Notes under the pieces: model-generated
What the model was told of the DNA's origin: nothing
The model's input: only the letters and a program-made list of their open reading frames with translations
Databases searched by the model: none
Program-made: the position numbers and the translations under genes
Source: Photobacterium profundum SS9
GTDB taxonomy: Bacteria; Pseudomonadota; Gammaproteobacteria; Enterobacterales; Vibrionaceae
Length of the DNA: 64,000 nucleotides
Reading direction: 5' to 3'
Assembly: GCF_000196255.1 (NCBI RefSeq)
Contig: NC_006370.1
Span: forward strand, 3,175,411-3,239,410
Part shown: positions 1-64,000 of the stretch, piece by piece
Numbering within the stretch: position 1 is the stretch's first letter
How the letters are laid out: each line of letters begins with the position of its first letter

Positions 1-160
1 TCGCTCAAAAGGTTTTGTTGATAACCGTGGTTTACGTATTGATGTTGTACTTGCTACACCATCGCTTGCTGCGCGTTGTATTGATGCTGGCATTGATTAC
101 GAGTTACGTGGTATTGAGAAGCCATCTGATCACGCACCTATATGGTCAACATTTAAATAA
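1..160 (+). CDS. xthA: Exodeoxyribonuclease III, C-terminal end (partial)
   Basis: The window opens inside this gene. The frame starting at base 2 reads without a stop to TAA at 158-160 and encodes the last 52 residues. The fragment shows the family's closing features: an [11 protein letters not shown] segment and the catalytic SDHAP motif near the C terminus, whose histidine belongs to the endonuclease/exonuclease/phosphatase fold. The family repairs abasic sites and degrades one strand of duplex DNA from 3' ends in the cytoplasm. The promoter and most of the protein lie outside the window, so completeness cannot be judged. Confidence 0.9.
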
Positions 161-234
161 ATCACCTTCTACCCTCTGTGCAAGCTCGTGAAAACAAGCT
201 TGCACGTTTCCCTCCAACACTCGCAGGAAAGCAC

Positions 235-885
235 ATGAAATTATTTACTTTTGATCATTGTCCATTTTGTATAAAAGCGATGATGGTTGCTGGTTATAAA
301 AAGGCAGATATTGAATTCGTCACTTTGCAAAATCACGATATTGAAGCACGTATTGAGAAAGTCGGGGCCAACTTAGTCCCTATTTTGCAAAAGCCTGATG
401 GCAGTTACATGGCAGAGAGCCTCGATATTGCGGCTTACATCGATCAACTCGATGGCAAACCAGCATTAGGGCAAAGCGTTGAAGCAGATAAGATTGCACA
501 ATGGTCAGAGAAAACACGCCCATACAGTAGCTTATTGCTTTACCCTCGCTGGCTAAAAATTGATTTACCCGAATTTCAGTGCCAAGAGGCTAAAGAGTGG
601 TTCCACAAGAAAAAGTCAGCAACAATTGATGAATCATTTGATGATGCTTTTGCACACTCAGCACAATATATTACAGCATTAAATGCAGTCTTAACGGAAA
701 TCGATTGGTTAATTTTGCCATCTGAACGTGATAACAATCTAACGTATGACGATGTGAATCTGTTCCCTTCTTTACGCAACTTAACCGTCGTTAAAGGGCT
801 TGTATTTCCAACACAAGTACGCCAATACATTGATGAAGTGGCAGCATTAACTAACATCAATTTATACGATAACATCGCGCTGTAG
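235..885 (+). CDS. grxB: Glutaredoxin 2 (GrxB)
   Basis: A 216-residue protein with the glutathione-S-transferase fold typical of Grx2, about the length of the E. coli protein (215 aa). The N-terminal thioredoxin-like domain carries the redox motif HCPFC at residues 8-12 (CPYC in E. coli), followed by the VPIL cis-proline stretch and the AESLDIAAYID helix. The C-terminal half is the helical GST-like domain. It should reduce protein disulfides and glutathione mixed disulfides in the cytoplasm. The ATG at 235 is preceded by AGGAAA and gives the family N terminus; an in-frame GTG at 178 would add 19 unconserved residues. It sits 74 bp after xthA in the same direction. Confidence 0.93.
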   Translation: MKLFTFDHCPFCIKAMMVAGYKKADIEFVTLQNHDIEARIEKVGANLVPILQKPDGSYMAESLDIAAYIDQLDGKPALGQSVEADKIAQWSEKTRPYSSLLLYPRWLKIDLPEFQCQEAKEWFHKKKSATIDESFDDAFAHSAQYITALNAVLTEIDWLILPSERDNNLTYDDVNLFPSLRNLTVVKGLVFPTQVRQYIDEVAALTNINLYDNIAL

Positions 886-911
886 TGCTTTTACGCTTTG
901 ACATACAAAAA

Positions 912-950
912 AGCCCAGAGATTTCCGTTAGTAATGGGAACATCTGGGCT
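912..950 (-). terminator. Rho-independent terminator of the art operon
   Basis: Arms AGCCCAGA and TCTGGGCT flank a loop with a further TTCC/GGAA pairing. Read on the minus strand the hairpin is followed by six T residues, fitting the end of the artM transcript. The plus strand (grxB side) has no T run, so termination in that direction is less certain. Confidence 0.8.
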
Positions 951-988
951 CATCTAATAATCTGCATTAATCTAATAAGACAGCGTAC

Positions 989-1666
989 TTACACAATCGG
1001 TCTTAAGTGTTGTAGCCAATGTTGCTCTAACTTTTTAAAGCCCCAGATAATAGTAAATGTAAGCACCATATAACACATACCTGCAAATAAGTAAGATTCA
1101 AATGGCGCATAATAACGCGAGTTAACGATACGAGCCGCACCCGTTAAATCAACAATGGTTACGATACCTGCCACTGCAGAACCATGAACCATGAAAATCA
1201 CTTCGTTACTGTATGCTGGTAATGCTCGGCGCATCGCACTGGGTAAAATAATACGGCGGAATGCTAGTGGTGTACTCATTCCATACGCTTTTGCAGCTTC
1301 AATTTCACCTTTAGGTAAGCTATTAATTGCCCCTCGGATAATCTCTGAGGTATAAGCGGCTGTATTTAAAATAAAGACAAAAAGTGCACAAAACCATGCA
1401 TCTTGCCACACTGTACCTTGCACCTCAATAAGCTGACTTAATCCGTAATACACTAAATACAGCTGAATTAATAAAGGCGTACCGCGGAAGAAATAAATAT
1501 AAGCCCAAGCAGGAAAATAAATCATCGGATTTTTACTGTTGCGTGCAATGCCGACGGGTATGGCAATAATTAAGCCAATGACAAGTGCAACCGCGACCAT
1601 CCACACCGTAGTGATAAATCCATCAAGGTAAAGTTCCCAGCTTTCAAAAAGAATACTAAAGTCCAT
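989..1666 (-). CDS. artM: Basic amino-acid ABC transporter permease (ArtM/HisM-like)
   Basis: A 225-residue inner-membrane permease of the polar amino-acid ABC family with about five hydrophobic segments. The EAA loop that docks the ATPase is visible as EIEAAKAYGMS followed by RIILPSAMRRALP near residues 130-155. The length agrees with ArtM (222 aa). It is the last gene of a four-gene operon, three bases after artQ, and is followed by a hairpin terminator. It should pair with ArtQ to form the channel for arginine or related cationic amino acids. The exact substrate is inferred from family resemblance; a histidine or ornithine role cannot be excluded. Confidence 0.85.
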   Translation of the reverse strand: MDFSILFESWELYLDGFITTVWMVAVALVIGLIIAIPVGIARNSKNPMIYFPAWAYIYFFRGTPLLIQLYLVYYGLSQLIEVQGTVWQDAWFCALFVFILNTAAYTSEIIRGAINSLPKGEIEAAKAYGMSTPLAFRRIILPSAMRRALPAYSNEVIFMVHGSAVAGIVTIVDLTGAARIVNSRYYAPFESYLFAGMCYMVLTFTIIWGFKKLEQHWLQHLRPIV

Positions 1667-1669
1667 TTT

Positions 1670-2410
1670 TTACCTCGTATGAATGCTAAATCGACGCTCA
1701 GCCCACTTAAGTGCTGATGTAGACAATGTGGTAAACAATAAGAAAACAACAGCAATGGTCATATAAAAGGTAAATGGCATTTGCGTTGCACCTGCCGCCA
1801 ACGAGCCTTTACGTACCATATCGTCTAAACCAATAATCGACACTAACGCGGTTGTTTTGAGTAGTACTAACCAGTTATTACCAAAACCCGGTAACGCATG
1901 TCGGATCATTTGCGGTAATAGAATTCGATGGAAAGATTTAAAGCCACTCATGCCATACGCTTTACCAGCTTCGAGCTCGCCTTTATCAACCGATAAAATT
2001 GCACCACGGAACGTTTCTGCCATATAAGCACCAAAGATAAAACCAATGGTTACTACACCTGCCACAAAAGGGCTTATCTCAATATAGTCAGGTAAATAGG
2101 CCGTCCACTCATGGGTTGGATCGCTGGATGTAAAATATTCATTAAACCATTCATTGATACGATACAAACTATCGTTAAGCAGCATTTGCCCACCGAAGAA
2201 AATCAGCATCATCAATATTAAGTCAGGAATACCACGGATGACTGTGGTATAGATGGTGGCAATGGCTCTTGCCCAACGGTATGGCGATAGTTTCGCCAAC
2301 GCACCAAGCATACCTAAGATTACTGCGAATAAGAGTGACAACAACGCAACCTGGACTGTAACCCAAGCACCTTCTGCCAATGCCCATTCATATCCTTTTA
2401 AATCTAACAA
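1670..2410 (-). CDS. artQ: Basic amino-acid ABC transporter permease (ArtQ/HisQ-like)
   Basis: A 246-residue permease of the same family as its downstream neighbour. It has the EAA motif ELEAGKAYGMSGFKSFHRIL around residues 150-170 and hydrophobic segments along its length. The first codon appears to be TTG: it lies eight bases after a clear AAGGAG and begins the family-like LDLKGYEWA sequence, and no ATG is close enough to replace it. A hydrophilic stretch (residues 70-100, rich in N, S and T) between two membrane spans is probably periplasmic. It acts with ArtM, the ATPase and the binding protein encoded upstream. Confidence 0.85.
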   Translation of the reverse strand: MLDLKGYEWALAEGAWVTVQVALLSLLFAVILGMLGALAKLSPYRWARAIATIYTTVIRGIPDLILMMLIFFGGQMLLNDSLYRINEWFNEYFTSSDPTHEWTAYLPDYIEISPFVAGVVTIGFIFGAYMAETFRGAILSVDKGELEAGKAYGMSGFKSFHRILLPQMIRHALPGFGNNWLVLLKTTALVSIIGLDDMVRKGSLAAGATQMPFTFYMTIAVVFLLFTTLSTSALKWAERRFSIHTR

Positions 2411-2493
2411 AAGGTTGCTCCTTTATAGAGAGAAACTAGGGGCGAGTAATAGGTCACTTTTACTCGCCTCTCGAAACTCGTCCCTTTGACGCT

Positions 2494-3270
2494 TTACTGC
2501 CCGTAAACATCGTAAGCAAAGTACTTAGCCGCAATTTCCTGGTAAATACCTTTTTCACGTAGTGAGATAATCGCGGCATCTAGCTTTTTGGTTAGCTCTT
2601 TGTCTTGCTTGCGTAATGCAATACCAAAACCGTCACCAAACCATTTAGGATCGGTTAACGAAGGACCAATAAACTCATACCCTTCACCACCTTCTTTATT
2701 AATTAGACCTTCTTCAAGTGCAGAAGCATCACCCAGTACGGTGGCAATACGACCCGCTTTAAGATCAAGGTAAGCATCATCAAAAGAACCGTAACGAACA
2801 ATAGTGACAGAATCACCAAAGTTATCGGTTAGGTATTTATCGTGCGTCGTTGCACGCTGAACACCAATTTTAACGCCTTTTAAACCTTCTGTTGAAAAGT
2901 CGATTTCAGTGCCTTTTTTAGCGACATACTTGTTCGGGATAAGCGCATATTTACCGGTAAAATCGATTTTTTTCTTACGTTCTTCAGTGATCGACATTGC
3001 AGCAATGATTGCATCATATTTACGTGCAAGTAGAGAAGGAATAATGCCATCCCAGTCTTGAGCAACAATCTTACATTTCGTTTGAAGTTCTTCACAAAGT
3101 GCATTGGCCATATCAACATCAAACCCTTTCAGCTCGCCGCTTGGCTCGGTCCAGCTAAATGGAGGGTAAGCACCTTCAATACCAAAGCGTATTTCTGTGT
3201 ATTCTTTAGCTTGTAAAGATGTTGCACCCAGTGCCGAAACCATTGCTGCTGCCAAAATCCATTTTTTCAT
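2494..3270 (-). CDS. Basic amino-acid ABC transporter periplasmic binding protein
   Basis: A 258-residue family-3 solute-binding protein of the HisJ/ArtI/ArgT/AotJ type. A signal peptide (MKKWILAAAMVSALGATSLQA) precedes the mature start KEYTEIRFGIEGAYPPFSW. The family signature GFDVDMANALC follows, then IIPSLLARKYDAIIAAMSIT and the ligand-pocket region KKIDFTGKY. The ATG at 3270 is chosen because it starts the signal peptide and has GGAGAA just upstream; an earlier in-frame start would add 15 polar residues. It captures arginine, lysine, ornithine or histidine in the periplasm and delivers it to ArtQM. It lies second in the operon after the ATPase gene. Confidence 0.87.
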   Translation of the reverse strand: MKKWILAAAMVSALGATSLQAKEYTEIRFGIEGAYPPFSWTEPSGELKGFDVDMANALCEELQTKCKIVAQDWDGIIPSLLARKYDAIIAAMSITEERKKKIDFTGKYALIPNKYVAKKGTEIDFSTEGLKGVKIGVQRATTHDKYLTDNFGDSVTIVRYGSFDDAYLDLKAGRIATVLGDASALEEGLINKEGGEGYEFIGPSLTDPKWFGDGFGIALRKQDKELTKKLDAAIISLREKGIYQEIAAKYFAYDVYGQ

Positions 3271-3398
3271 CTTACTTCTCCTATGATATTTACCGTCTGC
3301 TGCATGCCCCAACATCGTTCAGCAGCCATGTTGTTATTTTTTACAATTGTATTCAATTAGTTATCTACATATACACATTCATGAACAAATTCTGTTCT

Positions 3399-4169
3399 CT
3401 AATAAATTGAAGAGATAAACTTTTGTAATCGCTCTGATTCTGGATTTGTGAATAATTTTTCAGGGTGGCCTTGTTCTTCAACAATGCCCTGATGTAAAAA
3501 TATCACTTGATTTGATACATCACGGGCAAACGCCATTTCGTGGGTAACCACTAACATGGTACGGCCTTCTTGTGCTAAACCTTGCATTACCCCTAACACT
3601 TCCCCGACTAATTCAGGATCAAGCGCAGAGGTGGGTTCATCAAAAAGCATCACTTCAGGATCGACGGCCAATGCACGGGCTATCGCTGCACGTTGTTGCT
3701 GTCCACCAGACAAATGACCAGGGAAATAATGACGTCGTTCATAAAGACCGACTTTCTTTAAGAGAGCTTCAGCCTTTTCAATGGCTTCTGCTTTAGGCAC
3801 TCCCAAAACATGAATAGGTGCTTCAATAACGTTCCCCAGAACTGTCATGTGCGACCATAAATTGAATCCTTGAAAGACCATGGCTAAACGGGAACGAATA
3901 CGTTGAACTTGCTTTTCATCAACCGGTAGAAATTCACCACGACGATTATTCTTCATTTGAATGAGTTCGCCATTAACCCAAATTTCACCCTGAGTCGGAA
4001 TTTCTAACAAATTGACACATCGAAGTAAGGTACTTTTACCAGAACCTGACGATCCAATAATAGAGATAACATCGCCTCGATGAGCCGTTAAAGAGATCCC
4101 TTTTAGCACCTCGTTCTGACCAAAAGACTTATGTAGGTCCTTTACTTCAAGCGCCACTACATCTGTCAT
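3399..4169 (-). CDS. artP: Basic amino-acid ABC transporter ATPase (ArtP/HisP-like)
   Basis: A 256-residue cytoplasmic ATPase. Visible motifs are Walker A GSSGSGKST, the Q-loop FQGFNLWSH, the signature LSGGQQQR, Walker B VMLFDEPTSALDP and the switch histidine in VVTHEM. The insert after the Walker A domain (QMKNNRRGEFLPVDEKQ) and WSHMTVLGNVIEAPI resemble HisP/AotP more than the shorter ArtP. The ATG at 4169 follows AGGAG with nine bases between; an upstream ATG at 4193 has no comparable site. It is the first gene of the operon, preceded by about 200 bp of promoter-containing DNA. Substrate assignment rests on the family only. Confidence 0.87.
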   Translation of the reverse strand: MTDVVALEVKDLHKSFGQNEVLKGISLTAHRGDVISIIGSSGSGKSTLLRCVNLLEIPTQGEIWVNGELIQMKNNRRGEFLPVDEKQVQRIRSRLAMVFQGFNLWSHMTVLGNVIEAPIHVLGVPKAEAIEKAEALLKKVGLYERRHYFPGHLSGGQQQRAAIARALAVDPEVMLFDEPTSALDPELVGEVLGVMQGLAQEGRTMLVVTHEMAFARDVSNQVIFLHQGIVEEQGHPEKLFTNPESERLQKFISSIY

Positions 4170-4371
4170 GTGCGCTAACTCCTGTAGCTCCATAAAATCG
4201 AGAAATTGCTCGCAAAATGTTTGTCGGTTTTACAAGCACATTCACGAAGGTATCACCACAAAACACAATAGGCAACATTTTGTTAACTTTATGGGTTTGG
4301 TATGAATATTCAGTCAAAACGAATATTTACCCGTAAATACGTATCTAGTGTTATTTCTCAAGGTATTGAGC

Positions 4372-4974
4372 AGGCTGTAAATTAGAATATTGAAATGACA
4401 TGTTTTTGTCTTGTTGTTGGCGGTATTAGGTTGGTATATGTTTCAATTATCATTCCAACTGAACTTTCGTGTTGTTTTCTCGCTGTTACTCCTTCTCTTA
4501 TCTAGCTTTCCAATATTGTTCTGGCACAAGAAGAAGGTGGTAGAAAGAGCACTGTTCTTACCCTTATTTCTCAGTATAAAGTTTAGATAATTGCAAATTT
4601 CACCCCTTACTCAACGTCTAGCATGTCAATGACGTGTGAGTTCACGTTTTGACCACAACTTATTTTTAATATCCAACAGAATAATCAACCAGAATATCGG
4701 CTCGTTATAGGCTACAAGCTTGATGATGAGTTAAGCGGCGTACTTTTCACCCTACTAGAGGGTGTTCAATGGGTCGAAGGAAAACCCTTTACTGTTGATG
4801 ATATTTTGTTTTCATTTCCACAGGTCAAAAATATCCAGCACTTGATTCACATGGCATAAACCAATGGGTAAAGTCAGTAAAAAAACAGGGTTCAAACGGG
4901 ATCTACATCAAACTAAATAAGCCCTACGCCCCAGTTTTGTTTACACTTGTGTTACTTCCTGTGGTGCCACAATT
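4372..4974 (+). pseudogene. Decayed 5' copy of the family-5 solute-binding protein gene
   Basis: This stretch matches the start of the intact gene at 5068, including about 60 bp of upstream DNA. Both share a tgtttttgtcttgttgtt block followed about 20 bp later by the start ATGTTTCAATTATCATT. The copy begins at ATG 4438. A one-base loss in the signal-peptide region shifts the frame, and stops follow (for example after a GTTTAGATAA stretch near 4582). Resemblance fades near 4974, corresponding to about residue 175 of the 575-residue protein. It is a partial, non-functional direct repeat offset by roughly 630 bp. Visible divergence of very roughly one base in five or six suggests an old duplication. 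Confidence 0.85.
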
Positions 4975-5067
4975 CTCGCGTAGCACTATTTGCCAACACT
5001 TTGTGCATACTGTAAATTAATGATACGGCATGTTTTTGTCTTGTTGTTAGCTGTATTAGGTTAGTAT

Positions 5068-6795
5068 ATGTTTCAATTATCATTTCAACTGAACGTTCGC
5101 GTTATTTTCTCGCTGTTATCCCTTCTTTTATCTATCTTTTCCAATATTGTTCTAGCGCAAGAAGAAGGCGTTAAAAAAAACACTATTCTTACCCTTGTTC
5201 CTGAGTATAAAGATCAGATAGTTGCAAATTTTAACCCTTATTCAACGTCTAGTATGCCAACGACACATGAGTTCATTTTTGAACCTCTGATTATTTTTAA
5301 TACCCGACAGAATAACCAACCAGAATACCGACTCGCAACAAACTACAAGCTTGATAATGACCTTAGTGGCATTAGTTTTACCCTGCGAGAAGGCGTTCAG
5401 TGGTCTGATGGGCACCCCTTTACCGTCGATGACGTTCTATTTTCATTTTCACTAGTCCAAAAATTTCCAGCACTTGATTCACACGGCATAAACAAGTGGA
5501 TAAAGTCGGTAAATAAAAAAATTGCTAATGAAATCTACATCAAACTAAACAAACCCAATGCCCTAATCGCGTTTACATTAGTATTACTCCCTATTGTTCC
5601 TCAACACCAATGGGGACTCATTGCTGATCCACTTCGATACGCAAACCCTACCCCGATTGGAACGGGTCCGTTTACATCGATTGAATCCTTAAACCAAAGT
5701 GGCTATTTGCAGTGTAAAAACCCCTATTACTGGCAAGCAGAGCAAAGACACATTGATTGCCTTCGCTATCCCAAAGTCATCAATAATGACGATTTCATAT
5801 CTCGAATCATGACCGGAGAGTTTGACTGGACTGGGTCGTTCATTCCTGATATAGAACGCAACTACGCCTCTTTTTCACCCCATTTTAAATATTGGTTGCC
5901 CCCGGCGAGCACCATCAGTTTATTTTTCAATTTCAAAGCAGCCGATCCGGAATTACAGGCATTAATCAGCCACGTCGAATTTCGTCGTGCGATTTCGATG
6001 AGCATTCGTCGTCAATTTTTGATTGATATAGCGGCATTCGGTCAGGGGGAAGTGTCACATTTAGCATCAGGTATGAGCCAAGGTTTTGAGCAATGGGAAG
6101 ATCCATTGAACAATGAAAAGTATCAACAATACATGCGTTATAACCCTTTGCAGGCCAAAGAGTTATTAGGTGAACTGCATGTTAGAGATAGTAATAATGA
6201 TGGCTGGCGAGATTTACCATCAGGCAAAGCACTCGAATTAACAATATTGACGCCGAATGGGTGGTCTGATTTTGATACCACCGCTTTACTCCTTGCTGAC
6301 ATGCTGCAAGAAGTCGGCATTAAAGTCAGCACACTACAGGTAGATTTTAGAGAATTTAATGAAAGGCTAAGTGCGGGTGATTATACGGCGGCTTTAACGA
6401 ATTACCCACAAGGTCCGACACCCTATAAGTATTTTGACTCCGCATTTAATAGCGCTTATCAAGCACCACAACACCCTCGCTATGCCAAACATTTCTACAA
6501 AGACACAGAAATAGATGAGTTGCTGGCACAATTTCCTGCCGCCTCAACGGCAACAGAACGTCAGGCTGTCATTCACGATCTCAGTAATATCGTTGCCAGT
6601 AAACAAATCACAGTACCTCTATATAACACGGTACAGTTTTTTCAGTACAACACGCAACGATTTACAGGGTGGTTTAATGAAAAGAACCCTAAAGCAAGCC
6701 CACTTGTATGGCCGCAAGCACCAGAACGTTTATTGCATGTATTGGCGCTAAAACCAGTCGCGATGAAAACTGTTGATATCAAAGCTGCGCCCTAA
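5068..6795 (+). CDS. Family-5 extracellular solute-binding protein (peptide/opine ABC type)
   Basis: A 575-residue secreted protein of the OppA/DppA superfamily. The N terminus is a signal peptide ending near VLA-Q (residues 1-30). The core shows the family pattern ISFTLREGVQWSDGHPFTVDDVLFSF, the PTPIGTGPF turn, and later hinge and pocket segments including AKELLGELHVRDSNNDGWRD. Such proteins bind oligopeptides, nickel, opines or oligosaccharides in the periplasm for an ABC importer. No permease or ATPase gene is adjacent, so it either serves a transporter elsewhere or is an orphan. It is immediately preceded by a truncated relative, so the locus has been duplicated. The ligand cannot be predicted. 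Confidence 0.85.
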   Translation: MFQLSFQLNVRVIFSLLSLLLSIFSNIVLAQEEGVKKNTILTLVPEYKDQIVANFNPYSTSSMPTTHEFIFEPLIIFNTRQNNQPEYRLATNYKLDNDLSGISFTLREGVQWSDGHPFTVDDVLFSFSLVQKFPALDSHGINKWIKSVNKKIANEIYIKLNKPNALIAFTLVLLPIVPQHQWGLIADPLRYANPTPIGTGPFTSIESLNQSGYLQCKNPYYWQAEQRHIDCLRYPKVINNDDFISRIMTGEFDWTGSFIPDIERNYASFSPHFKYWLPPASTISLFFNFKAADPELQALISHVEFRRAISMSIRRQFLIDIAAFGQGEVSHLASGMSQGFEQWEDPLNNEKYQQYMRYNPLQAKELLGELHVRDSNNDGWRDLPSGKALELTILTPNGWSDFDTTALLLADMLQEVGIKVSTLQVDFREFNERLSAGDYTAALTNYPQGPTPYKYFDSAFNSAYQAPQHPRYAKHFYKDTEIDELLAQFPAASTATERQAVIHDLSNIVASKQITVPLYNTVQFFQYNTQRFTGWFNEKNPKASPLVWPQAPERLLHVLALKPVAMKTVDIKAAP

Positions 6796-6826
6796 TTATC
6801 GACGACTATAACAATCGGCAGTTCTT

Positions 6827-7120
6827 TTATTCTGTGGTCGTACTGCAACATTCATCTTGTAGAAAACCGATTACGCCCTCTAAAACATCATATTGTGGAA
6901 GACAGTATAAAGTACGTCCGTCTCGGTGTTGTTTCACTAAACCTGCTGACATTAAACTGGAGATGTGGTGCGATAAAGTTGACCCAGGAATAGATAACTC
7001 TTCCTGTAATCGCCCAACAGGTAACCCGTCATGACCCGATTTAACCAGATGTTTAAAAATAAACAGCCGTGTAGGATGGCCTAACTCTTTTAGTGCTTTC
7101 GCGACAAACTCTAATTCCAT
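6827..7120 (-). CDS. ArsR-family transcriptional regulator
   Basis: A 97-residue winged-helix repressor. The helix-turn-helix region spans LQEELSIPGSTLSHHISSLM (about residues 40-58), followed by the wing AGLVKQHRDGRTLYCLP. The usual arsenic/antimony motif ELCVCDL is absent. A vicinal cysteine pair occurs instead near the C terminus in DECCSTTTE, which might sense metals or redox state, but that is speculation. The ATG at 7120 follows an AGGA. It is convergent with the solute-binding protein gene (31 bp between stops) and separated by about 170 bp from the yfcC-like gene. Its target is unknown; no resistance gene is next to it. Confidence 0.85.
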   Translation of the reverse strand: MELEFVAKALKELGHPTRLFIFKHLVKSGHDGLPVGRLQEELSIPGSTLSHHISSLMSAGLVKQHRDGRTLYCLPQYDVLEGVIGFLQDECCSTTTE

Positions 7121-7287
7121 TATCGATCCTGTTAGCTACTCTGCTTTCTTTATCGCTAGATCTGAGTTCTAACGCGTTTTGATTCGATCATTATAATAGA
7201 AAAGAGGTGAATACCGAAGATTAGCCCTCCGAAATTCACCTCTCACAATATATACCAAAGATCCAATAAAGATGGTTTATCGAATAG

Positions 7288-8769
7288 TTAAGCTAACGCG
7301 GCCCCCACAAATAGGATCACGATGGTCACGACAAATACCATGGCAACAAACGGCATTACCCACTTTAAAAAACGTTCATAAGGTATTTTCGCTAATGCCA
7401 GACCAGCCACTAAGTGCCCTGCAGTCGGTGCAAACATATTGATCCAACCACTCGCTGATTGATAAGCCGTAATGATCAAATCACGTCCAATACCCGAGAA
7501 ATCGGCTAAAGGCGCCATTAATGGCATCGAAACAGTTGCCAGCCCAGAGGTTGATGGAATGAAGAAGCTTAATACAATATGTACCAAGTAGGTTACCACC
7601 ACAAACACACCCGATGACAAACCTGTTACTGCCCCTTCAGCCCAGTTCAAAATGGTATCTATAATGGCACCATTATCCATCACGACATAAATACCACGCG
7701 CAACGGCAACCACCAGCGCAACGCCGATCAGATCTTTTGCACCTTCTATGAAAGTTTTAATGAAATCGCCTTCTGACATACGGTTAATAACCGCAATCAG
7801 AATAGCAGATGCTAAAAATAACGTAGAAAGCTCATCAAACCACCACCACAAGGTTGGGATAACCGTGATACCCATGTCTTCCCAAGGAATAACCCCGTAA
7901 ATCATAACTATGAACGCACCAAAGAATACGCTCATGGTGAGTTTTTGTTTGGTGGTGAACTCGCCCAAATCCTCTTTAATCTTCGAAAATTCATCGTCAA
8001 ATTCGATATCAGCCAATACAGAGGCAGATTTGTCTGCTTTAACTTTGGCGGCATAACGCATGACATACCATGAAGCCAGTGCAATCAAAATGACAAGCTG
8101 CACCAAGCGCAAACCAATACCATCGCCAATGGGCAAACCAGCAAAGCCCGAGGCAATACCTGTCGCAAATGGGTTGACAGTAGATGACAACACCCCGACA
8201 CCAGAGCCGAGCAAAATAATACCGGCAGCGACCATACGGTCATAACCCGCTACCGCCATAACGGGCAATATCACCGCCCAAAAGGCGACGGTTTCTTCCG
8301 CCATACCATAAGTCGAACCACCAACAGCAAAAAGAGTGATTAACACTGGGATCATCATTTGCTCTCGGCCTTTAAACCGACGAACAATAGCGGCAACACC
8401 TGAATCCATCGCACCCGTTCGCATGGTCACAGCTAAGAAGCCACCAATCACCAATACAAATAACGCAACATCAACGGCTTTATGGAAGCCTTTGATTGGG
8501 GCCATCAATACATCAATGAAACCCTGCGGTGTTGACTCAATTTCCTTATACGTACCAGGGATCGGTAATAAACGCTCACCTCCGCTATAGTCCAGCACTT
8601 CGGCAGCAGGAATGATCTGATCAGTCCCATTCACCATATAATCATATTTACCCGCTGGCATTATCCATGTCAGTAATGCAACCAAGCCGATAATAATGAA
8701 CAAGATGGTGTACACCGTGGGCATCTTAAAAGACTTTTTCACCTTGTTTGTTTCTGTTGCCGCTGTCAT
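7288..8769 (-). CDS. YfcC-family membrane carrier
   Basis: A 493-residue integral membrane protein with about twelve hydrophobic segments. It begins with a hydrophilic cap (KKSFKMPTVYTILF) typical of the YfcC/DcuC-like family. Recognisable elements are LTWIMPAGKYDY near the start, GMAEETVAFWAVILPVM, VNPFATGIASG and the late FFIPSTSGLATVSMPLMAPL re-entrant-type segment. Members are predicted secondary carriers for dicarboxylates, amino acids or peptides; the substrate is unproven. Its start codon overlaps the stop of the upstream peptidase gene by four bases (ATGA), so the two are translationally coupled. This suggests the carrier brings in, or exports, a substrate or product of the dipeptidase. 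Confidence 0.85.
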   Translation of the reverse strand: MTAATETNKVKKSFKMPTVYTILFIIIGLVALLTWIMPAGKYDYMVNGTDQIIPAAEVLDYSGGERLLPIPGTYKEIESTPQGFIDVLMAPIKGFHKAVDVALFVLVIGGFLAVTMRTGAMDSGVAAIVRRFKGREQMMIPVLITLFAVGGSTYGMAEETVAFWAVILPVMAVAGYDRMVAAGIILLGSGVGVLSSTVNPFATGIASGFAGLPIGDGIGLRLVQLVILIALASWYVMRYAAKVKADKSASVLADIEFDDEFSKIKEDLGEFTTKQKLTMSVFFGAFIVMIYGVIPWEDMGITVIPTLWWWFDELSTLFLASAILIAVINRMSEGDFIKTFIEGAKDLIGVALVVAVARGIYVVMDNGAIIDTILNWAEGAVTGLSSGVFVVVTYLVHIVLSFFIPSTSGLATVSMPLMAPLADFSGIGRDLIITAYQSASGWINMFAPTAGHLVAGLALAKIPYERFLKWVMPFVAMVFVVTIVILFVGAALA

Positions 8770-10133
8770 AACTCCACTCCTTGCAGCTGATGAATTGCAT
8801 TGGCGTAGACATTCATCGCCTTGAGCATGTCATCAATGATTAAGTATTCATTTGGCATATGTTCAACTTTATCGCGCCCTGGGAAAATAGCGCCAAACGC
8901 CACACAATTAGGCATGGCTCGAGCATACGTTGCCCCACCAGACGTCATCGGCTTACTGTCAACATCACCACTTATTTCTTGATAAGCGCGCATCAATGTC
9001 TGAATGATCGCGCTATCTTTTGGCATATATAAAGAAGGCAATACGTCAAACTCTTCATAATGTAAGCCATACTGTTCAACCACAGCCAAAATATCGTTAT
9101 CGAAATCTTCTTTACTAAAAGTAACGGGAACACGAATATCAATCCCCGATTTACTGTGCTCTTTCGATATATCTAACTGCGCAACATTGAACGTTAGACG
9201 ACCACTCACATCTTTGATATCCCCAAAGATGTTTGTAGCATTAGCATCTTGCCCAATTTGTTCAGCAATAAAGACTACAAGAGGATGAGTCACACCGACT
9301 TTCCTCAATGCGATACACAAACGAGTGATAGCATTGACGCCTTTAGTATCGGCAGAGGCAGAATGTGCAGCTTTACCAAAGACGGTAACTTCATCGTCTT
9401 CACAGCTAAAATCAAACCCGAGTTCATCAAGTGCACCCACTAAGCTATCGCTTAACAGACCTTGGTATCGTGCTAATTCAGGAACGGCATTTAATGCTCC
9501 GCCACACTCAAGAAATAGCGACGGGTCACCATCACCATGCAACCACGATTGAATCAGCATTTTTTCAGCATGGATCAAAGGGAAACTGGCATCAGGTGTG
9601 AAGCCACACTGAGGAATTTCTTCTTTTTCTAAGTAACGTTCAATACAACGCCACAATGTTTCTTCATCAGTACCAAAAATAAAGCGAATTCGCTTCGTCA
9701 ATACCACACCACTTTGCAGTAAAGCTTTAACCGCAAATAAAGCTGCAAGCGTTGGGCCTTTATCATCTTGTGTGCCTCGACCGTATAAACGTCCGTCTCG
9801 AATTTCAGGCTCAAAAGGCAGTGAATCCCATGTGGATAAATCACCAACGGGTACAACATCAAGGTGGCCCAGCACCCCGATCATTTGCTCGCCTTGCCCA
9901 ATATCGGCATAGCCGTAATAACCATCGGGATCTTTATACACCGAGAAACCCATCTGTTGGCATAGTGCCAAAGTTTGCGTTAGACAATCATCAATAGGTT
10001 GACCAAACGGTACTTGATCTTGTTCTGATGATGTTGCCTCATCATAAACACTCGGAATGGCAACCAGCCGCTTAACTGCTTCGATATACTCATCGCGCAT
10101 ACCATCTATGTTTGACGCTATTTTCGCTTTCAT
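8766..10133 (-). CDS. M20-family dipeptidase (PepV/Sapep-like)
   Basis: A 455-residue cytoplasmic zinc peptidase. All expected metal and catalytic positions are visible: HLD in GVLGHLDVVPVG, the bridging aspartate in GRGTQDDKG, the acidic pair in FGTDEET, the aspartate in TPDASFP, and the C-terminal histidine in KVEHMPNEYL. The dimerisation insert occupies roughly residues 190-330. PepV-type enzymes cleave dipeptides and some N-terminal residues. It is the first gene of a two-gene operon with the overlapping yfcC-like carrier. About 470 bp of DNA without a convincing gene separates it from the divergent ycaO. Confidence 0.88.
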   Translation of the reverse strand: MKAKIASNIDGMRDEYIEAVKRLVAIPSVYDEATSSEQDQVPFGQPIDDCLTQTLALCQQMGFSVYKDPDGYYGYADIGQGEQMIGVLGHLDVVPVGDLSTWDSLPFEPEIRDGRLYGRGTQDDKGPTLAALFAVKALLQSGVVLTKRIRFIFGTDEETLWRCIERYLEKEEIPQCGFTPDASFPLIHAEKMLIQSWLHGDGDPSLFLECGGALNAVPELARYQGLLSDSLVGALDELGFDFSCEDDEVTVFGKAAHSASADTKGVNAITRLCIALRKVGVTHPLVVFIAEQIGQDANATNIFGDIKDVSGRLTFNVAQLDISKEHSKSGIDIRVPVTFSKEDFDNDILAVVEQYGLHYEEFDVLPSLYMPKDSAIIQTLMRAYQEISGDVDSKPMTSGGATYARAMPNCVAFGAIFPGRDKVEHMPNEYLIIDDMLKAMNVYANAIHQLQGVEL

Positions 10134-10603
10134 CGTATCCCTCTGCTCCCCTTACATTTTAGTCGCCATAAAAAGAGAAATGCAGACTAAAATCATGAAG
10201 GATATTTGATTATTGGTATAAATATTCAACGAGATTTCCTTATACCGGATGATTCTGCTACAACGAGCAGTAACAATCTGTGACAAATTTCACTTGATTA
10301 AGGATCTAAATGGGATAGCGATCATAAAGCGAACATTCTTTAATGTCGGGGATTTTACGTGCAGGAATAGCATTAGCTTTCAAGTGCATATGGCATAGAA
10401 GTGCAAGCGCTGAGCCACTCGAGAGTTCTCGTTTAATTAGGCTCAATCCAGTGCTGCTCATTTTAATGTAGAACACCTCAAACGGTAAATTATCGTCTTG
10501 TCTTGGGGTAAGAAATTCTCGCTGAAACGAGCATCTCGCAGCCATTTGCATATATACTGCGCGCCATTGATCAAAGACAATCGCCACACTAACGAGAACT
10601 ATC
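10134..10603. other. Divergent intergenic region between the M20 peptidase and ycaO
   Basis: No credible gene is visible. A minus-strand reading frame (10306-10635) crosses the ycaO start and has no family resemblance or ribosome site. The only structure noted is a 22-base match at 10512-10533 to the centre of the palindromic repeat at 18779-18843. Promoters for both flanking operons presumably lie here but cannot be assigned with confidence. Confidence 0.6.
10512..10556. repeat. Degenerate half copy of the 18.8-kb palindromic repeat
   Basis: Bases 10512-10533 match, without a mismatch, the inner part of the reverse complement of the repeat at 18779-18843 (GAAATTCTCGCTGAAACGAG and two more bases). 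The following twenty or so bases retain scattered matches, ending in a shared TATATA. The other arm is not recognisable. It lies 50-90 bp before the ycaO start, so it may contribute to that promoter. Confidence 0.6.
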
Positions 10604-12340
10604 ATGAAAACATCGGTTACAGGTAAAGATGCCACGCTTGAACAATCTATCGAGCATTTCCAAGCTCAATTAAATAAATTGGGCTTTAATATAGAAGAAG
10701 TTGCTTCGTTTAATCCTGTGCCGAATGTCTGGTCAGTACAAGTTCGTGATGTCGATGCACCGATGAATACCACTCAGGGAAAAGGGACGACACAGCAAGC
10801 AGCCCTTGCATCTGCATTAGGTAAATTCTTTGAATGCCTATCAACCCATGCTTTTTATAATGACTATTACTTGGGTCAAACACTGGCTAATGGCGATGTT
10901 GTTCACTACAGCAACGAAAAATGGTTTGATATTGGTGAAGATAACTTGCCGCCAGAAGGCATGTTGGATGAACGCTTAACACAATATTACGATCCGACTC
11001 TTGAGTTACTGGGTACCGATTTAGTTGATCTACAATCGAGCAATATGGATCGTGGCGTATGTTGTTTACCGTTTGAACGTCAATTTGACAATGAAACCGT
11101 CTACATTCCAGCTAATATCATCAGTAACCTTTACTTGTCGAATGGTATTGCTGCAGGTAATACGCAAGCAGAGGCACGTACCCAGTGTTTATCTGAAATT
11201 ATTGCTCGTGCAATTAAAAACCGCATTATTCTCAAAGATATCAGCTTACCGGTAATTCCAGCAGAGGTAATGGCACGCTACCCAGCAATCACAGAGTCTA
11301 TTGCAGCGTTAGCCGAAAAAGGATTAACCGTAACGTGTTACGACGCATCACTGGGCGGTGAATATCCGGTACTTTGTGCGATGTTACCGATTCCGGGAAA
11401 TGATGTGTGCTTAGCAGCATTTGAGGCACATCCACGCTTTGATGTGGCACTTGAGCGAGCGGTAACCGAGTTACTGCAGAACGATACACTGATCGAGTTA
11501 GGCATTTACCCACAGCCAACAGTCAATGATAACAGTCAGCACAATGAACAAGCGGCACATACACCGAACTTCTCATGTGTGATGGCCTCGGGTGAACTGT
11601 TTAAAGCTGATACAAGCTATGATTTTGTTGATTGGAATTTCACCGGCAGTTCTGAAGAATCATTCAGCCACCTAATGGCGATTATGACCAAAGCAAGAGC
11701 TGACGTTTACATTGCCGATTACTCGCACCTTGGCGTGAATTGTTGTCGTATTATAGTGCCAAGCTGGTCTGAAATTTACCCAATTGAAACACTCATAGAA
11801 AGTAACAATAACGTTGCGTTGGAGCTGCGTGAGACATTCCTTGCCCTACCAAATGTAGAATGGGAAGGTGAACAGTACGCAGAAATGTACGGTATTTTAG
11901 AAGAAGAGGGATACGATGATTCTGTACTGCTTGCTGAAATCATCGGTCTAGTCCCACAAACCGGCGATGCATGGCAAACATTGCGCATTGGTGAAGTGAA
12001 ATGTCTACTCGCACTCGCAGGTGGCGATCTAGACTTAGCCCTCGAACTGGCAACTTGGTGTATTGAGGTAAATGCAACCACTTACAGCCATGAACGTATC
12101 CAATTCTTCCATTGCCTAGTGGCAAGCCTTAATCTTGCACTTGATGATGAACGCGACCCAGCTCAGGCTAAAGCGGATTTCGAACAGCAATATGGCGTAG
12201 CAACCGTTGCCGCAGCATGGGGATCCATTGAAGGAACGGTTCGCTTCTATGGTATCACTGGTGGCGACCTCACAATGAGCCAATACCCGTCGCATCAGCA
12301 ATTATTATCTTCATACCAAAAACTGTATATTGGTAAATAG
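10604..12340 (+). CDS. ycaO: YcaO, ribosomal protein S12 methylthiolation accessory factor
   Basis: A 578-residue protein close in length to E. coli YcaO (586 aa). It starts with TSVTGKDATLEQSIEHFQAQLNKLGF and contains the YcaO ATP-binding core: GKGTTQQAALASALGKFFEC (substrate-activation helix), GNTQAEARTQCLSEIIAR and RAVTELLQN. YcaO proteins use ATP to phosphorylate an amide backbone; the E. coli protein assists RimO in beta-methylthiolation of S12. The C terminus (residues 430-578) is the helical YcaO_C-like region. The ATG at 10604 follows GAGAA. No RimO gene is nearby. A hairpin terminator follows, so it is probably a single-gene unit. Confidence 0.92.
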   Translation: MKTSVTGKDATLEQSIEHFQAQLNKLGFNIEEVASFNPVPNVWSVQVRDVDAPMNTTQGKGTTQQAALASALGKFFECLSTHAFYNDYYLGQTLANGDVVHYSNEKWFDIGEDNLPPEGMLDERLTQYYDPTLELLGTDLVDLQSSNMDRGVCCLPFERQFDNETVYIPANIISNLYLSNGIAAGNTQAEARTQCLSEIIARAIKNRIILKDISLPVIPAEVMARYPAITESIAALAEKGLTVTCYDASLGGEYPVLCAMLPIPGNDVCLAAFEAHPRFDVALERAVTELLQNDTLIELGIYPQPTVNDNSQHNEQAAHTPNFSCVMASGELFKADTSYDFVDWNFTGSSEESFSHLMAIMTKARADVYIADYSHLGVNCCRIIVPSWSEIYPIETLIESNNNVALELRETFLALPNVEWEGEQYAEMYGILEEEGYDDSVLLAEIIGLVPQTGDAWQTLRIGEVKCLLALAGGDLDLALELATWCIEVNATTYSHERIQFFHCLVASLNLALDDERDPAQAKADFEQQYGVATVAAAWGSIEGTVRFYGITGGDLTMSQYPSHQQLLSSYQKLYIGK

Positions 12341-12362
12341 AAACCGATATATGTCTCCATCT

Positions 12363-12386
12363 AAAGCCAGCTTTGTTGCTGGCTTT
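12363..12386 (+). terminator. Terminator after ycaO
   Basis: Perfect arms AAAGCCAG and CTGGCTTT enclose a short loop, followed by ATCTTTTATAT. It lies 23 bp beyond the ycaO stop. Confidence 0.8.
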
Positions 12387-12638
12387 ATCTTTTATATTCC
12401 TTTAAATGACAAGTAATAAACAGCTTTCAGCCTCCCTCTTTTGGTGTAGACTTCCTGTAGACCGTAAAACCCACACCACAGATTCGTATTCGTTTTAAAA
12501 TAACAACTTAACGAGTATTCTTTCGTTTTTTGGATTATTACAAGTTCACATAGTTCGTTAACTTATTGCTACATATTTTAACAAGTTGTTTTTTCGCTCA
12601 ATTTTTTTTAGTTATTTTACTACATTTTTTGAACGGTA

Positions 12639-12652
12639 GTGATCAAGATCAA
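12639..12652. promoter_or_regulatory. FNR-like site upstream of the DUF3360-pfl genes
   Basis: GTGATCAAGATCAA matches nine of ten conserved positions of the FNR consensus TTGAT-N4-ATCAA. It lies about 155 bp before the DUF3360 gene, inside a 467-bp intergenic region that otherwise holds the ycaO terminator and AT-rich DNA. Anaerobic induction of this cluster by FNR is expected from pfl biology, so the site is plausible but untested. Confidence 0.55.
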
Positions 12653-12807
12653 TTCCATCACGCGCTTGAAGTCGTATACTTCGCTAAAATTTGGTGAAAT
12701 ATAATTACACTGATATAGCGGTTCCTACTTGAGGGTGAGTTATTAGTAGAGAACAGCAAACAGGTCACCATAAAAAAATTATTATTTAACGTAGAAACGA
12801 GGCAAAT

Positions 12808-14322
12808 ATGTCATCAGAAGAAAGAAGTTACCAGGAGCAACACCGCCCTGCATCTGACTTCTCTAGCCGATCTGAATATCTAGATAACGAATTGAAAATA
12901 ATGAAACCACGCCGCTGGAAGCTAAACCTTCCTGGTCGTGATTTCCGCTTTGAATGGGAAGATTTAGTTCCCGCGCTTGCAGGTACTATCGGCATCATCG
13001 CAATGTATTCTGCGGTAATGATGTCTTGGGCTGATGGCCTAACACAAGCTTGGGACCATGTTGAGCTTGGTAAAGAATTTGCCATTGAAGTAGCTCGTGT
13101 CGAAATGCTTATCCCAGCATTACTCTTCTGTATTTTAGCCTCCGGTTTCCTTAACCCAAGGGCTAACTTAGCAGGTAACCACGGACCAATGATTCCATTA
13201 ATTGGTACGATTGCCCTAGCCGGTGCACACCCTCTTGCTCTTGCAATTCTTTTAGGTGTATTCGGTCTAATACTGAGTTACTTTAAAGGTGGCTCTAAAC
13301 TGGTGAATTTAACCGGTGAAGGGGTTGCAGGGGGCTTGCTCGTTTTTCTCGGTTTTACGGGAGCAATGAGCCAAATTGGTGATATCCAATCTTGGGCAAC
13401 AAGCCTTGAAACGGCCGATGCTGCGAAAGGCAGCATGGGATATATTGGTTTAGTGGTACTTGCTGTTAATATTGTGCTTTATGCTTTCCTTGCTCGTATC
13501 GGCAAGCGTTGGCTTGCAATTCCAGCTTGTGCGGCAGCAGGCCTTGCCATTGCGCTAGCGCTGGGTGCCGGTTTTGACCTAACATTTGAAACTGAAATGG
13601 GTCTACCGAATCTAAACCCTGTATACTGGTGGGGCAGCACAGATCAAGGTTGGATGCTTGGTTTACCAAACTTTCAGCACTTTCTTGCATCACTACCATT
13701 TGCCATTCTAGCAGTAGCAATGTGGTCACCAGATTTCCTTGGTCATCGTATTTTCCAAGAGCTAAACTACCCTCGTGGCGCAAAGAATGTATTAATGGAC
13801 GTTGATGATACAATGACAACGTGTTCACTACGCCAAATTGTAGGTACAGCGGTTGGTGGTGGTAACATTACATCATCTTGGGGTACATATATGATCCCAG
13901 CAGCTATCGCTAAACGTCCAATTCCAGCGGGCGGCATCTTACTCGGTAGTTTGTGTATCATTGTTGCAATCTTGGGTTTCCCAATGGATGTTGCTGTATG
14001 GCCGCCAGTAATGCGTATTGCGCTGCTTGTGGGTGTATTTCTTCCTCTTCTAGAAGCGGGTATGCAAATGGTTCGTGATACTAAAGACTCTCAGTCTGCT
14101 GGTATTTGTATCTTTGCAGCAGCAGTGACTAACCCTGTATTGGCTTGGGCACTCACAATGCTGCTTGATAACAACGGCCTAATCGGTGATAAAGAGCGTG
14201 CTAAAACACTGTCTATCTTCGACCGTATTATCATCCCGGCATCGGTATTGATTATCTGTCTAGTCGCGATGCTTTCTGTCGGTATGCTAGAAGGCCAATA
14301 CGGCATTCAATCACTACTATAA
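12808..14322 (+). CDS. DUF3360 membrane protein, putative transporter
   Basis: A 504-residue protein with a hydrophilic N terminus (about 50 residues) and about 12-13 hydrophobic segments. I recognise it as the uncharacterised DUF3360 group found in Vibrionaceae. Its layout recalls NCS2/SulP-type carriers: an early NPRANLAGNHGPMIPL loop that could form a binding site, and GGGNITSSWGTYMIPAAIAK in the second half. Function is unproven. It lies upstream of pflB behind an FNR-like site, suggesting anaerobic expression and a substrate linked to mixed-acid fermentation, such as a carboxylate. Spacing to pflB is 213 bp with a hairpin between, so it may be a separate transcript. Confidence 0.8.
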   Translation: MSSEERSYQEQHRPASDFSSRSEYLDNELKIMKPRRWKLNLPGRDFRFEWEDLVPALAGTIGIIAMYSAVMMSWADGLTQAWDHVELGKEFAIEVARVEMLIPALLFCILASGFLNPRANLAGNHGPMIPLIGTIALAGAHPLALAILLGVFGLILSYFKGGSKLVNLTGEGVAGGLLVFLGFTGAMSQIGDIQSWATSLETADAAKGSMGYIGLVVLAVNIVLYAFLARIGKRWLAIPACAAAGLAIALALGAGFDLTFETEMGLPNLNPVYWWGSTDQGWMLGLPNFQHFLASLPFAILAVAMWSPDFLGHRIFQELNYPRGAKNVLMDVDDTMTTCSLRQIVGTAVGGGNITSSWGTYMIPAAIAKRPIPAGGILLGSLCIIVAILGFPMDVAVWPPVMRIALLVGVFLPLLEAGMQMVRDTKDSQSAGICIFAAAVTNPVLAWALTMLLDNNGLIGDKERAKTLSIFDRIIIPASVLIICLVAMLSVGMLEGQYGIQSLL

Positions 14323-14329
14323 GACTTGT

Positions 14330-14351
14330 GGGCAGTGCGTTTGCACTGCCC
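14330..14351 (+). terminator. Hairpin between the DUF3360 gene and pflB
   Basis: Perfect nine-base arms GGGCAGTGC and GCACTGCCC with a four-base loop lie eight bases after the DUF3360 stop. The following sequence TGCTTTACTC is only moderately T-rich, so it may be a leaky terminator allowing some read-through into pflB. Confidence 0.6.
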
Positions 14352-14535
14352 TGCTTTACTCGAAAATAAGCACGAATACGAATAATGAAATCTTAATTTA
14401 GTTGAGCTGTGATTTTTCATTATCCGTATTATTGTTAATAAAAGTGTACTGTTCATCATTTATGATGATTGATCGCGTAATTGCGTCGTAATCAGTACGT
14501 ATTTTTTCTACTGAATAGAAACAGGTAGGTATAAC

Positions 14536-16812
14536 ATGGCAGAGCAATTTGCTAAAGCTTGGGAAGGTTTCGCTGCAGGCGAATGGCAGAACGATGTAAA
14601 CGTTCGTGATTTCATCCAAAAGAACTACACACCGTATGTCGGTGACGAGTCTTTCCTAGAATCTGAAGCAACGCCAGCAACGGCAAAGCTTTGGGAACAA
14701 GTTATGGTAGGTATCAAGCAGGAAAACAGCACTCACTCTCCTGTTGATTTCGATACTTCGGTTATTTCTACCATCACGTCACACGATGCAGGTTACATCA
14801 ACAAAGATCTTGAAACGATTGTTGGTCTTCAAACTGAAGCTCCACTTAAGCGCGCTATCATCCCTAACGGTGGTATCCGTATGGTTGAAGGTTCTTGTAA
14901 AGCGTACGATCGCGAACTAGATCCTGAAGTTTCTAAAATCTTTACTGAATACCGTAAAACACACAACCAGTGTGTATTCGATATTTACACGCCTGACATC
15001 ATGAAATGTCGTAAGTCTGGTGTACTGACTGGTCTTCCAGATGCATACGGCCGTGGTCGTATCATTGGTGATTACCGTCGCGTAGCACTATACGGTATCG
15101 ATCGTCTAATGAAAGACAAGTTCGCTCAATTTACGTCTCTACAAGAGCGTTTCGAGTTAGGCGAAGATCTTCAAATGACAATGCAACTTCGTGAAGAAAT
15201 TGCAGAGCAACACCGTGCTCTAGGTCAGATCAAAACTATGGCAGCTAAATACGGCTACGATATTTCTGGTCCTGCTACAAGTGCACAAGAAGCAATTCAA
15301 TGGACTTACTTCGGCTACCTAGCTGCGGTTAAATCACAGAACGGTGCTGCAATGTCTCTAGGTCGTACTTCTACGTTCCTAGATGTGTACATTGAGCGTG
15401 ATATCGCAGCTGGCGTAATCACAGAAGTTCAAGCACAAGAAATGATTGACCACTTCGTAATGAAGCTACGTATGGTTCGTTTCCTACGTACGCCTGAATA
15501 CGATGAGTTGTTCTCTGGTGACCCAATCTGGGCAACAGAATCAATGGGTGGTATGGGTCTTGATGGTCGTACATTAGTTACGCGTTCAAACTTCCGTTTC
15601 CTAAACAGCCTATACACTATGGGTCCTTCTCCAGAGCCGAACATCACTGTTCTTTGGTCTGAGCAGCTACCTGATGGTTTCAAGCGTTTCTGTGCAAAAG
15701 TATCTATCGATACTTCTTCTATCCAGTACGAAAACGATGATCTAATGCGTCCAGACATGGACTCAGATGACTACGCAATCGCTTGTTGTGTATCGCCAAT
15801 GATTGTTGGTAAGCAAATGCAGTTCTTCGGTGCACGTGCTAACCTTGCTAAAACAATGCTTTACTCTATCAACGGCGGCGTTGATGAGAAGCTTAAAATC
15901 CAAATCGGTCCTAAGACTGCGCCAGTAACTGACGAAGTTCTAGACTACGCTGATGTGATGGATCGTCTAGATCACTTCATGGATTGGTTAGCAACACAAT
16001 ACGTGACTGCACTAAACAGCATTCACTACAGCCACGACAAGTACAGCTACGAAGCATCACTAATGGCGCTTCATGACCGTGACGTTCGTCGTACAATGGC
16101 TTGTGGTATTGCAGGTCTTTCTGTTGCAGCTGACTCATTGTCTGCTATCAAGTACGCAAAAGTTAAGCCTATCCGTGACGAAGACGGTATTTCTATCGAC
16201 TTCGAAATCGAAGGTGATTACCCTAAATTCGGTAACAACGATTCACGTGTAGATGACATCGCTTGTGAACTAGTTTCAACATTTATGGGCAAAATCCGTA
16301 AGTTGAAAATGTACCGTGATGCTATCCCTACTCAGTCAATCCTTACGATTACATCTAACGTTGTATACGGTAAGAAGACGGGTAACACTCCAGATGGTCG
16401 TCGTGCTGGCGCTCCTTTCGCACCAGGTGCAAACCCAATGCACGGCCGTGATGAGAAAGGTGCTGTAGCCTCTCTAACATCTGTAGGTAAACTACCGTTT
16501 GCTGACGCAAAAGATGGTATCTCTTACACATTCTCTATCGTGCCAAACGCGCTAGGTAAAGAAGTAGATACTCAAAAAGCTAACCTTGCAGGTCTTATGG
16601 ATGGTTACTTCCACCATGAAGCAGGCATCGAAGGCGGTCAGCACTTGAACGTTAACGTATTAAACCGTGAAACGCTTCTTGATGCCGTTGAGCACCCAGA
16701 GAACTACCCACAGCTAACTATCCGTGTATCGGGTTACGCAGTGCGTTTCAACTCTCTAACAACTGAACAGCAGAAAGACGTAATCGCACGTACTTTCACT
16801 GCATCTCTATAA
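14536..16812 (+). CDS. pflB: Formate C-acetyltransferase (pyruvate formate-lyase)
   Basis: A 758-residue glycyl-radical enzyme of standard length (E. coli 760). The paired catalytic cysteines are visible in [11 protein letters not shown] (about residues 418-419 of the family), and the radical glycine motif RVSGYAVRF is near the C terminus. It converts pyruvate and CoA to acetyl-CoA and formate in anaerobic cytoplasm. AGGT precedes the ATG. The activating enzyme gene pflA follows, but an unrelated gene is inserted between them and pflB has its own terminator. Formate from this enzyme could feed the Fhs and FocA-CBS products encoded 14-18 kb away. Confidence 0.97.
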
Positions 16813-16865
16813 TTTAGAGCTGAGTAACGAGAAACTAATCATTAGTTTTCTCTCGCTGTCCTAAT

Positions 16866-16892
16866 AAAAAACCGACTTTATAGTCGGTTTTT
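16866..16892 (+). terminator. Terminator after pflB
   Basis: AAAAACCGACT and AGTCGGTTTTT form a strong hairpin followed by TTTGTT. It lies 54 bp after the pflB stop and separates pflB from the next gene. Confidence 0.9.
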
Positions 16893-17005
16893 TGTTATCT
16901 GCACACATTGTCGCTATATTCTTATTAAAGCCCTGCTCTATATGAAAAAGAAGTCGACTTGTACGATTGATCGAATGCAAACATTAACAAATATGAAGAC
17001 TTAAT

Positions 17006-17710
17006 ATGACTTTCGAAGAAGTAATGAAACTCCCCATCAAGGAGAGAGGCGCTCCGATGCATGAACTTGCAAAAGCCAAAGACGATAAGGCATGTGTAGC
17101 GTTTGCAAAGCTAGTCTTTGATGACAAATTCAAAGGGGTAGTCGATAAAACATTATCAAAGGAAGACGCAAAATCCGCAAGTAAAGCTGTACGTTCAGAC
17201 GCCTTAAATCAACTCCTGAACGCTGGAAAACGTGGATACCTCCCAGCAATCACAGAAGGTCAGGATGCTGCTTTCCTAGGTCGAAGAGGCGCTTTCAGCA
17301 AAGTATTTTGCCCAGTAAACTATAAAGTTGCTTTAGAATTCTACGATCTATGGCTTACTCACGACACAGAACTAAAAGAAGAGGATAGAGCATTACTATT
17401 AATGCGAAAAGCCACTTGCTTGCGACTGACAAACCTTAGCGATATCCCTTGGGATCAGATGATGGAGCTATGGAAAGAAGGCTCTACATACAACGGTATT
17501 TTTGCTGTTGAGTGTAGCGTCAAAATCGGCACTTATCATTTCGATAACGGTCGATATGAAGAAGCAATACCTTGGCTAAAAGCAGGAGATAGAATCAGTA
17601 TTACCGCTGTAGCTCTGCTGTTACTCATTTATAAAAACTATATTATTGATAAAGACTTATATGCTTCATACGTCGAACTATGTGAAGCCATGTGCCAAAG
17701 AAAAGGCTAA
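17006..17710 (+). CDS. Hypothetical protein, tetratricopeptide/Sel1-like
   Basis: I do not recognise the family. The 234-residue product is soluble and mostly helical by composition, with no signal peptide. A segment resembling a TPR/Sel1 unit is visible late (GTYHFDNGRYEEAIPWLKAGD, about residues 175-195). The N-terminal half resembles immunity-type or scaffold proteins only in being lysine- and alanine-rich (KAKDDKACVAFAKLVFDDKF). It sits between pflB and pflA with terminators on both sides, so it is an independent insertion into a gene pair that is usually close. No function is proposed. Confidence 0.7.
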   Translation: MTFEEVMKLPIKERGAPMHELAKAKDDKACVAFAKLVFDDKFKGVVDKTLSKEDAKSASKAVRSDALNQLLNAGKRGYLPAITEGQDAAFLGRRGAFSKVFCPVNYKVALEFYDLWLTHDTELKEEDRALLLMRKATCLRLTNLSDIPWDQMMELWKEGSTYNGIFAVECSVKIGTYHFDNGRYEEAIPWLKAGDRISITAVALLLLIYKNYIIDKDLYASYVELCEAMCQRKG

Positions 17711-17740
17711 GCTGCAAAGCCTCTGATAATAACGTTCACT

Positions 17741-17762
17741 AAAACGGACTTTGTTCCGTTTT
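17741..17762 (+). terminator. Terminator after the 234-aa hypothetical gene
   Basis: AAAACGGA and TCCGTTTT arms with a six-base loop are followed by TTGTTTTA, 31 bp after the stop. Confidence 0.8.
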
Positions 17763-17959
17763 TTGTTTTAGCCTCCAATAGATATACCAAGCAACAATAA
17801 GTGTTGCTTCATGACGTGATAAAAAGAAGAACGCAAAATACGCAGACAAAGCACTACAATTGCCCTTACACTTTAAACGTGTATAGGGCTACTTTACCCT
17901 GCCGTTTTGTAATAAAATGACAGGTAAATAACACGCACAATATATATGCGGAGATAGTA

Positions 17960-18700
17960 ATGTCAGTAAAAGGTCGTATTCACTCTTTCGAATCTTGCGG
18001 AACCGTCGACGGACCCGGCATCCGTTTTATTATCTTCATGCAAGGCTGCTTAATGCGCTGCCAATACTGTCACAACCGTGATACTTGGGATCTTCATGAC
18101 GGTCGTGAAATTTCGGTTGAAGAAATCATGAAAGAAGCGGTGTCTTACCGTCATTTCATGAAAGCATCGGGTGGTGGCGTGACCGCCTCAGGTGGCGAAG
18201 CTATGCTTCAACCTGAATTTATTCGCGATTTTTTCCGCGCTGCACAAGCTGAAAATATTCATACTTGCCTTGATACCAATGGCTATATCCGTAAGCATAC
18301 CGATGTGGTTGATGAAGTATTAGATGCCACCGATCTTGTCATGCTTGACCTTAAGCAAATGGATGACACGATTCACCAAGAACTGGTTGGTGTATCGAAT
18401 AAACGTGTACTGGATTTTGCTCGTTACCTTCACAAACGCGGTCAAAAAACATGGATTCGCTATGTTATCGTTCCGGGTTACACCGATGATGAACAGTCTG
18501 CCCACAATTTAGGTGCGTTCATTAAAGACATGGATAACATCGAAAAAATTGAACTGCTACCCTACCACCAGCTAGGTGAACATAAATGGGATGCAATGGG
18601 TTACGATTACCCGCTATCAGGTGTTCAACCACCATCAAAAGAAACGATGGAAAAGATGAAAGAAATCATTTCGAGCTATGGCCATAAAGTGATTTACTAA
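17960..18700 (+). CDS. pflA: Pyruvate formate-lyase activating enzyme
   Basis: A 246-residue radical SAM enzyme, the same length as E. coli PflA. The cluster-binding motif CX3CX2C is seen in [11 protein letters not shown], after the [16 protein letters not shown] start typical of activases. The SAM-binding GGE-type motif is in [12 protein letters not shown]. It generates the glycyl radical on PflB using S-adenosylmethionine and a 4Fe-4S cluster. Upstream lies a 249-bp gap containing the preceding gene's terminator, so it must have its own promoter here. A hairpin closes the transcript. Confidence 0.96.
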
Positions 18701-18705
18701 AAAAA

Positions 18706-18734
18706 TCGAGGGGACGACGTTCATCACCCCTCGA
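18706..18734 (+). terminator. Terminator after pflA
   Basis: TCGAGGGG and CCCCTCGA form a GC-rich hairpin directly after the pflA stop. The following ACTTCTGCAC is only weakly T-rich. Confidence 0.65.
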
Positions 18735-18778
18735 CTTCTGCACTTATTCTGCTTGGTATTCTTATTCTGATTGATATA

Positions 18779-18843
18779 TACCCAAGTAACCTCAAGGTGC
18801 TCGTTTCAGCGAGAATTTCCAGCATCTTGAGGTAACTTAGGTA
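18779..18843. repeat. Imperfect palindromic repeat element (MITE/REP-like)
   Basis: Two 23-base arms (starting TACCCAAGTAACCTC and ending GAGGTAACTTAGGTA) pair at 20 of 23 positions around a 19-base centre that contains its own CTCG/CGAG hairpin. The element lies between pflA and the minus-strand orphan gene. Similar palindromes are, from memory, common between genes in Vibrionaceae. Its central part recurs at 10512. Confidence 0.75.
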
Positions 18844-18849
18844 TAAAGG

Positions 18850-19809
18850 CTAACTGGCTACCTGAGTCTTAGTCGTTGTTTTGCAAAGCAACGACTTGTC
18901 ATCACCAGAGCAGGTCTGATTAACCAAGTCACACTTACTCTTGGCCACCCCTTCCAGAATGCTGCACTGGGCATTGATCAGACAAAGATTTTTGCGGGCA
19001 GACAGACCTGACACTGATGCGGTAAGTGCCTCGCCTTCGACGCAGCTTGCAATTTCTGCCTGGACCTTTTCATCAAATGCATTAAGCTGTCGCTTGAAGG
19101 TAATATCCTCTTTGGGCTCAAAGCGTCCGACTGTGGCAAGCGAAAGAATATCGTCATATTTATCAACATTCAGCGGCTTACAAGCAACATCCCATTTATT
19201 TCTGAAACGGTTACGGTTTAACTCAACCGGTTTTTTACTTCCGTCAAATTGATAATAATGCGCTCGATCATCTTTAAAATAACCATAAACACTGTATTTT
19301 TTATTTAAAAAATCATAAACCAGATCAACAATAAATGGCACCCTTTCACGGGAAAGCCCCATTGCATTTTTCGCAGCATAATAACCGCAGGTCGTGAGAT
19401 TAAGCACATTGTCTTTTTCCATCACCGTTGCCGGGCTAAACATCCAGTTCTCACTGCTGGCCAGGCTATAGAGCTCAACCGAATCAGGAAAATTAAACTT
19501 ATTGGCAAACCGCGCTAACGCCGCTTGCCTGAGTTCGAAAATCTCATCTTCACCAGCGGTGGTCGCCTCACTAGACGGAGTATTCTCTTCGGAAGAAGTC
19601 GCTAAAGGCTCTTCCGGTAGTGATGATGGCTTTTCGCCAGCGCTCGCCGGCAAAGTCAGCTGCTGAAGCGCAAAAGATGAATTAGACAAACTTTCTGTAA
19701 TCGTATGCAAGTTCATCAACAGCAGCAGTAGTAGCAGGCAGCCGACCCCTCGAAATAGAGTATTAAGTTTGAAGGATAAGTCCCTCACTGGCTTTCCTTT
19801 GATGATCAT
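18850..19809 (-). CDS. Orphan exported protein, function unknown
   Basis: The family is not recognised. The 319-residue product has one hydrophobic segment near the N terminus (GVGCLLLLLLLMNL, about residues 21-34) that would anchor or export it. A low-complexity Pro/Ser/Glu-rich linker (residues 58-92) follows. The C-terminal two thirds is probably a globular periplasmic domain with about nine cysteines, mostly in the last 60 residues (CLINAQCSILEGVAKSKCD), suggesting disulfides. No domain could be named. It is alone between the palindromic repeat and tctC, transcribed away from tctC. Its even base composition compared with AT-rich neighbours hints at acquisition, but that was judged by eye. 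Confidence 0.65.
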   Translation of the reverse strand: MIIKGKPVRDLSFKLNTLFRGVGCLLLLLLLMNLHTITESLSNSSFALQQLTLPASAGEKPSSLPEEPLATSSEENTPSSEATTAGEDEIFELRQAALARFANKFNFPDSVELYSLASSENWMFSPATVMEKDNVLNLTTCGYYAAKNAMGLSRERVPFIVDLVYDFLNKKYSVYGYFKDDRAHYYQFDGSKKPVELNRNRFRNKWDVACKPLNVDKYDDILSLATVGRFEPKEDITFKRQLNAFDEKVQAEIASCVEGEALTASVSGLSARKNLCLINAQCSILEGVAKSKCDLVNQTCSGDDKSLLCKTTTKTQVAS

Positions 19810-20159
19810 TTTATATTCCCTAGCAGTATCAACTACGGCCGGATTCTATAGATAATTGTGCCCTTGTCCATAGATCAAGTGCCCACTTTTTAAGCAACTA
19901 TTGATGTGGCAAATGAAATCAAATAGATGTATTTCCATTTTTTTCAGTCTTTGTGAGCAACCTCTTTTTTCTTGATAGTCCAAGCTCCTTACGGTAGAAA
20001 CAACTTTCTCTTCTGTGAACTTTATGAACAAAACGTTTAGAAGGTTCTTTATTCTCATTTTTTCCATTTTATAGCCAAGCCGTCAACATTAATTTAACTT
20101 CTCGTTAACCCTGCTAGCCCAACAGGCATCTCAGCAGTGATAAAAAAGGAAGCTTAATC
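19810..20159. other. Divergent intergenic region upstream of tctC
   Basis: 350 bp of AT-rich DNA with no convincing gene. The minus-strand frame at 19846-20067 has no recognisable features. It must hold the promoters for the orphan exported protein and for tctCBA. No operator could be identified with confidence. Confidence 0.6.
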
Positions 20160-21152
20160 ATGTTGAACACCTTAAAAAAACAGTTTACGACGCGTGTAGC
20201 AGTCACCCTATTAGCATCAAGCATGGCGGCAATATCTGGCTCTGCGATGGCTGAATCACTTGAAAAAATTCACTTCCTAGTACCGGGTGGTGCAGGTGGT
20301 GGTTGGGATATGACAGCCCGTGGTACGGGTGAAGTGCTGGCAAAATCAGGTCTTGTCGAAAAAGTATCTTACCAAAACCTATCTGGCGGTGGTGGTGGCA
20401 AAGCCATTGCGCATTTGATCGAAACTGCGAAGCGCCAACCTGATACCTTGATGGTAAATTCCACCCCTATTGTTGTTCGTTCACTGAGTGGTATTTTCCC
20501 GCAATCTTTTCGAGATCTAACCCCTGTTGCGGCCACTATCGCGGATTACGGCGCTATTGTGGTATCGGCTGACTCCCCTTTTACCGATTGGAAACAAGTG
20601 GTCGCACAGTACACCAAAGATCCTCGTAGCGTGAAAATCGCGGGCGGTTCAGCACGTGGGTCGATGGATCACCTCATCATAGCAGCGGCATTTAAAGGCG
20701 AAGGTTTTAACCCACGCAAAGTGCGCTACATTGCCTACGATGCCGGCGGTAAAGCCATGGCAGCTTTATTGTCTGGCGAAACTGAATTGCTATCGACGGG
20801 TCTTGGCGAAGTGTTGGAAATGAACAAATCAGGTCAAGTACGTGTATTAGCGATTACAGCACCTGAACGCCTAGCAGCTGCACCTGAAATTCCAACCTTA
20901 GTCGAGCAAGGCAACAATACTGTTTTTGCTAACTGGCGTGGTTTCTTTGCCGCACCCGGTGCTAGCCAAGCAAAAATTGATGCATGGAATAAAGCGCTGT
21001 CTGGTATGTATAAAACCGATGAGTGGGCTGTGGTTCGAGATCGTAACGGCTGGATCGACACCTACAAAAATGACAAAGATTTCTACAGTTTCCTTGAACA
21101 ACAAGAGAAGCAGATGGGCGATCTAATGCGTGAACTCGGGTTCCTAGAATAA
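20160..21152 (+). CDS. tctC: Tricarboxylate transport substrate-binding protein (TctC, Bug family)
   Basis: A 330-residue periplasmic protein with a clear signal peptide (residues 1-31, ending GSAMA). The Bug-family pattern starts at IHFLVPGGAGGGWDMTARGTGEVL, where the glycine-rich loop holds a carboxylate. It also has the conserved YDAGGKAMAALLSGE and ELGFLE ending. TctC binds citrate or another di/tricarboxylate for the TctAB membrane carrier. It leads the tctC-tctB-tctA operon, with 112 bp to tctB. Because tctA is interrupted by an insertion sequence, the binding protein probably lacks a working partner in this strain. Confidence 0.92.
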   Translation: MLNTLKKQFTTRVAVTLLASSMAAISGSAMAESLEKIHFLVPGGAGGGWDMTARGTGEVLAKSGLVEKVSYQNLSGGGGGKAIAHLIETAKRQPDTLMVNSTPIVVRSLSGIFPQSFRDLTPVAATIADYGAIVVSADSPFTDWKQVVAQYTKDPRSVKIAGGSARGSMDHLIIAAAFKGEGFNPRKVRYIAYDAGGKAMAALLSGETELLSTGLGEVLEMNKSGQVRVLAITAPERLAAAPEIPTLVEQGNNTVFANWRGFFAAPGASQAKIDAWNKALSGMYKTDEWAVVRDRNGWIDTYKNDKDFYSFLEQQEKQMGDLMRELGFLE

Positions 21153-21264
21153 GTTCTTAGTCTAAATACCGCAATAAGGGCTGTATAAGCAGCCCTTATA
21201 TAAAATCTATACCGCACATAATAGCTATCACTTTAGGTGCGGTTCTTTAATTCGGGAGAGCGTA

Positions 21265-21774
21265 ATGAATTCCTCTACTTCGAAGCCTAATTCAGCACCA
21301 ACGTCCTCGGTACAATTATTCAGCCGTGACCGTATCGGCGCATTAATTTTTCTTGTCGTTTGCCTTATTTATGGCTATCAAATCGCAAATATCGCCCTGT
21401 TTCCTGGTGATGAATTTGAACCCTTTACTGCCCGTACATTGCCATACCTACTGACGACTGCAGGTATTGTATTGTCATTGTTGCTACTGATCACCGGTAA
21501 AAATGATGAACAAAGTGGTGCAACGGTTGGTTTTAACTGGAAACTGCTGATTAGCTTTTTAGTCTTAATGGCGGCTTATGGTGTGGGGTTAACGTGGCTG
21601 GGCTTTGTGCTTTCCACCAGCTTATTCTTACTGGGTGGTTTTTTACTGCTGGGTGAGCGTCGTAAATCTATTCTCTTTGGTGCGTCATTTCCTTTTGTGA
21701 CGGCTTTTTGGTTATTGCTTACTCAAGGGTTAGATATTTACCTTGAGTCAGGCTACATATTCTCAGCTTGGTAG
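21265..21774 (+). CDS. tctB: Tripartite tricarboxylate transporter small membrane subunit (TctB)
   Basis: A 169-residue protein with four hydrophobic segments, the normal TctB layout: GALIFLVVCLIYGYQI, TLPYLLTTAGIVLSLLLLI, LLISFLVLMAAYGVGL, and a C-terminal pair around FVLSTSLFLLGGFLLLG. The conserved FPRTLP-type stretch appears as FEPFTARTLPYLL. GGGAGAG precedes the ATG. It assists the large subunit TctA in proton- or sodium-driven uptake. The stop is ten bases before the tctA start. Confidence 0.9.
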   Translation: MNSSTSKPNSAPTSSVQLFSRDRIGALIFLVVCLIYGYQIANIALFPGDEFEPFTARTLPYLLTTAGIVLSLLLLITGKNDEQSGATVGFNWKLLISFLVLMAAYGVGLTWLGFVLSTSLFLLGGFLLLGERRKSILFGASFPFVTAFWLLLTQGLDIYLESGYIFSAW

Positions 21775-21784
21775 GAGAACACGG

Positions 21785-22653
21785 ATGTTAGATGGAATCC
21801 TTTCAGGTCTATCCACGGCCATTATGCCAACCAACCTAATGATGGTAATGGTGGGCTGTTTTGTCGGTACGTTTATCGGCATGTTACCCGGCCTTGGCCC
21901 TATTTCAGCCATCGCGTTGATGATCCCAATCAGCTATGGATTAGATCCGGCATCGGGCCTGATCTTAATGGCTGGCGTGTATTACGGTGCTGTATTTGGT
22001 GGGTCGACCTCATCTATTTTGATTAATGCCCCTGGCTGTTCGTCCACCGTAGTAACCGCATTTGATGGCTACCCAATGGCACAGAAAGGCCAGGCAGGTA
22101 AAGCCCTCGCATTGGCGGCTTACTCGTCATTCGTTGGTGGTACGCTTTCTGCCATTATGTTGTTAATTGCCGCGCCAGTACTTGCCAATGTCTCTCTGAG
22201 TTTTCAGTCTTCAGATTACTTTGCCCTAATGCTCGTAGGTTTATCAGCCGTTGCTGCCTTTTCCGGTAAAAACCAAGTGATAAAAGCATGGATGATGACG
22301 GTTCTTGGCTTAATGTTAGCAACCGTGGGTATCGATAAAGGTGTTGGTGTTGAACGCTTTACCTTTGGTTTAACTGATCTGATGGATGGTTTCAGCTTCC
22401 TATTATTGGCAATGGCGACCTTTGCTTTAGGTGAAACGCTCATGGGGATATTAAAACCTCAAGACGATACGAGCCAAGAAGAACAAGCAAAAATTAGTCA
22501 GATTGGCAGCATGAAAGTGACCAAAGAAGAATTTAAAGAACTAGCACCCGTTTCTATCCGTTCATCGATTCTAGGCTTTTTTGTAGGCGTACTACCTGGC
22601 GCAGGTGCGACTATCGCAGCATTCTTAAGTTATGGTTTTGAGCGCAGTATTGC
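21785..22653 (+). pseudogene. tctA: TctA large membrane subunit, 5' part (interrupted by IS)
   Basis: This is the first 289 codons of tctA. It begins MLDGILSGLSTAIMPTNLMM with AGGAG ahead of ATG 21785. It contains the family's first signature region GMLPGLGPISAIALMIPISYGLDP, then VYYGAVFGGSTSSILINAPG, and ends in GAGATIAAFLSYGFERSI at the insertion point. The IS4-family element enters after base 22653. The chimeric frame reads 21 codons into the element before stopping at 22717. Together with 24063-24726 the uninterrupted gene would encode 510 residues, normal for TctA. Confidence 0.93.
22645..22653 (+). repeat. Target-site duplication, left copy
   Basis: The nine bases CAGTATTGC directly precede the left end of the insertion sequence and are repeated at 24054-24062. 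A tenth base (G) is also shared if the terminal C/G pair of the element is assigned differently. Confidence 0.9.
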
Positions 22654-24053
22654 CATAGGTATCTACACAAAATGGTTACAAATTAACCAATCGGCCAAGA
22701 GAAGGGAACTGATCTAAGGATCAACGATCAAGAGAGTTAACTTTCATTTCATTAGTATTGACGATGACTCTTTTTGAACAACATCAATTACCCTGTATCC
22801 TTGAATCAAGATTATCTAAGCGTTATCAGACCCTTATAATGGAACACATGACAGTTAATTCTAGCAATGCACCAGGTGTAAAATCTCTTCGCCACCACAC
22901 ACAATCATGGGCATCGACACAAGCAACATGGCGTTTTTATCATAATGAGGATGTGACTTTTCCTATGCTAAGTGGCCCGATGCTGGGACTTGCTCGTTCT
23001 GGTGTGAAAGAAAGTCAAAGTCGATATGTATTAATGGCTCATGATTGGTGCCATATCAATTTCGCTAAACATCATAGTAAGTTAGATAAAACTAAGATGT
23101 CACACGCTCTCGATGTTGGCTACGAACTGCAAGCGTCTTTATTGGTAGACGCAAATACTGGCGCACCCATTGCTCCAGCAGGTCTTAACTTACTGACAAG
23201 CAACGGTATTTATCAATGCCGAAGCCAAGAGTTACAACCCAAGCAAAGTCACCTAGATTCACTCTTTGACAGCATTCATTGGCAAGAACAATTAGATTTA
23301 GACAAGCCCCTGGTGCATGTTGTTGATAGAGAAGCAGATTCAGCGAAAGACTTAAGACGTTTAGGCTCAGTTCACTGGCTAACTCGAACTAAAAAAGGCT
23401 CAACGTTCCGTCACGAAGGTCAGTTTAAAACGGCTGAAATCATCAGTCGAACAATCTCCCCAGACTTGAAAGGTGTTATTTCTCTTCGAGGTAAAGAGGG
23501 CTATTTGTTTGTTGGTGAAACGACTGTTGAGTTACACCGGAAATCAGAAAAGCTCGCGTCAGCGGCGCCCACCTGTCGCTTTGTTATGAGCCTGGTCACG
23601 GATGATGAAGGTAAAGAGCTAGCAAGATGGTATCTGCTGTCTAACGTGTTGGATGTTGATGCAACAGAGATTGCAACGTGGTATTGCCATCGCTGGAATA
23701 TTGAATCTTGGTTTAAGTTATTGAAGTCAGATGGTCATCAGTTAGAGAAATGGCAGCAAACTACTGCGGAGTCAATATTAAAGCGTCTGATCACAGCCAG
23801 TGTTGCAACGACGTTGATATTTAAGCTTTATTCGGACAGCTCGGATGAAGCTAATGAATTTAAAGGTTTTTTGGTTAAGCTGAGTGGTCGTTTAACTAAG
23901 CGAACAAAGCCTGTCACTCAGCCATCACTGCTTGCGGGACTATGGGTTTTCCTACAAATGTGTGAAGTACTAGATACCTACACCATGGATGAGATAAACG
24001 CGATGAGGCAAATAGCCAGTTCGTTTTTTGCTCAATCTGTGTAGATACCTATG
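22654..24053 (+). mobile_element. IS4-family insertion sequence (1400 bp) in tctA
   Basis: The element is bounded by perfect 16-base terminal inverted repeats, CATAGGTATCTACACA at 22654-22669 and its complement at 24038-24053. It is flanked by a 9-bp direct duplication. It carries one transposase gene whose stop codon lies inside the right repeat. Ends, duplication and coding frame are all intact, so it is probably recent and possibly still active. It disrupts tctA after codon 289. Confidence 0.95.
22764..24044 (+). CDS. IS4-family transposase
   Basis: A 426-residue DDE transposase. The N-terminal domain includes LRHHTQSWASTQATWRFYHN. The first catalytic aspartate is in MAHDWCHINF, the second in the VDREAD motif, and the family signature Y-(2)-R-(3)-E-(6)-K is exact in WYCHRWNIESWFKLLK. 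The ATG at 22764 is preferred; an in-frame TTG two codons upstream is also possible. The C terminus ends in the right inverted repeat. The gene looks complete. Confidence 0.95.
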   Translation: MTLFEQHQLPCILESRLSKRYQTLIMEHMTVNSSNAPGVKSLRHHTQSWASTQATWRFYHNEDVTFPMLSGPMLGLARSGVKESQSRYVLMAHDWCHINFAKHHSKLDKTKMSHALDVGYELQASLLVDANTGAPIAPAGLNLLTSNGIYQCRSQELQPKQSHLDSLFDSIHWQEQLDLDKPLVHVVDREADSAKDLRRLGSVHWLTRTKKGSTFRHEGQFKTAEIISRTISPDLKGVISLRGKEGYLFVGETTVELHRKSEKLASAAPTCRFVMSLVTDDEGKELARWYLLSNVLDVDATEIATWYCHRWNIESWFKLLKSDGHQLEKWQQTTAESILKRLITASVATTLIFKLYSDSSDEANEFKGFLVKLSGRLTKRTKPVTQPSLLAGLWVFLQMCEVLDTYTMDEINAMRQIASSFFAQSV

Positions 24054-24062
24054 CAGTATTGC
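24054..24062 (+). repeat. Target-site duplication, right copy
   Basis: CAGTATTGC repeats the nine bases at 22645-22653 and marks the right junction of the insertion sequence with tctA. Confidence 0.9.
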
Positions 24063-24726
24063 ACCAAAAGACAAGCAAGCTGAATTTGGTAAAGGCAGCC
24101 TTCGTGGGTTAGTCGCACCAGAATCGGCTAACAATGCCGCCTCAAGTGGATCGTTTGTACCGCTATTAACTTTGGGCATTCCAGGTTCAGGTACAACCGC
24201 TATCATGCTGGGCGCATTGATTGCTTATGGTATCCAACCGGGTCCTCGTTTGTTTGTCGATCACCCCGAGATCTTCTGGTCCGTTATTATCTCAATGTAC
24301 TTTGGCAATATCGTACTGGTGATTCTGAACCTTCCACTGATCCCCTATATCTCAAAGCTATTGATGGTGCCAAGAACCGTGTTACTACCAATGATTTTGT
24401 TCTTCTCAATCACTGGGGTATATCTGGTTTCCTTTAACACAGTCGATGTCTTTATCATGTTACTCGTCGCCATGGCTGCGATTGCGCTAAGGCTTGCAAA
24501 CTTCCCACTTGCACCGTTACTGCTCGGCTTTATTCTGGGAGGATTAATGGAAGAAAACTTGCGTAGGGCCTTGATGATCAGTGATGGGGAGATTAGCTTC
24601 TTATGGGAACGCCCTATCACACTTGCGTTCACGGTTATTGCCGCATTAGTATTAATCACCCCCATTATTCGAACCGCGATGCAGTATAAGAAAAAAGCGA
24701 GCGGCGCGAATCTCAATGTGGAATAA
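24063..24726 (+). pseudogene. tctA: TctA large membrane subunit, 3' part (after IS)
   Basis: The remaining 221 codons of tctA continue exactly in frame if the element and one target copy are removed (SI-APKDKQAEFGKGSLRG). The segment holds the second TctA signature VAPESANNAASSGSFVPLLTLGIPGSGTTAIMLGALIAYGIQPGP and several membrane spans to the end. An open frame runs from inside the element into it, but a separately made C-terminal half is unlikely to function. The sequence shows no other damage, so disruption appears recent. Confidence 0.93.
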
Positions 24727-24788
24727 AAGGAATGCGTTATAACAACAGAGCAGTCATCGCTGCTCTGGCATGAAATAAACCACGCAAA

Positions 24789-24821
24789 AAAGCCCTGCTA
24801 GCAATACACTAGCAGGGCTTT
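24789..24821. terminator. Bidirectional terminator between tctA and yqhD
   Basis: AGCCCTGCTA and TAGCAGGGCT form a ten-pair hairpin, with A-rich sequence on the left and TTTCACC on the right. It can serve the tct transcript and the convergent yqhD transcript. Confidence 0.85.
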
Positions 24822-24926
24822 CACCTGTTTTATCTTTAGTTAAATGAGTTTTAGGGACTCATTTAATGTTCGAAAACAGTATTCAACAAACAATATTCAA
24901 AAAATAATGTTCGAGAATAAGGCCTT

Positions 24927-26078
24927 TTATAAAGCCGCTTCTAGTACTTTACGGTTCACTTCTGGTGTCATGTCGCCATGCTCACCCAGTGATGTCATAC
25001 CGTGCAGTTCAAGTTGTGCCAAAATATTCTCGATACTTTCAGCATCTAGGTCAGCATCAGTCAAGCGCACTGGCATACCCATTGCCTTAAAGAATGCTTC
25101 CGTCTTTTCGATAGCCTGATCAATCACTTCATCTTCAGTACCATCAACAATGTTCCAAACACGTTGTGCGTATTGCACTAATTTACCGCGCTTTTGCTCA
25201 CGCTGTACTTTCATAACAGCAGGCAGAATAATTGCTAGAGTACGTGCATGATCAATACCGTACTGACCCGTCAATTCATGACCGATCATGTGAGTACTCC
25301 AATCTTGAGGTACACCAGAACCAATCAAACCATTCAATGCCATTGTTGCCGACCACATGATGTTTGAACGCACTTCCAGATCATCAGGGTTTGCCAGTAC
25401 TTTCGGACCTTCTTCAATCAGATTCATCAACAAACCTTCAGAGAAGCGGTCTTGTACTTTTGCATTCACAGGGAACGTTAAGTACTGCTCCATAGTGTGA
25501 ACAAACGCATCAACCACACCGTTAGCAACCTGACGCTCAGAAAGGCTTAACGTTACTTTCGGATCCAGCACTGCGAAAACAGGACGAACAAACGGTGACA
25601 TAAATGCCAGCTTCGTTGTATCACGAGTTACAACCGCACCAATGTTACTTTCAGAGCCCGTTGCTGGCAGGGTTAATACACACGATAGCGGCACAGCATC
25701 TTTAACTTGTGCTTGTTTCGCTAAAATATCCCAAGGTTCATCACCTTCAAAACGCGCTGCAGCTGCAATAAACTTGGTGCCATCAACAACAGAACCACCA
25801 CCAACAGCAAGAAGGTAAGTAATGCCTTCAGCTTTAACGACATCCACTGCTTTCATTAAGGTATCAAACTGTGGATTTGGCTCGATGCCTGAAAATTCAA
25901 TCCAGTTATGGTCTTTTAATGCAGTACTCACTTGCTCGTAAACACCGTTTGATTTGATCGAACCGCCGCCGTAAGTCACGAGGATTTTTGCATCCGCAGG
26001 GATTTGTTTAGCAATCGCTGCGATTTGATCTTCACCAAAGAAAATTTGAGTAGGGTTATGAAACGTGAAATTAAGCAT
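24927..26078 (-). CDS. yqhD: Iron-containing alcohol dehydrogenase / aldehyde reductase (YqhD)
   Basis: A 383-residue group III dehydrogenase closely resembling E. coli YqhD (387 aa). Visible motifs are YGGGSIKSNGVYEQ, the nucleotide-binding AVGGGSVVDGTKFIAAAA, LPATGSESN, and the metal-binding region NGVVDAFVHTMEQY with HMIGHELT and DHARTLAI. It reduces a range of short aldehydes with NADPH and protects against reactive aldehydes. AAGGAATG precedes the start. The upstream neighbour is a DJ-1/PfpI gene and a divergent LysR gene, so the three form a likely aldehyde-stress locus. In E. coli the regulator is AraC-type (YqhC); a LysR type here would be a replacement. Confidence 0.93.
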   Translation of the reverse strand: MLNFTFHNPTQIFFGEDQIAAIAKQIPADAKILVTYGGGSIKSNGVYEQVSTALKDHNWIEFSGIEPNPQFDTLMKAVDVVKAEGITYLLAVGGGSVVDGTKFIAAAARFEGDEPWDILAKQAQVKDAVPLSCVLTLPATGSESNIGAVVTRDTTKLAFMSPFVRPVFAVLDPKVTLSLSERQVANGVVDAFVHTMEQYLTFPVNAKVQDRFSEGLLMNLIEEGPKVLANPDDLEVRSNIMWSATMALNGLIGSGVPQDWSTHMIGHELTGQYGIDHARTLAIILPAVMKVQREQKRGKLVQYAQRVWNIVDGTEDEVIDQAIEKTEAFFKAMGMPVRLTDADLDAESIENILAQLELHGMTSLGEHGDMTPEVNRKVLEAAL

Positions 26079-26215
26079 TGCTCATTCCTTTATTAGTCAT
26101 GAATACAGTATTCAAGAGTGTTTTTATATTCGGTGTACATTACACGTGACGTATTACGACCTTAGGTTTCTACACTAAGTGCAACACGCCACTTTAATGG
26201 ATTTTGATTAACTAT

Positions 26216-26899
26216 TTATTTAGCCAATAAGCTGAGCAGAGCTTCTGCAACCGCTTCAGATGACGCTGGATTTTGTCCAGTAATTAGCATGCCATCTTGA
26301 ATTGCTAATGAATTCCAATCTTGTGCCGATTCAAACTGCCCGCCACGGGATTTTAGTTCATCTTCCAGCAAGAATGGCACTACTTCCGCCAAACCAACAG
26401 CCGTTTCTTCTGAGTTTGTAAAGCCTGTCACCGCTTTACCAGAAATAATATATTCACCATCGGCTGTTTTAGCATTTAATAACACTGCGGGGGCGTGGCA
26501 CACAGCAGAAACAGGCTTGCCTGCTTGCCAGAATGCTTCGATTAGCGCAATAGAATCGCTGTCGCTGACCAAATCCCATAATGGTCCGTGACCACCAGAG
26601 TAAAAAACGGCATCGTAATCTTGTTCACTCACATCACTCAGCTTACGTGTATTCGCTAACACCGCTTGTGCTTGCTCATCGCTATTAAAACGTACCGTTG
26701 CTTCTGTTTGTGATTGTTCAAGCTCACTATTAGGATCGATAGGAGGTTGACCACCCGCAGGCGATGCTAATGTGATATCCGCGTTTTCATCTAAGAAGCG
26801 GTAATACGGTGCTGCAAACTCTTCAATCCAAAAGCCAGTCTTATGATCCGTATCGCCTAGCTTATCGTGAGATGTTAACACCATTAAAATTTTCATCAT
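26216..26899 (-). CDS. DJ-1/PfpI-family type 1 glutamine amidotransferase-like protein
   Basis: A 227-residue protein of the DJ-1/PfpI superfamily, Hsp31/YDR533C-like subgroup. The nucleophilic elbow is visible as VSAVCHAPAVLLN (cysteine about residue 131), and the conserved acid lies in DYDAVFYSGGHGPLWDL. Family members are glyoxalase III or protein/nucleotide deglycases acting against methylglyoxal; which one applies here is not known. The ATG at 26899 follows AACGAGG; a TTG one codon earlier is less likely. It is upstream of yqhD in the same direction, 137 bp away, and divergent from the LysR gene. Confidence 0.87.
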   Translation of the reverse strand: MMKILMVLTSHDKLGDTDHKTGFWIEEFAAPYYRFLDENADITLASPAGGQPPIDPNSELEQSQTEATVRFNSDEQAQAVLANTRKLSDVSEQDYDAVFYSGGHGPLWDLVSDSDSIALIEAFWQAGKPVSAVCHAPAVLLNAKTADGEYIISGKAVTGFTNSEETAVGLAEVVPFLLEDELKSRGGQFESAQDWNSLAIQDGMLITGQNPASSEAVAEALLSLLAK

Positions 26900-26981
26900 C
26901 AACCTCGTTATGTCCTATTTAAAGCGTGATGAGAGTGTATGCCTGTTCATTAAATTCGACAATGGAGATAAGTTAGGAATC

Positions 26982-26995
26982 ATTGTTCGAACAAT
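26982..26995. promoter_or_regulatory. Palindromic operator candidate between pfpI-like gene and LysR gene
   Basis: ATTGTTCGAACAAT is a perfect 14-base palindrome, followed after four bases by a half site (GAACAAT). It lies 83 bp from the pfpI-like start and about 90 bp from the LysR start, where a LysR-type regulator would bind to control both. Confidence 0.6.
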
Positions 26996-27086
26996 TAGAA
27001 CAATAGGTACTCTTTAGGCATACTAGAGCACTATTCCCTGATCATTTTGCCCCTTAAATAGTGCGTTAACGATATAGAGTAAAAGA

Positions 27087-27986
27087 ATGGATGTATCTTT
27101 TGAGCAACTGAAAAGCATGGTCGTTTTTGCCAAAATTGTCGAACAAGGGAGCTTCTCAGCTGCCGCGCGGCAACTAGGCTTATCTCGTGGGGTCGTCAGC
27201 TATCACCTGAAAAAGCTTGAAGATCATATCGGCATGCCGTTATTGAACCGTACCACGCGTAGCATTAGCCTAACCGATGCTGGTCAACGTTACTTTCAAC
27301 GGTGTAAACGTATCAGTGAAGAAGCCGCTGCTGCCAACCTACAGATTGAAAACCTACGTGAAGAGCCTGAAGGCAAACTCACGATTAGCGCCCCGGTGAA
27401 TATCAGCATGCATACGATTGTGCCCGCGCTGAATACGTTCAAGACCTTATACCCAAAAATAGAAATAGATCTGAACCTGACCGACGATATCGTTAATATT
27501 ATTCAAGAAGGGGTCGATTTAGCCATTCGAGGTGCGCCACTTGCTGATTCTGGTTTGTACGCCAAAAAGCTGATGACCATGAAGAATATATTATGCGGAT
27601 CACCCAGCTATTTTAACCAACACGGTATACCTCGCACCCCTGCAGAATTAGCCAATCATGAATGGGTGGTTTATAAGAAGACATCAAAAATCCAAACCCT
27701 CACAAAAGGCACGCGATCATACAATGTGAAAATGCAGGGTAGTATTACTACCAATAGTGCATCGGCAAGAACTGCGTTTGTGGTTGGCGGACATGGCGTC
27801 GGACGTTTACCTATCTACGATGCATTACCGTTAATTAAAGCCGGGCAACTCACCCCAATTTTAGAAGATTACGCATTAAGCGACATTACGATTTATGGTG
27901 TCTATCCGCCTCGGGCTGCAGATTCAAAAAAAATGCGGTTACTACTCGATTACTTACAAGAACACTTCACTCAGTATGTAATGTGA
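27087..27986 (+). CDS. LysR-family transcriptional regulator
   Basis: A 299-residue regulator. The winged helix is at the N terminus (FAKIVEQGSFSAAARQLGLSRGVVSYHLKKLEDHIGMPLLNRTTRSISLTDAG spans residues 12-65). The effector domain includes the CrgA/AaeR-like pattern LTISAPVNISMHTIVPALNTF. It is transcribed divergently from the DJ-1/PfpI and yqhD genes with a perfect palindrome between them, so it probably controls them in response to an electrophile or aldehyde. The effector is unknown. Confidence 0.9.
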   Translation: MDVSFEQLKSMVVFAKIVEQGSFSAAARQLGLSRGVVSYHLKKLEDHIGMPLLNRTTRSISLTDAGQRYFQRCKRISEEAAAANLQIENLREEPEGKLTISAPVNISMHTIVPALNTFKTLYPKIEIDLNLTDDIVNIIQEGVDLAIRGAPLADSGLYAKKLMTMKNILCGSPSYFNQHGIPRTPAELANHEWVVYKKTSKIQTLTKGTRSYNVKMQGSITTNSASARTAFVVGGHGVGRLPIYDALPLIKAGQLTPILEDYALSDITIYGVYPPRAADSKKMRLLLDYLQEHFTQYVM

Positions 27987-28040
27987 TAGCACGGCGATAT
28001 CAGCTATGTCTGTATTTGGCTCATCACTAAATAGCAGCCT

Positions 28041-28718
28041 TTATGTGCGCTTAACATACGCCCGCTCCGGTCGGCCCACTGTGCCGTAGCTCAGATCTGC
28101 TTCCAACTCACCGCTACTGATCAAATATTCAAGGTAGCGCCTTGCGGTAGTTCGGCTGGCACCGATTAACTGCCCAGATTGTTCTGCAGTTAATTGGGCA
28201 TTGGATTTAAATAACTCACGTACTTTATCAAGCGTGACATTATCAATGCCTTTCGGTAATTGGGCCGTCGACTTATGCTCTTTCGGGCGCATCAACATGG
28301 CATCAACATCGCTTTGTTCAATAGCACCTAACCCAGCCATGGTCACTCTTGAATCCAAATACTTAGTAATTGACTCTTCTAAACGCGAGAAAACCACAGG
28401 CTTTAGAATATAATCTACCACCCCACCTCGCATTGCTTCTTGCAGGGTATCGACATCTCTTGCGGCAGTAATCAATAGCACATCGGTTTCTTGTTTTTCA
28501 GCGCGCAGTAAACGCAACAAATCTAACCCACTCCCGTCTGGAAGCTGCACATCCAGCAATACGAGATCAGGGCTTAGCACGTCAAATAACGTGATGGCTT
28601 CTTGGTAGCTGTGTGCCATCGCCTGTATTTCGATACCAGCAATCTGGCTTAAGCAACGGCGATGTAACTCTGCGATTCCGGCATTGTCTTCAACTATCAC
28701 AACACTAATCAATGACAC
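28041..28718 (-). CDS. CitB/DcuR-type response regulator
   Basis: A 225-residue response regulator. The receiver domain shows VIVEDN at the start, the phospho-acceptor aspartate in DLVLLDVQLPDG (about residue 55), and the conserved threonine and lysine in LLITAARD and YILKPV. The C-terminal output domain (residues 165-225) is a winged helix of the CitB/DpiA/DcuR type with LIGASRTTARRYLEYLISSGELEAD. The start appears to be GTG at 28718, eight bases after GGGAG. It follows its kinase gene by 39 bp. Such pairs sense citrate, fumarate or malate; the tctCBA locus 4-8 kb away would be a reasonable target, but the link is inferred. Confidence 0.88.
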   Translation of the reverse strand: MSLISVVIVEDNAGIAELHRRCLSQIAGIEIQAMAHSYQEAITLFDVLSPDLVLLDVQLPDGSGLDLLRLLRAEKQETDVLLITAARDVDTLQEAMRGGVVDYILKPVVFSRLEESITKYLDSRVTMAGLGAIEQSDVDAMLMRPKEHKSTAQLPKGIDNVTLDKVRELFKSNAQLTAEQSGQLIGASRTTARRYLEYLISSGELEADLSYGTVGRPERAYVKRT

Positions 28719-28757
28719 TATTCACACTCCCTGTCTGTATTTTGATGATGCATTCCT

Positions 28758-30362
28758 TTAGCGCATTGGTGCTATTTTGGGTAAAAATATCGTCATTCTG
28801 GTTCCTACCGATTCTCTGTCTTCCATCATGCATTGCCCGTTATAGCGTGACACAATCTGGTTAATCAAATATAAACCGACACCGTGGTTATCGCCTGCTT
28901 TTGTCGAGACACCACGCTGTAATAGATCATGCTGGCTGATACCTTCAGGTAATCCTATTCCTGAATCTTCCACTTCAAGGATCAAATCATTCCCATAATC
29001 ACTTAGGTGAAGGTGAATAAACGTATCTGTAGAATGGGAAGCTAAGGTGGCATCGAACGCATTATCGATCAAATTACCTAAAATCGTCACCAAATCTTCA
29101 GGCACGATATGTTCAGATAAGGCGGATAAGCAACTTTCTGAATCAATCACTAACTGTAATCCAAGCTCACGAGCGCGTTCACTTTTACCCAGTAACAAAC
29201 CTGCAATTAATGGCTCTTCAATCGCACCACGCAAAAACTTGATCAAGGCTTCATAATGTTGATTTTCTTGTCCGATTAATTTAAATACATCCTTATATGC
29301 CCCGAGTTGAACCAAGCCCGCTATCGTATTCAGCTTATTTCGGTGCTCATGGGTTTGTGCTCGTAATAACTCGGCATATTGTGTCACTTGCGACAATTGA
29401 CGATTTAATTCGGTTATTTCATCTTTTAATCTAAAACTCGATACCGCCCCAATGAGTACACCATTTTGAAATAGTGGCTCACGGTTAGCAATCACCACCC
29501 GGCTGTTAAAGTACAGTTCAATATCATGCTCAGATTGGCGAGTTAACAGCAATCGTTCAAGGCTGCTTTCTGGCAAACTTTCACTTAATGGACGATTCAA
29601 GGCACGAGCCGCATCAACACTTAACATGCCGCACGCACTGCGATTGATCGACCGTAGAATACCTTGATTATCAATACTCAATACGCCTTCGCGCAAGGTG
29701 CTCATGGTGGCATCTTTCTCGGCATATAATCGCCCAATTTCTTCAGGCTCAAAACCCAGTAACGTGCGCTGAAAGCGCTTTGCCAATAAGTTCGCCAATA
29801 AACCATTAGCACCAACAACCACAATGGCCATCGCCAATAAAAAGGTTAAAAATGGCAATAATTTATCGTGAATACCAGTCAGTAAATACCCAACCGATAC
29901 GACCCCAATGATCTCACCACGACTGTCAAATACCGCTGTTTTACCTCGAACAGAATGCCCCATCGAGCCTTGAGCATATGAAATATAAGACTTCCCTTCT
30001 GTTAGGGCACGAATATTATCGCCCCCACGCATTGGCAGACCCACGCGTTCAGCTATCGGGTGCGCTAGCCGGATACCATTATGATCACCAATCACAATAA
30101 AGGCAGCACCAATGGCTCGCCGAAATCGTTCGATCCCTTCGGCGAGTAGCTGCGGATCTTTTTGCTCTACAGCAGTAATAATTGATGGCGTTTTGGCTAT
30201 GTATTCCGCCACACCAATGGCTTTTTCACCTAAATCTTGTGATTCCCATTTTTTAATGTAACTAAAACCCAAAGCCGAAAGAATCAGCAATTCAAGTAAA
30301 CCCGACATCGTCATAATAATCAGCAATCGTCGCCGAAAATTCAGCTTCTGCCATTGAATCAT
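28758..30362 (-). CDS. CitA/DcuS-type sensor histidine kinase
   Basis: A 534-residue membrane kinase. A transmembrane helix (residues 13-30) precedes a periplasmic PAS-like sensor of about 140 residues with the family pattern RLAHPIAERVGLPMRGGDN, then a second transmembrane helix (about 170-190). A cytoplasmic PAS domain (GVLSIDNQGILRSINRSACGML) follows. The phospho-accepting histidine is in AQTHEHRNKLNTIAGL, and the ATP-binding region shows NLIDNAFDA, DSGIGLPE and GVGLYLINQ. AAGGTGAAAG precedes the ATG. The architecture matches citrate and C4-dicarboxylate sensors. Ligand identity is not shown by the sequence. Confidence 0.9.
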   Translation of the reverse strand: MIQWQKLNFRRRLLIIMTMSGLLELLILSALGFSYIKKWESQDLGEKAIGVAEYIAKTPSIITAVEQKDPQLLAEGIERFRRAIGAAFIVIGDHNGIRLAHPIAERVGLPMRGGDNIRALTEGKSYISYAQGSMGHSVRGKTAVFDSRGEIIGVVSVGYLLTGIHDKLLPFLTFLLAMAIVVVGANGLLANLLAKRFQRTLLGFEPEEIGRLYAEKDATMSTLREGVLSIDNQGILRSINRSACGMLSVDAARALNRPLSESLPESSLERLLLTRQSEHDIELYFNSRVVIANREPLFQNGVLIGAVSSFRLKDEITELNRQLSQVTQYAELLRAQTHEHRNKLNTIAGLVQLGAYKDVFKLIGQENQHYEALIKFLRGAIEEPLIAGLLLGKSERARELGLQLVIDSESCLSALSEHIVPEDLVTILGNLIDNAFDATLASHSTDTFIHLHLSDYGNDLILEVEDSGIGLPEGISQHDLLQRGVSTKAGDNHGVGLYLINQIVSRYNGQCMMEDRESVGTRMTIFLPKIAPMR

Positions 30363-30637
30363 CTTTCACCTTACTATAACGACCGTAACAATATTGAAAC
30401 ATAGTACTCGTTATTCATTTCAAAGACTTTTAGCAAGCTCCCGTATTCAGCCTTTTAACAATGTTATCAGCGCCAACAAATTAACAACATTTATCACGGA
30501 ATAATTTTGTTTATCCATGATAAAATTATGGTATAAACACAGCGCAAACGATTGCGTGACTGTAAAGTTAATTGAATGCAGAATATTAATACATCAACAT
30601 CTTCCCTGCTGTCACCACTAGAAGGAAATGCGCCCTT

Positions 30638-32392
30638 ATGAAAAGCGACATTCAAATTTGCCGCGACACCGCACTCACTCCTATTGACCAAATTGCCCTA
30701 ATGGCGGGTATTGAACCTCAAGATTTAACCCCGCAAGGTACGTTAAAAGCAAAAGTAAAACCGTCAATCCTCAACCGCTTAGCAGATAAGCCTGAAGGTA
30801 AATTGGTATTAGTGACAGCGATTACCCCCACACCACTCGGTGAAGGCAAAACCGTTACCACCATCGGCCTTGCACAAGGTTTAGCAAAGATTAATAAACG
30901 TGTTATCGCCTGTATTCGCCAGCCATCAATGGGGCCAGTATTTGGCGTAAAAGGCGGTGCAGCAGGCGGTGGTTATAGCCAAGTCGCACCAATGGAAAAG
31001 TTGAATTTGCACCTAACCGGTGATATCCATGCGGTTACCGCAGCCCATAATCTTGCTGCTGCCGCTCTTGATGCCCGCTTGTATCATGAAGAGCGCCATG
31101 GCTACGAAGCATTTAGCGATAAAACAGGCTTACCTGCGTTACGTATCGATATAAAAAATATCGTATGGAAGCGTGTGATGGACCATAATGATCGTGCATT
31201 ACGCATGATCACTGTTGGTAAAAATGAAGCAGGAAAAGCCATCAATGGCCTTGAACGTGAAGATGGTTTTGATATTTCTGCCGCTTCTGAAATCATGGCA
31301 ATTCTTGCTCTTTCAAAAGATCTTGCAGACATGCGCCAACGTATTGGTCGTGTTGTTTTAGCTTACAACATCGACGGTAATCCAATCACTGCTGAAGATT
31401 TACAAGTCGCAGGCGCAATGACCGTCACTATGTGTGAAGCCATTGAGCCGACACTCATGCAGACGCTGGAAGGTGTAGCAACGCTGATCCATGCGGGGCC
31501 TTTTGCCAATATTGCCCATGGTAACTCCTCTATTATTGCCGATCGTATCGCCTTAAAGCTGAGTGAATTTACGGTTACAGAGGGTGGTTTTGGTTCTGAT
31601 ATGGGCTTTGAGAAAGCCTGTAATATTAAAGCGCAGCAAGCCGATCGTGGCCCAGATTGCGCCGTGGTCGTCGCTACATTACGCGGCTTGAAAGCCAATT
31701 CTGGTTTATATGATTTGCGCCCAGGGCAAGCACTACCCGATGCGATTTTTTCACCCGATGAAAAAGCCTTAATCGCAGGTTTTGATAACTTAAAATGGCA
31801 TATCCGCAATGCCGCTCAATATGGTTTACCGGTTGTGGTAGCAATAAACCGCTTCCCACAAGATACCGATGTAGAGCTTGAGCTGCTAAAAAACATGGTT
31901 GCAGACACAGATTTCAGTACCTACGTGGGTGTCGCCATTAGCGAAGCCTTTGGCAAAGGCGGTGAAGGTGCAACAGAATTAGCACAAGCGGTTGTTAAAG
32001 CGTGTGAAACACCAGCCAACTTTAAGCCATTATATAGCTTGTCGCAGTCTCTTGAAGAAAAGCTAATGGCTGTTGCTGAAGTCGGTTATGGCGCACGTAG
32101 TATCGAACTCTCTGATTGTGCGAAAGAACAGCTCGCGACACTGAAAAAACACGGCCATGATAACTTAGCGGTTTGCCTTGCTAAAACACCACTTTCGATC
32201 ACCACCGATCCAGGTATTAAAGGCGCCCCCTCTGATTTTGTGGTGCCTGTACGAGAGTTAAAATTATGTGCGGGTGCAGGATTTGTGTACGCACTGTGCG
32301 GTAATGTAATGACAATGCCCGGCTTACCTGAAAAACCGGCTTATATGAATCTTGATATCGACGCTGACGGTAATATTGTTGGTTTAAGTTAA
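30638..32392 (+). CDS. fhs: Formate--tetrahydrofolate ligase
   Basis: A 584-residue enzyme of normal family length (about 555-585). The P-loop [16 protein letters not shown], the [23 protein letters not shown] region and [14 protein letters not shown] are clear. It joins formate to tetrahydrofolate with ATP, giving 10-formyl-THF for one-carbon metabolism. This enzyme is absent from many enteric bacteria. With pflB/pflA and a FocA-like channel in the same window, it offers a way to use formate made in fermentation. GAAGGA lies eleven bases before the ATG. A strong terminator follows. It is divergent from the CitA-like kinase gene. Confidence 0.96.
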
Positions 32393-32442
32393 GAAGGTTA
32401 AGTGGATTGCATTCACGTAAACCCATAACGTTATTCGTTAAG

Positions 32443-32492
32443 ATCTCGTGCCTTGAGTGTTAGTCTTCACTAACCAGACACGAGATTTTTTT
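32443..32492 (+). terminator. Terminator after fhs
   Basis: ATCTCGTG and CACGAGAT arms enclose a loop of about 28 bases that has an inner GTTAGT/ACTAAC pairing, followed by seven T residues. Confidence 0.88.
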
Positions 32493-32709
32493 TACCTTAC
32501 TGAATACTAACTGTCGTTATACGCACAATAAGTATCACAGGGCAAATGACAAAGTACGCAACAAGGCTCCTATCAAGGATATTGTATATGAACATCATAA
32601 AAATTGATAAGTACTTTTAATACATGGCAAACAATTAGCTACAACATTCACATTTCAAATAAAAAGCTTTATAAACAACAAGATAAAAAACCACTAATAG
32701 AGGTGATAT

Positions 32710-33615
32710 TTACATTTCCAATTTTCTATCTTTAATCATACGGATCGCTTCACGGCGAATGCAATCACGTAGCGGATTTTCAATCGAGTCTGCACGCCAA
32801 ATAAAAGATAACGTTCGCTTCATATTCAACTCTGGAACATTCAGTGCCACCAACTCGCCACGTTCTATATGCTTAACAACATCAAGAAAAGGTAAACAAC
32901 TTAAATAAGGGCCATTCGTCACTAATGTTCTTAGTACTGAAATCTGTTCATATTCCCGCCAAACATTCAAATCTTCAATCACACCGTGTAATGCGCTTTC
33001 AAAACTCTGCCTTGTACCTGCTCCTTGCTCTCGAAGTACCCATTGTGCCTGCTCTAACTGTGCAAAGCTGACTTTATCTAGCTTGGCATAAGGGTGATAT
33101 TTAGAAGCAATAATCACAAGATGGTCGTGACACCATACTTCTTGCTCAATACGGCTATCATCACAACGGCCTTCAATAATACCCAACTCACATTCAAAAT
33201 CTCTTACGTGATCAACCACTTTCTGGGCATTTTTCACTCTAAGCTTGATACGTAGCTCGGGGAAATCCTTATCAATAATACTGATAAGCTCTGGTAGCAA
33301 GTGTTCTGCGGCAGTTTGACTGGCTGAAATACTGATTTCACCACTCACAATATGCTGATCGTAAAAGCCTTGTTCAATCTGCTGGGCATCAAATAAGAGC
33401 TGTTTTGCCCTTGGTCTTAACCACGATCCCCAGTACGTTAATGTCATTTGCTTGCCCTGCCGCTCAAACAAAGGTCGTCCTAACATCTTTTCTAGCTGTA
33501 ATAACGCCATGCTAGTTGCTGACTGGGTTAATGCTAGATTGTCTGCCGCCTTACTCACACTACGAGAGCTCGCAACCTCTTCAAATACAGCCAGTTGCTT
33601 GAGTGAATACCGCAC
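32710..33615 (-). CDS. LysR-family regulator divergent from focA-CBS
   Basis: A 301-residue LysR-type regulator. The N-terminal winged helix covers FEEVASSRSVSKAADNLALTQSATSMALLQLEKMLGRPLFER (residues 10-51), and the effector domain resembles YeiE/CbbR-like proteins (SASQTAAEHLLPELISIIDKDFPE). The start codon is apparently GTG at 33615. It lies about 220 bp from the divergent focA-CBS gene, so formate transport is the likely target. The ligand is unknown. Confidence 0.87.
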   Translation of the reverse strand: MRYSLKQLAVFEEVASSRSVSKAADNLALTQSATSMALLQLEKMLGRPLFERQGKQMTLTYWGSWLRPRAKQLLFDAQQIEQGFYDQHIVSGEISISASQTAAEHLLPELISIIDKDFPELRIKLRVKNAQKVVDHVRDFECELGIIEGRCDDSRIEQEVWCHDHLVIIASKYHPYAKLDKVSFAQLEQAQWVLREQGAGTRQSFESALHGVIEDLNVWREYEQISVLRTLVTNGPYLSCLPFLDVVKHIERGELVALNVPELNMKRTLSFIWRADSIENPLRDCIRREAIRMIKDRKLEM

Positions 33616-33768
33616 TTAATTAAAACTCCTACTATCAAACGTCGATGACATTTTGCCACCTTACAATATCAATTTTTATGATGAGGGTTAAGAAAACTAT
33701 CAATTTTACTTGGCACCCCTCCTCACCTTATTCTGATTACCAGTTACCCCAATCAAGGAGAGGAGAAA

Positions 33769-33834
33769 ATGATGCAACACTATGTACTTACCAGATTCGA
33801 CCTAAACGTCGGTCTATCGATAAGAGGTTATTAA
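33769..33834 (+). CDS. Candidate 21-residue leader peptide before focA-CBS
   Basis: A short frame starts with two ATG codons directly behind the purine-rich GGAGAGGAGAAA, the strongest ribosome site in this region. It encodes 21 residues beginning MMQHYVLTRFDLNVG and ends with TAA one base before the ATG of the focA-CBS gene. The spacing suggests translational coupling, with the downstream start depending on ribosomes finishing the leader. A weaker AAGAGG for the downstream gene lies inside the leader. No homologue is recognised, so it could also be chance. Confidence 0.5.
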   Translation: MMQHYVLTRFDLNVGLSIRGY

Positions 33835-33835
33835 G

Positions 33836-35314
33836 ATGGGTTCAGCAACAGCATCGACGAATAATAACTTCACACCAAAAGAAATGATGAAGCAAGCTGA
33901 AAAGTACGCCGTTGGTAAAGCGTCTAAACCAACACGTACAACCATTGCCCTTGCAATTACAGCAGGGGTTTTCATCGGACTTGCTTTTGTTTTTTATATT
34001 ACCGTCACCACAGGCAATGGCGGCGTAAGCTGGGGGCTCAACCGTTTCTATGGCGGTCTAGCTTTTAGTCTCGGGCTTATTCTTGTCGTTATCTGCGGCG
34101 GTGAGTTATTTACCAGTACGGTACTGTCTTCCATTGCTCGTGCAAATAACCATATCTCATCCGGCCGTATGCTGGGCACTTGGGCAAAAGTGTATTTTGG
34201 TAACTTCCTCGGTGCCATGCTGCTGTTGTTATTGGTTTCAATGGCGAGTCTTTACCAACTCGATGGTGGGCAGTGGGGATTAAACGCACTTAATATTGCT
34301 CAGCATAAACTGCACCACCAACCGCTTGAAGCTTTCTCATTAGGTGTTCTTTGTAACCTATTGGTTTGTCTTGCTATTTGGATGACATTTTGTACTGAAA
34401 ACATGATGACAAAAATGGTCATTATGATTCTACCTGTCGCCATGTTTGTCAGCACAGGCTTTGAGCACAGCGTTGCTAACATGTTTATGGTGCCACTTGG
34501 TATCACTATCCAGAATTTTGCACCTGAATCATTCTGGCTAAACCTCGGTGTATTGCCTGAACAATATAACGACCTAACCATCCAGAACTTTATCTTTGCC
34601 AATTTAATCCCTGTGACGTTGGGCAACATTGTCGGCGGTGGCGTTCTTGTTGGGCTGAGCTATTGGGCAATATTTAGTTCACCAAAAGAACAGCACGCAT
34701 CAGCAACAATTATCACACCAGACTTCTCAAACACTCACACTCTGAATATGGAACATACTATGTTAAACGAAAAACAATTTGTTAACGACCACATGCGCCC
34801 AGCGACAATCACTCTTTTACCTGGCATGCCTGTTGCACAAGCTCTTGATATTCTAATGAATGAAGACCTAACGGGTGCACCTGTACTGACAACAGACCAA
34901 CGATTAGTTGGTTTCTTCTCAATCCATGATGCGCTTGTTGATCTGTGGTGTAACGACTACATGCCAGATGCTGAATCTAAAGTTCAAGACCTGATGAAAC
35001 ATGAAATTCAAACGGTAAGCCCAGATAATTCAATTCTTGAAATTGCAGAATACATGAGCATTGATAAAAACATTCTTTACCCAGTATCTGATGGCGGTAT
35101 CGCAACACGCTTTACATCGCTTTCTTTAAATGAGCGAGCACGTGCAATGGTTATTAACCGCCCTCACTGCTTCCCTGTCGTAAAAGACGAGCAACTGGTT
35201 GGTATTATTACTCGTAAAGAGATTGTCAGCGCACTTCGCCCTGTATACGGCAACATTGTATCAGTTACAGAAGTGGCTAATACACAGCCTAAAGCAGTCT
35301 CTGATATCGCGTAA
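33836..35314 (+). CDS. Formate/nitrite channel fused to CBS domains (FocA-CBS)
   Basis: A 492-residue fusion. Residues 1-285 form a FNT-family channel with six hydrophobic segments and the family elements GGELFTSTVLSS, KVYFGNFLGAM and FEHSVANMF (central histidine of the pore). Residues 310-475 carry two CBS motifs (VNDHMRPATITLLPGMPVAQ, VQDLMKHEIQTVSPDNSILE), with GFFSIHDALVDL and GIITRKEIV as their regulatory ends. CBS pairs bind adenine nucleotides, so the channel may be gated by energy state. Plain FocA is about 285 residues. It is preceded by a candidate leader peptide and is divergent from a LysR gene. Formate is the likely substrate given pfl and fhs nearby. Confidence 0.88.
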   Translation: MGSATASTNNNFTPKEMMKQAEKYAVGKASKPTRTTIALAITAGVFIGLAFVFYITVTTGNGGVSWGLNRFYGGLAFSLGLILVVICGGELFTSTVLSSIARANNHISSGRMLGTWAKVYFGNFLGAMLLLLLVSMASLYQLDGGQWGLNALNIAQHKLHHQPLEAFSLGVLCNLLVCLAIWMTFCTENMMTKMVIMILPVAMFVSTGFEHSVANMFMVPLGITIQNFAPESFWLNLGVLPEQYNDLTIQNFIFANLIPVTLGNIVGGGVLVGLSYWAIFSSPKEQHASATIITPDFSNTHTLNMEHTMLNEKQFVNDHMRPATITLLPGMPVAQALDILMNEDLTGAPVLTTDQRLVGFFSIHDALVDLWCNDYMPDAESKVQDLMKHEIQTVSPDNSILEIAEYMSIDKNILYPVSDGGIATRFTSLSLNERARAMVINRPHCFPVVKDEQLVGIITRKEIVSALRPVYGNIVSVTEVANTQPKAVSDIA

Positions 35315-35321
35315 TATCTCT

Positions 35322-35350
35322 GTTACCTGCTGGCTCTGCTGGCAGGTAAC
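35322..35350 (+). terminator. Hairpin after focA-CBS
   Basis: GTTACCTGC and GCAGGTAAC pair perfectly with an eleven-base loop, followed by ATTTTATATA. Probable terminator. Confidence 0.75.
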
Positions 35351-35448
35351 ATTTTATATAAATAAAATTAATACCATACATAGCACGGCTTCTAATTACG
35401 ATATATGCCTTCTATTGACCCACTACCAACATGATACAAAATATCCCG

Positions 35449-36102
35449 TTATTTCTGCTCTCTATCATCAATATACTCACATTCTGAAAATGTTCTGACC
35501 CATTCGGGTTTATAAACGATCAGTAAGGTTATGATCATGCCATTCAGTAATGCTTCGGGAAATGCCATCAGTGGCATAAGAATAAGGTAGTTATCAACAA
35601 TGTATTGCCACGATACATCCCCTACCCAATAGATCCACCCACTGTTCAATAACAGATGAAAGCACATCGTCAATGCGCCATTAATAAAAGCAGCAACGAA
35701 AATATAGATAAATATGTGGTGAGTTAAAAAACGGTAACTAAGAAGAAAAATGCCGGTACTAAACAAAATTGGCAAGATAACCCCCACCAGTGCCGCAATC
35801 CCAATATCGCCTCCGGTAATGCTTCCAAGCATAGCCATTAATACCAGAGGTAATAAACCGATAAACGCAGCAATACGCCAACCATGCATGAGCATTAAGG
35901 CTGTTATTCCTAAAAAATGCACCTGTAAATCCTCATGGATACCGGCACGTAAAAACCATAACAGCAACAAAATCACCACGGTTGCAAAAACCAGATGTTG
36001 ATAGTGCTTGTCTTGTTTAAACTTAGGCCAAAAATCATAGGGGATATTGCGTAAAAGTATCCCACATCCAACAAGGTAGCCTCCCCACTGTATCACTGTC
36101 AT
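35449..36102 (-). CDS. CbiM-like energy-coupling-factor transporter permease
   Basis: A 217-residue membrane protein with about six or seven hydrophobic segments, resembling the CbiM/NikM substrate-specificity family. The family region HFLGITALMLMHGWRIAAFIGLLPLVL is recognisable, but a metal-binding MHI start typical of CbiM is not, so cobalt or nickel is not assured. No partner ATPase or T-component is adjacent. It starts 17 bp downstream of a 22-bp repeat array and is divergent from yfbU. It could be a metal or vitamin importer subunit working with a shared energising module. Confidence 0.75.
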   Translation of the reverse strand: MTVIQWGGYLVGCGILLRNIPYDFWPKFKQDKHYQHLVFATVVILLLLWFLRAGIHEDLQVHFLGITALMLMHGWRIAAFIGLLPLVLMAMLGSITGGDIGIAALVGVILPILFSTGIFLLSYRFLTHHIFIYIFVAAFINGALTMCFHLLLNSGWIYWVGDVSWQYIVDNYLILMPLMAFPEALLNGMIITLLIVYKPEWVRTFSECEYIDDREQK

Positions 36103-36118
36103 TTCATATCCATTTATT

Positions 36119-36232
36119 TATACGCTTAAATTTAATGACAAATAAGTCAGCTATAACCATACTATTTATAAGCTTAAATACTCAGACATATAAGCTTCAC
36201 ATCCTTACTGTATAAGCTTTCATCAGGTAATT
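36119..36232. repeat. Five-unit 22-bp repeat array upstream of the CbiM-like gene
   Basis: Three copies of TATAAGCTT begin at 36167, 36189 and 36211, exactly 22 bp apart. A further near copy (TATACGCTT) begins at 36119, and a weak one (AATAAGTCA) at 36141; a four-base insertion separates the second and third units. The first unit matches the third at 16 of 22 positions. Twenty-two bases equal two helical turns, as expected for cooperative protein binding on one face of the DNA. The array fills most of the divergent promoter region. Confidence 0.75.
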
Positions 36233-36338
36233 TTTATTAACAAAAAACGACTGCAACTTGTCGTTAGATCAAGTCTTTTTAAACATAACCTGCTAATCTC
36301 ATTGCCAGATTATAAGAAAACTTTTAAGGCCTACCTCC

Positions 36339-36839
36339 ATGGATATGACAAACGCTCAACGTTTAATTCTTTCAAACCAGTATTACCTAATGTCTCAGCT
36401 AACGCCTGAAAATGAAGCTAAATATCGTCGTTTACAAACTATTGTAGAGCGCGGATACGGCTTACAGATGCGTGAGTTAGATAAAGATTTTGGCTGCCTT
36501 CCGGAAGATGCATGTCGTAACATTATCGATTACATGGAAATGCACCACGCATTACAAGAGTCGTACAAAATGTTAGATGATGCGAGTCAATCACAAGTAG
36601 AACCTCGTCGCCTTCAATTCCTTGGATTTGATGCAGCAACAGAATCACAACAAGTGCACTACGTGCGTTTCTTAACAGAAGAAGAAGGCTTATACCCTCA
36701 GTTTGATAAGTCTGAACATCAGTTCAACAGCCAAGTGCAGATGCAAGATAAGTATCAACGTATGCTACAAACATGGCGTAACTGTCCACGTCAATATCAC
36801 TTATCAAGCAGTGAAATTACGCAAATTTTAAGTGCATAA
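36339..36839 (+). CDS. yfbU: YfbU family protein
   Basis: A 166-residue soluble protein matching E. coli YfbU (164 aa) nearly throughout: [19 protein letters not shown] at the start, [28 protein letters not shown] and [15 protein letters not shown] at the end. The family is helical and its biochemical role is not established, though it has been linked to cell death phenotypes in E. coli. It is a single-gene unit with a terminator. Confidence 0.93.
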
Positions 36840-36870
36840 TTGATGTCCTTACTTGTAGTAACTTACATTT

Positions 36871-36896
36871 AAAACCGGAGGACTCCCTCCGGTTTT
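36871..36896 (+). terminator. Terminator after yfbU
   Basis: AAAACCGGAG and CTCCGGTTTT form a ten-pair hairpin with a six-base loop, followed by GTCATTTC. Confidence 0.85.
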
Positions 36897-37099
36897 GTCA
36901 TTTCTTTGTGGGGAATGTTTTTTGTGATTAAACGCATCAGTAAGCGCAAGATGAGTTACTTTTGACACGCATGTAAAATATGAAAATTTAAAAGCGCTAG
37001 CGACTTAAAACATTAATGAACACAGCCACTATTTGGCTATAATCACAATAAATAACCCTGTATATAAGAATATAAATTAAAGAAATTATTATTGCACTT

Positions 37100-38359
37100 A
37101 TGATTCGATTGCTATTACTACTGCTTATTCTGTCGCCAACTTGTTTTGCCACAACGACGAATCATTTAATTATATTAACCACCTTTACTGAAGCATCAAT
37201 AACCCCTATTACGAATAAATTCCAACAACTGTATCCTGATTCGACAATCAAAGTATTGCACCGTCGAGCTGATTCAGGGGTACGACTACTAAGCAAAAAT
37301 GATCATGACATTGATCTTGTTATTTCATCGTCGCCTGCTCTTTTTCTTCCGTTGATCAAAAAAGGCACATTAAAACCGTTAGCAACAACGGCAACGGCAG
37401 TAAATCAAGCCCTGTTACAACCAACCTATTTAAAAAAACACTCTGACGATATCGCGATTTTTGGGTACTCAGCCTACGGTCTAATGTGGAATAACGATTA
37501 CTTAACTAAACATAACCTCGATCAACCGAAAGACTTTAAGAGCCTAATCGAGCCGCAATATTTCCGTCATTTAATAATGAGTAGCCCAGCCCGTTCAAGT
37601 ACTACGCACCTCATGGTTGAAAATGTACTGCAACAACATGGGTGGAAAGAAGGCTGGAAAATGCTACTACAAATGGGAGGGAATCTGGCTTCTATTTCAG
37701 CGCGCAGTTTTGGCGTTAGTGATGCTATTTCACGAGGTTTAGTCGGTATTGGCCCCGTTATAGATAGCTTTGCTTTTGAAAATAAACAGCGTTTCCCATT
37801 TATTGGTTTTACTTATCAAATCGATAGCCCCCTCATGCCCAGCTACATTGCAGCAGTACAAAATCAACATCAAGCGAACCATACGAGCCACTTTATTGAT
37901 TTTTTATTATCAAACGACATGCAAAAAAAATTGCCTGAAAGTTCATTGTATAAATACCCTCTAAACAGTGAAATCACGCAAACCTTTATATCACAATCAT
38001 TCGATTTCAAATTAATGCAGCATCGCGATGTCGTGATTAAACACTTATTTGAACAAACTATTGCCCATCAACTGACTTTACTCAATCAAGCATGGCAACT
38101 GATTAATGAAGCCGCTAAATGCTCATCACATTTTACCAATGAACAACACCGTCAATATGACCTTGCGATAAGCTTAGCCTCTACACCACCAGTGACAGAA
38201 GCACAATCAAACAGCAATATATATAACCACTTATCACTCTCTCGAAATGATATAGTCACCACAAGACAACTTGATGCTTGGCGACGAACTATGTGTAGTC
38301 AGCTTGAGCGATCAATTGCAATCTCGCAAAAAATCATTCTTGAACACGAAGGTCATTAA
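37100..38359 (+). CDS. pgtC: PgtC-like periplasmic substrate-binding protein
   Basis: A 419-residue protein with a signal peptide (residues 1-17, cleaved near CFA-T). Its body resembles family-1 iron/phosphonate-type binding proteins: LIILTTFTEASITPITNKFQQLYP, then LVGIGPVIDSFAFENKQ and SPLMPSYIAAV. Order and architecture with the two following genes match PgtC-PgtB-PgtA, where PgtC senses phosphoglycerates and signals to the PgtB kinase. The stop is only two bases before the kinase start. The transporter PgtP is not in this window. The phosphoglycerate ligand is inferred from operon type only. Confidence 0.75.
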   Translation: MIRLLLLLLILSPTCFATTTNHLIILTTFTEASITPITNKFQQLYPDSTIKVLHRRADSGVRLLSKNDHDIDLVISSSPALFLPLIKKGTLKPLATTATAVNQALLQPTYLKKHSDDIAIFGYSAYGLMWNNDYLTKHNLDQPKDFKSLIEPQYFRHLIMSSPARSSTTHLMVENVLQQHGWKEGWKMLLQMGGNLASISARSFGVSDAISRGLVGIGPVIDSFAFENKQRFPFIGFTYQIDSPLMPSYIAAVQNQHQANHTSHFIDFLLSNDMQKKLPESSLYKYPLNSEITQTFISQSFDFKLMQHRDVVIKHLFEQTIAHQLTLLNQAWQLINEAAKCSSHFTNEQHRQYDLAISLASTPPVTEAQSNSNIYNHLSLSRNDIVTTRQLDAWRRTMCSQLERSIAISQKIILEHEGH

Positions 38360-38361
38360 TT

Positions 38362-40722
38362 GTGTTTAGCAAGAAAACGATTGGCTATCGGCTCACATCC
38401 GCTATTGCCTTTATGGGGTTTCTTACCATTAGTGTGGGGCTCATTGCCGTTATTAATTGGGAAACATTAGACGATAAAATTGAAACTATCGTGAATAGAA
38501 ACATGCCGACATTACGTGCGAGTTACCAACTTGAACGCAATACCGCGAGTTTGCAGGCAGCCCTCAACTTAATAAGTCATAATACCGATCCCATTTTGCA
38601 TCGTAACCTTAAGCAAAACATTTTCATTAAACTGGAATTAATCACTGCCGCAATAACCGAAACCACCAGCTTAGGTGACTACCCTGCAATAAAGGCAGAA
38701 CATGCCATTTTAGCCAGCGATATTACGGCTTATACTGTCTTATTAGATCAACGCAATAAACATTTACTGTCGTTAACGACCACGGTGAATAGCATTAAAT
38801 GGCTACACCAAGATTTGATAGATGAGCTTACCCCACTCCGTCAAGAGGTCGAGTGGCAACTAACACGCCTATTGCCAAATGTGATCAATACTCATTCGAT
38901 CACTGAAATAATGACCGAATTTTCATTAATCCAATCAATCACGGTTAAAGAAAATGAGCTGAACCAATTAGTACAAGAAATTTTATTGCAGCGACATGAA
39001 CGCGACATTAGTAATGCCTTCTACTTTATTGGTTATAAAATCAAAGAAGTCAGTAATATGAGTCAAACACTCAGCCATTACCCTTCGACGGTGTCTTACC
39101 GACAACTACTCAACGAATTAATTGTTTTAGTCCAACCTAGGGGCGTACTGGAAAAACAATTACGAGAAGATGTATTGCTCTTCAATACTATCAATGAATA
39201 TGCTGAACGTATTCAGAACCGGTTACGTGATCAAGAAGAATTAATTCAAACAATGGCAGAACAAGCAACAACCTCATTGAAACAACTCAATGATGAAACT
39301 CGCCACTCCATTACTGTCAGTAATTTTATACTCTTTGGGGTCGTCTCCTTAGCTATCTTCTTATCTATCGTGATCTCAATCTACTTAGTGAATCGCGGTA
39401 TTGTTAAACGCCTTAACCTTCTCAGCAAAGCACTTTACGACGTGGCCAATGGTAATCTTAATACTGAAATTAACGTGGCAGGAAATGACGAAATTGGAAT
39501 GTTAGGTAATAATTTGCAGTATTTCTGTCAGCAAATGCAAGAGATGCAGCAAAGTAACGCCTTGAATCTGATTAACAATACTCAGGCGAGTATCATCACC
39601 TGTGATTTAAATGGTGTAGTCGAATCGGTCAATACCAGTGCGTTGAAACTATTTAATTACGATACATCTTCTAAGACAAATACAATCTGGAATTTGTTTA
39701 ATATTAATATGCAGCAACGTTTGAAATCTTTATTTGTCGATAGCAGCTCGCTCTTAGTCAAAGGGGCGTGTAACCTTACTCTCAAACACAACACCAAAGA
39801 TGACTGTGTATACTTACGGCTCGATTTCCGTCTATTTACCCAAGGTAATAGTGATAAAGTTATTATCACTATGACGGATATTACAGAGCAAGAAAATGCT
39901 GCTCGTTGGTTAGAGAATATGGTTCGTGAGAAAACGCTATCATTGACCAATCGTAACCACCAATTAAAGCTGGAAGTTGAAGATAGGAAGCGGGTTGAAA
40001 ATGATTTACTTTCCGCTCAAGATGATCTTATTCAAGCAACAAAAATGGCCGTTGTCGGGCAAACAATGACATCACTTGCGCATGAATTAAATCAACCATT
40101 ATCCGCGATTTCAACATATGTCTTCACCGCAAAAATGGCAGTCGAAAAAGAAAATTATGCCCGATTACCCGCCAGTTTAGATAAAATAGACAACCTAACC
40201 GCTCGAATGGGACGTATTATTGCAAGTCTGCGCAGTTTCTCGCGTAAGCAATCTGCGAATAATCCTCTGGTGTCAGTCAATATTCGAGAATCAATTAACC
40301 AATCAATGTTAATTGTTGAAAGTCGGGCTAAAACACAAAAAACCATCATCACCAATACCATTAATCAGGATCTATTCGCGAATGCTGATCAAGTGCAATT
40401 TGAGCAAGTACTCGTCAATTTATTGGTTAATAGTTGTGATGCGGTCGCAGGGCAAGAACAGCGCGAAATTTCTGTATTTAGCTTATTAAATAACAATCCA
40501 TTATTACGTATTGCAGTGAGTGATACGGGTAATGGTTTTGACGCTGAAATTATAAAAAAACTATTTATTCCCTTCACAACAACAAAGGATGTTGGGCTTG
40601 GCCTAGGCCTGAGTATCTGCCGTTCAATTATGAACCGTTTAGGAGGGGATATTTTCCTAGCTTCAACTATTGAAGGAGGGGCTATGGTCGTATTGGAGTT
40701 AAATAATCATGATCATAAATAA
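38362..40722 (+). CDS. pgtB: PgtB-like sensor histidine kinase
   Basis: A 786-residue kinase. Transmembrane segments at about residues 12-30 and 318-342 frame a long helical periplasmic sensor. A HAMP linker (VNRGIVKRLNLLSKALYDVANG), a PAS domain with INNTQASIITCDLNGVVESVN, and a coiled-coil lead to the histidine box MTSLAHELNQPLSAIS. The ATP-binding domain shows NLLVNSCDA, VSDTGNGFD and GLGLGLSICRSIM. The start appears to be GTG at 38362. It overlaps the regulator gene by 14 bases. It probably transduces the PgtC signal to the PgtA-like regulator. It is longer than Salmonella PgtB, mainly through the PAS segment. Confidence 0.82.
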   Translation: MFSKKTIGYRLTSAIAFMGFLTISVGLIAVINWETLDDKIETIVNRNMPTLRASYQLERNTASLQAALNLISHNTDPILHRNLKQNIFIKLELITAAITETTSLGDYPAIKAEHAILASDITAYTVLLDQRNKHLLSLTTTVNSIKWLHQDLIDELTPLRQEVEWQLTRLLPNVINTHSITEIMTEFSLIQSITVKENELNQLVQEILLQRHERDISNAFYFIGYKIKEVSNMSQTLSHYPSTVSYRQLLNELIVLVQPRGVLEKQLREDVLLFNTINEYAERIQNRLRDQEELIQTMAEQATTSLKQLNDETRHSITVSNFILFGVVSLAIFLSIVISIYLVNRGIVKRLNLLSKALYDVANGNLNTEINVAGNDEIGMLGNNLQYFCQQMQEMQQSNALNLINNTQASIITCDLNGVVESVNTSALKLFNYDTSSKTNTIWNLFNINMQQRLKSLFVDSSSLLVKGACNLTLKHNTKDDCVYLRLDFRLFTQGNSDKVIITMTDITEQENAARWLENMVREKTLSLTNRNHQLKLEVEDRKRVENDLLSAQDDLIQATKMAVVGQTMTSLAHELNQPLSAISTYVFTAKMAVEKENYARLPASLDKIDNLTARMGRIIASLRSFSRKQSANNPLVSVNIRESINQSMLIVESRAKTQKTIITNTINQDLFANADQVQFEQVLVNLLVNSCDAVAGQEQREISVFSLLNNNPLLRIAVSDTGNGFDAEIIKKLFIPFTTTKDVGLGLGLSICRSIMNRLGGDIFLASTIEGGAMVVLELNNHDHK

Positions 40723-41992
40723 TGATGTACAAGTACTCATCGTTGACGATGACAAAGATGTTGTAGAAGCGTATCAAGATTTACTTGAAATCTCTGGCTA
40801 CAAAGCACAAGCAACCACAGATCCGACTCAAGTATTAGCTATGATCACTAAAAATTGGTCAGGGGTGATTGTATCTGACATGTACATGCCAGGTTTAGAT
40901 GGTATGGAATTACTGGCTAAAATTAAAGACTTTGATAATGAGTTGCCAGTCATACTCATTACGGGTCATGGTGACATTCCCATGGCTGTCGATGCGGTAA
41001 AGAAAGGCGCAGTCGATTTTCTCCAGAAGCCATTGCAGCCGACTGAATTACTAACATTGCTTGAAGTACTGCTGCCTAAACGTAAGCAAGTGATCGAACA
41101 GCGCCAAAGTTTGAATAATACCGTATCTGACGTTTTAATCGGTGATAGCCCGCTAAGCGTAAAGCTGCGAGAGCAAATCGCTAACATTGCCTTGACGAAC
41201 AAGGATGTATTAATTGATGGTGAAAGCGGCACAGGTCGACGTACCGTATCAAAACTTCTTCATCACAGTTGCCAACTAAGCATCGGCCCTTACGTTGAAA
41301 TTGATGGTAGCGAAATTACGTGTACACCCGATCTTCAGCGCACGATGATTTCAGTACGAAGTGGCAGCTTATGTTTAACCAATCCACATAAAATGCCCAT
41401 GGAAGTGCAGCAATGGTTATGCCGCTTTTTACTTGAGCAAGATCGGCAAGGCAAAAAAGAAGTACGAGTGTTAGCGATCATTGATGGCGATGCTGAAAAG
41501 ATCGTTGAAAGTGAAGAAATGTTACCCGAACTTTTTTACTTTTTAAGCCAAATACGCTTTGCAGTACCCACACTTCGACAACGCACGAGCGATATCACCC
41601 CGATTTTTAAACATTACCTGAAGTGTAGCTGTAAGAAATTAAACAAAGCTGTGCCCGCTGTCGATAAAGCGTACATCAATACACTCAATCGACACCAATG
41701 GTCAGGCAACATACATGAACTAAAAAGTGTTGCAGAGCTATACGCTATTGGGATTGTAAAATTAACAGGGCAAGAGCGCTCTAAGCCGCTAGAGCAAATG
41801 AGTAGCCCACTTGATGAATTAGTTGATAGCTATGAAAAACAAGTCATTGAAGATGCGCTATACCTTTTCACAGGGCGTATTAATGAAGTGTCATCTTACT
41901 TACAGATACCGCGAAAAAAACTGTATTTAAGAATGAAAAAACACGATTTAGATAAAGCAGAATTCAAAGTGAGACCCACCAGCGAATTTTAG
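40709..41992 (+). CDS. pgtA: PgtA-like response regulator with degenerate AAA+ domain
   Basis: A 427-residue NtrC-type regulator. The receiver domain (residues 1-120) is normal, with VDDD, the aspartate in GVIVSDMYMPGLDG, ITGHGD and LQKP. The central region (145-350) is aligned with sigma-54 activators but Walker A is GESGTGRR instead of GESGTGKE, and the GAFTGA loop that contacts sigma-54 is missing. The C terminus is a Fis-type helix-turn-helix (INEVSSYLQIPRKKLYLRMK). It therefore probably does not drive sigma-54 transcription by the usual mechanism. PgtA proteins control phosphoglycerate uptake. A fragment of its 3' region recurs at 59.28 kb. Confidence 0.82.
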   Translation: MIINNDVQVLIVDDDKDVVEAYQDLLEISGYKAQATTDPTQVLAMITKNWSGVIVSDMYMPGLDGMELLAKIKDFDNELPVILITGHGDIPMAVDAVKKGAVDFLQKPLQPTELLTLLEVLLPKRKQVIEQRQSLNNTVSDVLIGDSPLSVKLREQIANIALTNKDVLIDGESGTGRRTVSKLLHHSCQLSIGPYVEIDGSEITCTPDLQRTMISVRSGSLCLTNPHKMPMEVQQWLCRFLLEQDRQGKKEVRVLAIIDGDAEKIVESEEMLPELFYFLSQIRFAVPTLRQRTSDITPIFKHYLKCSCKKLNKAVPAVDKAYINTLNRHQWSGNIHELKSVAELYAIGIVKLTGQERSKPLEQMSSPLDELVDSYEKQVIEDALYLFTGRINEVSSYLQIPRKKLYLRMKKHDLDKAEFKVRPTSEF

Positions 41993-42168
41993 TGCCTCGA
42001 AAGATAAATACGTGTTCTAAGCACAGAACAACATTAAAAAAGGCTATGTCTGAGCAAACTGTTGTAGAACGATCATACTTAATTTATGTGTGAAGAGCTG
42101 CAATGGTTTACTCTCATGAATGAACAATAATTTATTCCATTATTACAAATAGCTTAATTTGTTATCGT

Positions 42169-42228
42169 CTAGCCAACGGCCGTATCTATAAGGGCCTGGT
42201 TCTGCTTTTTTAAGGTATTCAAAAACAC
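42169..42228 (-). pseudogene. yhfX: Stub of yhfX (first 19 codons)
   Basis: Reading from GTG 42228, the frame gives VFLNTLKKQNQALIDTAVG and stops. It matches the start of the intact yhfX at 55199 (MFLTALKKQNPALIDTAAD). The surrounding intergenic DNA also matches. The rest of yhfX and yhfW has been lost from this copy, so the duplication ends here. Confidence 0.85.
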
Positions 42229-42240
42229 CTTCTTAAGAGG

Positions 42241-42286
42241 TAAGAGTTCACCCGTTGTTGCTTAGGGGGAGGTGAGCGAACTCTTA
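42241..42286. repeat. Degraded stem-loop after proximal yhfT
   Basis: This is the counterpart of the perfect hairpin at 55221-55266, but the left arm carries changes (CACCC in place of CGCTC), so pairing is weakened. It lies between yhfT and the yhfX stub. Confidence 0.7.
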
Positions 42287-42293
42287 TTTGAGG

Positions 42294-43595
42294 TTAAATT
42301 GCGAAAAGTCCCATTAAATACAGCACGTTAAGGACAAAACCAGTCAAGATAGCTGCAACAGCAGACGCTGCTATTTTGAGTATTGGTCGACCCATAACTT
42401 CATTGAGGTAGTAAAGAATAGCGAAAATGGTGAATCCGGTTGTAGACCCCATTTTCATTACTGCCAGCACACCACCAATCAACAATGCAAATTCCATTAA
42501 GGTATTCATTGAGTTGCGAATATTATCTGAGGAATTACGGATAGAGGGAAATTGCTCTAGGAAGCCACTGATTCTCCGTAACAGGAAGACTTCAGCGCAG
42601 ATAATAATTGCACCCAGTATTGCTGCAACGGGAATACTTGGAGCAAGGTAGCCAGCAACGAATACAAAGGACATTCCGACGACGCCGTAAATCCCTGTCG
42701 TGAGAGCCGTGGTCGCTATCAGCGGGAGAAATGCGAGACCGCGCATAAACTCAGACAGTGCCACCCGATTCATCGCGGCATCCTGAGCAACCGGATCGGT
42801 CTGCTTGTACACTTCGGCCAGTGTGTAGATGGACACTTCCGAGCCAGCAAGAATACCAGCATTCGTCACCGCGGCAATCAGGGCACCAGTAATTGCAAGG
42901 AAAGGCAGATTTTTGACGATACGCTTGGTGCGTTCGTCAAACAGGCTGTACATACCTGACATATCGGGTGGTGATATTCCGTTTTTCCTGTCAGTCAGAT
43001 CTTTGCGGATTGCGGCCCCGACTAACATGACCATACCAATAAAGATCTGGATGGGTTCAGGATAGATCGCAGTGTATTTCATGACCAACAAGCGGGAAAT
43101 AATAATGACAATGGCTGCCACAACCCCAGCGCGCCAACCAAATTGATAAAAGATCGCAAGCAGCGGGAACAAGGCGAATGCCGACATCACTGGCGTACCC
43201 AATTCGGCCAGTGCACCTAAAGCATCGATCGGCAATCCGGTAAATACGGTATTGACTGCCGAAAGTGATGTGACCACCAATATTCCCCACAAGCCACCAG
43301 CCAGCCCGGCCAGTACGCGGCTGCCGATCATCACGCCCAAAACATCTGTGGGTAAAAATAGCAACCAAGGGTTGAGCAAACCCGTTGAAAGGGTAAATGA
43401 AATCCCTACCGAGGCAACAAAACCAATAGACAGACCAAATGCGGCAGAGCCCGCATCTCGCCTTGTCATATTACCCTCCGCAACCTGAGGAAGCATGGGA
43501 CGGATCCCATCGTGAAATACTGCGGCGCTCATGTTGGCGATAACTGCGGTCATGGCGCAGAGCAGTGCGACTAACCCTATGTGCATAACATCCAT
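42294..43595 (-). CDS. yhfT: YhfT family membrane protein (proximal copy)
   Basis: A 433-residue inner-membrane protein with roughly twelve hydrophobic segments, matching the length of E. coli YhfT (434 aa). Notable elements are SAAVFHDGIRPMLPQVAEGNMTRRDAGSAAFGL near the start and GSTTGFTIFAILYYLNEVMGRPILKIAAS at the end. It is a predicted carrier of unknown substrate. It starts nine bases after the yhfU stop on the operon strand. A second copy at 55274 differs at around twenty residues. Both copies appear intact. Confidence 0.87.
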   Translation of the reverse strand: MDVMHIGLVALLCAMTAVIANMSAAVFHDGIRPMLPQVAEGNMTRRDAGSAAFGLSIGFVASVGISFTLSTGLLNPWLLFLPTDVLGVMIGSRVLAGLAGGLWGILVVTSLSAVNTVFTGLPIDALGALAELGTPVMSAFALFPLLAIFYQFGWRAGVVAAIVIIISRLLVMKYTAIYPEPIQIFIGMVMLVGAAIRKDLTDRKNGISPPDMSGMYSLFDERTKRIVKNLPFLAITGALIAAVTNAGILAGSEVSIYTLAEVYKQTDPVAQDAAMNRVALSEFMRGLAFLPLIATTALTTGIYGVVGMSFVFVAGYLAPSIPVAAILGAIIICAEVFLLRRISGFLEQFPSIRNSSDNIRNSMNTLMEFALLIGGVLAVMKMGSTTGFTIFAILYYLNEVMGRPILKIAASAVAAILTGFVLNVLYLMGLFAI

Positions 43596-43604
43596 GTTAT
43601 GTCC

Positions 43605-43964
43605 TTACCTCTTAGATAGAATAGAAATGAGCATGGGAATGGCGTGTTCAACATGTTCAATGGAAAGTCCGAAAGCCACCTTTCCCTCATCGACAAAACG
43701 CTCGACTTCGTCTGGTTTCGCTTGAATAGATGGCTTGGCTATGGTGCAGCTCTGCGGATAACCAATGATCGCGATTGCCATGGATAGCGCCGCGCCTGCC
43801 CCCGTATTACAGCAACCGATATAATAATCCAGCTGGCCGGATTTCACTTGCATGGCCGCCTCCATGTCGTTCAGAATGTGGCAGTTAAAAGCACCTGGCG
43901 CGGTGGCGTCAATTTGCTCTTTTATCTGTTCACGCTGCAAACCTGCAATACCAATTTGTTTCAT
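43605..43964 (-). CDS. yhfU: YhfU family protein (proximal copy)
   Basis: A 119-residue soluble protein of the DUF2620/YhfU family, length matching E. coli YhfU (117). The glycine-rich region CCNTGAGAALSMAIAIIGY is typical. Function unknown; the fold is likely a small nucleotide- or phosphate-binding domain, which is inference. The DNA is almost identical to the other copy at 56585, with only the last residue different (R against K). Confidence 0.85.
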   Translation of the reverse strand: MKQIGIAGLQREQIKEQIDATAPGAFNCHILNDMEAAMQVKSGQLDYYIGCCNTGAGAALSMAIAIIGYPQSCTIAKPSIQAKPDEVERFVDEGKVAFGLSIEHVEHAIPMLISILSKR

Positions 43965-43980
43965 ACGCTAACCTCTTTAT

Positions 43981-44856
43981 TTAGCCAAATAGCTGGCTGG
44001 GATTGTGTTTTAGCATGGTGTCTATCTCTTGCTGGCTAATTCCACGCTCTCGTAGCATGGGGATGAAGACATCCATCAGGTAGCAAAAACCAAGACCGCC
44101 ATTTGCTTTCAGGTGAGACCGCCGAGTGATGTCCATGGAAAGCATGACCCGCTCTAAATAACCGCGTTCAGATAGCACTTCCAGCATGTCTACACGTTTG
44201 GTATCTGGGTAATAGCCGTTTTTACCGATCGTGTCGAACTGCACATAGCAGCCCTGATCAATAAGCCAGATAATGTCATCTACGTTGTCTTTCAGATCGC
44301 AGTGGCCGATCGTCACATTATTCATGTTGACGCCATGCTGCTTCAGCCACATTACCTGCTGGCGGCCCATGGAGCTCATCGACTGGTGAGTAGAGATTGG
44401 ACGGCCTGTTTCTAGGTGGGCATAAGCGGCAGCTTCAAATACTTTTTTCTCTATGTCGGTAAACGTGTTCTCACTGCTGCCGATTTCACCAATTAAGCTG
44501 GCTTTCAAATCACTTCCGTCAATGCCATTTTCGATTTCACCCACCATCTCGCGGCAGATCTCCTGTGCCGACAGAGCGTGCAGCTCGGGTGGGAAAAAAC
44601 CATCGATGTAGTAACCCGTAGAGAGCAAGATATTCATCCCAGTATCAGCCATTAAATCCTCAATAAAATGATGATTTCTACCCATAAAGCGATTAGTCAC
44701 TTCTACGATGTTGAATACACCGCGTAACTTAAGTTGCAACAGCTCTTCTTTGATCAGATCGTACTGATCCAGCCTGCAGTCGACATCGCCTTTTTGTGGC
44801 GATAAATCAATATGCAGGTGTTCGTGAACATAGGTGTAACCGCTGTCGTCAATCAT
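43981..44856 (-). CDS. php: Phosphotriesterase homology protein Php/YhfV (proximal copy)
   Basis: A 291-residue metal-dependent hydrolase very like E. coli Php (292 aa). Metal ligands appear at the expected places: HEHLH at residues 11-15, glutamate in GEIGSSE, histidine in ISTHQS, histidine in GHCDLKD, and aspartate in MLSMDITRRSHLKANGG. The fold is the amidohydrolase TIM barrel. The natural substrate is not known; the E. coli protein lacks paraoxonase activity to my knowledge. It lies between yhfY (broken here) and yhfU. It differs from the copy at 56961 at one residue (E/D at 67). Confidence 0.9.
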   Translation of the reverse strand: MIDDSGYTYVHEHLHIDLSPQKGDVDCRLDQYDLIKEELLQLKLRGVFNIVEVTNRFMGRNHHFIEDLMADTGMNILLSTGYYIDGFFPPELHALSAQEICREMVGEIENGIDGSDLKASLIGEIGSSENTFTDIEKKVFEAAAYAHLETGRPISTHQSMSSMGRQQVMWLKQHGVNMNNVTIGHCDLKDNVDDIIWLIDQGCYVQFDTIGKNGYYPDTKRVDMLEVLSERGYLERVMLSMDITRRSHLKANGGLGFCYLMDVFIPMLRERGISQQEIDTMLKHNPSQLFG

Positions 44857-44858
44857 AT

Positions 44859-45117
44859 TGGTCTATTTTCCCGTCACTATTTATTTCGCGCAATAGAGCG
44901 AGGAAAGGTTACTGAGAAAGCGTGATAGGTTGTTTGAAAATAACACGATCCGTTGCGCGTGCAAGATTCGTCATGGCCATCAGTCACAGACCCAACTGCC
45001 ATTCGGATACCAGCAGATCAACTGCTTTCATGGTTCCGTCATAAGCAATCTGGGATATCACCCCAGCATCCTAAAATAAGACTAACCTTTCTTTGTTGCA
45101 TTGCTCCTCCGAATTCT
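44859..45117 (-). pseudogene. yhfY: Broken yhfY (proximal copy)
   Basis: The DNA matches the intact yhfY at 57861-58217 but lacks 128 bp corresponding to 57901-58028, and has a further net loss of about 12 bp near 44980. Neither is a multiple restoring the frame overall, and no long frame remains. The deletion joins CTGAGAAAG directly to CGTGATAGG. The gene is dead here while both neighbours remain intact. Confidence 0.88.
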
Positions 45118-45120
45118 CTA

Positions 45121-46017
45121 CTAATAGCTCGGCGTTATTTCGCCTGTCACTACTTTTTTCTGATGAGAGATCAAGGCATCCTTGTTGATTAAATTTCTCA
45201 AGAGTACCTTAATATGCGGTGCTTCATTTCGAACCAGTAGTACTGCCTCAGAGGCCATTTCACACTGGGGAATATGGTTAAGCGATTTTTCTGCCAGACC
45301 GACATTACCCATATCTATCGCTTCCGTCAGCCAAATCACCGCATCTATATTTCTGCTAGCCAAATGGACCAAACTGTCATCGTAATTGATTTCGACAATG
45401 TCAATGTCTTGATCCGGAAAAGCCTGCTTAGTCAGGATCTGCTGGTCAGGAGAATCCGAGTCGACGCCAACACGACGGATGGCACTATACTCGCCCTTAC
45501 GGTAAATTACCCTGTGATCGTTCGAATAGGAGTTCTTTCCCAAATTCACGGCAACAGTCAAACCATCGCTGTAACTCTGTGCTGCAAGCTTTGACATAAT
45601 GGCAATATCATGCACACCGGAGCTTAATAATTTAGCTCTAACGCTGGCACCTCGCATGTGGGCAAAATACAACGGTAAGCTGCTCATCTGGGCTTTTAAT
45701 CCGCTAGCCAATCCTTCGTAATGTTTGGTGTAAGGCAGCGGCATGGCACACACAACGTGACCTAGCCCCGCCAGACGGACAATTTCTTCGCTGTCTAAGC
45801 GAGAAATATAAGTGCCATTGCGGCCTTGCCGTGAAAGGGCAATCACGCCATCTGCTTCAATCTTTTTCAGGGCTTTCTGAACTAAGCCAACCGACAGCTC
45901 GAACTCTTCAGCCAACGAATCAATGGTACGTAAACGGGCACCTTCTTTTTGTGACATTAAATATCGGGCAATATTAATGACAGCGGCACCTTCTTTTTTT
46001 ATATATTTTGTTGGCAT
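45121..46017 (-). CDS. yhfZ: YhfZ transcriptional regulator (proximal copy)
   Basis: A 298-residue regulator with an N-terminal winged helix of the GntR kind (RLRTIDSLAEEFELSVGLVQKALKKIEADGVI, residues 25-56) and a C-terminal domain resembling a periplasmic-binding-protein fold. Length matches E. coli YhfZ (301 aa). The ATG at 46017 is chosen because it has GAAGG upstream and gives the same length as the other copy; a TTG two codons earlier is the alternative. It is the first gene of the proximal operon and divergent from the PTS operon, so it may regulate both. Confidence 0.88.
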   Translation of the reverse strand: MPTKYIKKEGAAVINIARYLMSQKEGARLRTIDSLAEEFELSVGLVQKALKKIEADGVIALSRQGRNGTYISRLDSEEIVRLAGLGHVVCAMPLPYTKHYEGLASGLKAQMSSLPLYFAHMRGASVRAKLLSSGVHDIAIMSKLAAQSYSDGLTVAVNLGKNSYSNDHRVIYRKGEYSAIRRVGVDSDSPDQQILTKQAFPDQDIDIVEINYDDSLVHLASRNIDAVIWLTEAIDMGNVGLAEKSLNHIPQCEMASEAVLLVRNEAPHIKVLLRNLINKDALISHQKKVVTGEITPSY

Positions 46018-46486
46018 ACCCAAACCTTCAGTTTTATGAAAGTTCCAATAGTACGCCTATCTATGGTTAAGTAAATTAGCGCCAAACACAAATGAGACGT
46101 CTATCAATAAGATTGACGTCATAATGTCTGTGAATAAAAAGCAGTGATATCACCTTATTTATCAATTTTCTATGAAGAAGTGACGGCTTTTTCATTTTAT
46201 GAGACCGATATTCAAATTAAGAATTGAAATTAATACCTCCACCAATTCAAGGGCACCGTATTCTGAAAATATCTCCTTCACTTCGCGGTTACTGAGTTCA
46301 TAATTTTCCATCTCAGTTTGCAACAGAAACATTGATAGTTCTAATTGCGTCGCAAATTAGTGTTTCTCTTATCATCAATAAAATGAATATTTAAAAGATG
46401 TGAGTTTGAACCATTATTTTTATTTAAAGGGCGATTATTATCGAACCATAAATTTTTAGAGTGAAATAAGTTTAAGGGAAGATAGT
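46018..46486. other. Divergent region between yhfZ and the PTS operon
   Basis: About 470 bp. It contains a GACGT...ACGTC imperfect palindrome around 46103-46127 (candidate YhfZ operator) and a possible 46-codon minus-strand frame listed separately. The remainder is AT-rich; no terminator or riboswitch structure was evident. Confidence 0.6.
46192..46332 (-). CDS. Possible small protein, 46 residues
   Basis: A minus-strand frame from ATG 46332 encodes 46 residues beginning MFLLQTEMENYELSNREVK and ending in a hydrophobic helix-like stretch. Its composition (many E, L, N, V) is more protein-like than the surrounding DNA. No good ribosome site precedes it, and the open frame extends about a dozen codons further upstream. 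It may be the tail of a decayed gene. No family recognised. Confidence 0.3.
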   Translation of the reverse strand: MFLLQTEMENYELSNREVKEIFSEYGALELVEVLISILNLNIGLIK

Positions 46487-46804
46487 ATGAAGATTTTTCT
46501 ATGCTGTGCAGCTGGGATGTCAACCAGCATGCTTGTAAAAAAAATGCGTGAAGCTGCTGATAAGCAAAATATTGATTGCTCAATTAATGCTTATTCAGTT
46601 TCTGAATTTGAAACATCACTTGCTGATAATGATGTTTGTCTGGTAGCACCGCAAGTTAAGTTCCAATTTGAAGATTTCAAGAAACGTGCTGAAGATAGCG
46701 GTAAAGCTTGTGGCCTTATCGACATGATGACCTACGGCATGATGAAAGGTGACGTCGTTCTTGATCAAGCAATTAATCTTTATCAATCGATAAATAACAA
46801 GTAA
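46487..46804 (+). CDS. PTS lactose/cellobiose-type IIB component
   Basis: A 105-residue cytoplasmic protein of the cellobiose/chitobiose IIB family. The phospho-accepting cysteine lies in the N-terminal loop FLCCAAGMSTSM, next to a second cysteine. The remainder (VSEFETSLADNDVCLVAPQVKF) fits the family. It receives phosphate from the IIA protein encoded downstream and passes it to sugar bound by IIC. GGGAAG precedes the ATG. It starts a four-gene operon with IIC, IIA and a TIM-barrel-like gene. Confidence 0.92.
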   Translation: MKIFLCCAAGMSTSMLVKKMREAADKQNIDCSINAYSVSEFETSLADNDVCLVAPQVKFQFEDFKKRAEDSGKACGLIDMMTYGMMKGDVVLDQAINLYQSINNK

Positions 46805-46821
46805 TTAAATGGAGTTAATTC

Positions 46822-48147
46822 ATGTCTGTTCTTAATGGAATTATGACCTTCGTTGAAAAAGTCGTGGCTCCTGTTGCCGCGAAAGTTTCAACTCAGCGTC
46901 ATATCAATGCAATAAAAGATGGTTTCGTGGCAACAATGCCGTTTTTGATTGTGGGTTCTTTACTTTTGGTATTAGCTTTTCCACCACCGGGGGATAACTT
47001 TTTCCTTAATGGCTGGCATTCCCTTGTGGAGATGATTGGTCGAGATAATATACTTACACCGTTCCAGATCAGTATGGGTATTTTTTCTGTTTATGCTGCA
47101 TTTGGTATTGGTTTTAGTTTGGCTGAAGCATATAAGCTACGTCCAGTGAACACTGGCTTACTATCATTATTCACCTTCCTTTTGGCAGCAGCTCCTATTC
47201 AATCCGTTGAGGGTATAGGTGGTATGATACCAGCAGCTTATCTGGGTGGTACTGGTGCATTTACCGCAATCATGGCTGGTTTGTTTGTTCCGGAACTACA
47301 GCGTTTCTTACGTGATAAAAATATCAGCCTTAAACTCCCTGAAGCTGTGCCTGAGAAAATCGCAGCATCATTTGACCTGCTAATTCCAATCGCTATTCTC
47401 GCAGTATTGGTTCCGGGTCTTAATGCTATTCTTGCTGGCAGCGATCTAACGATTCCATCTGCTGTTATGGAATTATTCATGCCATTAGTATCGGCATCAG
47501 ACTCGTTCTTGGCATGTCTACTTGCCGTTGTTATGATTCAGCTACTTTGGTTCGCTGGTATTCACGGTTCAGCCGTTGTTGTTACTGGTATCTTAGGTCC
47601 AATCCTACTGGTCAATCTTGGTATGAACCAAGACGCACTCGCAGCTGGTCTTGAGATACCGAAGATTTTCGTTAACCCGCTTCTTGACTTCTTTGTCTTT
47701 GTTGGTGGTGCCGGTGGTACTTGGGGCCTCGTTGTTCTGATGATGCGCTCGAAGGCTACCCACCTGAATGTAATAGGAAAAATGTCTATCATTCCTGGCA
47801 GCTTCAATATCAACGAGCCAGTTATTTTTGGTACACCTATCGTAATGAACCCAAACTACTTCATCCCTTGGATGCTTTCACCAATGATTAACACATGTAT
47901 TGTGTGGGTGGCCTTTAAGACAGAGTTTGTATCTAAAATTATTGCACTTCCACCATGGACTATGCCTGCGCCTATCGGTGCGGTTATCGCGACAAATTCA
48001 GGTACAGCGGCCATTTTGGTTGGAGTCTGCGTACTTGTGAGCATGGTTGTTTTCTATCCGTTCTTCAAGGTACATGAAAAGCAATTACTTATCGAAGAGC
48101 AAGCAAATATTGAAGATGCACCGAACTCTGAACCAGTAAAGGCTTAA
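46822..48147 (+). CDS. PTS lactose/cellobiose-type IIC permease
   Basis: A 441-residue membrane component with about ten hydrophobic segments. Family features include KDGFVATMPFLIVGSLLLVLAFPP near the start, WFAGIHGSAVVVTGILGPIL in the middle, and FNINEPVIFGTPIVMNP, the conserved sugar-site region. It imports and phosphorylates a beta-linked disaccharide or similar. The usual partner, a phospho-glycosidase gene, is absent from the operon, which makes the sugar uncertain. Chitobiose is possible given the chitin-binding protein in the same island, but this is only inference. Confidence 0.92.
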   Translation: MSVLNGIMTFVEKVVAPVAAKVSTQRHINAIKDGFVATMPFLIVGSLLLVLAFPPPGDNFFLNGWHSLVEMIGRDNILTPFQISMGIFSVYAAFGIGFSLAEAYKLRPVNTGLLSLFTFLLAAAPIQSVEGIGGMIPAAYLGGTGAFTAIMAGLFVPELQRFLRDKNISLKLPEAVPEKIAASFDLLIPIAILAVLVPGLNAILAGSDLTIPSAVMELFMPLVSASDSFLACLLAVVMIQLLWFAGIHGSAVVVTGILGPILLVNLGMNQDALAAGLEIPKIFVNPLLDFFVFVGGAGGTWGLVVLMMRSKATHLNVIGKMSIIPGSFNINEPVIFGTPIVMNPNYFIPWMLSPMINTCIVWVAFKTEFVSKIIALPPWTMPAPIGAVIATNSGTAAILVGVCVLVSMVVFYPFFKVHEKQLLIEEQANIEDAPNSEPVKA

Positions 48148-48149
48148 TC

Positions 48150-48488
48150 ATGACTTTCGAAATTAATACTCAAGAAGATATTACTGAAGAATTTTTAATG
48201 ACACTACTTTGCAAAGCAGGTGAAGCACGTTCAGCGGTTATGCAAGCGATGAGTGAGGCTCGTAATGGTGAGTTTGAGCGTTCTGAAGCAATGTTAGTCG
48301 CTGCCGAAGAAGCACTTACCGAAGTACACAAAACGCAAACAGGCTTAATTGGTTTCGATGAAGGTGAAGGTAAGGTCACGATGACTCTTATTCTTACTCA
48401 CATTCAGGATCACATTATGACAGCTATGTTATGCCGCGATATGGCAAATGAGATCATTGCTATTCACCGTCAGCTAAACAACGCATAG
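48150..48488 (+). CDS. PTS lactose/cellobiose-type IIA component
   Basis: A 112-residue three-helix protein of the LacF/ChbA family. The phospho-histidine lies in LTHIQDHIMTAMLC (about residue 88-92), and the helix QAMSEARNGEFERSEAMLVAAEEAL is typical. It accepts phosphate from HPr. It begins two bases after the IIC stop and is followed ten bases later by the TIM-barrel-like gene. Confidence 0.92.
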   Translation: MTFEINTQEDITEEFLMTLLCKAGEARSAVMQAMSEARNGEFERSEAMLVAAEEALTEVHKTQTGLIGFDEGEGKVTMTLILTHIQDHIMTAMLCRDMANEIIAIHRQLNNA

Positions 48489-48498
48489 GACAACTGAT

Positions 48499-49389
48499 AT
48501 GAAGAAGCGTATTTTTGATTTAACGAGTCATGATGTTAATAACATGACACGTGCCGAGATTGTTGAGTGTATCAAGCAATCTGAAGGTCGCACCATGATG
48601 GTTGAGAACGTTGTATCTATGGCACCACCACTAGATCTCGTCTCTGGTGCTGAGATTGCAGCAGCATTCGGTGCTGATATGATCACCCTTAACTGTCTAG
48701 ATATCTTTAACCCTCGTGCAGAAGTGACCGGAGCCGATAACCATGGCGTTAAGGATCATTTCACTATTGAAGAATTACGCGATCTAACAGGCCGCCTAAT
48801 CGGGTGTAACCTTGAGCCAGTACCGGCTGGGTTTACTGATATTGAGGTCGGTCGTTCAGTGACACGTGAAACTGTAACGCATGCTGTTGAGTTAGGCATG
48901 AACTATATTATGTTAACGGGCAACCCTGGAATGAATGTATCACAGGAAGCCATTCTTGATGCTATTCGCTTATGCCGTGAAGTGTCGCAGAACATCGTTA
49001 TCATCGCGGGCAAGATGCACGGTGGCGGCGTTGGTAACGACTATGACTTAGACATCGTTAGCGATTTTGCAGAAGCTGGTGCTGACATCATGATGTTCCC
49101 TGCCCCTTATACAACACCTAGTGTTTCACCCGATATAGCCCATCAGATGATGGATGCTGTTCACAACGCCGGAATGCTTGGGCTATTAGCAATTGGTACA
49201 TCTCAAGAAGGTGCATCAGAGAGCTATATAGAGCAAGTCGCGATGGCATCGAAAGGAGCGGGAGCTGACATCGTTCATATTGGTGATGGTGGATATGGTG
49301 GTATTGCACCACCAGAAAATATCATCCGTATGGGCATGACAATTCGCGGTCGTCGCCATCAATTTAAACGCATGGCTAACCGTCGATAA
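48499..49389 (+). CDS. TIM-barrel-like protein linked to PTS (unassigned function)
   Basis: A 296-residue protein. It starts MKKRIFDLTSHDVNNMTRAE, and has alternating strand/helix segments including GADMITLNCLDIFNPRAEV, NYIMLTGNPGMNVSQEAILDAI, GADIMMFPAPYTTPS and GADIVHIGDGGYGGIAPP, suggesting a beta/alpha barrel with a phosphate-binding end. Related proteins are often labelled haloacid-dehalogenase-like or PEP phosphonomutase-like, but the HAD motif DXDXT is not visible, so those names look wrong. It is encoded in the PTS operon in place of a glycosidase, suggesting it acts on the phosphorylated sugar. No reaction is assigned. Confidence 0.75.
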   Translation: MKKRIFDLTSHDVNNMTRAEIVECIKQSEGRTMMVENVVSMAPPLDLVSGAEIAAAFGADMITLNCLDIFNPRAEVTGADNHGVKDHFTIEELRDLTGRLIGCNLEPVPAGFTDIEVGRSVTRETVTHAVELGMNYIMLTGNPGMNVSQEAILDAIRLCREVSQNIVIIAGKMHGGGVGNDYDLDIVSDFAEAGADIMMFPAPYTTPSVSPDIAHQMMDAVHNAGMLGLLAIGTSQEGASESYIEQVAMASKGAGADIVHIGDGGYGGIAPPENIIRMGMTIRGRRHQFKRMANRR

Positions 49390-49437
49390 CGCTAAGTAAA
49401 TAACTATCACTGGTAATCAGAAATAACTATAACTATT

Positions 49438-49464
49438 AAGGAGGTCGGTTAAACCGACCTCCTT
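49438..49464 (+). terminator. Terminator after the PTS operon
   Basis: AAGGAGGTCGGTT and AACCGACCTCCTT form a 13-pair hairpin with a single-base loop by symmetry, followed by ATTTTTTTG. Confidence 0.93.
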
Positions 49465-49589
49465 ATTTTTTTGCGTGTTTTTTATTAAAGACTTGCCGAG
49501 CAACCGTTAGCGTATTTGAGTGTTAGGGGTAATCAAGTAAATATTAGCCCTTTATGGGGAAACTGAATCTTTTCAATAAGTGGAAGACT

Positions 49590-50150
49590 ATGGCAAATAT
49601 TATTTTTCTACACGGAACATCGAGTTCAGGTAAATCAACACTATCACAGGTAATACAAAAACAATCGGAAACACCTTTTTGGCATTTTGCGTCCGATCAG
49701 TTTGTTGAAGCGGGAATGTTACCCAAAAGAGTAAATGATGGCGGTGACTTTGATTGGAGTAAAAATCGTCCACTTTTCTTCGATGCCTTTCATGGGTGTA
49801 TTAAGGCAGTGGCAGACGCAGGAAATAATATAATTCTCGATCATATTATCGAATCTAAAGAGTGGTTTCATTACTTGCAAGAGTTACTTTCAAACCACGA
49901 TGTTTTCTTTGTTGGTATTCATTGTCCAATTGAGGTACTACGAGAACGTGAAATTAATCGAGGAGATGGAAGTATTGGTAATCGATATTTAGGTGAATCT
50001 GAGTATCACTTAAAACATGTTCATACCTATTCAGCATACGATTATGAGATTGATACTAGCTCGCAACCTACAGAGCATAGTGCTGAGATGGTTTTATCTG
50101 CATGGGAGCAAAGGGGACAAAGTGCATTTTTCAGTGTTCTTGAAAAATAG
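49590..50150 (+). CDS. Chloramphenicol phosphotransferase-like kinase
   Basis: A 186-residue P-loop kinase of the chloramphenicol 3-O-phosphotransferase-like family (the Streptomyces enzyme is 178 aa). Walker A is GTSSSGKST at the N terminus, followed by FWHFASDQFVEAGMLP, an aspartate-rich acceptor region, and VGIHCPIEVLREREINRGD with the lid arginines. The ATG at 49590 gives the family N terminus MANIIFLHG; an upstream ATG at 49554 adds 12 residues. Many such proteins in non-producers have no proven resistance role. It stands alone between the PTS operon and the convergent secreted-protein gene. Confidence 0.83.
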   Translation: MANIIFLHGTSSSGKSTLSQVIQKQSETPFWHFASDQFVEAGMLPKRVNDGGDFDWSKNRPLFFDAFHGCIKAVADAGNNIILDHIIESKEWFHYLQELLSNHDVFFVGIHCPIEVLREREINRGDGSIGNRYLGESEYHLKHVHTYSAYDYEIDTSSQPTEHSAEMVLSAWEQRGQSAFFSVLEK

Positions 50151-50389
50151 GGCTAATAAGGCGTTTTAGTGGAACTAAAAAACATGCGGACATTTCGTTA
50201 TTTATCATATTTCTCAGCATGTTCTGGTAAGATTCAGGTCGCTTCGTGGACTTTTTCAAATAGTCGACTTTCCATTGAGCAATGGTTATTAGTTTTCAAC
50301 GCTGATACCGCATCGTTTCTCGGATGACCATCTTCCCAATATCCTGCATTTTTCCTCGGTGGGATAAGAGGTATTTTAGTGAAAAAAAA

Positions 50390-50407
50390 CTCTGCCTTTC
50401 AGCAGAG
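50390..50407 (-). terminator. Terminator of the distal yhf operon
   Basis: On the minus strand CTCTGC and GCAGAG arms with a six-base loop are followed by a GTTTTTTTT run. It lies 40 bp after the stop of the secreted protein gene, so it would end the long yhfZ-to-secreted-protein transcript. Confidence 0.85.
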
Positions 50408-50447
50408 GTTTGTGTCTAAGTGGCGGCATTTGTGTTAGTTATCTATT

Positions 50448-52634
50448 TTACTTACAAGACTTAACTAATCCCCATGGACCACCCGCATCAGGTCGATTAC
50501 CACTCGTCCACCATTGAGCCTGGTAAACATTACCCTGATAGGTCACTTGGTCGCCACCGGTATAGACCGCCCCAGTTTCCCATGGTGCAGGACAAGTTGA
50601 CGATGCCCCAGCTTCAAAGCTGACCACCAATACAGATGAAGCACTGACCGCCGTGAAAGTATAACTGTTAGCTACAGACTGTGTAACACCATCTACCACA
50701 ATAGATTTCACTTTAAATCCACTGTCGGCAATGAAATTGATGGTAAAATCTGTTCCGCCTTTGGCTTGTAGCAGACCATTTGCACCTGGTGTCGGAGAAA
50801 TAATACCGCCAGCACCATTGACCGTGGCACTGATTTCAAACATCACAGAAATATCAATTGTAACTTCAGAGAAGTTACCGCTAAATCCTGCAAAATTCGA
50901 TGCACTCAAAGTTTTGACATCGGTATTTTTCAGTACGATTCTTTTCTTATCGCCATTGTTCAACGTAAGTAGCGTGTCTGCCCCTTCCTGTGTCAGTTTA
51001 ACTGTAGAAAATGGTACGGGTTGATTGTTTGGTACTGACAAAACAGTTTTGGCGGTATCGAAACTGTTTACAACCAGTTCCATGTTCCAACCCCAGTTAA
51101 TGTGGTTGAGTGGAACAATGAAGCCAAGACGATCGTATCCACCAGTGACGTTAGTAAACATCTCAGCGTTAATGTCGGCAAGAGTCAGGCCAACTAGCTC
51201 GTAAGAAGCATATATCCCGCCATCATCTGCTTGTGGACCAATGATGATAGATGTCGCGGTCTCGTAGGCCTTAAGGTGTTTGAATCCGATACCGGCGCTG
51301 CCTTCGATCTTGTCAACCGCCGGGTCAAAGCCCTGTACTACTTGCTTACCTGTATTCCATGCAAGAACATAGGTATCTGACTTGGCGAGAACAGCTGCTG
51401 GATTTGCAGAAACTGCAGCAGCAGATACGCCTTTCAGCACAACACTCTGTCCGGCAAATTGCAGCTCGGTATCACCGGCCATGTCTGAAATTGTCAGTAA
51501 TGCCAGCGGATCAGGTGTCTGCCAGCCTCGAAGTACAATCAGATCATCACCTACGGTGAAGTCAGTAACCGTTGTGACAGAGCCTTTTTCTTCATTGAGT
51601 AGAATTTGGTCTTTGCCGCCACCAGTGATCACAGTATCATTGCCCCATCCAGCGGTCATCACTTCGTTATAAGTGGAGCCGTGCGTTATGCTGTTTCCTG
51701 GAACATCGAACAAGGTGTCGTAAGCACCGAACTTGTGTACGTACTTTGTGATACAAGTATTTGTTTCATCACACGTTATTGTATCTTTAAGTAGTAGCGC
51801 TGCAGTTCCCCATGCTCCACGTAGGTGAGCGGCAGCCATGAGCCCAGATATTGTCGATTGGATTTGGATTGGCTGGCCGTTTTCGTCTTTACCTGGCCAG
51901 CTTTTTGCCAGCGCCTGTTCCCATGTCATGTTGCCATCGGCTAGCAGCTTGGTCATTACTTTGTAGTTGAAGTGCATCGCATCACGTATTACCAGCTCTT
52001 GGTTTTCCGGTATGAGCAAGTCATTAAACGAGTTCACGCCATTTTTACCGACAAAGGTTCCCTCCCACTTGTTTGTGTCTGTGACATAGACTTGATTGCC
52101 GCCAGATCCTTCGATTTCAGCCAGAGCTTCAGTTTTACAGCCGATCCAAGTGGAATCCGGAACGAACATGTAGAAACTGTCATATTTTTTACCTTCGATG
52201 GTGACTTCTTTCGGGCTATAGTAACCCGCATCGATCAGCACGGCTTCACCGAGTTGATATCCGACAAATCCCCATGCATTCATTGAATTGAATTGCATGG
52301 TACGGAACATGGCACTGTCGTAGGGCGTCGCTGGGTTGTAAATGGTATCAAGGCCCAGCTTTTTGAAATATTCGTTTACGGATGTTGGTTCCGAAATCAT
52401 CGTTCCGGTAGCGCAATCTCGCACCAGGCGGCCAGGCTTGGTCACTTTGGCGTAGGTGGTGTAGGATGGGTTGTCTAAATTCGCCAGGTACTCATCAGCC
52501 TTAGCTGGGTTAATACCTGATTCAAAATCGCGTAGCGAATCAAGAAAAGCTTGCATCCCGCCTTCAGCGGCAAACGTGGGTGAAGACAATCCTAAAATAA
52601 CGGCTGCTGATACTGCTTTAATATGTGTTTTCAA
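50448..52634 (-). CDS. Secreted multidomain protein with C-terminal chitin-binding module
   Basis: A 728-residue exported protein. The TTG at 52634 is taken as start: it follows AAGGA and begins a clear signal peptide (LKTHIKAVSAAVILGLSSPTFA); no suitable ATG exists. After an unrecognised domain (residues 25-320) comes a short RTX-like turn (GWGNDTVITGGGKDQILL), then beta-rich repeats, a bacterial-repeat/Ig-like segment (VNGAGGIISPTPGANG), and a C-terminal CBM5/12 module (WETGAVYTGGDQVTYQGNVY, YQAQWWTSGNRPD) of the type found in chitinases. No glycosidase motif was seen. It lies 165 bp after yhfW on the same strand. Confidence 0.75.
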   Translation of the reverse strand: MKTHIKAVSAAVILGLSSPTFAAEGGMQAFLDSLRDFESGINPAKADEYLANLDNPSYTTYAKVTKPGRLVRDCATGTMISEPTSVNEYFKKLGLDTIYNPATPYDSAMFRTMQFNSMNAWGFVGYQLGEAVLIDAGYYSPKEVTIEGKKYDSFYMFVPDSTWIGCKTEALAEIEGSGGNQVYVTDTNKWEGTFVGKNGVNSFNDLLIPENQELVIRDAMHFNYKVMTKLLADGNMTWEQALAKSWPGKDENGQPIQIQSTISGLMAAAHLRGAWGTAALLLKDTITCDETNTCITKYVHKFGAYDTLFDVPGNSITHGSTYNEVMTAGWGNDTVITGGGKDQILLNEEKGSVTTVTDFTVGDDLIVLRGWQTPDPLALLTISDMAGDTELQFAGQSVVLKGVSAAAVSANPAAVLAKSDTYVLAWNTGKQVVQGFDPAVDKIEGSAGIGFKHLKAYETATSIIIGPQADDGGIYASYELVGLTLADINAEMFTNVTGGYDRLGFIVPLNHINWGWNMELVVNSFDTAKTVLSVPNNQPVPFSTVKLTQEGADTLLTLNNGDKKRIVLKNTDVKTLSASNFAGFSGNFSEVTIDISVMFEISATVNGAGGIISPTPGANGLLQAKGGTDFTINFIADSGFKVKSIVVDGVTQSVANSYTFTAVSASSVLVVSFEAGASSTCPAPWETGAVYTGGDQVTYQGNVYQAQWWTSGNRPDAGGPWGLVKSCK

Positions 52635-52798
52635 CGTTCTATCCTTGTCATTGTTGTTGCACTTAATTAGGGCGTAGGCCCAAGTTTTAGCCCCAATAAC
52701 AATTATTGGGCACGGTGTTTTATCTTTACAAAGACGTTGCAGCCGGTCGCACATTTGAGGCTGATATACGTTCTCTGGCCTTTTGCTGTTGCATAATT

Positions 52799-54025
52799 CT
52801 ATTTAATAAGAGAAAGGAACGAGCTTCCGCTTACGGGCAACCCCGCACCAAAAAATGCCGTGACACTGGCGCCCACATCGGCAAGTGTGGTTCTTGTCCC
52901 CACCTCAACGCCCTGAGTGTGCTTGTGATACACCAACAAGGGCACCTGTTCCCGTGTGTGCCGGGTATGGCCTATGAATGGGTCATTGCCGTGATCAGCC
53001 ATTACCACCAACACATCATCGTTTTCCATCAGCGAGATAACCTGTTCTAACCCCTTATCTGATTTCTCAAGTATTTTCCAGTACTGACGCGGATCCTGTA
53101 GATGTCCGGATAAATCAGTTTCCTGAATATTGGCGCAGAAAAAGCCTGTCGTTTGCTGCTGCAAATCCTGATGCATTAGCTCAAATACCCTCTCAGTGTC
53201 GACGACTGAAAGGTAAGAGGTGCCAGTTTCATTCTGGACAATATCGGCGACTTTGCCGTACAGGTAAGTATGGATACCCACTTCGTTCAGTTTTTGCGGA
53301 ACCTGTGTGGCAGCATCTACGCCATAGCCCAAATGGAGCACCTGAAATCCGTTGTCATAAGTACCGGAATCTGGCGCGTTGACACCTATGTATTTAACTT
53401 CGCCATTTGGATCAGCCTTGGTTTCGATGGCATTAAGGATCTGCCGCATAGAGTCGACAAAACCGCCGAAGGCGATATTGCGGCCGACCCCATTGGCCGA
53501 GCGCACCACTTGGCCAATCTGCTTAACTTGATCGAAACTAATTTGAGAAAAATTTGCCGTCAAGTTGTATACCTGACCCAAGTCAGCTTCAAGATTGTCA
53601 CCCACCACGACGCAATCATTCACGATAAGAACTTGCAATCCGGGTTTTCCCAACCGACTAACCTGATAGTTATTTTTCAGTAATGCTTGTTCTATGGCAT
53701 CAATCGACTGCTGAAATGGCAGGACAACTGGCGGTTTGGGAAGTGTACCCATGATCTCTTGGTGGCCCATGAAAGTGTCTCCACCTTCATGTGCAAGCCA
53801 TGCCTGGCCCCAGTTCGCATCAGGATTTGCTTCCATTACCGATTTGGTTTCGCCCACGACATTAATTAGCCCAAGCTTTTCAAGCGTTGGAAGCTCTTTT
53901 AGCGGAAAATGATTGAGTAATTTTTCTGCGGTACTAGCACCAGTATCCTGAGGACGCACCACTGGTACATCTGGCATTTCACCGACACCGAAACCATCTA
54001 ATACCACCACGATAAATCTAGCCAT
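52799..54025 (-). CDS. yhfW: YhfW, phosphopentomutase-like metalloenzyme
   Basis: A 408-residue member of the alkaline-phosphatase superfamily, the same length as E. coli YhfW. Metal-binding signs are VVLDGFGVGEMPD at the N terminus, the nucleophile-type region HEGGDTFMGHQEIMGT, ETDLSGHLQDP and MADHGNDPFIGHTRHTREQVP near the C terminus. Phosphopentomutases move phosphate between C1 and C5 of pentoses; the actual substrate of YhfW is unknown. The ATG at 54025 overlaps the yhfX stop by eight bases, giving translational coupling. Only the distal operon has it. Confidence 0.9.
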   Translation of the reverse strand: MARFIVVVLDGFGVGEMPDVPVVRPQDTGASTAEKLLNHFPLKELPTLEKLGLINVVGETKSVMEANPDANWGQAWLAHEGGDTFMGHQEIMGTLPKPPVVLPFQQSIDAIEQALLKNNYQVSRLGKPGLQVLIVNDCVVVGDNLEADLGQVYNLTANFSQISFDQVKQIGQVVRSANGVGRNIAFGGFVDSMRQILNAIETKADPNGEVKYIGVNAPDSGTYDNGFQVLHLGYGVDAATQVPQKLNEVGIHTYLYGKVADIVQNETGTSYLSVVDTERVFELMHQDLQQQTTGFFCANIQETDLSGHLQDPRQYWKILEKSDKGLEQVISLMENDDVLVVMADHGNDPFIGHTRHTREQVPLLVYHKHTQGVEVGTRTTLADVGASVTAFFGAGLPVSGSSFLSLIK

Positions 54026-55199
54026 GAAACACCTCATTGCCTAAAGAGTCATAAACGCCCACTAACTGCGGAGCACCCTGCGAAATACCGGAAATAAGCG
54101 CAACATCGCTACGGGTGACGAATATTTGAGTGCGGAATGCCATAACCACCGGCGAGCCAATAGCGAAGTTCCCCTCAAGTTTTAAGTGATAATCAATATT
54201 TGAATCGTCATCGTTGCTAACGGGAACGATCATCTCCTGCTCCGCTTGGCCGTTTTCGTCTTGCCAAACCAATGCCGAAACAAGGTTACCCCTACGGTAA
54301 TAGCCGCCACCGTAGCAGTAACTGTGCTCTCCATAATGATGTGAAACCTCACTAAGATAGAGCATCGCAATCTTTTCAGGCTGACTGCCATCCTGATTCG
54401 CGGGTGTGGTACCTGTCAGCGCATGTCCGGGTTCACCGTGCGTGCCCCCGCATTCCGCCAGCATAGGAAGTGTTTCACAGCTTGTCGACGATGGGCCGTT
54501 TAATTGTTCAATGGCATATCCCAACGATTTAGCCTTATCCGCGGCTAATCTCAAGGTGATCAGATTCACCGTGGGCTCTGTCATGTTGGTTTTAGTGTTG
54601 TATAAAAAGCAAGGGAAATGCGTTAACCCCACTAGCTTGATATTTGGTAAGGCGGTTATCGCTGCAAGAACCTGTTCCAATAGCTCGAAAGGGAAGCCTG
54701 ATTCCTGATTCACGTACATGTGATCATCCACTCGGTAAAATTTAAGCAAAATCCCTTGTGTTCTGTTCGCATTGACTGCCGCAGCAGATATTTCCCGGGC
54801 CTTATCCAACGAGTAGACGGTGATCACTTCAGGTTGAATATTTTCGACTATAGAAGTAACCATACCGCTTGGCGGCTGAACCAGATGTCCGATATGGGCT
54901 ATTTTTATTCCAGCTCCAGCTAGTTGACGAGCCTCCTTAAAGTCGACGCAGACGATACCTTGGTACTGACACTCCTCTACCAATATCCGGGCAAGTTCCG
55001 GATTGCGCCCGATCTGCTTGGTCATGGCATAAAGCTTGATACCCAGCTCATCCGCTTTGGCTTTGATGCGATTGGCATTGGCTTTGAACTGATCAACGTC
55101 AATGACATAGGTATCAGGTAATAACCTGCCTTTCCTTAAGTAATCGGCGGCAGTATCTATAAGTGCCGGGTTCTGCTTTTTTAGGGCAGTTAGAAACAT
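54018..55199 (-). CDS. yhfX: YhfX, PLP-dependent alanine-racemase-like protein
   Basis: A 393-residue protein with the alanine-racemase N-terminal barrel. The lysine expected to bind PLP lies in GIKLYAMTKQIGRNPELA (about residue 60), and barrel elements include GIVCVDFKEARQLAGAGIKIAHIGHL and GLTHFPCFLYNTKTN. The C-terminal domain is short. Members may racemise amino acids or bind PLP as sensors; the substrate here is unknown. It follows yhfT after a hairpin-containing 74-bp gap and overlaps yhfW. The proximal operon keeps only its first 19 codons. Confidence 0.88.
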   Translation of the reverse strand: MFLTALKKQNPALIDTAADYLRKGRLLPDTYVIDVDQFKANANRIKAKADELGIKLYAMTKQIGRNPELARILVEECQYQGIVCVDFKEARQLAGAGIKIAHIGHLVQPPSGMVTSIVENIQPEVITVYSLDKAREISAAAVNANRTQGILLKFYRVDDHMYVNQESGFPFELLEQVLAAITALPNIKLVGLTHFPCFLYNTKTNMTEPTVNLITLRLAADKAKSLGYAIEQLNGPSSTSCETLPMLAECGGTHGEPGHALTGTTPANQDGSQPEKIAMLYLSEVSHHYGEHSYCYGGGYYRRGNLVSALVWQDENGQAEQEMIVPVSNDDDSNIDYHLKLEGNFAIGSPVVMAFRTQIFVTRSDVALISGISQGAPQLVGVYDSLGNEVFHG

Positions 55200-55220
55200 A
55201 AAGAAAACCTTCTTAAGAGG

Positions 55221-55266
55221 TAAGAGTTCGCTCGTTGTTGCTTAGGGGGAGGTGAGCGAACTCTTA
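55221..55266. promoter_or_regulatory. Perfect stem-loop between yhfT and yhfX
   Basis: TAAGAGTTCGCTC and GAGCGAACTCTTA pair perfectly (13 bp) around a 20-base loop. On the operon strand it lacks a T run, so it may be an RNA-processing or stability hairpin between operon halves instead of a terminator. The proximal copy at 42241 has lost part of the pairing. Confidence 0.65.
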
Positions 55267-55273
55267 TTTGAGG

Positions 55274-56575
55274 TTAAATTGCGAAAAGTCCCATTAAATA
55301 CAGCATATTAAGGACAAAACCAGTCAAGATCGCTGCAACAGCAGGCGCTGCTATTTTGAGTATTGGTCGACCCATAACTTCATTGAGGTAGTAGAGAATG
55401 GCGAAGATGGTGAACCCGGTTGTTGAACCCATTTTCATCACTGCCAGCACACCACCAATCAACAATGCAAATTCCATTAGAGTATTCATTGAGTTGCGAA
55501 TGTTATCTGAAGAATTACGGATAGAGGGGAATTGCTCTAGGAAACCACCTATCCCCCGTAGCAAGAAAACTTCAGCACAAATAATGACAGCACCCAATGC
55601 TGCTGCAACGGGAACACTTGGAGCAAGGTAGCCAGCAACGAACACAAAGGTCATACCGACGACACCGTAAACTCCAGTCGTGAGAGCCGTGGTCGCTATC
55701 AGCGGGATAAATCCAAGACCGCGCATAAACTCAGACAGTGCTACCTGCTTCATCGCGGCATCTTGAGCAACCGGATCGGTCAGTTTGTATGCCTCGGCCA
55801 GTGAGTAGATGGACACTTCCGAGCCAGCAAAAATACCGGCATTCGTCACTGCAGCAATCAGGGCACCGGTAACTGCAAGGAAAGGCAGGTTTTTGACGAT
55901 GCGCTTGGTGCGTTCGTCAAACAGGCTGTGCATACCTGACATATCGGGTGGTGATATCCCGTTTTTCCTGTCATTCAGATCTTTTCGGATTGCGATACCG
56001 ACTAACATGACCATACCAATGAAGATCTGGATAGATTCAGGATAGATCGCAGTGTATTTCATGACCAACAGACGGGAAATAATAACAACAATGGCTGCCA
56101 CAGCCCCAGATCGCCAACCAAATTGATAGAAAATAGCAAGCAGCGGGAACAAAGCGAATGCCGACATTACCGGGGTACCCAGTTCGGCCAGTGCACCTAA
56201 AGCATCGATCGGCAACCCGGTTAATACGGTATTGACTGCCGAAAGTGATGTGACCACCAATATCCCCCACAAGCCACCAGCCAGCCCGGCCAATACGCGG
56301 CTGCCGATCATCACGCCAAGAATATCTGTGGGTAAAAAGAGTAGCCAAGGATTGAGCAAACCCGTTGAAAGGGTAAATGAAATCCCTACCGAGGCAACGA
56401 AGCCGATAGATAAGCCAAATGCAACAGAGCCCGCATCTCGCCTTGTCATATTACCTTCAACGAGCTGAGGAAGGATGGGACGGATACCATCATGGAATAC
56501 TGCCGCGCTCATATTAGCAACTATTGCCGTCATGGCGCAGAGCGATGCAACTAACCCTAAATGTACAACATCCAT
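55274..56575 (-). CDS. yhfT: YhfT family membrane protein (distal copy)
   Basis: A 433-residue carrier-like protein with about twelve hydrophobic segments, parallel to the proximal copy at 42294. Differences are conservative and spread along the length (for example ILPQLVEG against MLPQVAEG near residue 35, and AYKLTDP against VYKQTDP). Both copies are therefore under selection or recently separated. It sits between yhfU and the yhfX hairpin in a complete operon. Substrate unknown. Confidence 0.87.
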   Translation of the reverse strand: MDVVHLGLVASLCAMTAIVANMSAAVFHDGIRPILPQLVEGNMTRRDAGSVAFGLSIGFVASVGISFTLSTGLLNPWLLFLPTDILGVMIGSRVLAGLAGGLWGILVVTSLSAVNTVLTGLPIDALGALAELGTPVMSAFALFPLLAIFYQFGWRSGAVAAIVVIISRLLVMKYTAIYPESIQIFIGMVMLVGIAIRKDLNDRKNGISPPDMSGMHSLFDERTKRIVKNLPFLAVTGALIAAVTNAGIFAGSEVSIYSLAEAYKLTDPVAQDAAMKQVALSEFMRGLGFIPLIATTALTTGVYGVVGMTFVFVAGYLAPSVPVAAALGAVIICAEVFLLRGIGGFLEQFPSIRNSSDNIRNSMNTLMEFALLIGGVLAVMKMGSTTGFTIFAILYYLNEVMGRPILKIAAPAVAAILTGFVLNMLYLMGLFAI

Positions 56576-56584
56576 GTTATGTCC

Positions 56585-56944
56585 TTACTTCTTAGAGAGG
56601 ATAGAAATGAGCATGGGAATGGCGTGTTCAACATGTTCAATGGAAAGTCCGAAAGCCACCTTTCCCTCATCGACAAAACGCTCGACTTCGTCTGGTTTCG
56701 CTTGAATAGATGGCTTGGCTATGGTGCAGCTCTGCGGATAACCAATGATCGCGATTGCCATGGATAGCGCCGCGCCTGCCCCCGTATTACAGCAACCGAT
56801 ATAATAATCCAGCTGGCCGGATTTCACTTGCATGGCCGCCTCCATGTCGTTCAGAATGTGGCAGTTAAAAGCACCTGGCGCGGTGGCGTCAATTTGCTCT
56901 TTTATCTGTTCACGCTGCAAACCTGCAATACCAATTTGTTTCAT
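56585..56944 (-). CDS. yhfU: YhfU family protein (distal copy)
   Basis: A 119-residue protein identical to the proximal copy except for the last residue. The shared DNA between the copies is essentially unchanged through this gene, unlike yhfT beside it. It overlaps no neighbour: 9 bp to yhfT and 16 bp from php. Function unknown. Confidence 0.85.
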   Translation of the reverse strand: MKQIGIAGLQREQIKEQIDATAPGAFNCHILNDMEAAMQVKSGQLDYYIGCCNTGAGAALSMAIAIIGYPQSCTIAKPSIQAKPDEVERFVDEGKVAFGLSIEHVEHAIPMLISILSKK

Positions 56945-56960
56945 ACGCTAACCTCTTTAT

Positions 56961-57836
56961 TTAGCCAAATAGCTGGCTGGGATTGTGTTTTAGCATGGTG
57001 TCTATCTCTTGCTGGCTAATTCCACGCTCTCGTAGCATGGGGATGAAGACATCCATCAGGTAGCAAAAACCAAGACCGCCATTTGCTTTCAGGTGAGACC
57101 GCCGAGTGATGTCCATGGAAAGCATGACCCGCTCTAAATAACCGCGTTCAGATAGCACTTCCAGCATGTCTACACGTTTGGTATCTGGGTAATAGCCGTT
57201 TTTACCGATCGTGTCGAACTGCACATAGCAGCCCTGATCAATAAGCCAGATAATGTCATCTACGTTGTCTTTCAGATCGCAGTGGCCGATCGTCACATTA
57301 TTCATGTTGACGCCATGCTGCTTCAGCCACATTACCTGCTGGCGGCCCATGGAGCTCATCGACTGGTGAGTAGAGATTGGACGGCCTGTTTCTAGGTGGG
57401 CATAAGCGGCAGCTTCAAATACTTTTTTCTCTATGTCGGTAAACGTGTTCTCACTGCTGCCGATTTCACCGATTAAGCTGGCTTTCAAATCACTTCCGTC
57501 AATGCCATTTTCGATTTCACCCACCATCTCGCGGCAGATCTCCTGTGCCGACAGAGCGTGCAGCTCGGGTGGAAAAAAACCATCGATGTAGTAACCCGTA
57601 GAGAGCAAGATATTCATTCCGGTATCAGCCATTAAATCATCAATAAAATGATGATTTCTCCCCATAAAACGATTAGTCACTTCTACGATGTTGAATACAC
57701 CGCGTAACTTGAGTTGCAACAGCTCTTCTTTGATCAGATCGTACTGATCCAGCCTGCAGTCGACATCGCCTTTTTGTGGCGATAAATCAATATGCAGGTG
57801 TTCGTGAACATAGGTGTAACCGCTATCGTCAATCAT
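56961..57836 (-). CDS. php: Phosphotriesterase homology protein Php/YhfV (distal copy)
   Basis: A 291-residue amidohydrolase-fold enzyme with all metal ligands described for the proximal copy (HEHLH, GEIGSS, ISTHQS, GHCD, MDITR). It differs at a single residue (FIDDL against FIEDL). Nucleotide changes cluster at the 5' end of the gene (57490 onward), while the 3' two thirds are identical to the other copy. In this operon it follows an intact yhfY by 24 bp. Confidence 0.9.
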   Translation of the reverse strand: MIDDSGYTYVHEHLHIDLSPQKGDVDCRLDQYDLIKEELLQLKLRGVFNIVEVTNRFMGRNHHFIDDLMADTGMNILLSTGYYIDGFFPPELHALSAQEICREMVGEIENGIDGSDLKASLIGEIGSSENTFTDIEKKVFEAAAYAHLETGRPISTHQSMSSMGRQQVMWLKQHGVNMNNVTIGHCDLKDNVDDIIWLIDQGCYVQFDTIGKNGYYPDTKRVDMLEVLSERGYLERVMLSMDITRRSHLKANGGLGFCYLMDVFIPMLRERGISQQEIDTMLKHNPSQLFG

Positions 57837-57860
57837 ATTGGTCTATTTTCCCGTCACTAT

Positions 57861-58217
57861 TTATTTCGCGCAATAAAGCGAGAAAAGGTTACTGAGAAAG
57901 AATGTATTTTCCGCATCCGGAGCCTGTTCGATACCAAAGCCGCCGAGGATTTGCCTGTTCGTCGCCTGAATTACTGGGAAGTCGTCGTCGCTGATGATCT
58001 CAGCAAGAATATCTTCGTCCAGACCTTGCGTGATAGGTTGATCGGAAAGAATACGATCCGTTGCGCGTGCAAGATGCGTCATGGCCATCTGTAATTGCTC
58101 TGTTGACGTGTCCAACTGCCACTCGGATACCAGCAGATCAACGGCTTTTACCGTTCCGTCATGAGCGACTTGGGATATCACCCCCGCATCCTTAAGTAAG
58201 GCTAACCTTTGCTGCAT
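57861..58217 (-). CDS. yhfY: YhfY, PRD-domain protein
   Basis: A 118-residue protein resembling a single PTS-regulation domain (PRD): QRLALLKDAGVISQVAHDGTVKAV at the start and TDRILSDQPITQGLDEDILAEI in the middle. AGGAGGAAT precedes the ATG, a very strong ribosome site. PRDs are phosphorylated by PTS proteins, which would connect the yhf operon with sugar PTS status, although a stand-alone PRD has no output domain. The proximal counterpart is broken. Confidence 0.83.
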   Translation of the reverse strand: MQQRLALLKDAGVISQVAHDGTVKAVDLLVSEWQLDTSTEQLQMAMTHLARATDRILSDQPITQGLDEDILAEIISDDDFPVIQATNRQILGGFGIEQAPDAENTFFLSNLFSLYCAK

Positions 58218-58236
58218 TATTCCTCCTGATTTTTTA

Positions 58237-59133
58237 CTAATAGCTCGGCGTTATTTCGCCTGTCACGACTTTTTTCTGATGAGAATTCAGGGCATCCTTG
58301 TTGATTAAATTTCTCAAGAGTGCCTTAATATGCGGTGCTTCATTTCGAACCAGTAGTACTGCCTCAGAGGCCATTTCACACTGGGGAATATGATTAAGCG
58401 ATTTTTCTGCCAGACCGACGTTATCCATATCTATTGCTTCCGTCAGCCAAATCACTGCATCTATATTTCTGCTAGCCAAATGGATCAAACTGTCACCGTA
58501 ATTGATTTCGACAATGTCAATGTCTTGATCCGGAAAAGCCTGTTTGGTCAGGATCTGCTGGTCAGGAGAATCCGAGTCGACGCCAACACGGCGGATGCCA
58601 CCATATTCGCCCTTACGGTAAATCACCCTGTGATCGTGCGAATAGGAGTTCTTTCCCAGATTCACGGCAACCGTCAAACCATCGCTGTAACTCTGTGCTG
58701 CAAGCTTTGACATAATGGCAATATCATGTACACCGGAGCTTAATAATTTAGCTCTAACGCCGGCACCTCGCATGTGGGCAAAATACAACGGTAAGCTGCT
58801 CATCTGGGCTTTTAATCCGCTAGCCAATCCTTCTGAATGTTTGATGTAAGGCAGCGGCATGGCACACACGACGTGACCTAGCCCCGCCAGACGGACAATT
58901 TTTTCACTGTCTAAGCGAGAAATATAAGTGCCATTGCGGCCTTGCCGTGAAAGGGCTATCACCCCATCCGCTTCAATCTTTTTCAGGGCTTTCTGAACTA
59001 AGCCAACCGACAGCTCGAACTCTTCAGCCAGCGAATCAATGGTACGTAAACGGGCACCTTCTTTTTGTGACATCAAATATCGAGCAATATTGATGACTGC
59101 GGCACCTTCTTTTTTTATGTATTGCTTGGACAT
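58237..59133 (-). CDS. yhfZ: YhfZ transcriptional regulator (distal copy)
   Basis: A 298-residue GntR-type winged-helix regulator with a C-terminal ligand-binding-like domain, closely matching the proximal copy. The recognition region is unchanged (SVGLVQKALKKIEADGVI), so both regulators may bind the same operators. It starts the distal operon. The DNA upstream has no marked resemblance to the region upstream of the proximal copy beyond the first few codons, so the two promoters differ. Confidence 0.88.
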   Translation of the reverse strand: MSKQYIKKEGAAVINIARYLMSQKEGARLRTIDSLAEEFELSVGLVQKALKKIEADGVIALSRQGRNGTYISRLDSEKIVRLAGLGHVVCAMPLPYIKHSEGLASGLKAQMSSLPLYFAHMRGAGVRAKLLSSGVHDIAIMSKLAAQSYSDGLTVAVNLGKNSYSHDHRVIYRKGEYGGIRRVGVDSDSPDQQILTKQAFPDQDIDIVEINYGDSLIHLASRNIDAVIWLTEAIDMDNVGLAEKSLNHIPQCEMASEAVLLVRNEAPHIKALLRNLINKDALNSHQKKVVTGEITPSY

Positions 59134-59282
59134 ATTTAAATCTTCACTTTTTTGAATATTTAAATGATACGCTTATGACAAACCAAGTAAATCAATATTG
59201 ATCGTAATTGAGATGTTGATCAATAGAAATATCATAAGGTTTGTAAACATTAAACTCCATGTAAAAATGCTTTCTAATATGT

Positions 59283-59345
59283 AATACCTTTTTCACTCGG
59301 CGCATCAATGAAGTGTCATCTTACTTACAGATACCACGAAAAAAG
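59283..59345 (+). pseudogene. Fragment of pgtA 3' region
   Basis: About 60 bp match pgtA positions 41861-41925. In one frame the fragment reads FTRRINEVSSYLQIPRKK, against FTGRINEVSSYLQIPRKK in the intact gene. A 29-base core is identical. It has no start and runs into a terminator. It is in the same orientation as pgtA and lies at the far side of the yhf/PTS island, so it looks like a duplicated junction or a relic of an older copy. Confidence 0.8.
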
Positions 59346-59374
59346 CCCCGCAAGATATAACCTCGTGGGGCTTT
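59342..59374. terminator. Bidirectional terminator at island edge
   Basis: AAAGCCCC and GGGGCTTT arms with AT-rich flanks on both sides: a run of A residues on the left and TTTTTGTTTG on the right. It may once have ended the pgt transcript, and now also serves the minus-strand DUF2057 gene. Confidence 0.8.
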
Positions 59375-59427
59375 TTGTTTGTAATTATTAAAGCTTTGCT
59401 TAAATGCGCTAATTTAACGTTCTAAGT

Positions 59428-60069
59428 TTATAAACCTAGCGCCCAACGTATAAATTCTTTGCGGCTTTTTTTGTCAGCATTTTGATATAAATCTTTCATC
59501 AATTGATCTGCTTGGGCTGGTGTTAATTGGTTAATATCAACCGTTGAGACAGATTGAGAAGAGGCTGTTATTACAGCTGGTTGTGGCAAGGTCTGTTTTG
59601 TACTCGCCGCAACTTGAACCGCTAAAATATCATTATAGTTAGCCATTAATGGAGAACCTGATACCACCAACTTTTCACTCTCAAAACTAACAGACTTGCC
59701 AGCTGTATCTGTTAATTCAAAACTAGGGTTCTTAGCAAAACGTTTTACGTCTTGTTGGGTATCAACACGAGGAGCAACTAGTTTAACCACCTCACCATCA
59801 TTCGCTGAAAAACGAATTAAAATCGGTTGCGATGACACATACCCCATCGATTGCCCCGTCGAATGTGGATTAGTAGGACTATCAAAACGTACCAACACCT
59901 GCTGATCACCTTCTGGTAGTGCTACTATTTTTGTCGCTTTTTTGATTTCCAGATGCTGGGCCGCAAGAATTTCAAAATTGCCAGGCACTTTCAAGGTTAC
60001 ATCTGCCATCGCAGTTTGTGATGCCAATACCAAAGGCAACGTAAATGCTAACAGTATTTTTTTCATCAT
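59428..60069 (-). CDS. DUF2057 (YccT-like) periplasmic protein
   Basis: A 213-residue exported protein. The signal peptide (MMKKILLAFTLPLVLASQTAMA) is cleaved before DVTLKVPGNFEIL, which is the family's N-terminal signature. The conserved block LPEGDQQVLVRFDSPTN and the C-terminal EFIRWALGL are also visible. E. coli YccT is 220 residues; it has been connected with modulation of curli, but a role here is unknown. The ATG at 60069 is taken because it begins the signal peptide and has GAGAGAAAG ahead. It follows the porin gene on the same strand with a terminator between. Confidence 0.87.
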   Translation of the reverse strand: MMKKILLAFTLPLVLASQTAMADVTLKVPGNFEILAAQHLEIKKATKIVALPEGDQQVLVRFDSPTNPHSTGQSMGYVSSQPILIRFSANDGEVVKLVAPRVDTQQDVKRFAKNPSFELTDTAGKSVSFESEKLVVSGSPLMANYNDILAVQVAASTKQTLPQPAVITASSQSVSTVDINQLTPAQADQLMKDLYQNADKKSRKEFIRWALGL

Positions 60070-60105
60070 GCTTTCTCTCTGAAAATAGATATTCAATAAA
60101 CAATA

Positions 60106-60129
60106 AAGCCAGCGAATCACCGCTGGCCT
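60106..60129 (-). terminator. Terminator of the porin gene
   Basis: GCCAGCG and CGCTGGC arms with a six-base loop; on the minus strand followed by TTTATTG. It separates the porin from the DUF2057 gene. Confidence 0.78.
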
Positions 60130-60152
60130 TGTCTCACACATTAGCGGTTCAA

Positions 60153-61181
60153 TTAGAACTCGTAACGTAGACCTAAATGGTAGAAGTCTTCTGATGCATC
60201 ACCAGCAAAACCTTGTGATTGACCGTTGTCACCATCACGGAATACATAGCTCGTGAAGATAGAAGAACGATCTGTTAGCTTGTATTGTGCTTCAAACGTT
60301 GTATCTTTCAGCTCAAGGTTGTCGCCATCTTTGTTATCAAGGGAGCGGTAACCAGCACGTAGTACCCAATCAGCATTTAAGTCATAAACTGCTGTTAGCT
60401 CATAGACTTCATCAGTACTTTTAGCCGATGAACCATCACGCTTAACTTCATCTTCAGAGTACATTGCGCCTAACATTAGATCGCCAACGTAATAACGCGT
60501 ACCTGCGCCCCAGAACGTGTATTTATCGCCATCGTTACCTTTATTGTACTGGTATGCAACTACAGGTGCTAACTTACCCGCATTACCTAGGTCAAACGTA
60601 TAACGAAGTGCTGTGTTATAAGCAGCATCTAGGTCAGAAGAACCATTGCCTAAGATATAAGCAACAGAAACATCAAGCGCATCAAAGCTGTTTTGGTACT
60701 GTAATGTACCATCTTGACGGAATACCTGTGTTGCCGTTGAATCAACATCCCCCACTTGACGAGCAATTGCCACATCAGATGCAGCGAATACATCGGCAAT
60801 ATCGGTTAACATGATCAGGCCAGAAGCCACACGTCCACCCGTAATTTTACCGTACTCAGACGCATCAATACCGGCCCACACGTAACGTGCTGTTAGGCTG
60901 TCATTTCCTTTACCAGCATTGGCACCTTCAGCTGCATTTACTTGGTATTCAGCCCAACCAATTACTGATACTTTATCGTTAACAGTTTGAGAACCACCAA
61001 GACCAAAACGACCATCAAAATTACCTTGAGTATCTTCTGAACCTTTATCTGAAATGTTAAAACCTAAACGGCCGTAAACATCAACGTTTGAACCGTCTTC
61101 ACCTTGGTAAACGGTTGCGGCTTGTGCTGCGCCAGCCACTAACATGGCAGGTAAAAGAGCTGCTAATACTGTCTTTTTCAT
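60153..61181 (-). CDS. General outer-membrane porin (OmpU/OmpL-like)
   Basis: A 342-residue beta-barrel porin. The signal peptide MKKTVLAALLPAMLVAGAAQA precedes ATVYQGEDGSNVDVYGRLGFNISDKG, the classic Vibrionaceae porin start. The C terminus ends LGLRYEF with the terminal phenylalanine used by the Bam complex. Alternating strands and an acidic L3-like loop (LTDIADVFAASDVAIARQ) are visible. The ATG at 61181 is chosen for the signal peptide and AGGA upstream. It forms a trimeric channel for small solutes. A ROK-type palindrome lies about 270 bp upstream. Which porin it is (OmpU, OmpL or OmpH type) cannot be settled by eye. Confidence 0.9.
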   Translation of the reverse strand: MKKTVLAALLPAMLVAGAAQAATVYQGEDGSNVDVYGRLGFNISDKGSEDTQGNFDGRFGLGGSQTVNDKVSVIGWAEYQVNAAEGANAGKGNDSLTARYVWAGIDASEYGKITGGRVASGLIMLTDIADVFAASDVAIARQVGDVDSTATQVFRQDGTLQYQNSFDALDVSVAYILGNGSSDLDAAYNTALRYTFDLGNAGKLAPVVAYQYNKGNDGDKYTFWGAGTRYYVGDLMLGAMYSEDEVKRDGSSAKSTDEVYELTAVYDLNADWVLRAGYRSLDNKDGDNLELKDTTFEAQYKLTDRSSIFTSYVFRDGDNGQSQGFAGDASEDFYHLGLRYEF

Positions 61182-61613
61182 TGTTTGAAATCCTAATATT
61201 GTTATTTTTTTCATCCCGACTTTGATTATGTGGATTCGGCGGTCACACAGACAAAGTCATGCAGCTCTTTTCTTCCTTGAAAGATCACTGAAACTCAATA
61301 GCAACAGCGACATATCTTCTACTACATAGAGGATAATACAAATTATTTAATGGAAAAAAACATGAGCAAAAAATGACTTCACATGCATTTATCGTTCAAG
61401 TTAAGGTGCAAGATAACCGAGAATGCTGAATAAAAGCTGAATGAAAGGATCCTTATTTCACGCCGTGAAATAATAGTTTTCAAGTGTGATTCAGCTCTAT
61501 TTTTTTATCGCGAATTATGTGATGTATATCCTTTAATCTCTTAAGTAACGAGCGTATAGAAGGCAAATAAGGAAGTATTCAGTGGGTAGTTACTTTCGAG
61601 GTTTGGTATTACA
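61182..61613. other. Divergent intergenic region, porin / rlmA
   Basis: 432 bp with no gene. It contains the porin leader and promoter, a 21-base palindrome at 61453-61473, and the upstream region of rlmA. The long untranslated stretch is normal for porin genes, which often carry regulatory leaders. Confidence 0.6.
61453..61473. promoter_or_regulatory. ROK-type (NagC/Mlc-like) operator candidate
   Basis: TTATTTCACG and CGTGAAATAA flank a single base, a perfect palindrome. The outer TTATTT...AAATAA pattern with about nine bases between is that of NagC and Mlc operators. It is 140 bp before rlmA and 272 bp before the porin. Regulation of the porin by amino-sugar or glucose status would fit, but the site is not proven. 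Confidence 0.5.
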
Positions 61614-62462
61614 ATGAGCACTGAATTTAATCGTGCGGTTTCCATCATGTCTTATCAATGCCCTTTGTGTCACTCAGCTTTAGTCAACCATACTCAATAC
61701 TGGCGCTGCGAGAATAATCATCAGTTCGATCTAGCCAAAGAAGGTTATGTGAATTTAATGCCCGTTCAGCATAAAGGTTCAAAGAACCCTGGTGATAACC
61801 AAGAAATGATGCAAGCACGGCGTTTGTTTTTAAATACCAACCACTACCACCCATTGCGTGAAGCTGTGATCAAGCATCTTGATGAGCAATTGCCAGAGAA
61901 CGCGCAACAATTATTAGATATTGGTTGTGGCGAGGGGTATTACACGTCTGAATTTACCCAATTACAGGCTAAGCACCCTGAATTAAGCGTACATGGGTTA
62001 GACATATCTAAAGTAGCTGTTCGCTATGCCGCCAAACGCTACAAAAACTGCCACTTCTGTGTCGCGTCGAGCCACCGCTTACCTTATTCCGATGCATATC
62101 TTGACGGCATAGTGCGTATTTACGCACCTTGTAAAGATGAAGAGTTACAACGCGCAGTTAAAAAAGACGGTATTTTAGTGACTGTTTCGCCTGCTGCACG
62201 TCACCTATACCAGTTAAAAGAATTAATTTATAACGGCGTACACTTGCACGACATGGAGCCAGAAGTGATAGAAGGCTTCGATTTAGTCACTGATCAGCAA
62301 TTACATTACGACATGACGCTGAACGGCGAAGAGGCAACAGCCTTAATGCAAATGACACCTTTTGCATGGAAAACATCAGATGCTGTATGGGAACAACTAA
62401 AAACGGCGATTGATTTACGCTGTGAAGCCGACTTTTCAATCCGCGTTTATCGTCGCCAATAA
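61614..62462 (+). CDS. rlmA: 23S rRNA (guanine-745-N1)-methyltransferase RlmA
   Basis: A SAM-dependent methyltransferase closely related to E. coli RlmA/RrmA (269 aa). An N-terminal zinc finger is present (CPLCHSALVN with CENNHQFD), followed by the family stretch LAKEGYVNLMPVQHKGSKNPGD and the SAM motif LLDIGCGEGYYT. It methylates G745 in 23S rRNA. The longer start at 61614 gives 282 residues; the ATG at 61647 gives 271, nearer the family length and starting MSYQCPLC, and may be the real start. Neither has a strong ribosome site. Confidence 0.93.
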   Translation: MSTEFNRAVSIMSYQCPLCHSALVNHTQYWRCENNHQFDLAKEGYVNLMPVQHKGSKNPGDNQEMMQARRLFLNTNHYHPLREAVIKHLDEQLPENAQQLLDIGCGEGYYTSEFTQLQAKHPELSVHGLDISKVAVRYAAKRYKNCHFCVASSHRLPYSDAYLDGIVRIYAPCKDEELQRAVKKDGILVTVSPAARHLYQLKELIYNGVHLHDMEPEVIEGFDLVTDQQLHYDMTLNGEEATALMQMTPFAWKTSDAVWEQLKTAIDLRCEADFSIRVYRRQ

Positions 62463-62488
62463 CCATTCTTCTTTCCTCCCTCAACTTA

Positions 62489-62528
62489 TTGATATTGATT
62501 ATCAGTTGTATTTGATAATCAATATCAA
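62489..62528. promoter_or_regulatory. Paired Fur-like boxes upstream of chaN
   Basis: Two perfect 15-base inverted arms (TTGATATTGATTATC and GATAATCAATATCAA) with a ten-base spacer. Each arm differs by one base from the 7-1-7 Fur motif TGATAATNATTATCA. The site lies about 150 bp before the ChaN-family lipoprotein gene, a family usually iron-regulated. It could alternatively work as the rlmA terminator hairpin, but there is no T run. Confidence 0.6.
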
Positions 62529-62676
62529 CTACATTACTATCACACACCGTCTACAGTTATACCTATTGCATTAAGATTTGATCCAATAATGAATAAAGTA
62601 GGTATTCATACTGTGTATTTCGACTTTTACATGTATATCTTCACATGTAGGTTATTTTTTAAGGTGTAGTATTCAA

Positions 62677-63642
62677 ATGAAAAAGTGGTTCACTCTTGGG
62701 CTAACTGGCATGCTTATGGGCTGTGCAACACAGTCTGAATTACCTGTAAATACAACGGCTACGCAATCTTTACCGCCCACAATGTATGATTACACGATCA
62801 CCTCACCACAAGGTGCAACGCTTAACCTATCAAAGCTTGCCCTAGCAATTAGCGATGCCGATATTATTCTTGTGGGTGAATGGCATGGGCATCCGGGGGC
62901 GCATTTAATGCAAGCCCAACTGTTTGCTGAGCTTTATCGTCAAAACCCCAATATGGCTTTATCGATGGAACAATTTACCCGCGACAAGCAACCTTTGCTT
63001 GATCAATATTTAGCGGGAGAAGTTGGCGAACAAACACTCATAAAAGAAGGGAATGCTTGGCCTAACTACATCAGTGACTACCGTCCTTTGGTGGAGTTAG
63101 CAAAGCAAAATGATTTGGATGTGATTGCCGCGAATGCGCCTAAGCCTATTGTCCGCTGTATTGGTCGAGAAGGCGCTGATTATCTTGATCGCCTGCCTAG
63201 TAACGAACGTAAGTGGGTAGCTGATGATTTAACATTAACTACAGACGCTTACCAAGAAAAATTCAAAGCATCAATGCACCATGGTGATGAAGCAAAAACG
63301 CAACGCCAGTTTGCCGCCCAAACCGCTTGGGATGACACCATGGCAGAAAGTATGGTGAATTATTTAGCGAAGCATCCTGGCAAGCAAATTATCCATGTTG
63401 CAGGGCGATTCCATGTTGCTGAAGGGCTAGGTACAGCATCACGTATTAAAGCACGTAACCCTGAGCTTAACGTCGTTATGGTGACTCCTGTCACTGAACA
63501 ATCGAATATCGCTGAGGATGCACCTGATTATCGAGTCAATGTAATGCCATTGCCCAAAGGTTATGCCAGTAAAGATAAAATGATGGCTGCAATGAAAAGC
63601 ATTTCAGGCAGAAATAAAGAATTGAAGTGTTATACCAAATAA
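62677..63642 (+). CDS. ChaN-family (iron-regulated) lipoprotein
   Basis: A 321-residue lipoprotein. The signal peptide ends in the lipobox LMGC (cysteine about residue 16), placing it in the outer or inner membrane facing the periplasm. ChaN-family features follow: ILVGEWHGHPGAHLMQAQLFAEL, MSMEQFTRD-type SMEQFTRDKQ, NYISDYRPLVELAKQNDLDVIAANAPKP and HVAGRFHVAEGLGT. Campylobacter ChaN binds two haems. Iron regulation is supported by two Fur-like boxes upstream. AAGGTG precedes the ATG. It is a single-gene unit. Confidence 0.9.
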   Translation: MKKWFTLGLTGMLMGCATQSELPVNTTATQSLPPTMYDYTITSPQGATLNLSKLALAISDADIILVGEWHGHPGAHLMQAQLFAELYRQNPNMALSMEQFTRDKQPLLDQYLAGEVGEQTLIKEGNAWPNYISDYRPLVELAKQNDLDVIAANAPKPIVRCIGREGADYLDRLPSNERKWVADDLTLTTDAYQEKFKASMHHGDEAKTQRQFAAQTAWDDTMAESMVNYLAKHPGKQIIHVAGRFHVAEGLGTASRIKARNPELNVVMVTPVTEQSNIAEDAPDYRVNVMPLPKGYASKDKMMAAMKSISGRNKELKCYTK

Positions 63643-64000
63643 AACGAATAGCCAGAAAAGAGTAGTCCCCCATCGGCGGCCAGCTGGTGGAGGACTTAGG
63701 AGAGATACAGCTATATATCCCTTTTACTAGCTCATTATCCTGCAACGACCTTTCCTGAAGCTGAATAGGCTTTGACTTTTTCAACGTGAAAAATAAATCA
63801 GTTAAGATCAATATTATCAATAATTCCAATTAAGAATAATCAACCAGATTGATACTCAAAACACAGCGCTTAAACACTACGAACCCAAGAAATTCAAATC
63901 AATCTGCCGCCATTTCATAAATAAACCACATATTAGATAGATATAATGTTTCAAGCTTGTTAAAAATTAGATGTTCTTTCTTTTCTCTTTGCGCTAAAAC
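63643..64000. other. Right-end intergenic region
   Basis: The last 358 bp hold no convincing gene. A GC-rich imperfect hairpin lies at about 63665-63696 (GTCC...GGAC), possibly ending the chaN transcript. An AT-rich stretch near 63940 (TAGATATAATG) could be a promoter for a gene outside the window. Confidence 0.5.

Follow-up and report, generated by a model that had tools for sequence, protein, structure and literature searches.

Why does a genomic island of Photobacterium profundum SS9 carry two yhf operons, one complete and one stripped to four genes, and what could the stripped copy contribute? The island lies in a 64,000-nucleotide stretch of NC_006370.1 (positions 3,175,411–3,239,410), hereafter the window, to which all coordinates refer. 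Among the titles listed in literature searches, none concerned the function of yhf genes, E. coli included, and none was relevant to the substrate, to SFCGS proteins or to a yhf duplication. By protein match, the genes are those of E. coli K-12 yhfZYXW-php-yhfUTS (b3383–b3376), an operon with solved structures for YhfX (4kbx) and Php (1bf6/4lef). Unlike the E. coli locus, the window has the order Z-Y-php-U-T-X-W without yhfS, and includes a second, partial copy as well as an adjoining PTS-DUF7916 set and a CBM5/12 gene. The features are listed below, with gene names taken from a Pfam run on 20 window proteins.

~42045–59338, no strand: island, from the response-regulator gene to the DUF2057 gene; block absent at the G009 site
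42177–42226, minus: proximal yhfX stub, ~50 bp of the 5' end
42294–43595, minus: proximal yhfT, membrane protein with copy-specific residues (Pfam YhfT, 1.3e-149)
43605–43964, minus: proximal yhfU (DUF2620; Pfam)
43621–44490, no strand: 870-bp tract across php and yhfU identical between copies, gene conversion
43981–44856, minus: proximal php (PTE, phosphotriesterase family; Pfam); candidate metal-ligand motifs retained
44860–45117, minus: proximal yhfY remnant, with frame breaks and ~128 bp deleted
45121–46023, minus: proximal yhfZ (HTH and YhfZ_C; Pfam), ATG at 46017
46027–46040, no strand: candidate operator for YhfZ, the palindrome TTCAN6TGAA upstream of proximal yhfZ
46487–46804, 46822–48147 and 48150–48488, plus: PTS IIB, IIC and IIA, lactose/cellobiose type
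48499–49389, plus: DUF7916 protein (Pfam)
49554–50150, plus: chloramphenicol-phosphotransferase-like protein, without a match in the P. lipolyticum island
50448–52754, minus: CBM5/12 protein, predicted to bind chitin
52799–54037, minus: yhfW (Metalloenzyme, phosphopentomutase-like; NF009049, 8.1e-183)
54018–55199, minus: yhfX (alanine-racemase-type PLP protein; 4kbx, E 1.5e-131)
55274–56575, minus: distal yhfT (Pfam)
56585–56944, minus: distal yhfU (Pfam)
56961–57836, minus: distal php (Pfam; E. coli Php 1bf6/4lef, E ~6e-118)
57861–58217, minus: distal yhfY, apparently PRD-like, aligning with E. coli YhfY; without a Pfam family
58237–59133, minus: distal yhfZ (NF041241, 7.2e-103)
59143–59156, no strand: TTCAN6TGAA palindrome upstream of distal yhfZ
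59284–59344, plus: 61-bp repeat of the 3' portion of the response-regulator gene (41860–41919), 90% identical, at the right end of the island

The first-pass annotation had described yhfZ, php, yhfU and yhfT as doubled in direct orientation about 13 kb apart, and the yhfT starts indeed lie 12,980 bp apart in the same orientation. The distal operon holds all seven genes (yhfT, yhfU, php, yhfX, yhfW, yhfY and yhfZ) in a single run of E. coli-type content, and the proximal one is intact for yhfZ, php, yhfU and yhfT only. As had also been noted, yhfX, yhfW and the chitin-binding protein are intact in the distal operon alone, and the proximal copy has lost yhfY, of which a remnant persists, and yhfX apart from its 5' end. 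Two operons do share one island, but the extent assigned to the unit was too small, since the lactose/cellobiose-type PTS and DUF7916 set (46487–49389) that sits between the copies had been left uncounted. The same doubled arrangement occurs in P. frigidiphilum and P. lipolyticum, and the duplication is therefore natural; an assembly artefact, the objection raised in advance against the proximal copy, is ruled out, although the three species are not independent evidence for the duplication. Among 52 Photobacterium genomes, searched at E 1e-50, three carry two yhfT copies, seven carry one and 42 none.

The doubled unit is a genomic island, a contiguous block missing from the relative G009 at the matching site: positions 1–3779 of the G009 stretch correspond to window 38266–42044 and positions 3772–8000 to window 59339–63565, leaving an empty site. 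In G028, the PTS genes are all that remains of the island. In P. lipolyticum, the whole unit of 17 kb, with cellobiose-type PTS-DUF7916 genes between two sets of yhf genes, sits at a different place, and its DNA identity to the window is 86–90%, compared with 69–82% for six syntenic core pieces. The higher identity of the island could partly be due to constraint; the comparison of dS between island and core covered three core genes from one locus, all saturated, and excluded six more window ORFs that have only distant matches (26–44% identity) in the P. lipolyticum stretches. No integrase was noticed among the window ORFs, as judged by eye and by Pfam on the 20 proteins. A tRNA-like gene adjoins the P. 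lipolyticum island and, like the 61-bp response-regulator repeat at the right end of the window island, may mark an integration site.

In all three species, the proximal yhfY and yhfX are either broken or absent, to varying extents: the proximal yhfZ-php gap, stop codon counted, is 142 bases in P. frigidiphilum and 35 in P. lipolyticum, the window yhfX stub differs from that of P. frigidiphilum, and no stub was seen beside the P. lipolyticum proximal copy. To this extent the earlier term 'eroding' is apt, but it does not extend to the four other genes, which are open and diverge mainly at synonymous sites. None of them contains an internal stop in any of the three proximal copies, and third codon positions take most of the change; between the P. 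profundum and P. lipolyticum proximal copies, dN/dS values are 0.046/0.51 for yhfZ, 0.045/0.42 for php, 0.026/0.67 for yhfU and 0.050/0.62 for yhfT. Under simulated random change of equal size, yhfU stayed free of stops in 1.8% of runs, and yhfZ, php and yhfT each did so in 0 of 2000. The dN/dS ratio of proximal YhfT (0.12 between the window and P. frigidiphilum, 0.08 between the window and P. lipolyticum) exceeds that of distal YhfT (0.035, window and P. lipolyticum).

Comparison of the window with itself aligns 42177–44920 with 55148–57900 at 94.1% identity and 44920–46060 with 58028–59176 at 91.1%, and the copies form a mosaic, with identities of 99.2% in yhfU, 99.0% in php, 95.1–95.7% in yhfZ and 90.1% in yhfT. 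A run of identity as long as the 870-bp tract was reached in 0 of 10000 shuffles. Sites group by species rather than by copy in php (38:0) and yhfU (23:0), and by copy over the initial 180 bp of yhfT (1:21); 48 yhfT sites cluster by species, and the P. lipolyticum copies are unplaced within the yhfT tree. Gene conversion is thus active on part of the operon while adjacent genes diverge. The php and yhfU sites and the identical tract resemble concerted evolution of duplicates by gene conversion, with the difference that only part of the operon takes part, the 5' part of yhfT escaping it and yhfZ doing so in part. Homogenisation has not been uniform: within P. lipolyticum, the two php copies are still 7.9% apart and the two yhfU copies 7.6%, and the distal P. 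lipolyticum php is 92.0% identical to the distal window php versus 92.1% to its own proximal copy.

The outcome is visible in the proteins. Copy-specific columns number 20 of 433 in YhfT, 6 of 298 in YhfZ, 0 of 291 in Php and 0 of 119 in YhfU (Fisher p 1.7e-6 for YhfT versus Php and YhfU combined), and seven of the YhfT columns are invariant across 26 non-proximal rows, which include the three distal copies. The location of such sites in the 5' part of yhfT and in yhfZ implies a long escape from conversion. At seven of the 20 YhfT columns, the proximal residue is present in other species too, so that there the distal copies may have changed instead. The residues common to the proximal copies could also be neutral and go back to a single period of relaxed constraint that preceded the species split, in keeping with the higher dN/dS ratio of proximal YhfT.

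The surroundings of yhfT elsewhere bear on what the stripped copy would need. Among 44 yhfT places, yhfX is in the same gene run at 41; only the three proximal copies lack it, and each of these has a complete operon ~13 kb away. Runs elsewhere lack yhfW at three places and php at six. In a sample of 295 genomes from the order, the matches to YhfU and to YhfX fall in the same 12, with equal copy numbers except in P. profundum SS9. It is YhfX, ahead of Php and YhfW, that constantly accompanies YhfU/YhfT. Single-copy loci of Photobacterium and Vibrio, in which Z-Y-php-U-T-X-W is the commonest order (26 of 44 places), have one complete operon and, unlike the window, no stripped copy, and some (e.g. 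L030, L035, L040, L043 and L107) adjoin CBM, PTS and/or DUF7916 genes.

The palindrome TTCAN6TGAA lies in 18 of 26 yhfZ upstream regions, compared with 52 of 10400 random stretches, is absent from the other eight, and was derived from the same sequences in which it was then counted. Its three occurrences in the window are at chance level (mean 2.0; at least 3 in 32 of 100 shuffles), and the exact pattern was not found before the PTS genes. YhfZ would act at this palindrome.

YhfY may provide a further link to regulation. The window protein has no match to the PRD model (PF00874), and E. coli YhfY scores below the cut-off of 23 bits (20.2 bits, E 7.3e-4); among relatives, L101 (36.7 bits), L103 (32.7) and L104 (24.6) pass, and L102 (18.1) fails. 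A YhfY profile matches the PRD profile at E 3.4e-7 and, in the PDB, 3nuf (E 0.0044) and 3gwh (0.028). PRD proteins have conserved, phosphorylatable histidines. His48 of YhfY, which does not vary in either of two alignments (16 of 16 and 13 of 13 rows), aligns with one of them; at the second such position, 12 of 13 rows have Asn and L103 has His. By these profile matches, YhfY appears to be PRD-like, and the pathway is therefore probably tied to the PTS. YhfU, in which Cys52 is invariant, seems to resemble SFCGS proteins (profile match E 4.7e-4, probability 32%, 110 columns), and its likeness to RpiB is weak: Pfam LacAB_rpiB matches at E 0.095 and 0.065, and PDB entries 3ono (0.13), 3c5y (0.31) and 2ppw (0.73–0.75) are accompanied by unrelated matches at similar E. 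An SFCGS protein (L081) matches ribose-5-phosphate isomerase models (1.4e-4, 0.001) and DUF2620 (0.0043), all below cut-off. When YhfW is aligned to 3m8w, the motifs DT..GH, ADHGNDP and HTRE are conserved, as is D..GH with a one-residue gap; these motifs carry the metal ligands and the phosphorylated Thr of B. cereus phosphopentomutase (DeoB). YhfW scores 141 bits against the DeoB equivalog TIGR01696 (cut-off 341) and 608 bits in NF009049 (cut-off 254), which is also named phosphopentomutase. The phosphotriesterase family of Php includes PTER. PTER is reported to be an N-acetyltaurine hydrolase (PMC11374699). Kinship of YhfT to DUF4311 or DUF4310 was considered and is unsupported (E 0.3 for DUF4311; 0.0083, over 47 columns, for DUF4310). 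The whole CBM protein contains just the CBM and a weak RTX repeat in Pfam, and a six-row profile of its residues 24–345 had no match in the PDB.

We are inclined, if only slightly, to regard the proximal genes as a second entry for uptake and hydrolysis, with a changed YhfT and dependent on the distal YhfX and YhfW. They would be the remainder of a second yhf operon in an island that moved, or was exchanged between lineages, as one unit comprising the proximal yhf genes, PTS-DUF7916 and the CBM-yhf distal part. After duplication, proximal yhfY, yhfX and yhfW (if ever present) were lost to extents that differ among the three species, while the unit yhfZ-php-yhfU-yhfT was retained; conversion has prevented Php and YhfU from acquiring residues peculiar to one copy, and YhfT and, less so, YhfZ have become copy-specific. 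We infer that YhfT transports, and likewise the direction of transport and the substrate: the changed proximal protein may handle a related compound, on which Php and YhfU would act as in the distal operon, with the single distal YhfX and YhfW completing the pathway in trans.

A rather unlikely alternative is gene dosage only, whereby extra Php, YhfU and YhfT under the same regulator are useful and the YhfT differences are drift. The lack of copy-specific columns in Php and YhfU, the palindrome upstream of both yhfZ copies and the somewhat lower constraint on proximal YhfT would fit, but dosage alone predicts a YhfT homogenised like Php, against which stand the 20 columns common to three species, including seven that do not vary among 26 other rows. 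The view of the first-pass annotation, that the retained parts may work independently, is improbable: the four genes are intact and, having a regulator gene and a palindrome to themselves, could form a set needing neither YhfX nor YhfW, yet a complete operon lies beside it in three of three cases, yhfX accompanies 41 of 44 yhfT places, and YhfU and YhfX match the same 12 of 295 genomes.

We consider it more improbable still that the copy is a functionless, decaying leftover whose frames are kept open by repeated conversion from the distal operon; conversion is documented, and neither yhfY nor yhfX survives whole, but the 5' part of yhfT and yhfZ escaped conversion for long and nevertheless stayed open with mainly synonymous change. 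The idea that two operons from different donors met in one island, without duplication, is hardly credible. It could draw on the divergence of the window yhfT copies (9.9%), close to the 9.5% that separates the distal window copy from its P. lipolyticum counterpart, but the six island copies form one clade (100/100) in the tree of every one of the four genes, built with 11 outgroup loci.

The preferred reading, a second entry with a changed YhfT, might belong to a wider picture. The sets EF_0829–EF_0839 and AHA_3910–AHA_3917 encode a PRD protein, an SFCGS protein, DUF4312, DUF4311 and DUF4310 proteins, an amidohydrolase, a DgaE-type PLP lyase and an aldolase. Like yhf with its apparently PRD-like YhfY, these sets place a stand-alone PRD protein next to a Cys-Gly-rich protein of ~118 aa and combine them with membrane proteins, a PLP enzyme and an enzyme of the amidohydrolase type, although the hydrolase and PLP families differ. 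We tentatively suggest, as possible if doubtful, that yhf and the EF_0829–EF_0839 set are branches of one unrecognised PTS-signalled (PRD) class of systems for uptake and catabolism that pair a small RpiB-like Cys protein (YhfU or SFCGS) with a dedicated membrane protein, and that the doubled Photobacterium island gave proximal YhfT a changed specificity, with conversion keeping the partners common to both branches. The island provides a natural pair in which Php and YhfU hardly differ, YhfT and YhfZ each come in two forms, and YhfX/YhfW is single; substrates that need proximal versus distal YhfT would indicate the compound handled.

Gene calls together with Pfam and NCBIfam matches bear out the first-pass annotation of two yhf operons in direct orientation about 13 kb apart, the distal one complete, with 12,980 bp between the starts of the two yhfT copies in the window. 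The gene orders are:

Distal operon: yhfZ-yhfY-php-yhfU-yhfT-yhfX-yhfW-CBM5/12 protein (Pfam/NCBIfam)
Proximal operon: yhfZ-(yhfY remnant)-php-yhfU-yhfT-(yhfX stub) (Pfam/NCBIfam and alignment)
Genes between the copies: lactose/cellobiose-type PTS IIB, IIC and IIA; DUF7916; chloramphenicol-phosphotransferase-like gene (Pfam)

The chloramphenicol-phosphotransferase-like gene (49554-50150), lying between the DUF7916 and CBM genes, is unmatched in the P. lipolyticum island. The CBM5/12 protein (50448-52754) has a weak RTX-repeat match, and its conserved N-terminal ~300 residues, which lack a family assignment, recur beside yhf operons in several Vibrionaceae. Positions 4366-5604 of the window hold two direct copies side by side, each ~600 bp and 79% identical. 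An assembly artefact as the source of the proximal copy was ruled out, and the duplication is natural, as had been proposed: the order and orientation of both copies are identical in P. frigidiphilum (L016/L018) and P. lipolyticum (L017/L022), on single contigs. Among 52 Photobacterium genomes, yhfT occurs in 10, with two copies in 3.

The earlier description of the proximal operon as eroding holds for yhfY and yhfX, but not for its other four genes. In the window, the proximal yhfZ-php spacer is a broken yhfY with ~128 bp deleted, and yhfX is a stub of ~50 bp from the 5′ end. The proximal yhfZ-php gap measures 142 bases in P. frigidiphilum and 35 in P. lipolyticum (stop codon counted in); the former species retains a different short piece of yhfX (read by eye), and inspection of the P. 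lipolyticum proximal copy revealed no yhfX stub. Given these differences in gaps and stubs among the three species, the losses have proceeded to different extents in each lineage. By contrast, the reading frames of proximal yhfZ, php, yhfU and yhfT remain open in every species (12/12 genes), with dN far below dS, and 308 of the 424 substitutions between the window and P. lipolyticum proximal copies fall at the third codon position. Simulated random change of that size left yhfZ, php and yhfT stop-free in 0/2000 cases and yhfU in 1.8%; for the smaller distance separating the window from P. frigidiphilum, the simulation has power only for yhfT (0.15% stop-free; 8%–56% for the others). Proximal yhfT (window 42294-43595 versus P. 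frigidiphilum L018:10001-11302) differs by 6.8% and the other three proximal genes by <3%; an outside recombination source likely lies behind the divergent yhfT.

Similarity between the two window copies is mosaic, with differences of 9.9% in yhfT, 0.8% in yhfU, 1.0% in php and 4.3%–4.9% in yhfZ. Along php-yhfU-yhfT (2563 bp, 141 differences), the longest identical run extends over 870 bp, which was reached in 0/10000 shuffles; the same test yielded 39/10000 for P. frigidiphilum and 785/10000 for P. lipolyticum. Because two orthologue controls reached 426/10000 and 26/10000, only the run in the window is decisive. When the proximal and distal copies of the window and P. lipolyticum were compared four ways, the sites grouping by species, by copy and crosswise numbered 38:0:1 in php, 23:0:0 in yhfU, 49:8:4 in yhfZ and 48:38:7 in yhfT. 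Within yhfT, the first 180 bp contain 21 sites by copy and 1 by species, and the part past position 1027 contains 0 and 24, respectively. These patterns fit an old duplication followed by gene conversion that covered php-yhfU together with the end of yhfT. Homogenisation has been unequally recent among species, since divergence between the P. lipolyticum copies is still 7.9% for php and 7.6% for yhfU. For each gene, the tree (11 outgroup loci included) joins the six copies into a single clade with 100/100 support; the two P. lipolyticum copies pair in the php tree (99/98) and have no settled placement in those of yhfT, yhfU and yhfZ.

Three proximal and three distal copies are separated by 20/433 columns in YhfT, 6/298 in YhfZ (0 within the Pfam HTH stretch, 24-71), 0/291 in Php and 0/119 in YhfU (Fisher p = 1.7e-6 for YhfT versus Php and YhfU, a guide only, columns being non-independent draws). 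Seven of the 20 YhfT columns (85, 181, 277, 288, 302, 309 and 343) are invariant across 26 non-proximal rows; at seven others, the proximal residue is also found in other species.

The island occupies a site between a response-regulator gene and a DUF2057 gene, the latter present in 9/35 genomes of the genus. In one Photobacterium genome, G009, these genes lie 139 bp apart, and the flanks, corresponding to window 38266-42044 and 59339-63565, abut without intervening sequence, the junction falling within a run of A; the two genes also adjoin in G018, G024, G014, G012 and G008 (67-312 bp, by match ends). The corresponding site in G028 (L055, G028:C13, 3752-6480) contains, in order, roughly the island's first 100 bp, a broken yhfW fragment and PTS IIB-IIC-IIA (91% over 2248 bp versus the island); DUF7916 and the other yhf genes are absent from it. 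This site represents the same island, naturally reduced, and its yhfW fragment suggests that the proximal operon formerly extended to yhfW. At the right end of the island, window 59284-59344 is a 61-bp copy of the response-regulator 3′ part (41860-41919; 90% identical). In P. lipolyticum, the island and the response-regulator locus are on separate contigs, and the island neighbours differ; a tRNA-like gene with an abnormal anticodon (L051, 10060-10140) directly adjoins the island there. Between the window and P. lipolyticum, DNA identity is 86%–90% for same-copy island pieces, compared with 69%–82% for six syntenic core pieces and 68%–72% for seven smaller pieces elsewhere; dS is 0.24-0.91 in island genes and saturated in three core genes (from one locus only). 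These values favour a putative transfer of the whole two-copy unit between lineages, the alternative being stronger constraint on island genes.

The stripped gene set had been taken to show which parts may work independently. Its four genes are indeed open, but among the 44 distinct places of yhfT that were surveyed (42 loci, none matching pairwise at ≥97%, and two in the window; chosen by yhfT, yhfU or name, hence non-random, and excluding L048), yhfX is in the same run at 41, the three exceptions being the proximal copies. yhfW is additionally absent in L100, L105 and L106, and the run lacks php in L031, L032, L041 (cut by the contig end), L034 (partial php at the edge), L101 and L104. YhfU (PF10941) and YhfX (PF21279) match the same 12/295 genomes of the order, agreeing copy for copy except in the window's genome (2 YhfU, 1 YhfX). 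yhfY, yhfX and yhfW are adjacent in E. coli, L099, L101, L102, L104, L034, L037 and L044, and by ORF order in L103. Because yhfY sits apart, between yhfZ and php, in the commonest order (26/44), the source order of the proximal copy, the joint absence of the three genes took more than one loss. L048 carries a lone distant YhfT (9000-10352, about 30% identical); yhfU, yhfX and php were unmatched in its 19.9-kb stretch. The palindrome TTCAN6TGAA lies directly upstream of yhfZ in 18/26 loci versus 52/10400 random stretches, an enrichment whose p value is overstated, the motif having been picked from the sequences in which it was counted; the window holds three (both yhfZ genes and inside the CBM gene) against 2.0 expected by chance.

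PTS and/or DUF7916 genes adjoin yhf genes in varied arrangements (window, L016, L017, L030, L035, L036, L040, L043 and L107), and IIC alone does so in L024, L038, L045 and L046. Among 36 Photobacterium genomes, nine have YhfT, nine DUF7916 over the cut-off and six both (p 0.0027, uncorrected for kinship), with DUF7916 on another contig in two of the six (G004 and G032).

In profile searches, YhfY hits the stand-alone PRD protein encoded in the EF_0829-type gene set (E 3.4e-7 and 6.8e-7). E. coli YhfY reaches E 1.6e-6 against TIGR03582, below that model's cut-off, and the Pfam PRD cut-off is exceeded by three of the four distant YhfY proteins. Speaking against the PRD assignment, the Pfam search of the window YhfY gave no PRD match, and two of the EF_0829-type proteins also fall below the Pfam PRD cut-off, although one of them is over the TIGR03582 threshold. 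Against SFCGS, the diverse YhfU profile gave E 4.7e-4 (probability 32%, 110 columns) and the narrow one 0.021; unrelated-pair controls, covering the narrow YhfU profile (0.27, 0.74) and YhfY (YhfY-SFCGS 0.089), apply to these rather than to the diverse profile. YhfU and SFCGS both show a weak tendency towards RpiB/LacAB. Comparison of YhfT with DUF4310/DUF4311 did not establish kinship.

By family matches, YhfX is alanine-racemase-like and YhfW phosphopentomutase-like with active-site motifs kept. Php retains phosphotriesterase-family motifs, scoring 457 bits against the E. coli Php equivalog (just below the cut-off of 486) and distantly matching phospho-furanose lactonases (E 3.8e-24, well below cut-off). 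These families would be compatible with a substrate linked to a pentose or an amino sugar. In E. coli MG1655 (L053), the yhf operon adjoins frl (fructoselysine) genes, a mere hint at sugar-amine compounds. For a proximal unit that was duplicated, converted, partly lost and otherwise maintained, with a copy-specific YhfT, the best reading is that it may serve as a second, specialised entry, in which YhfT would act in transport and the unit would depend in trans on the distal YhfX and YhfW.
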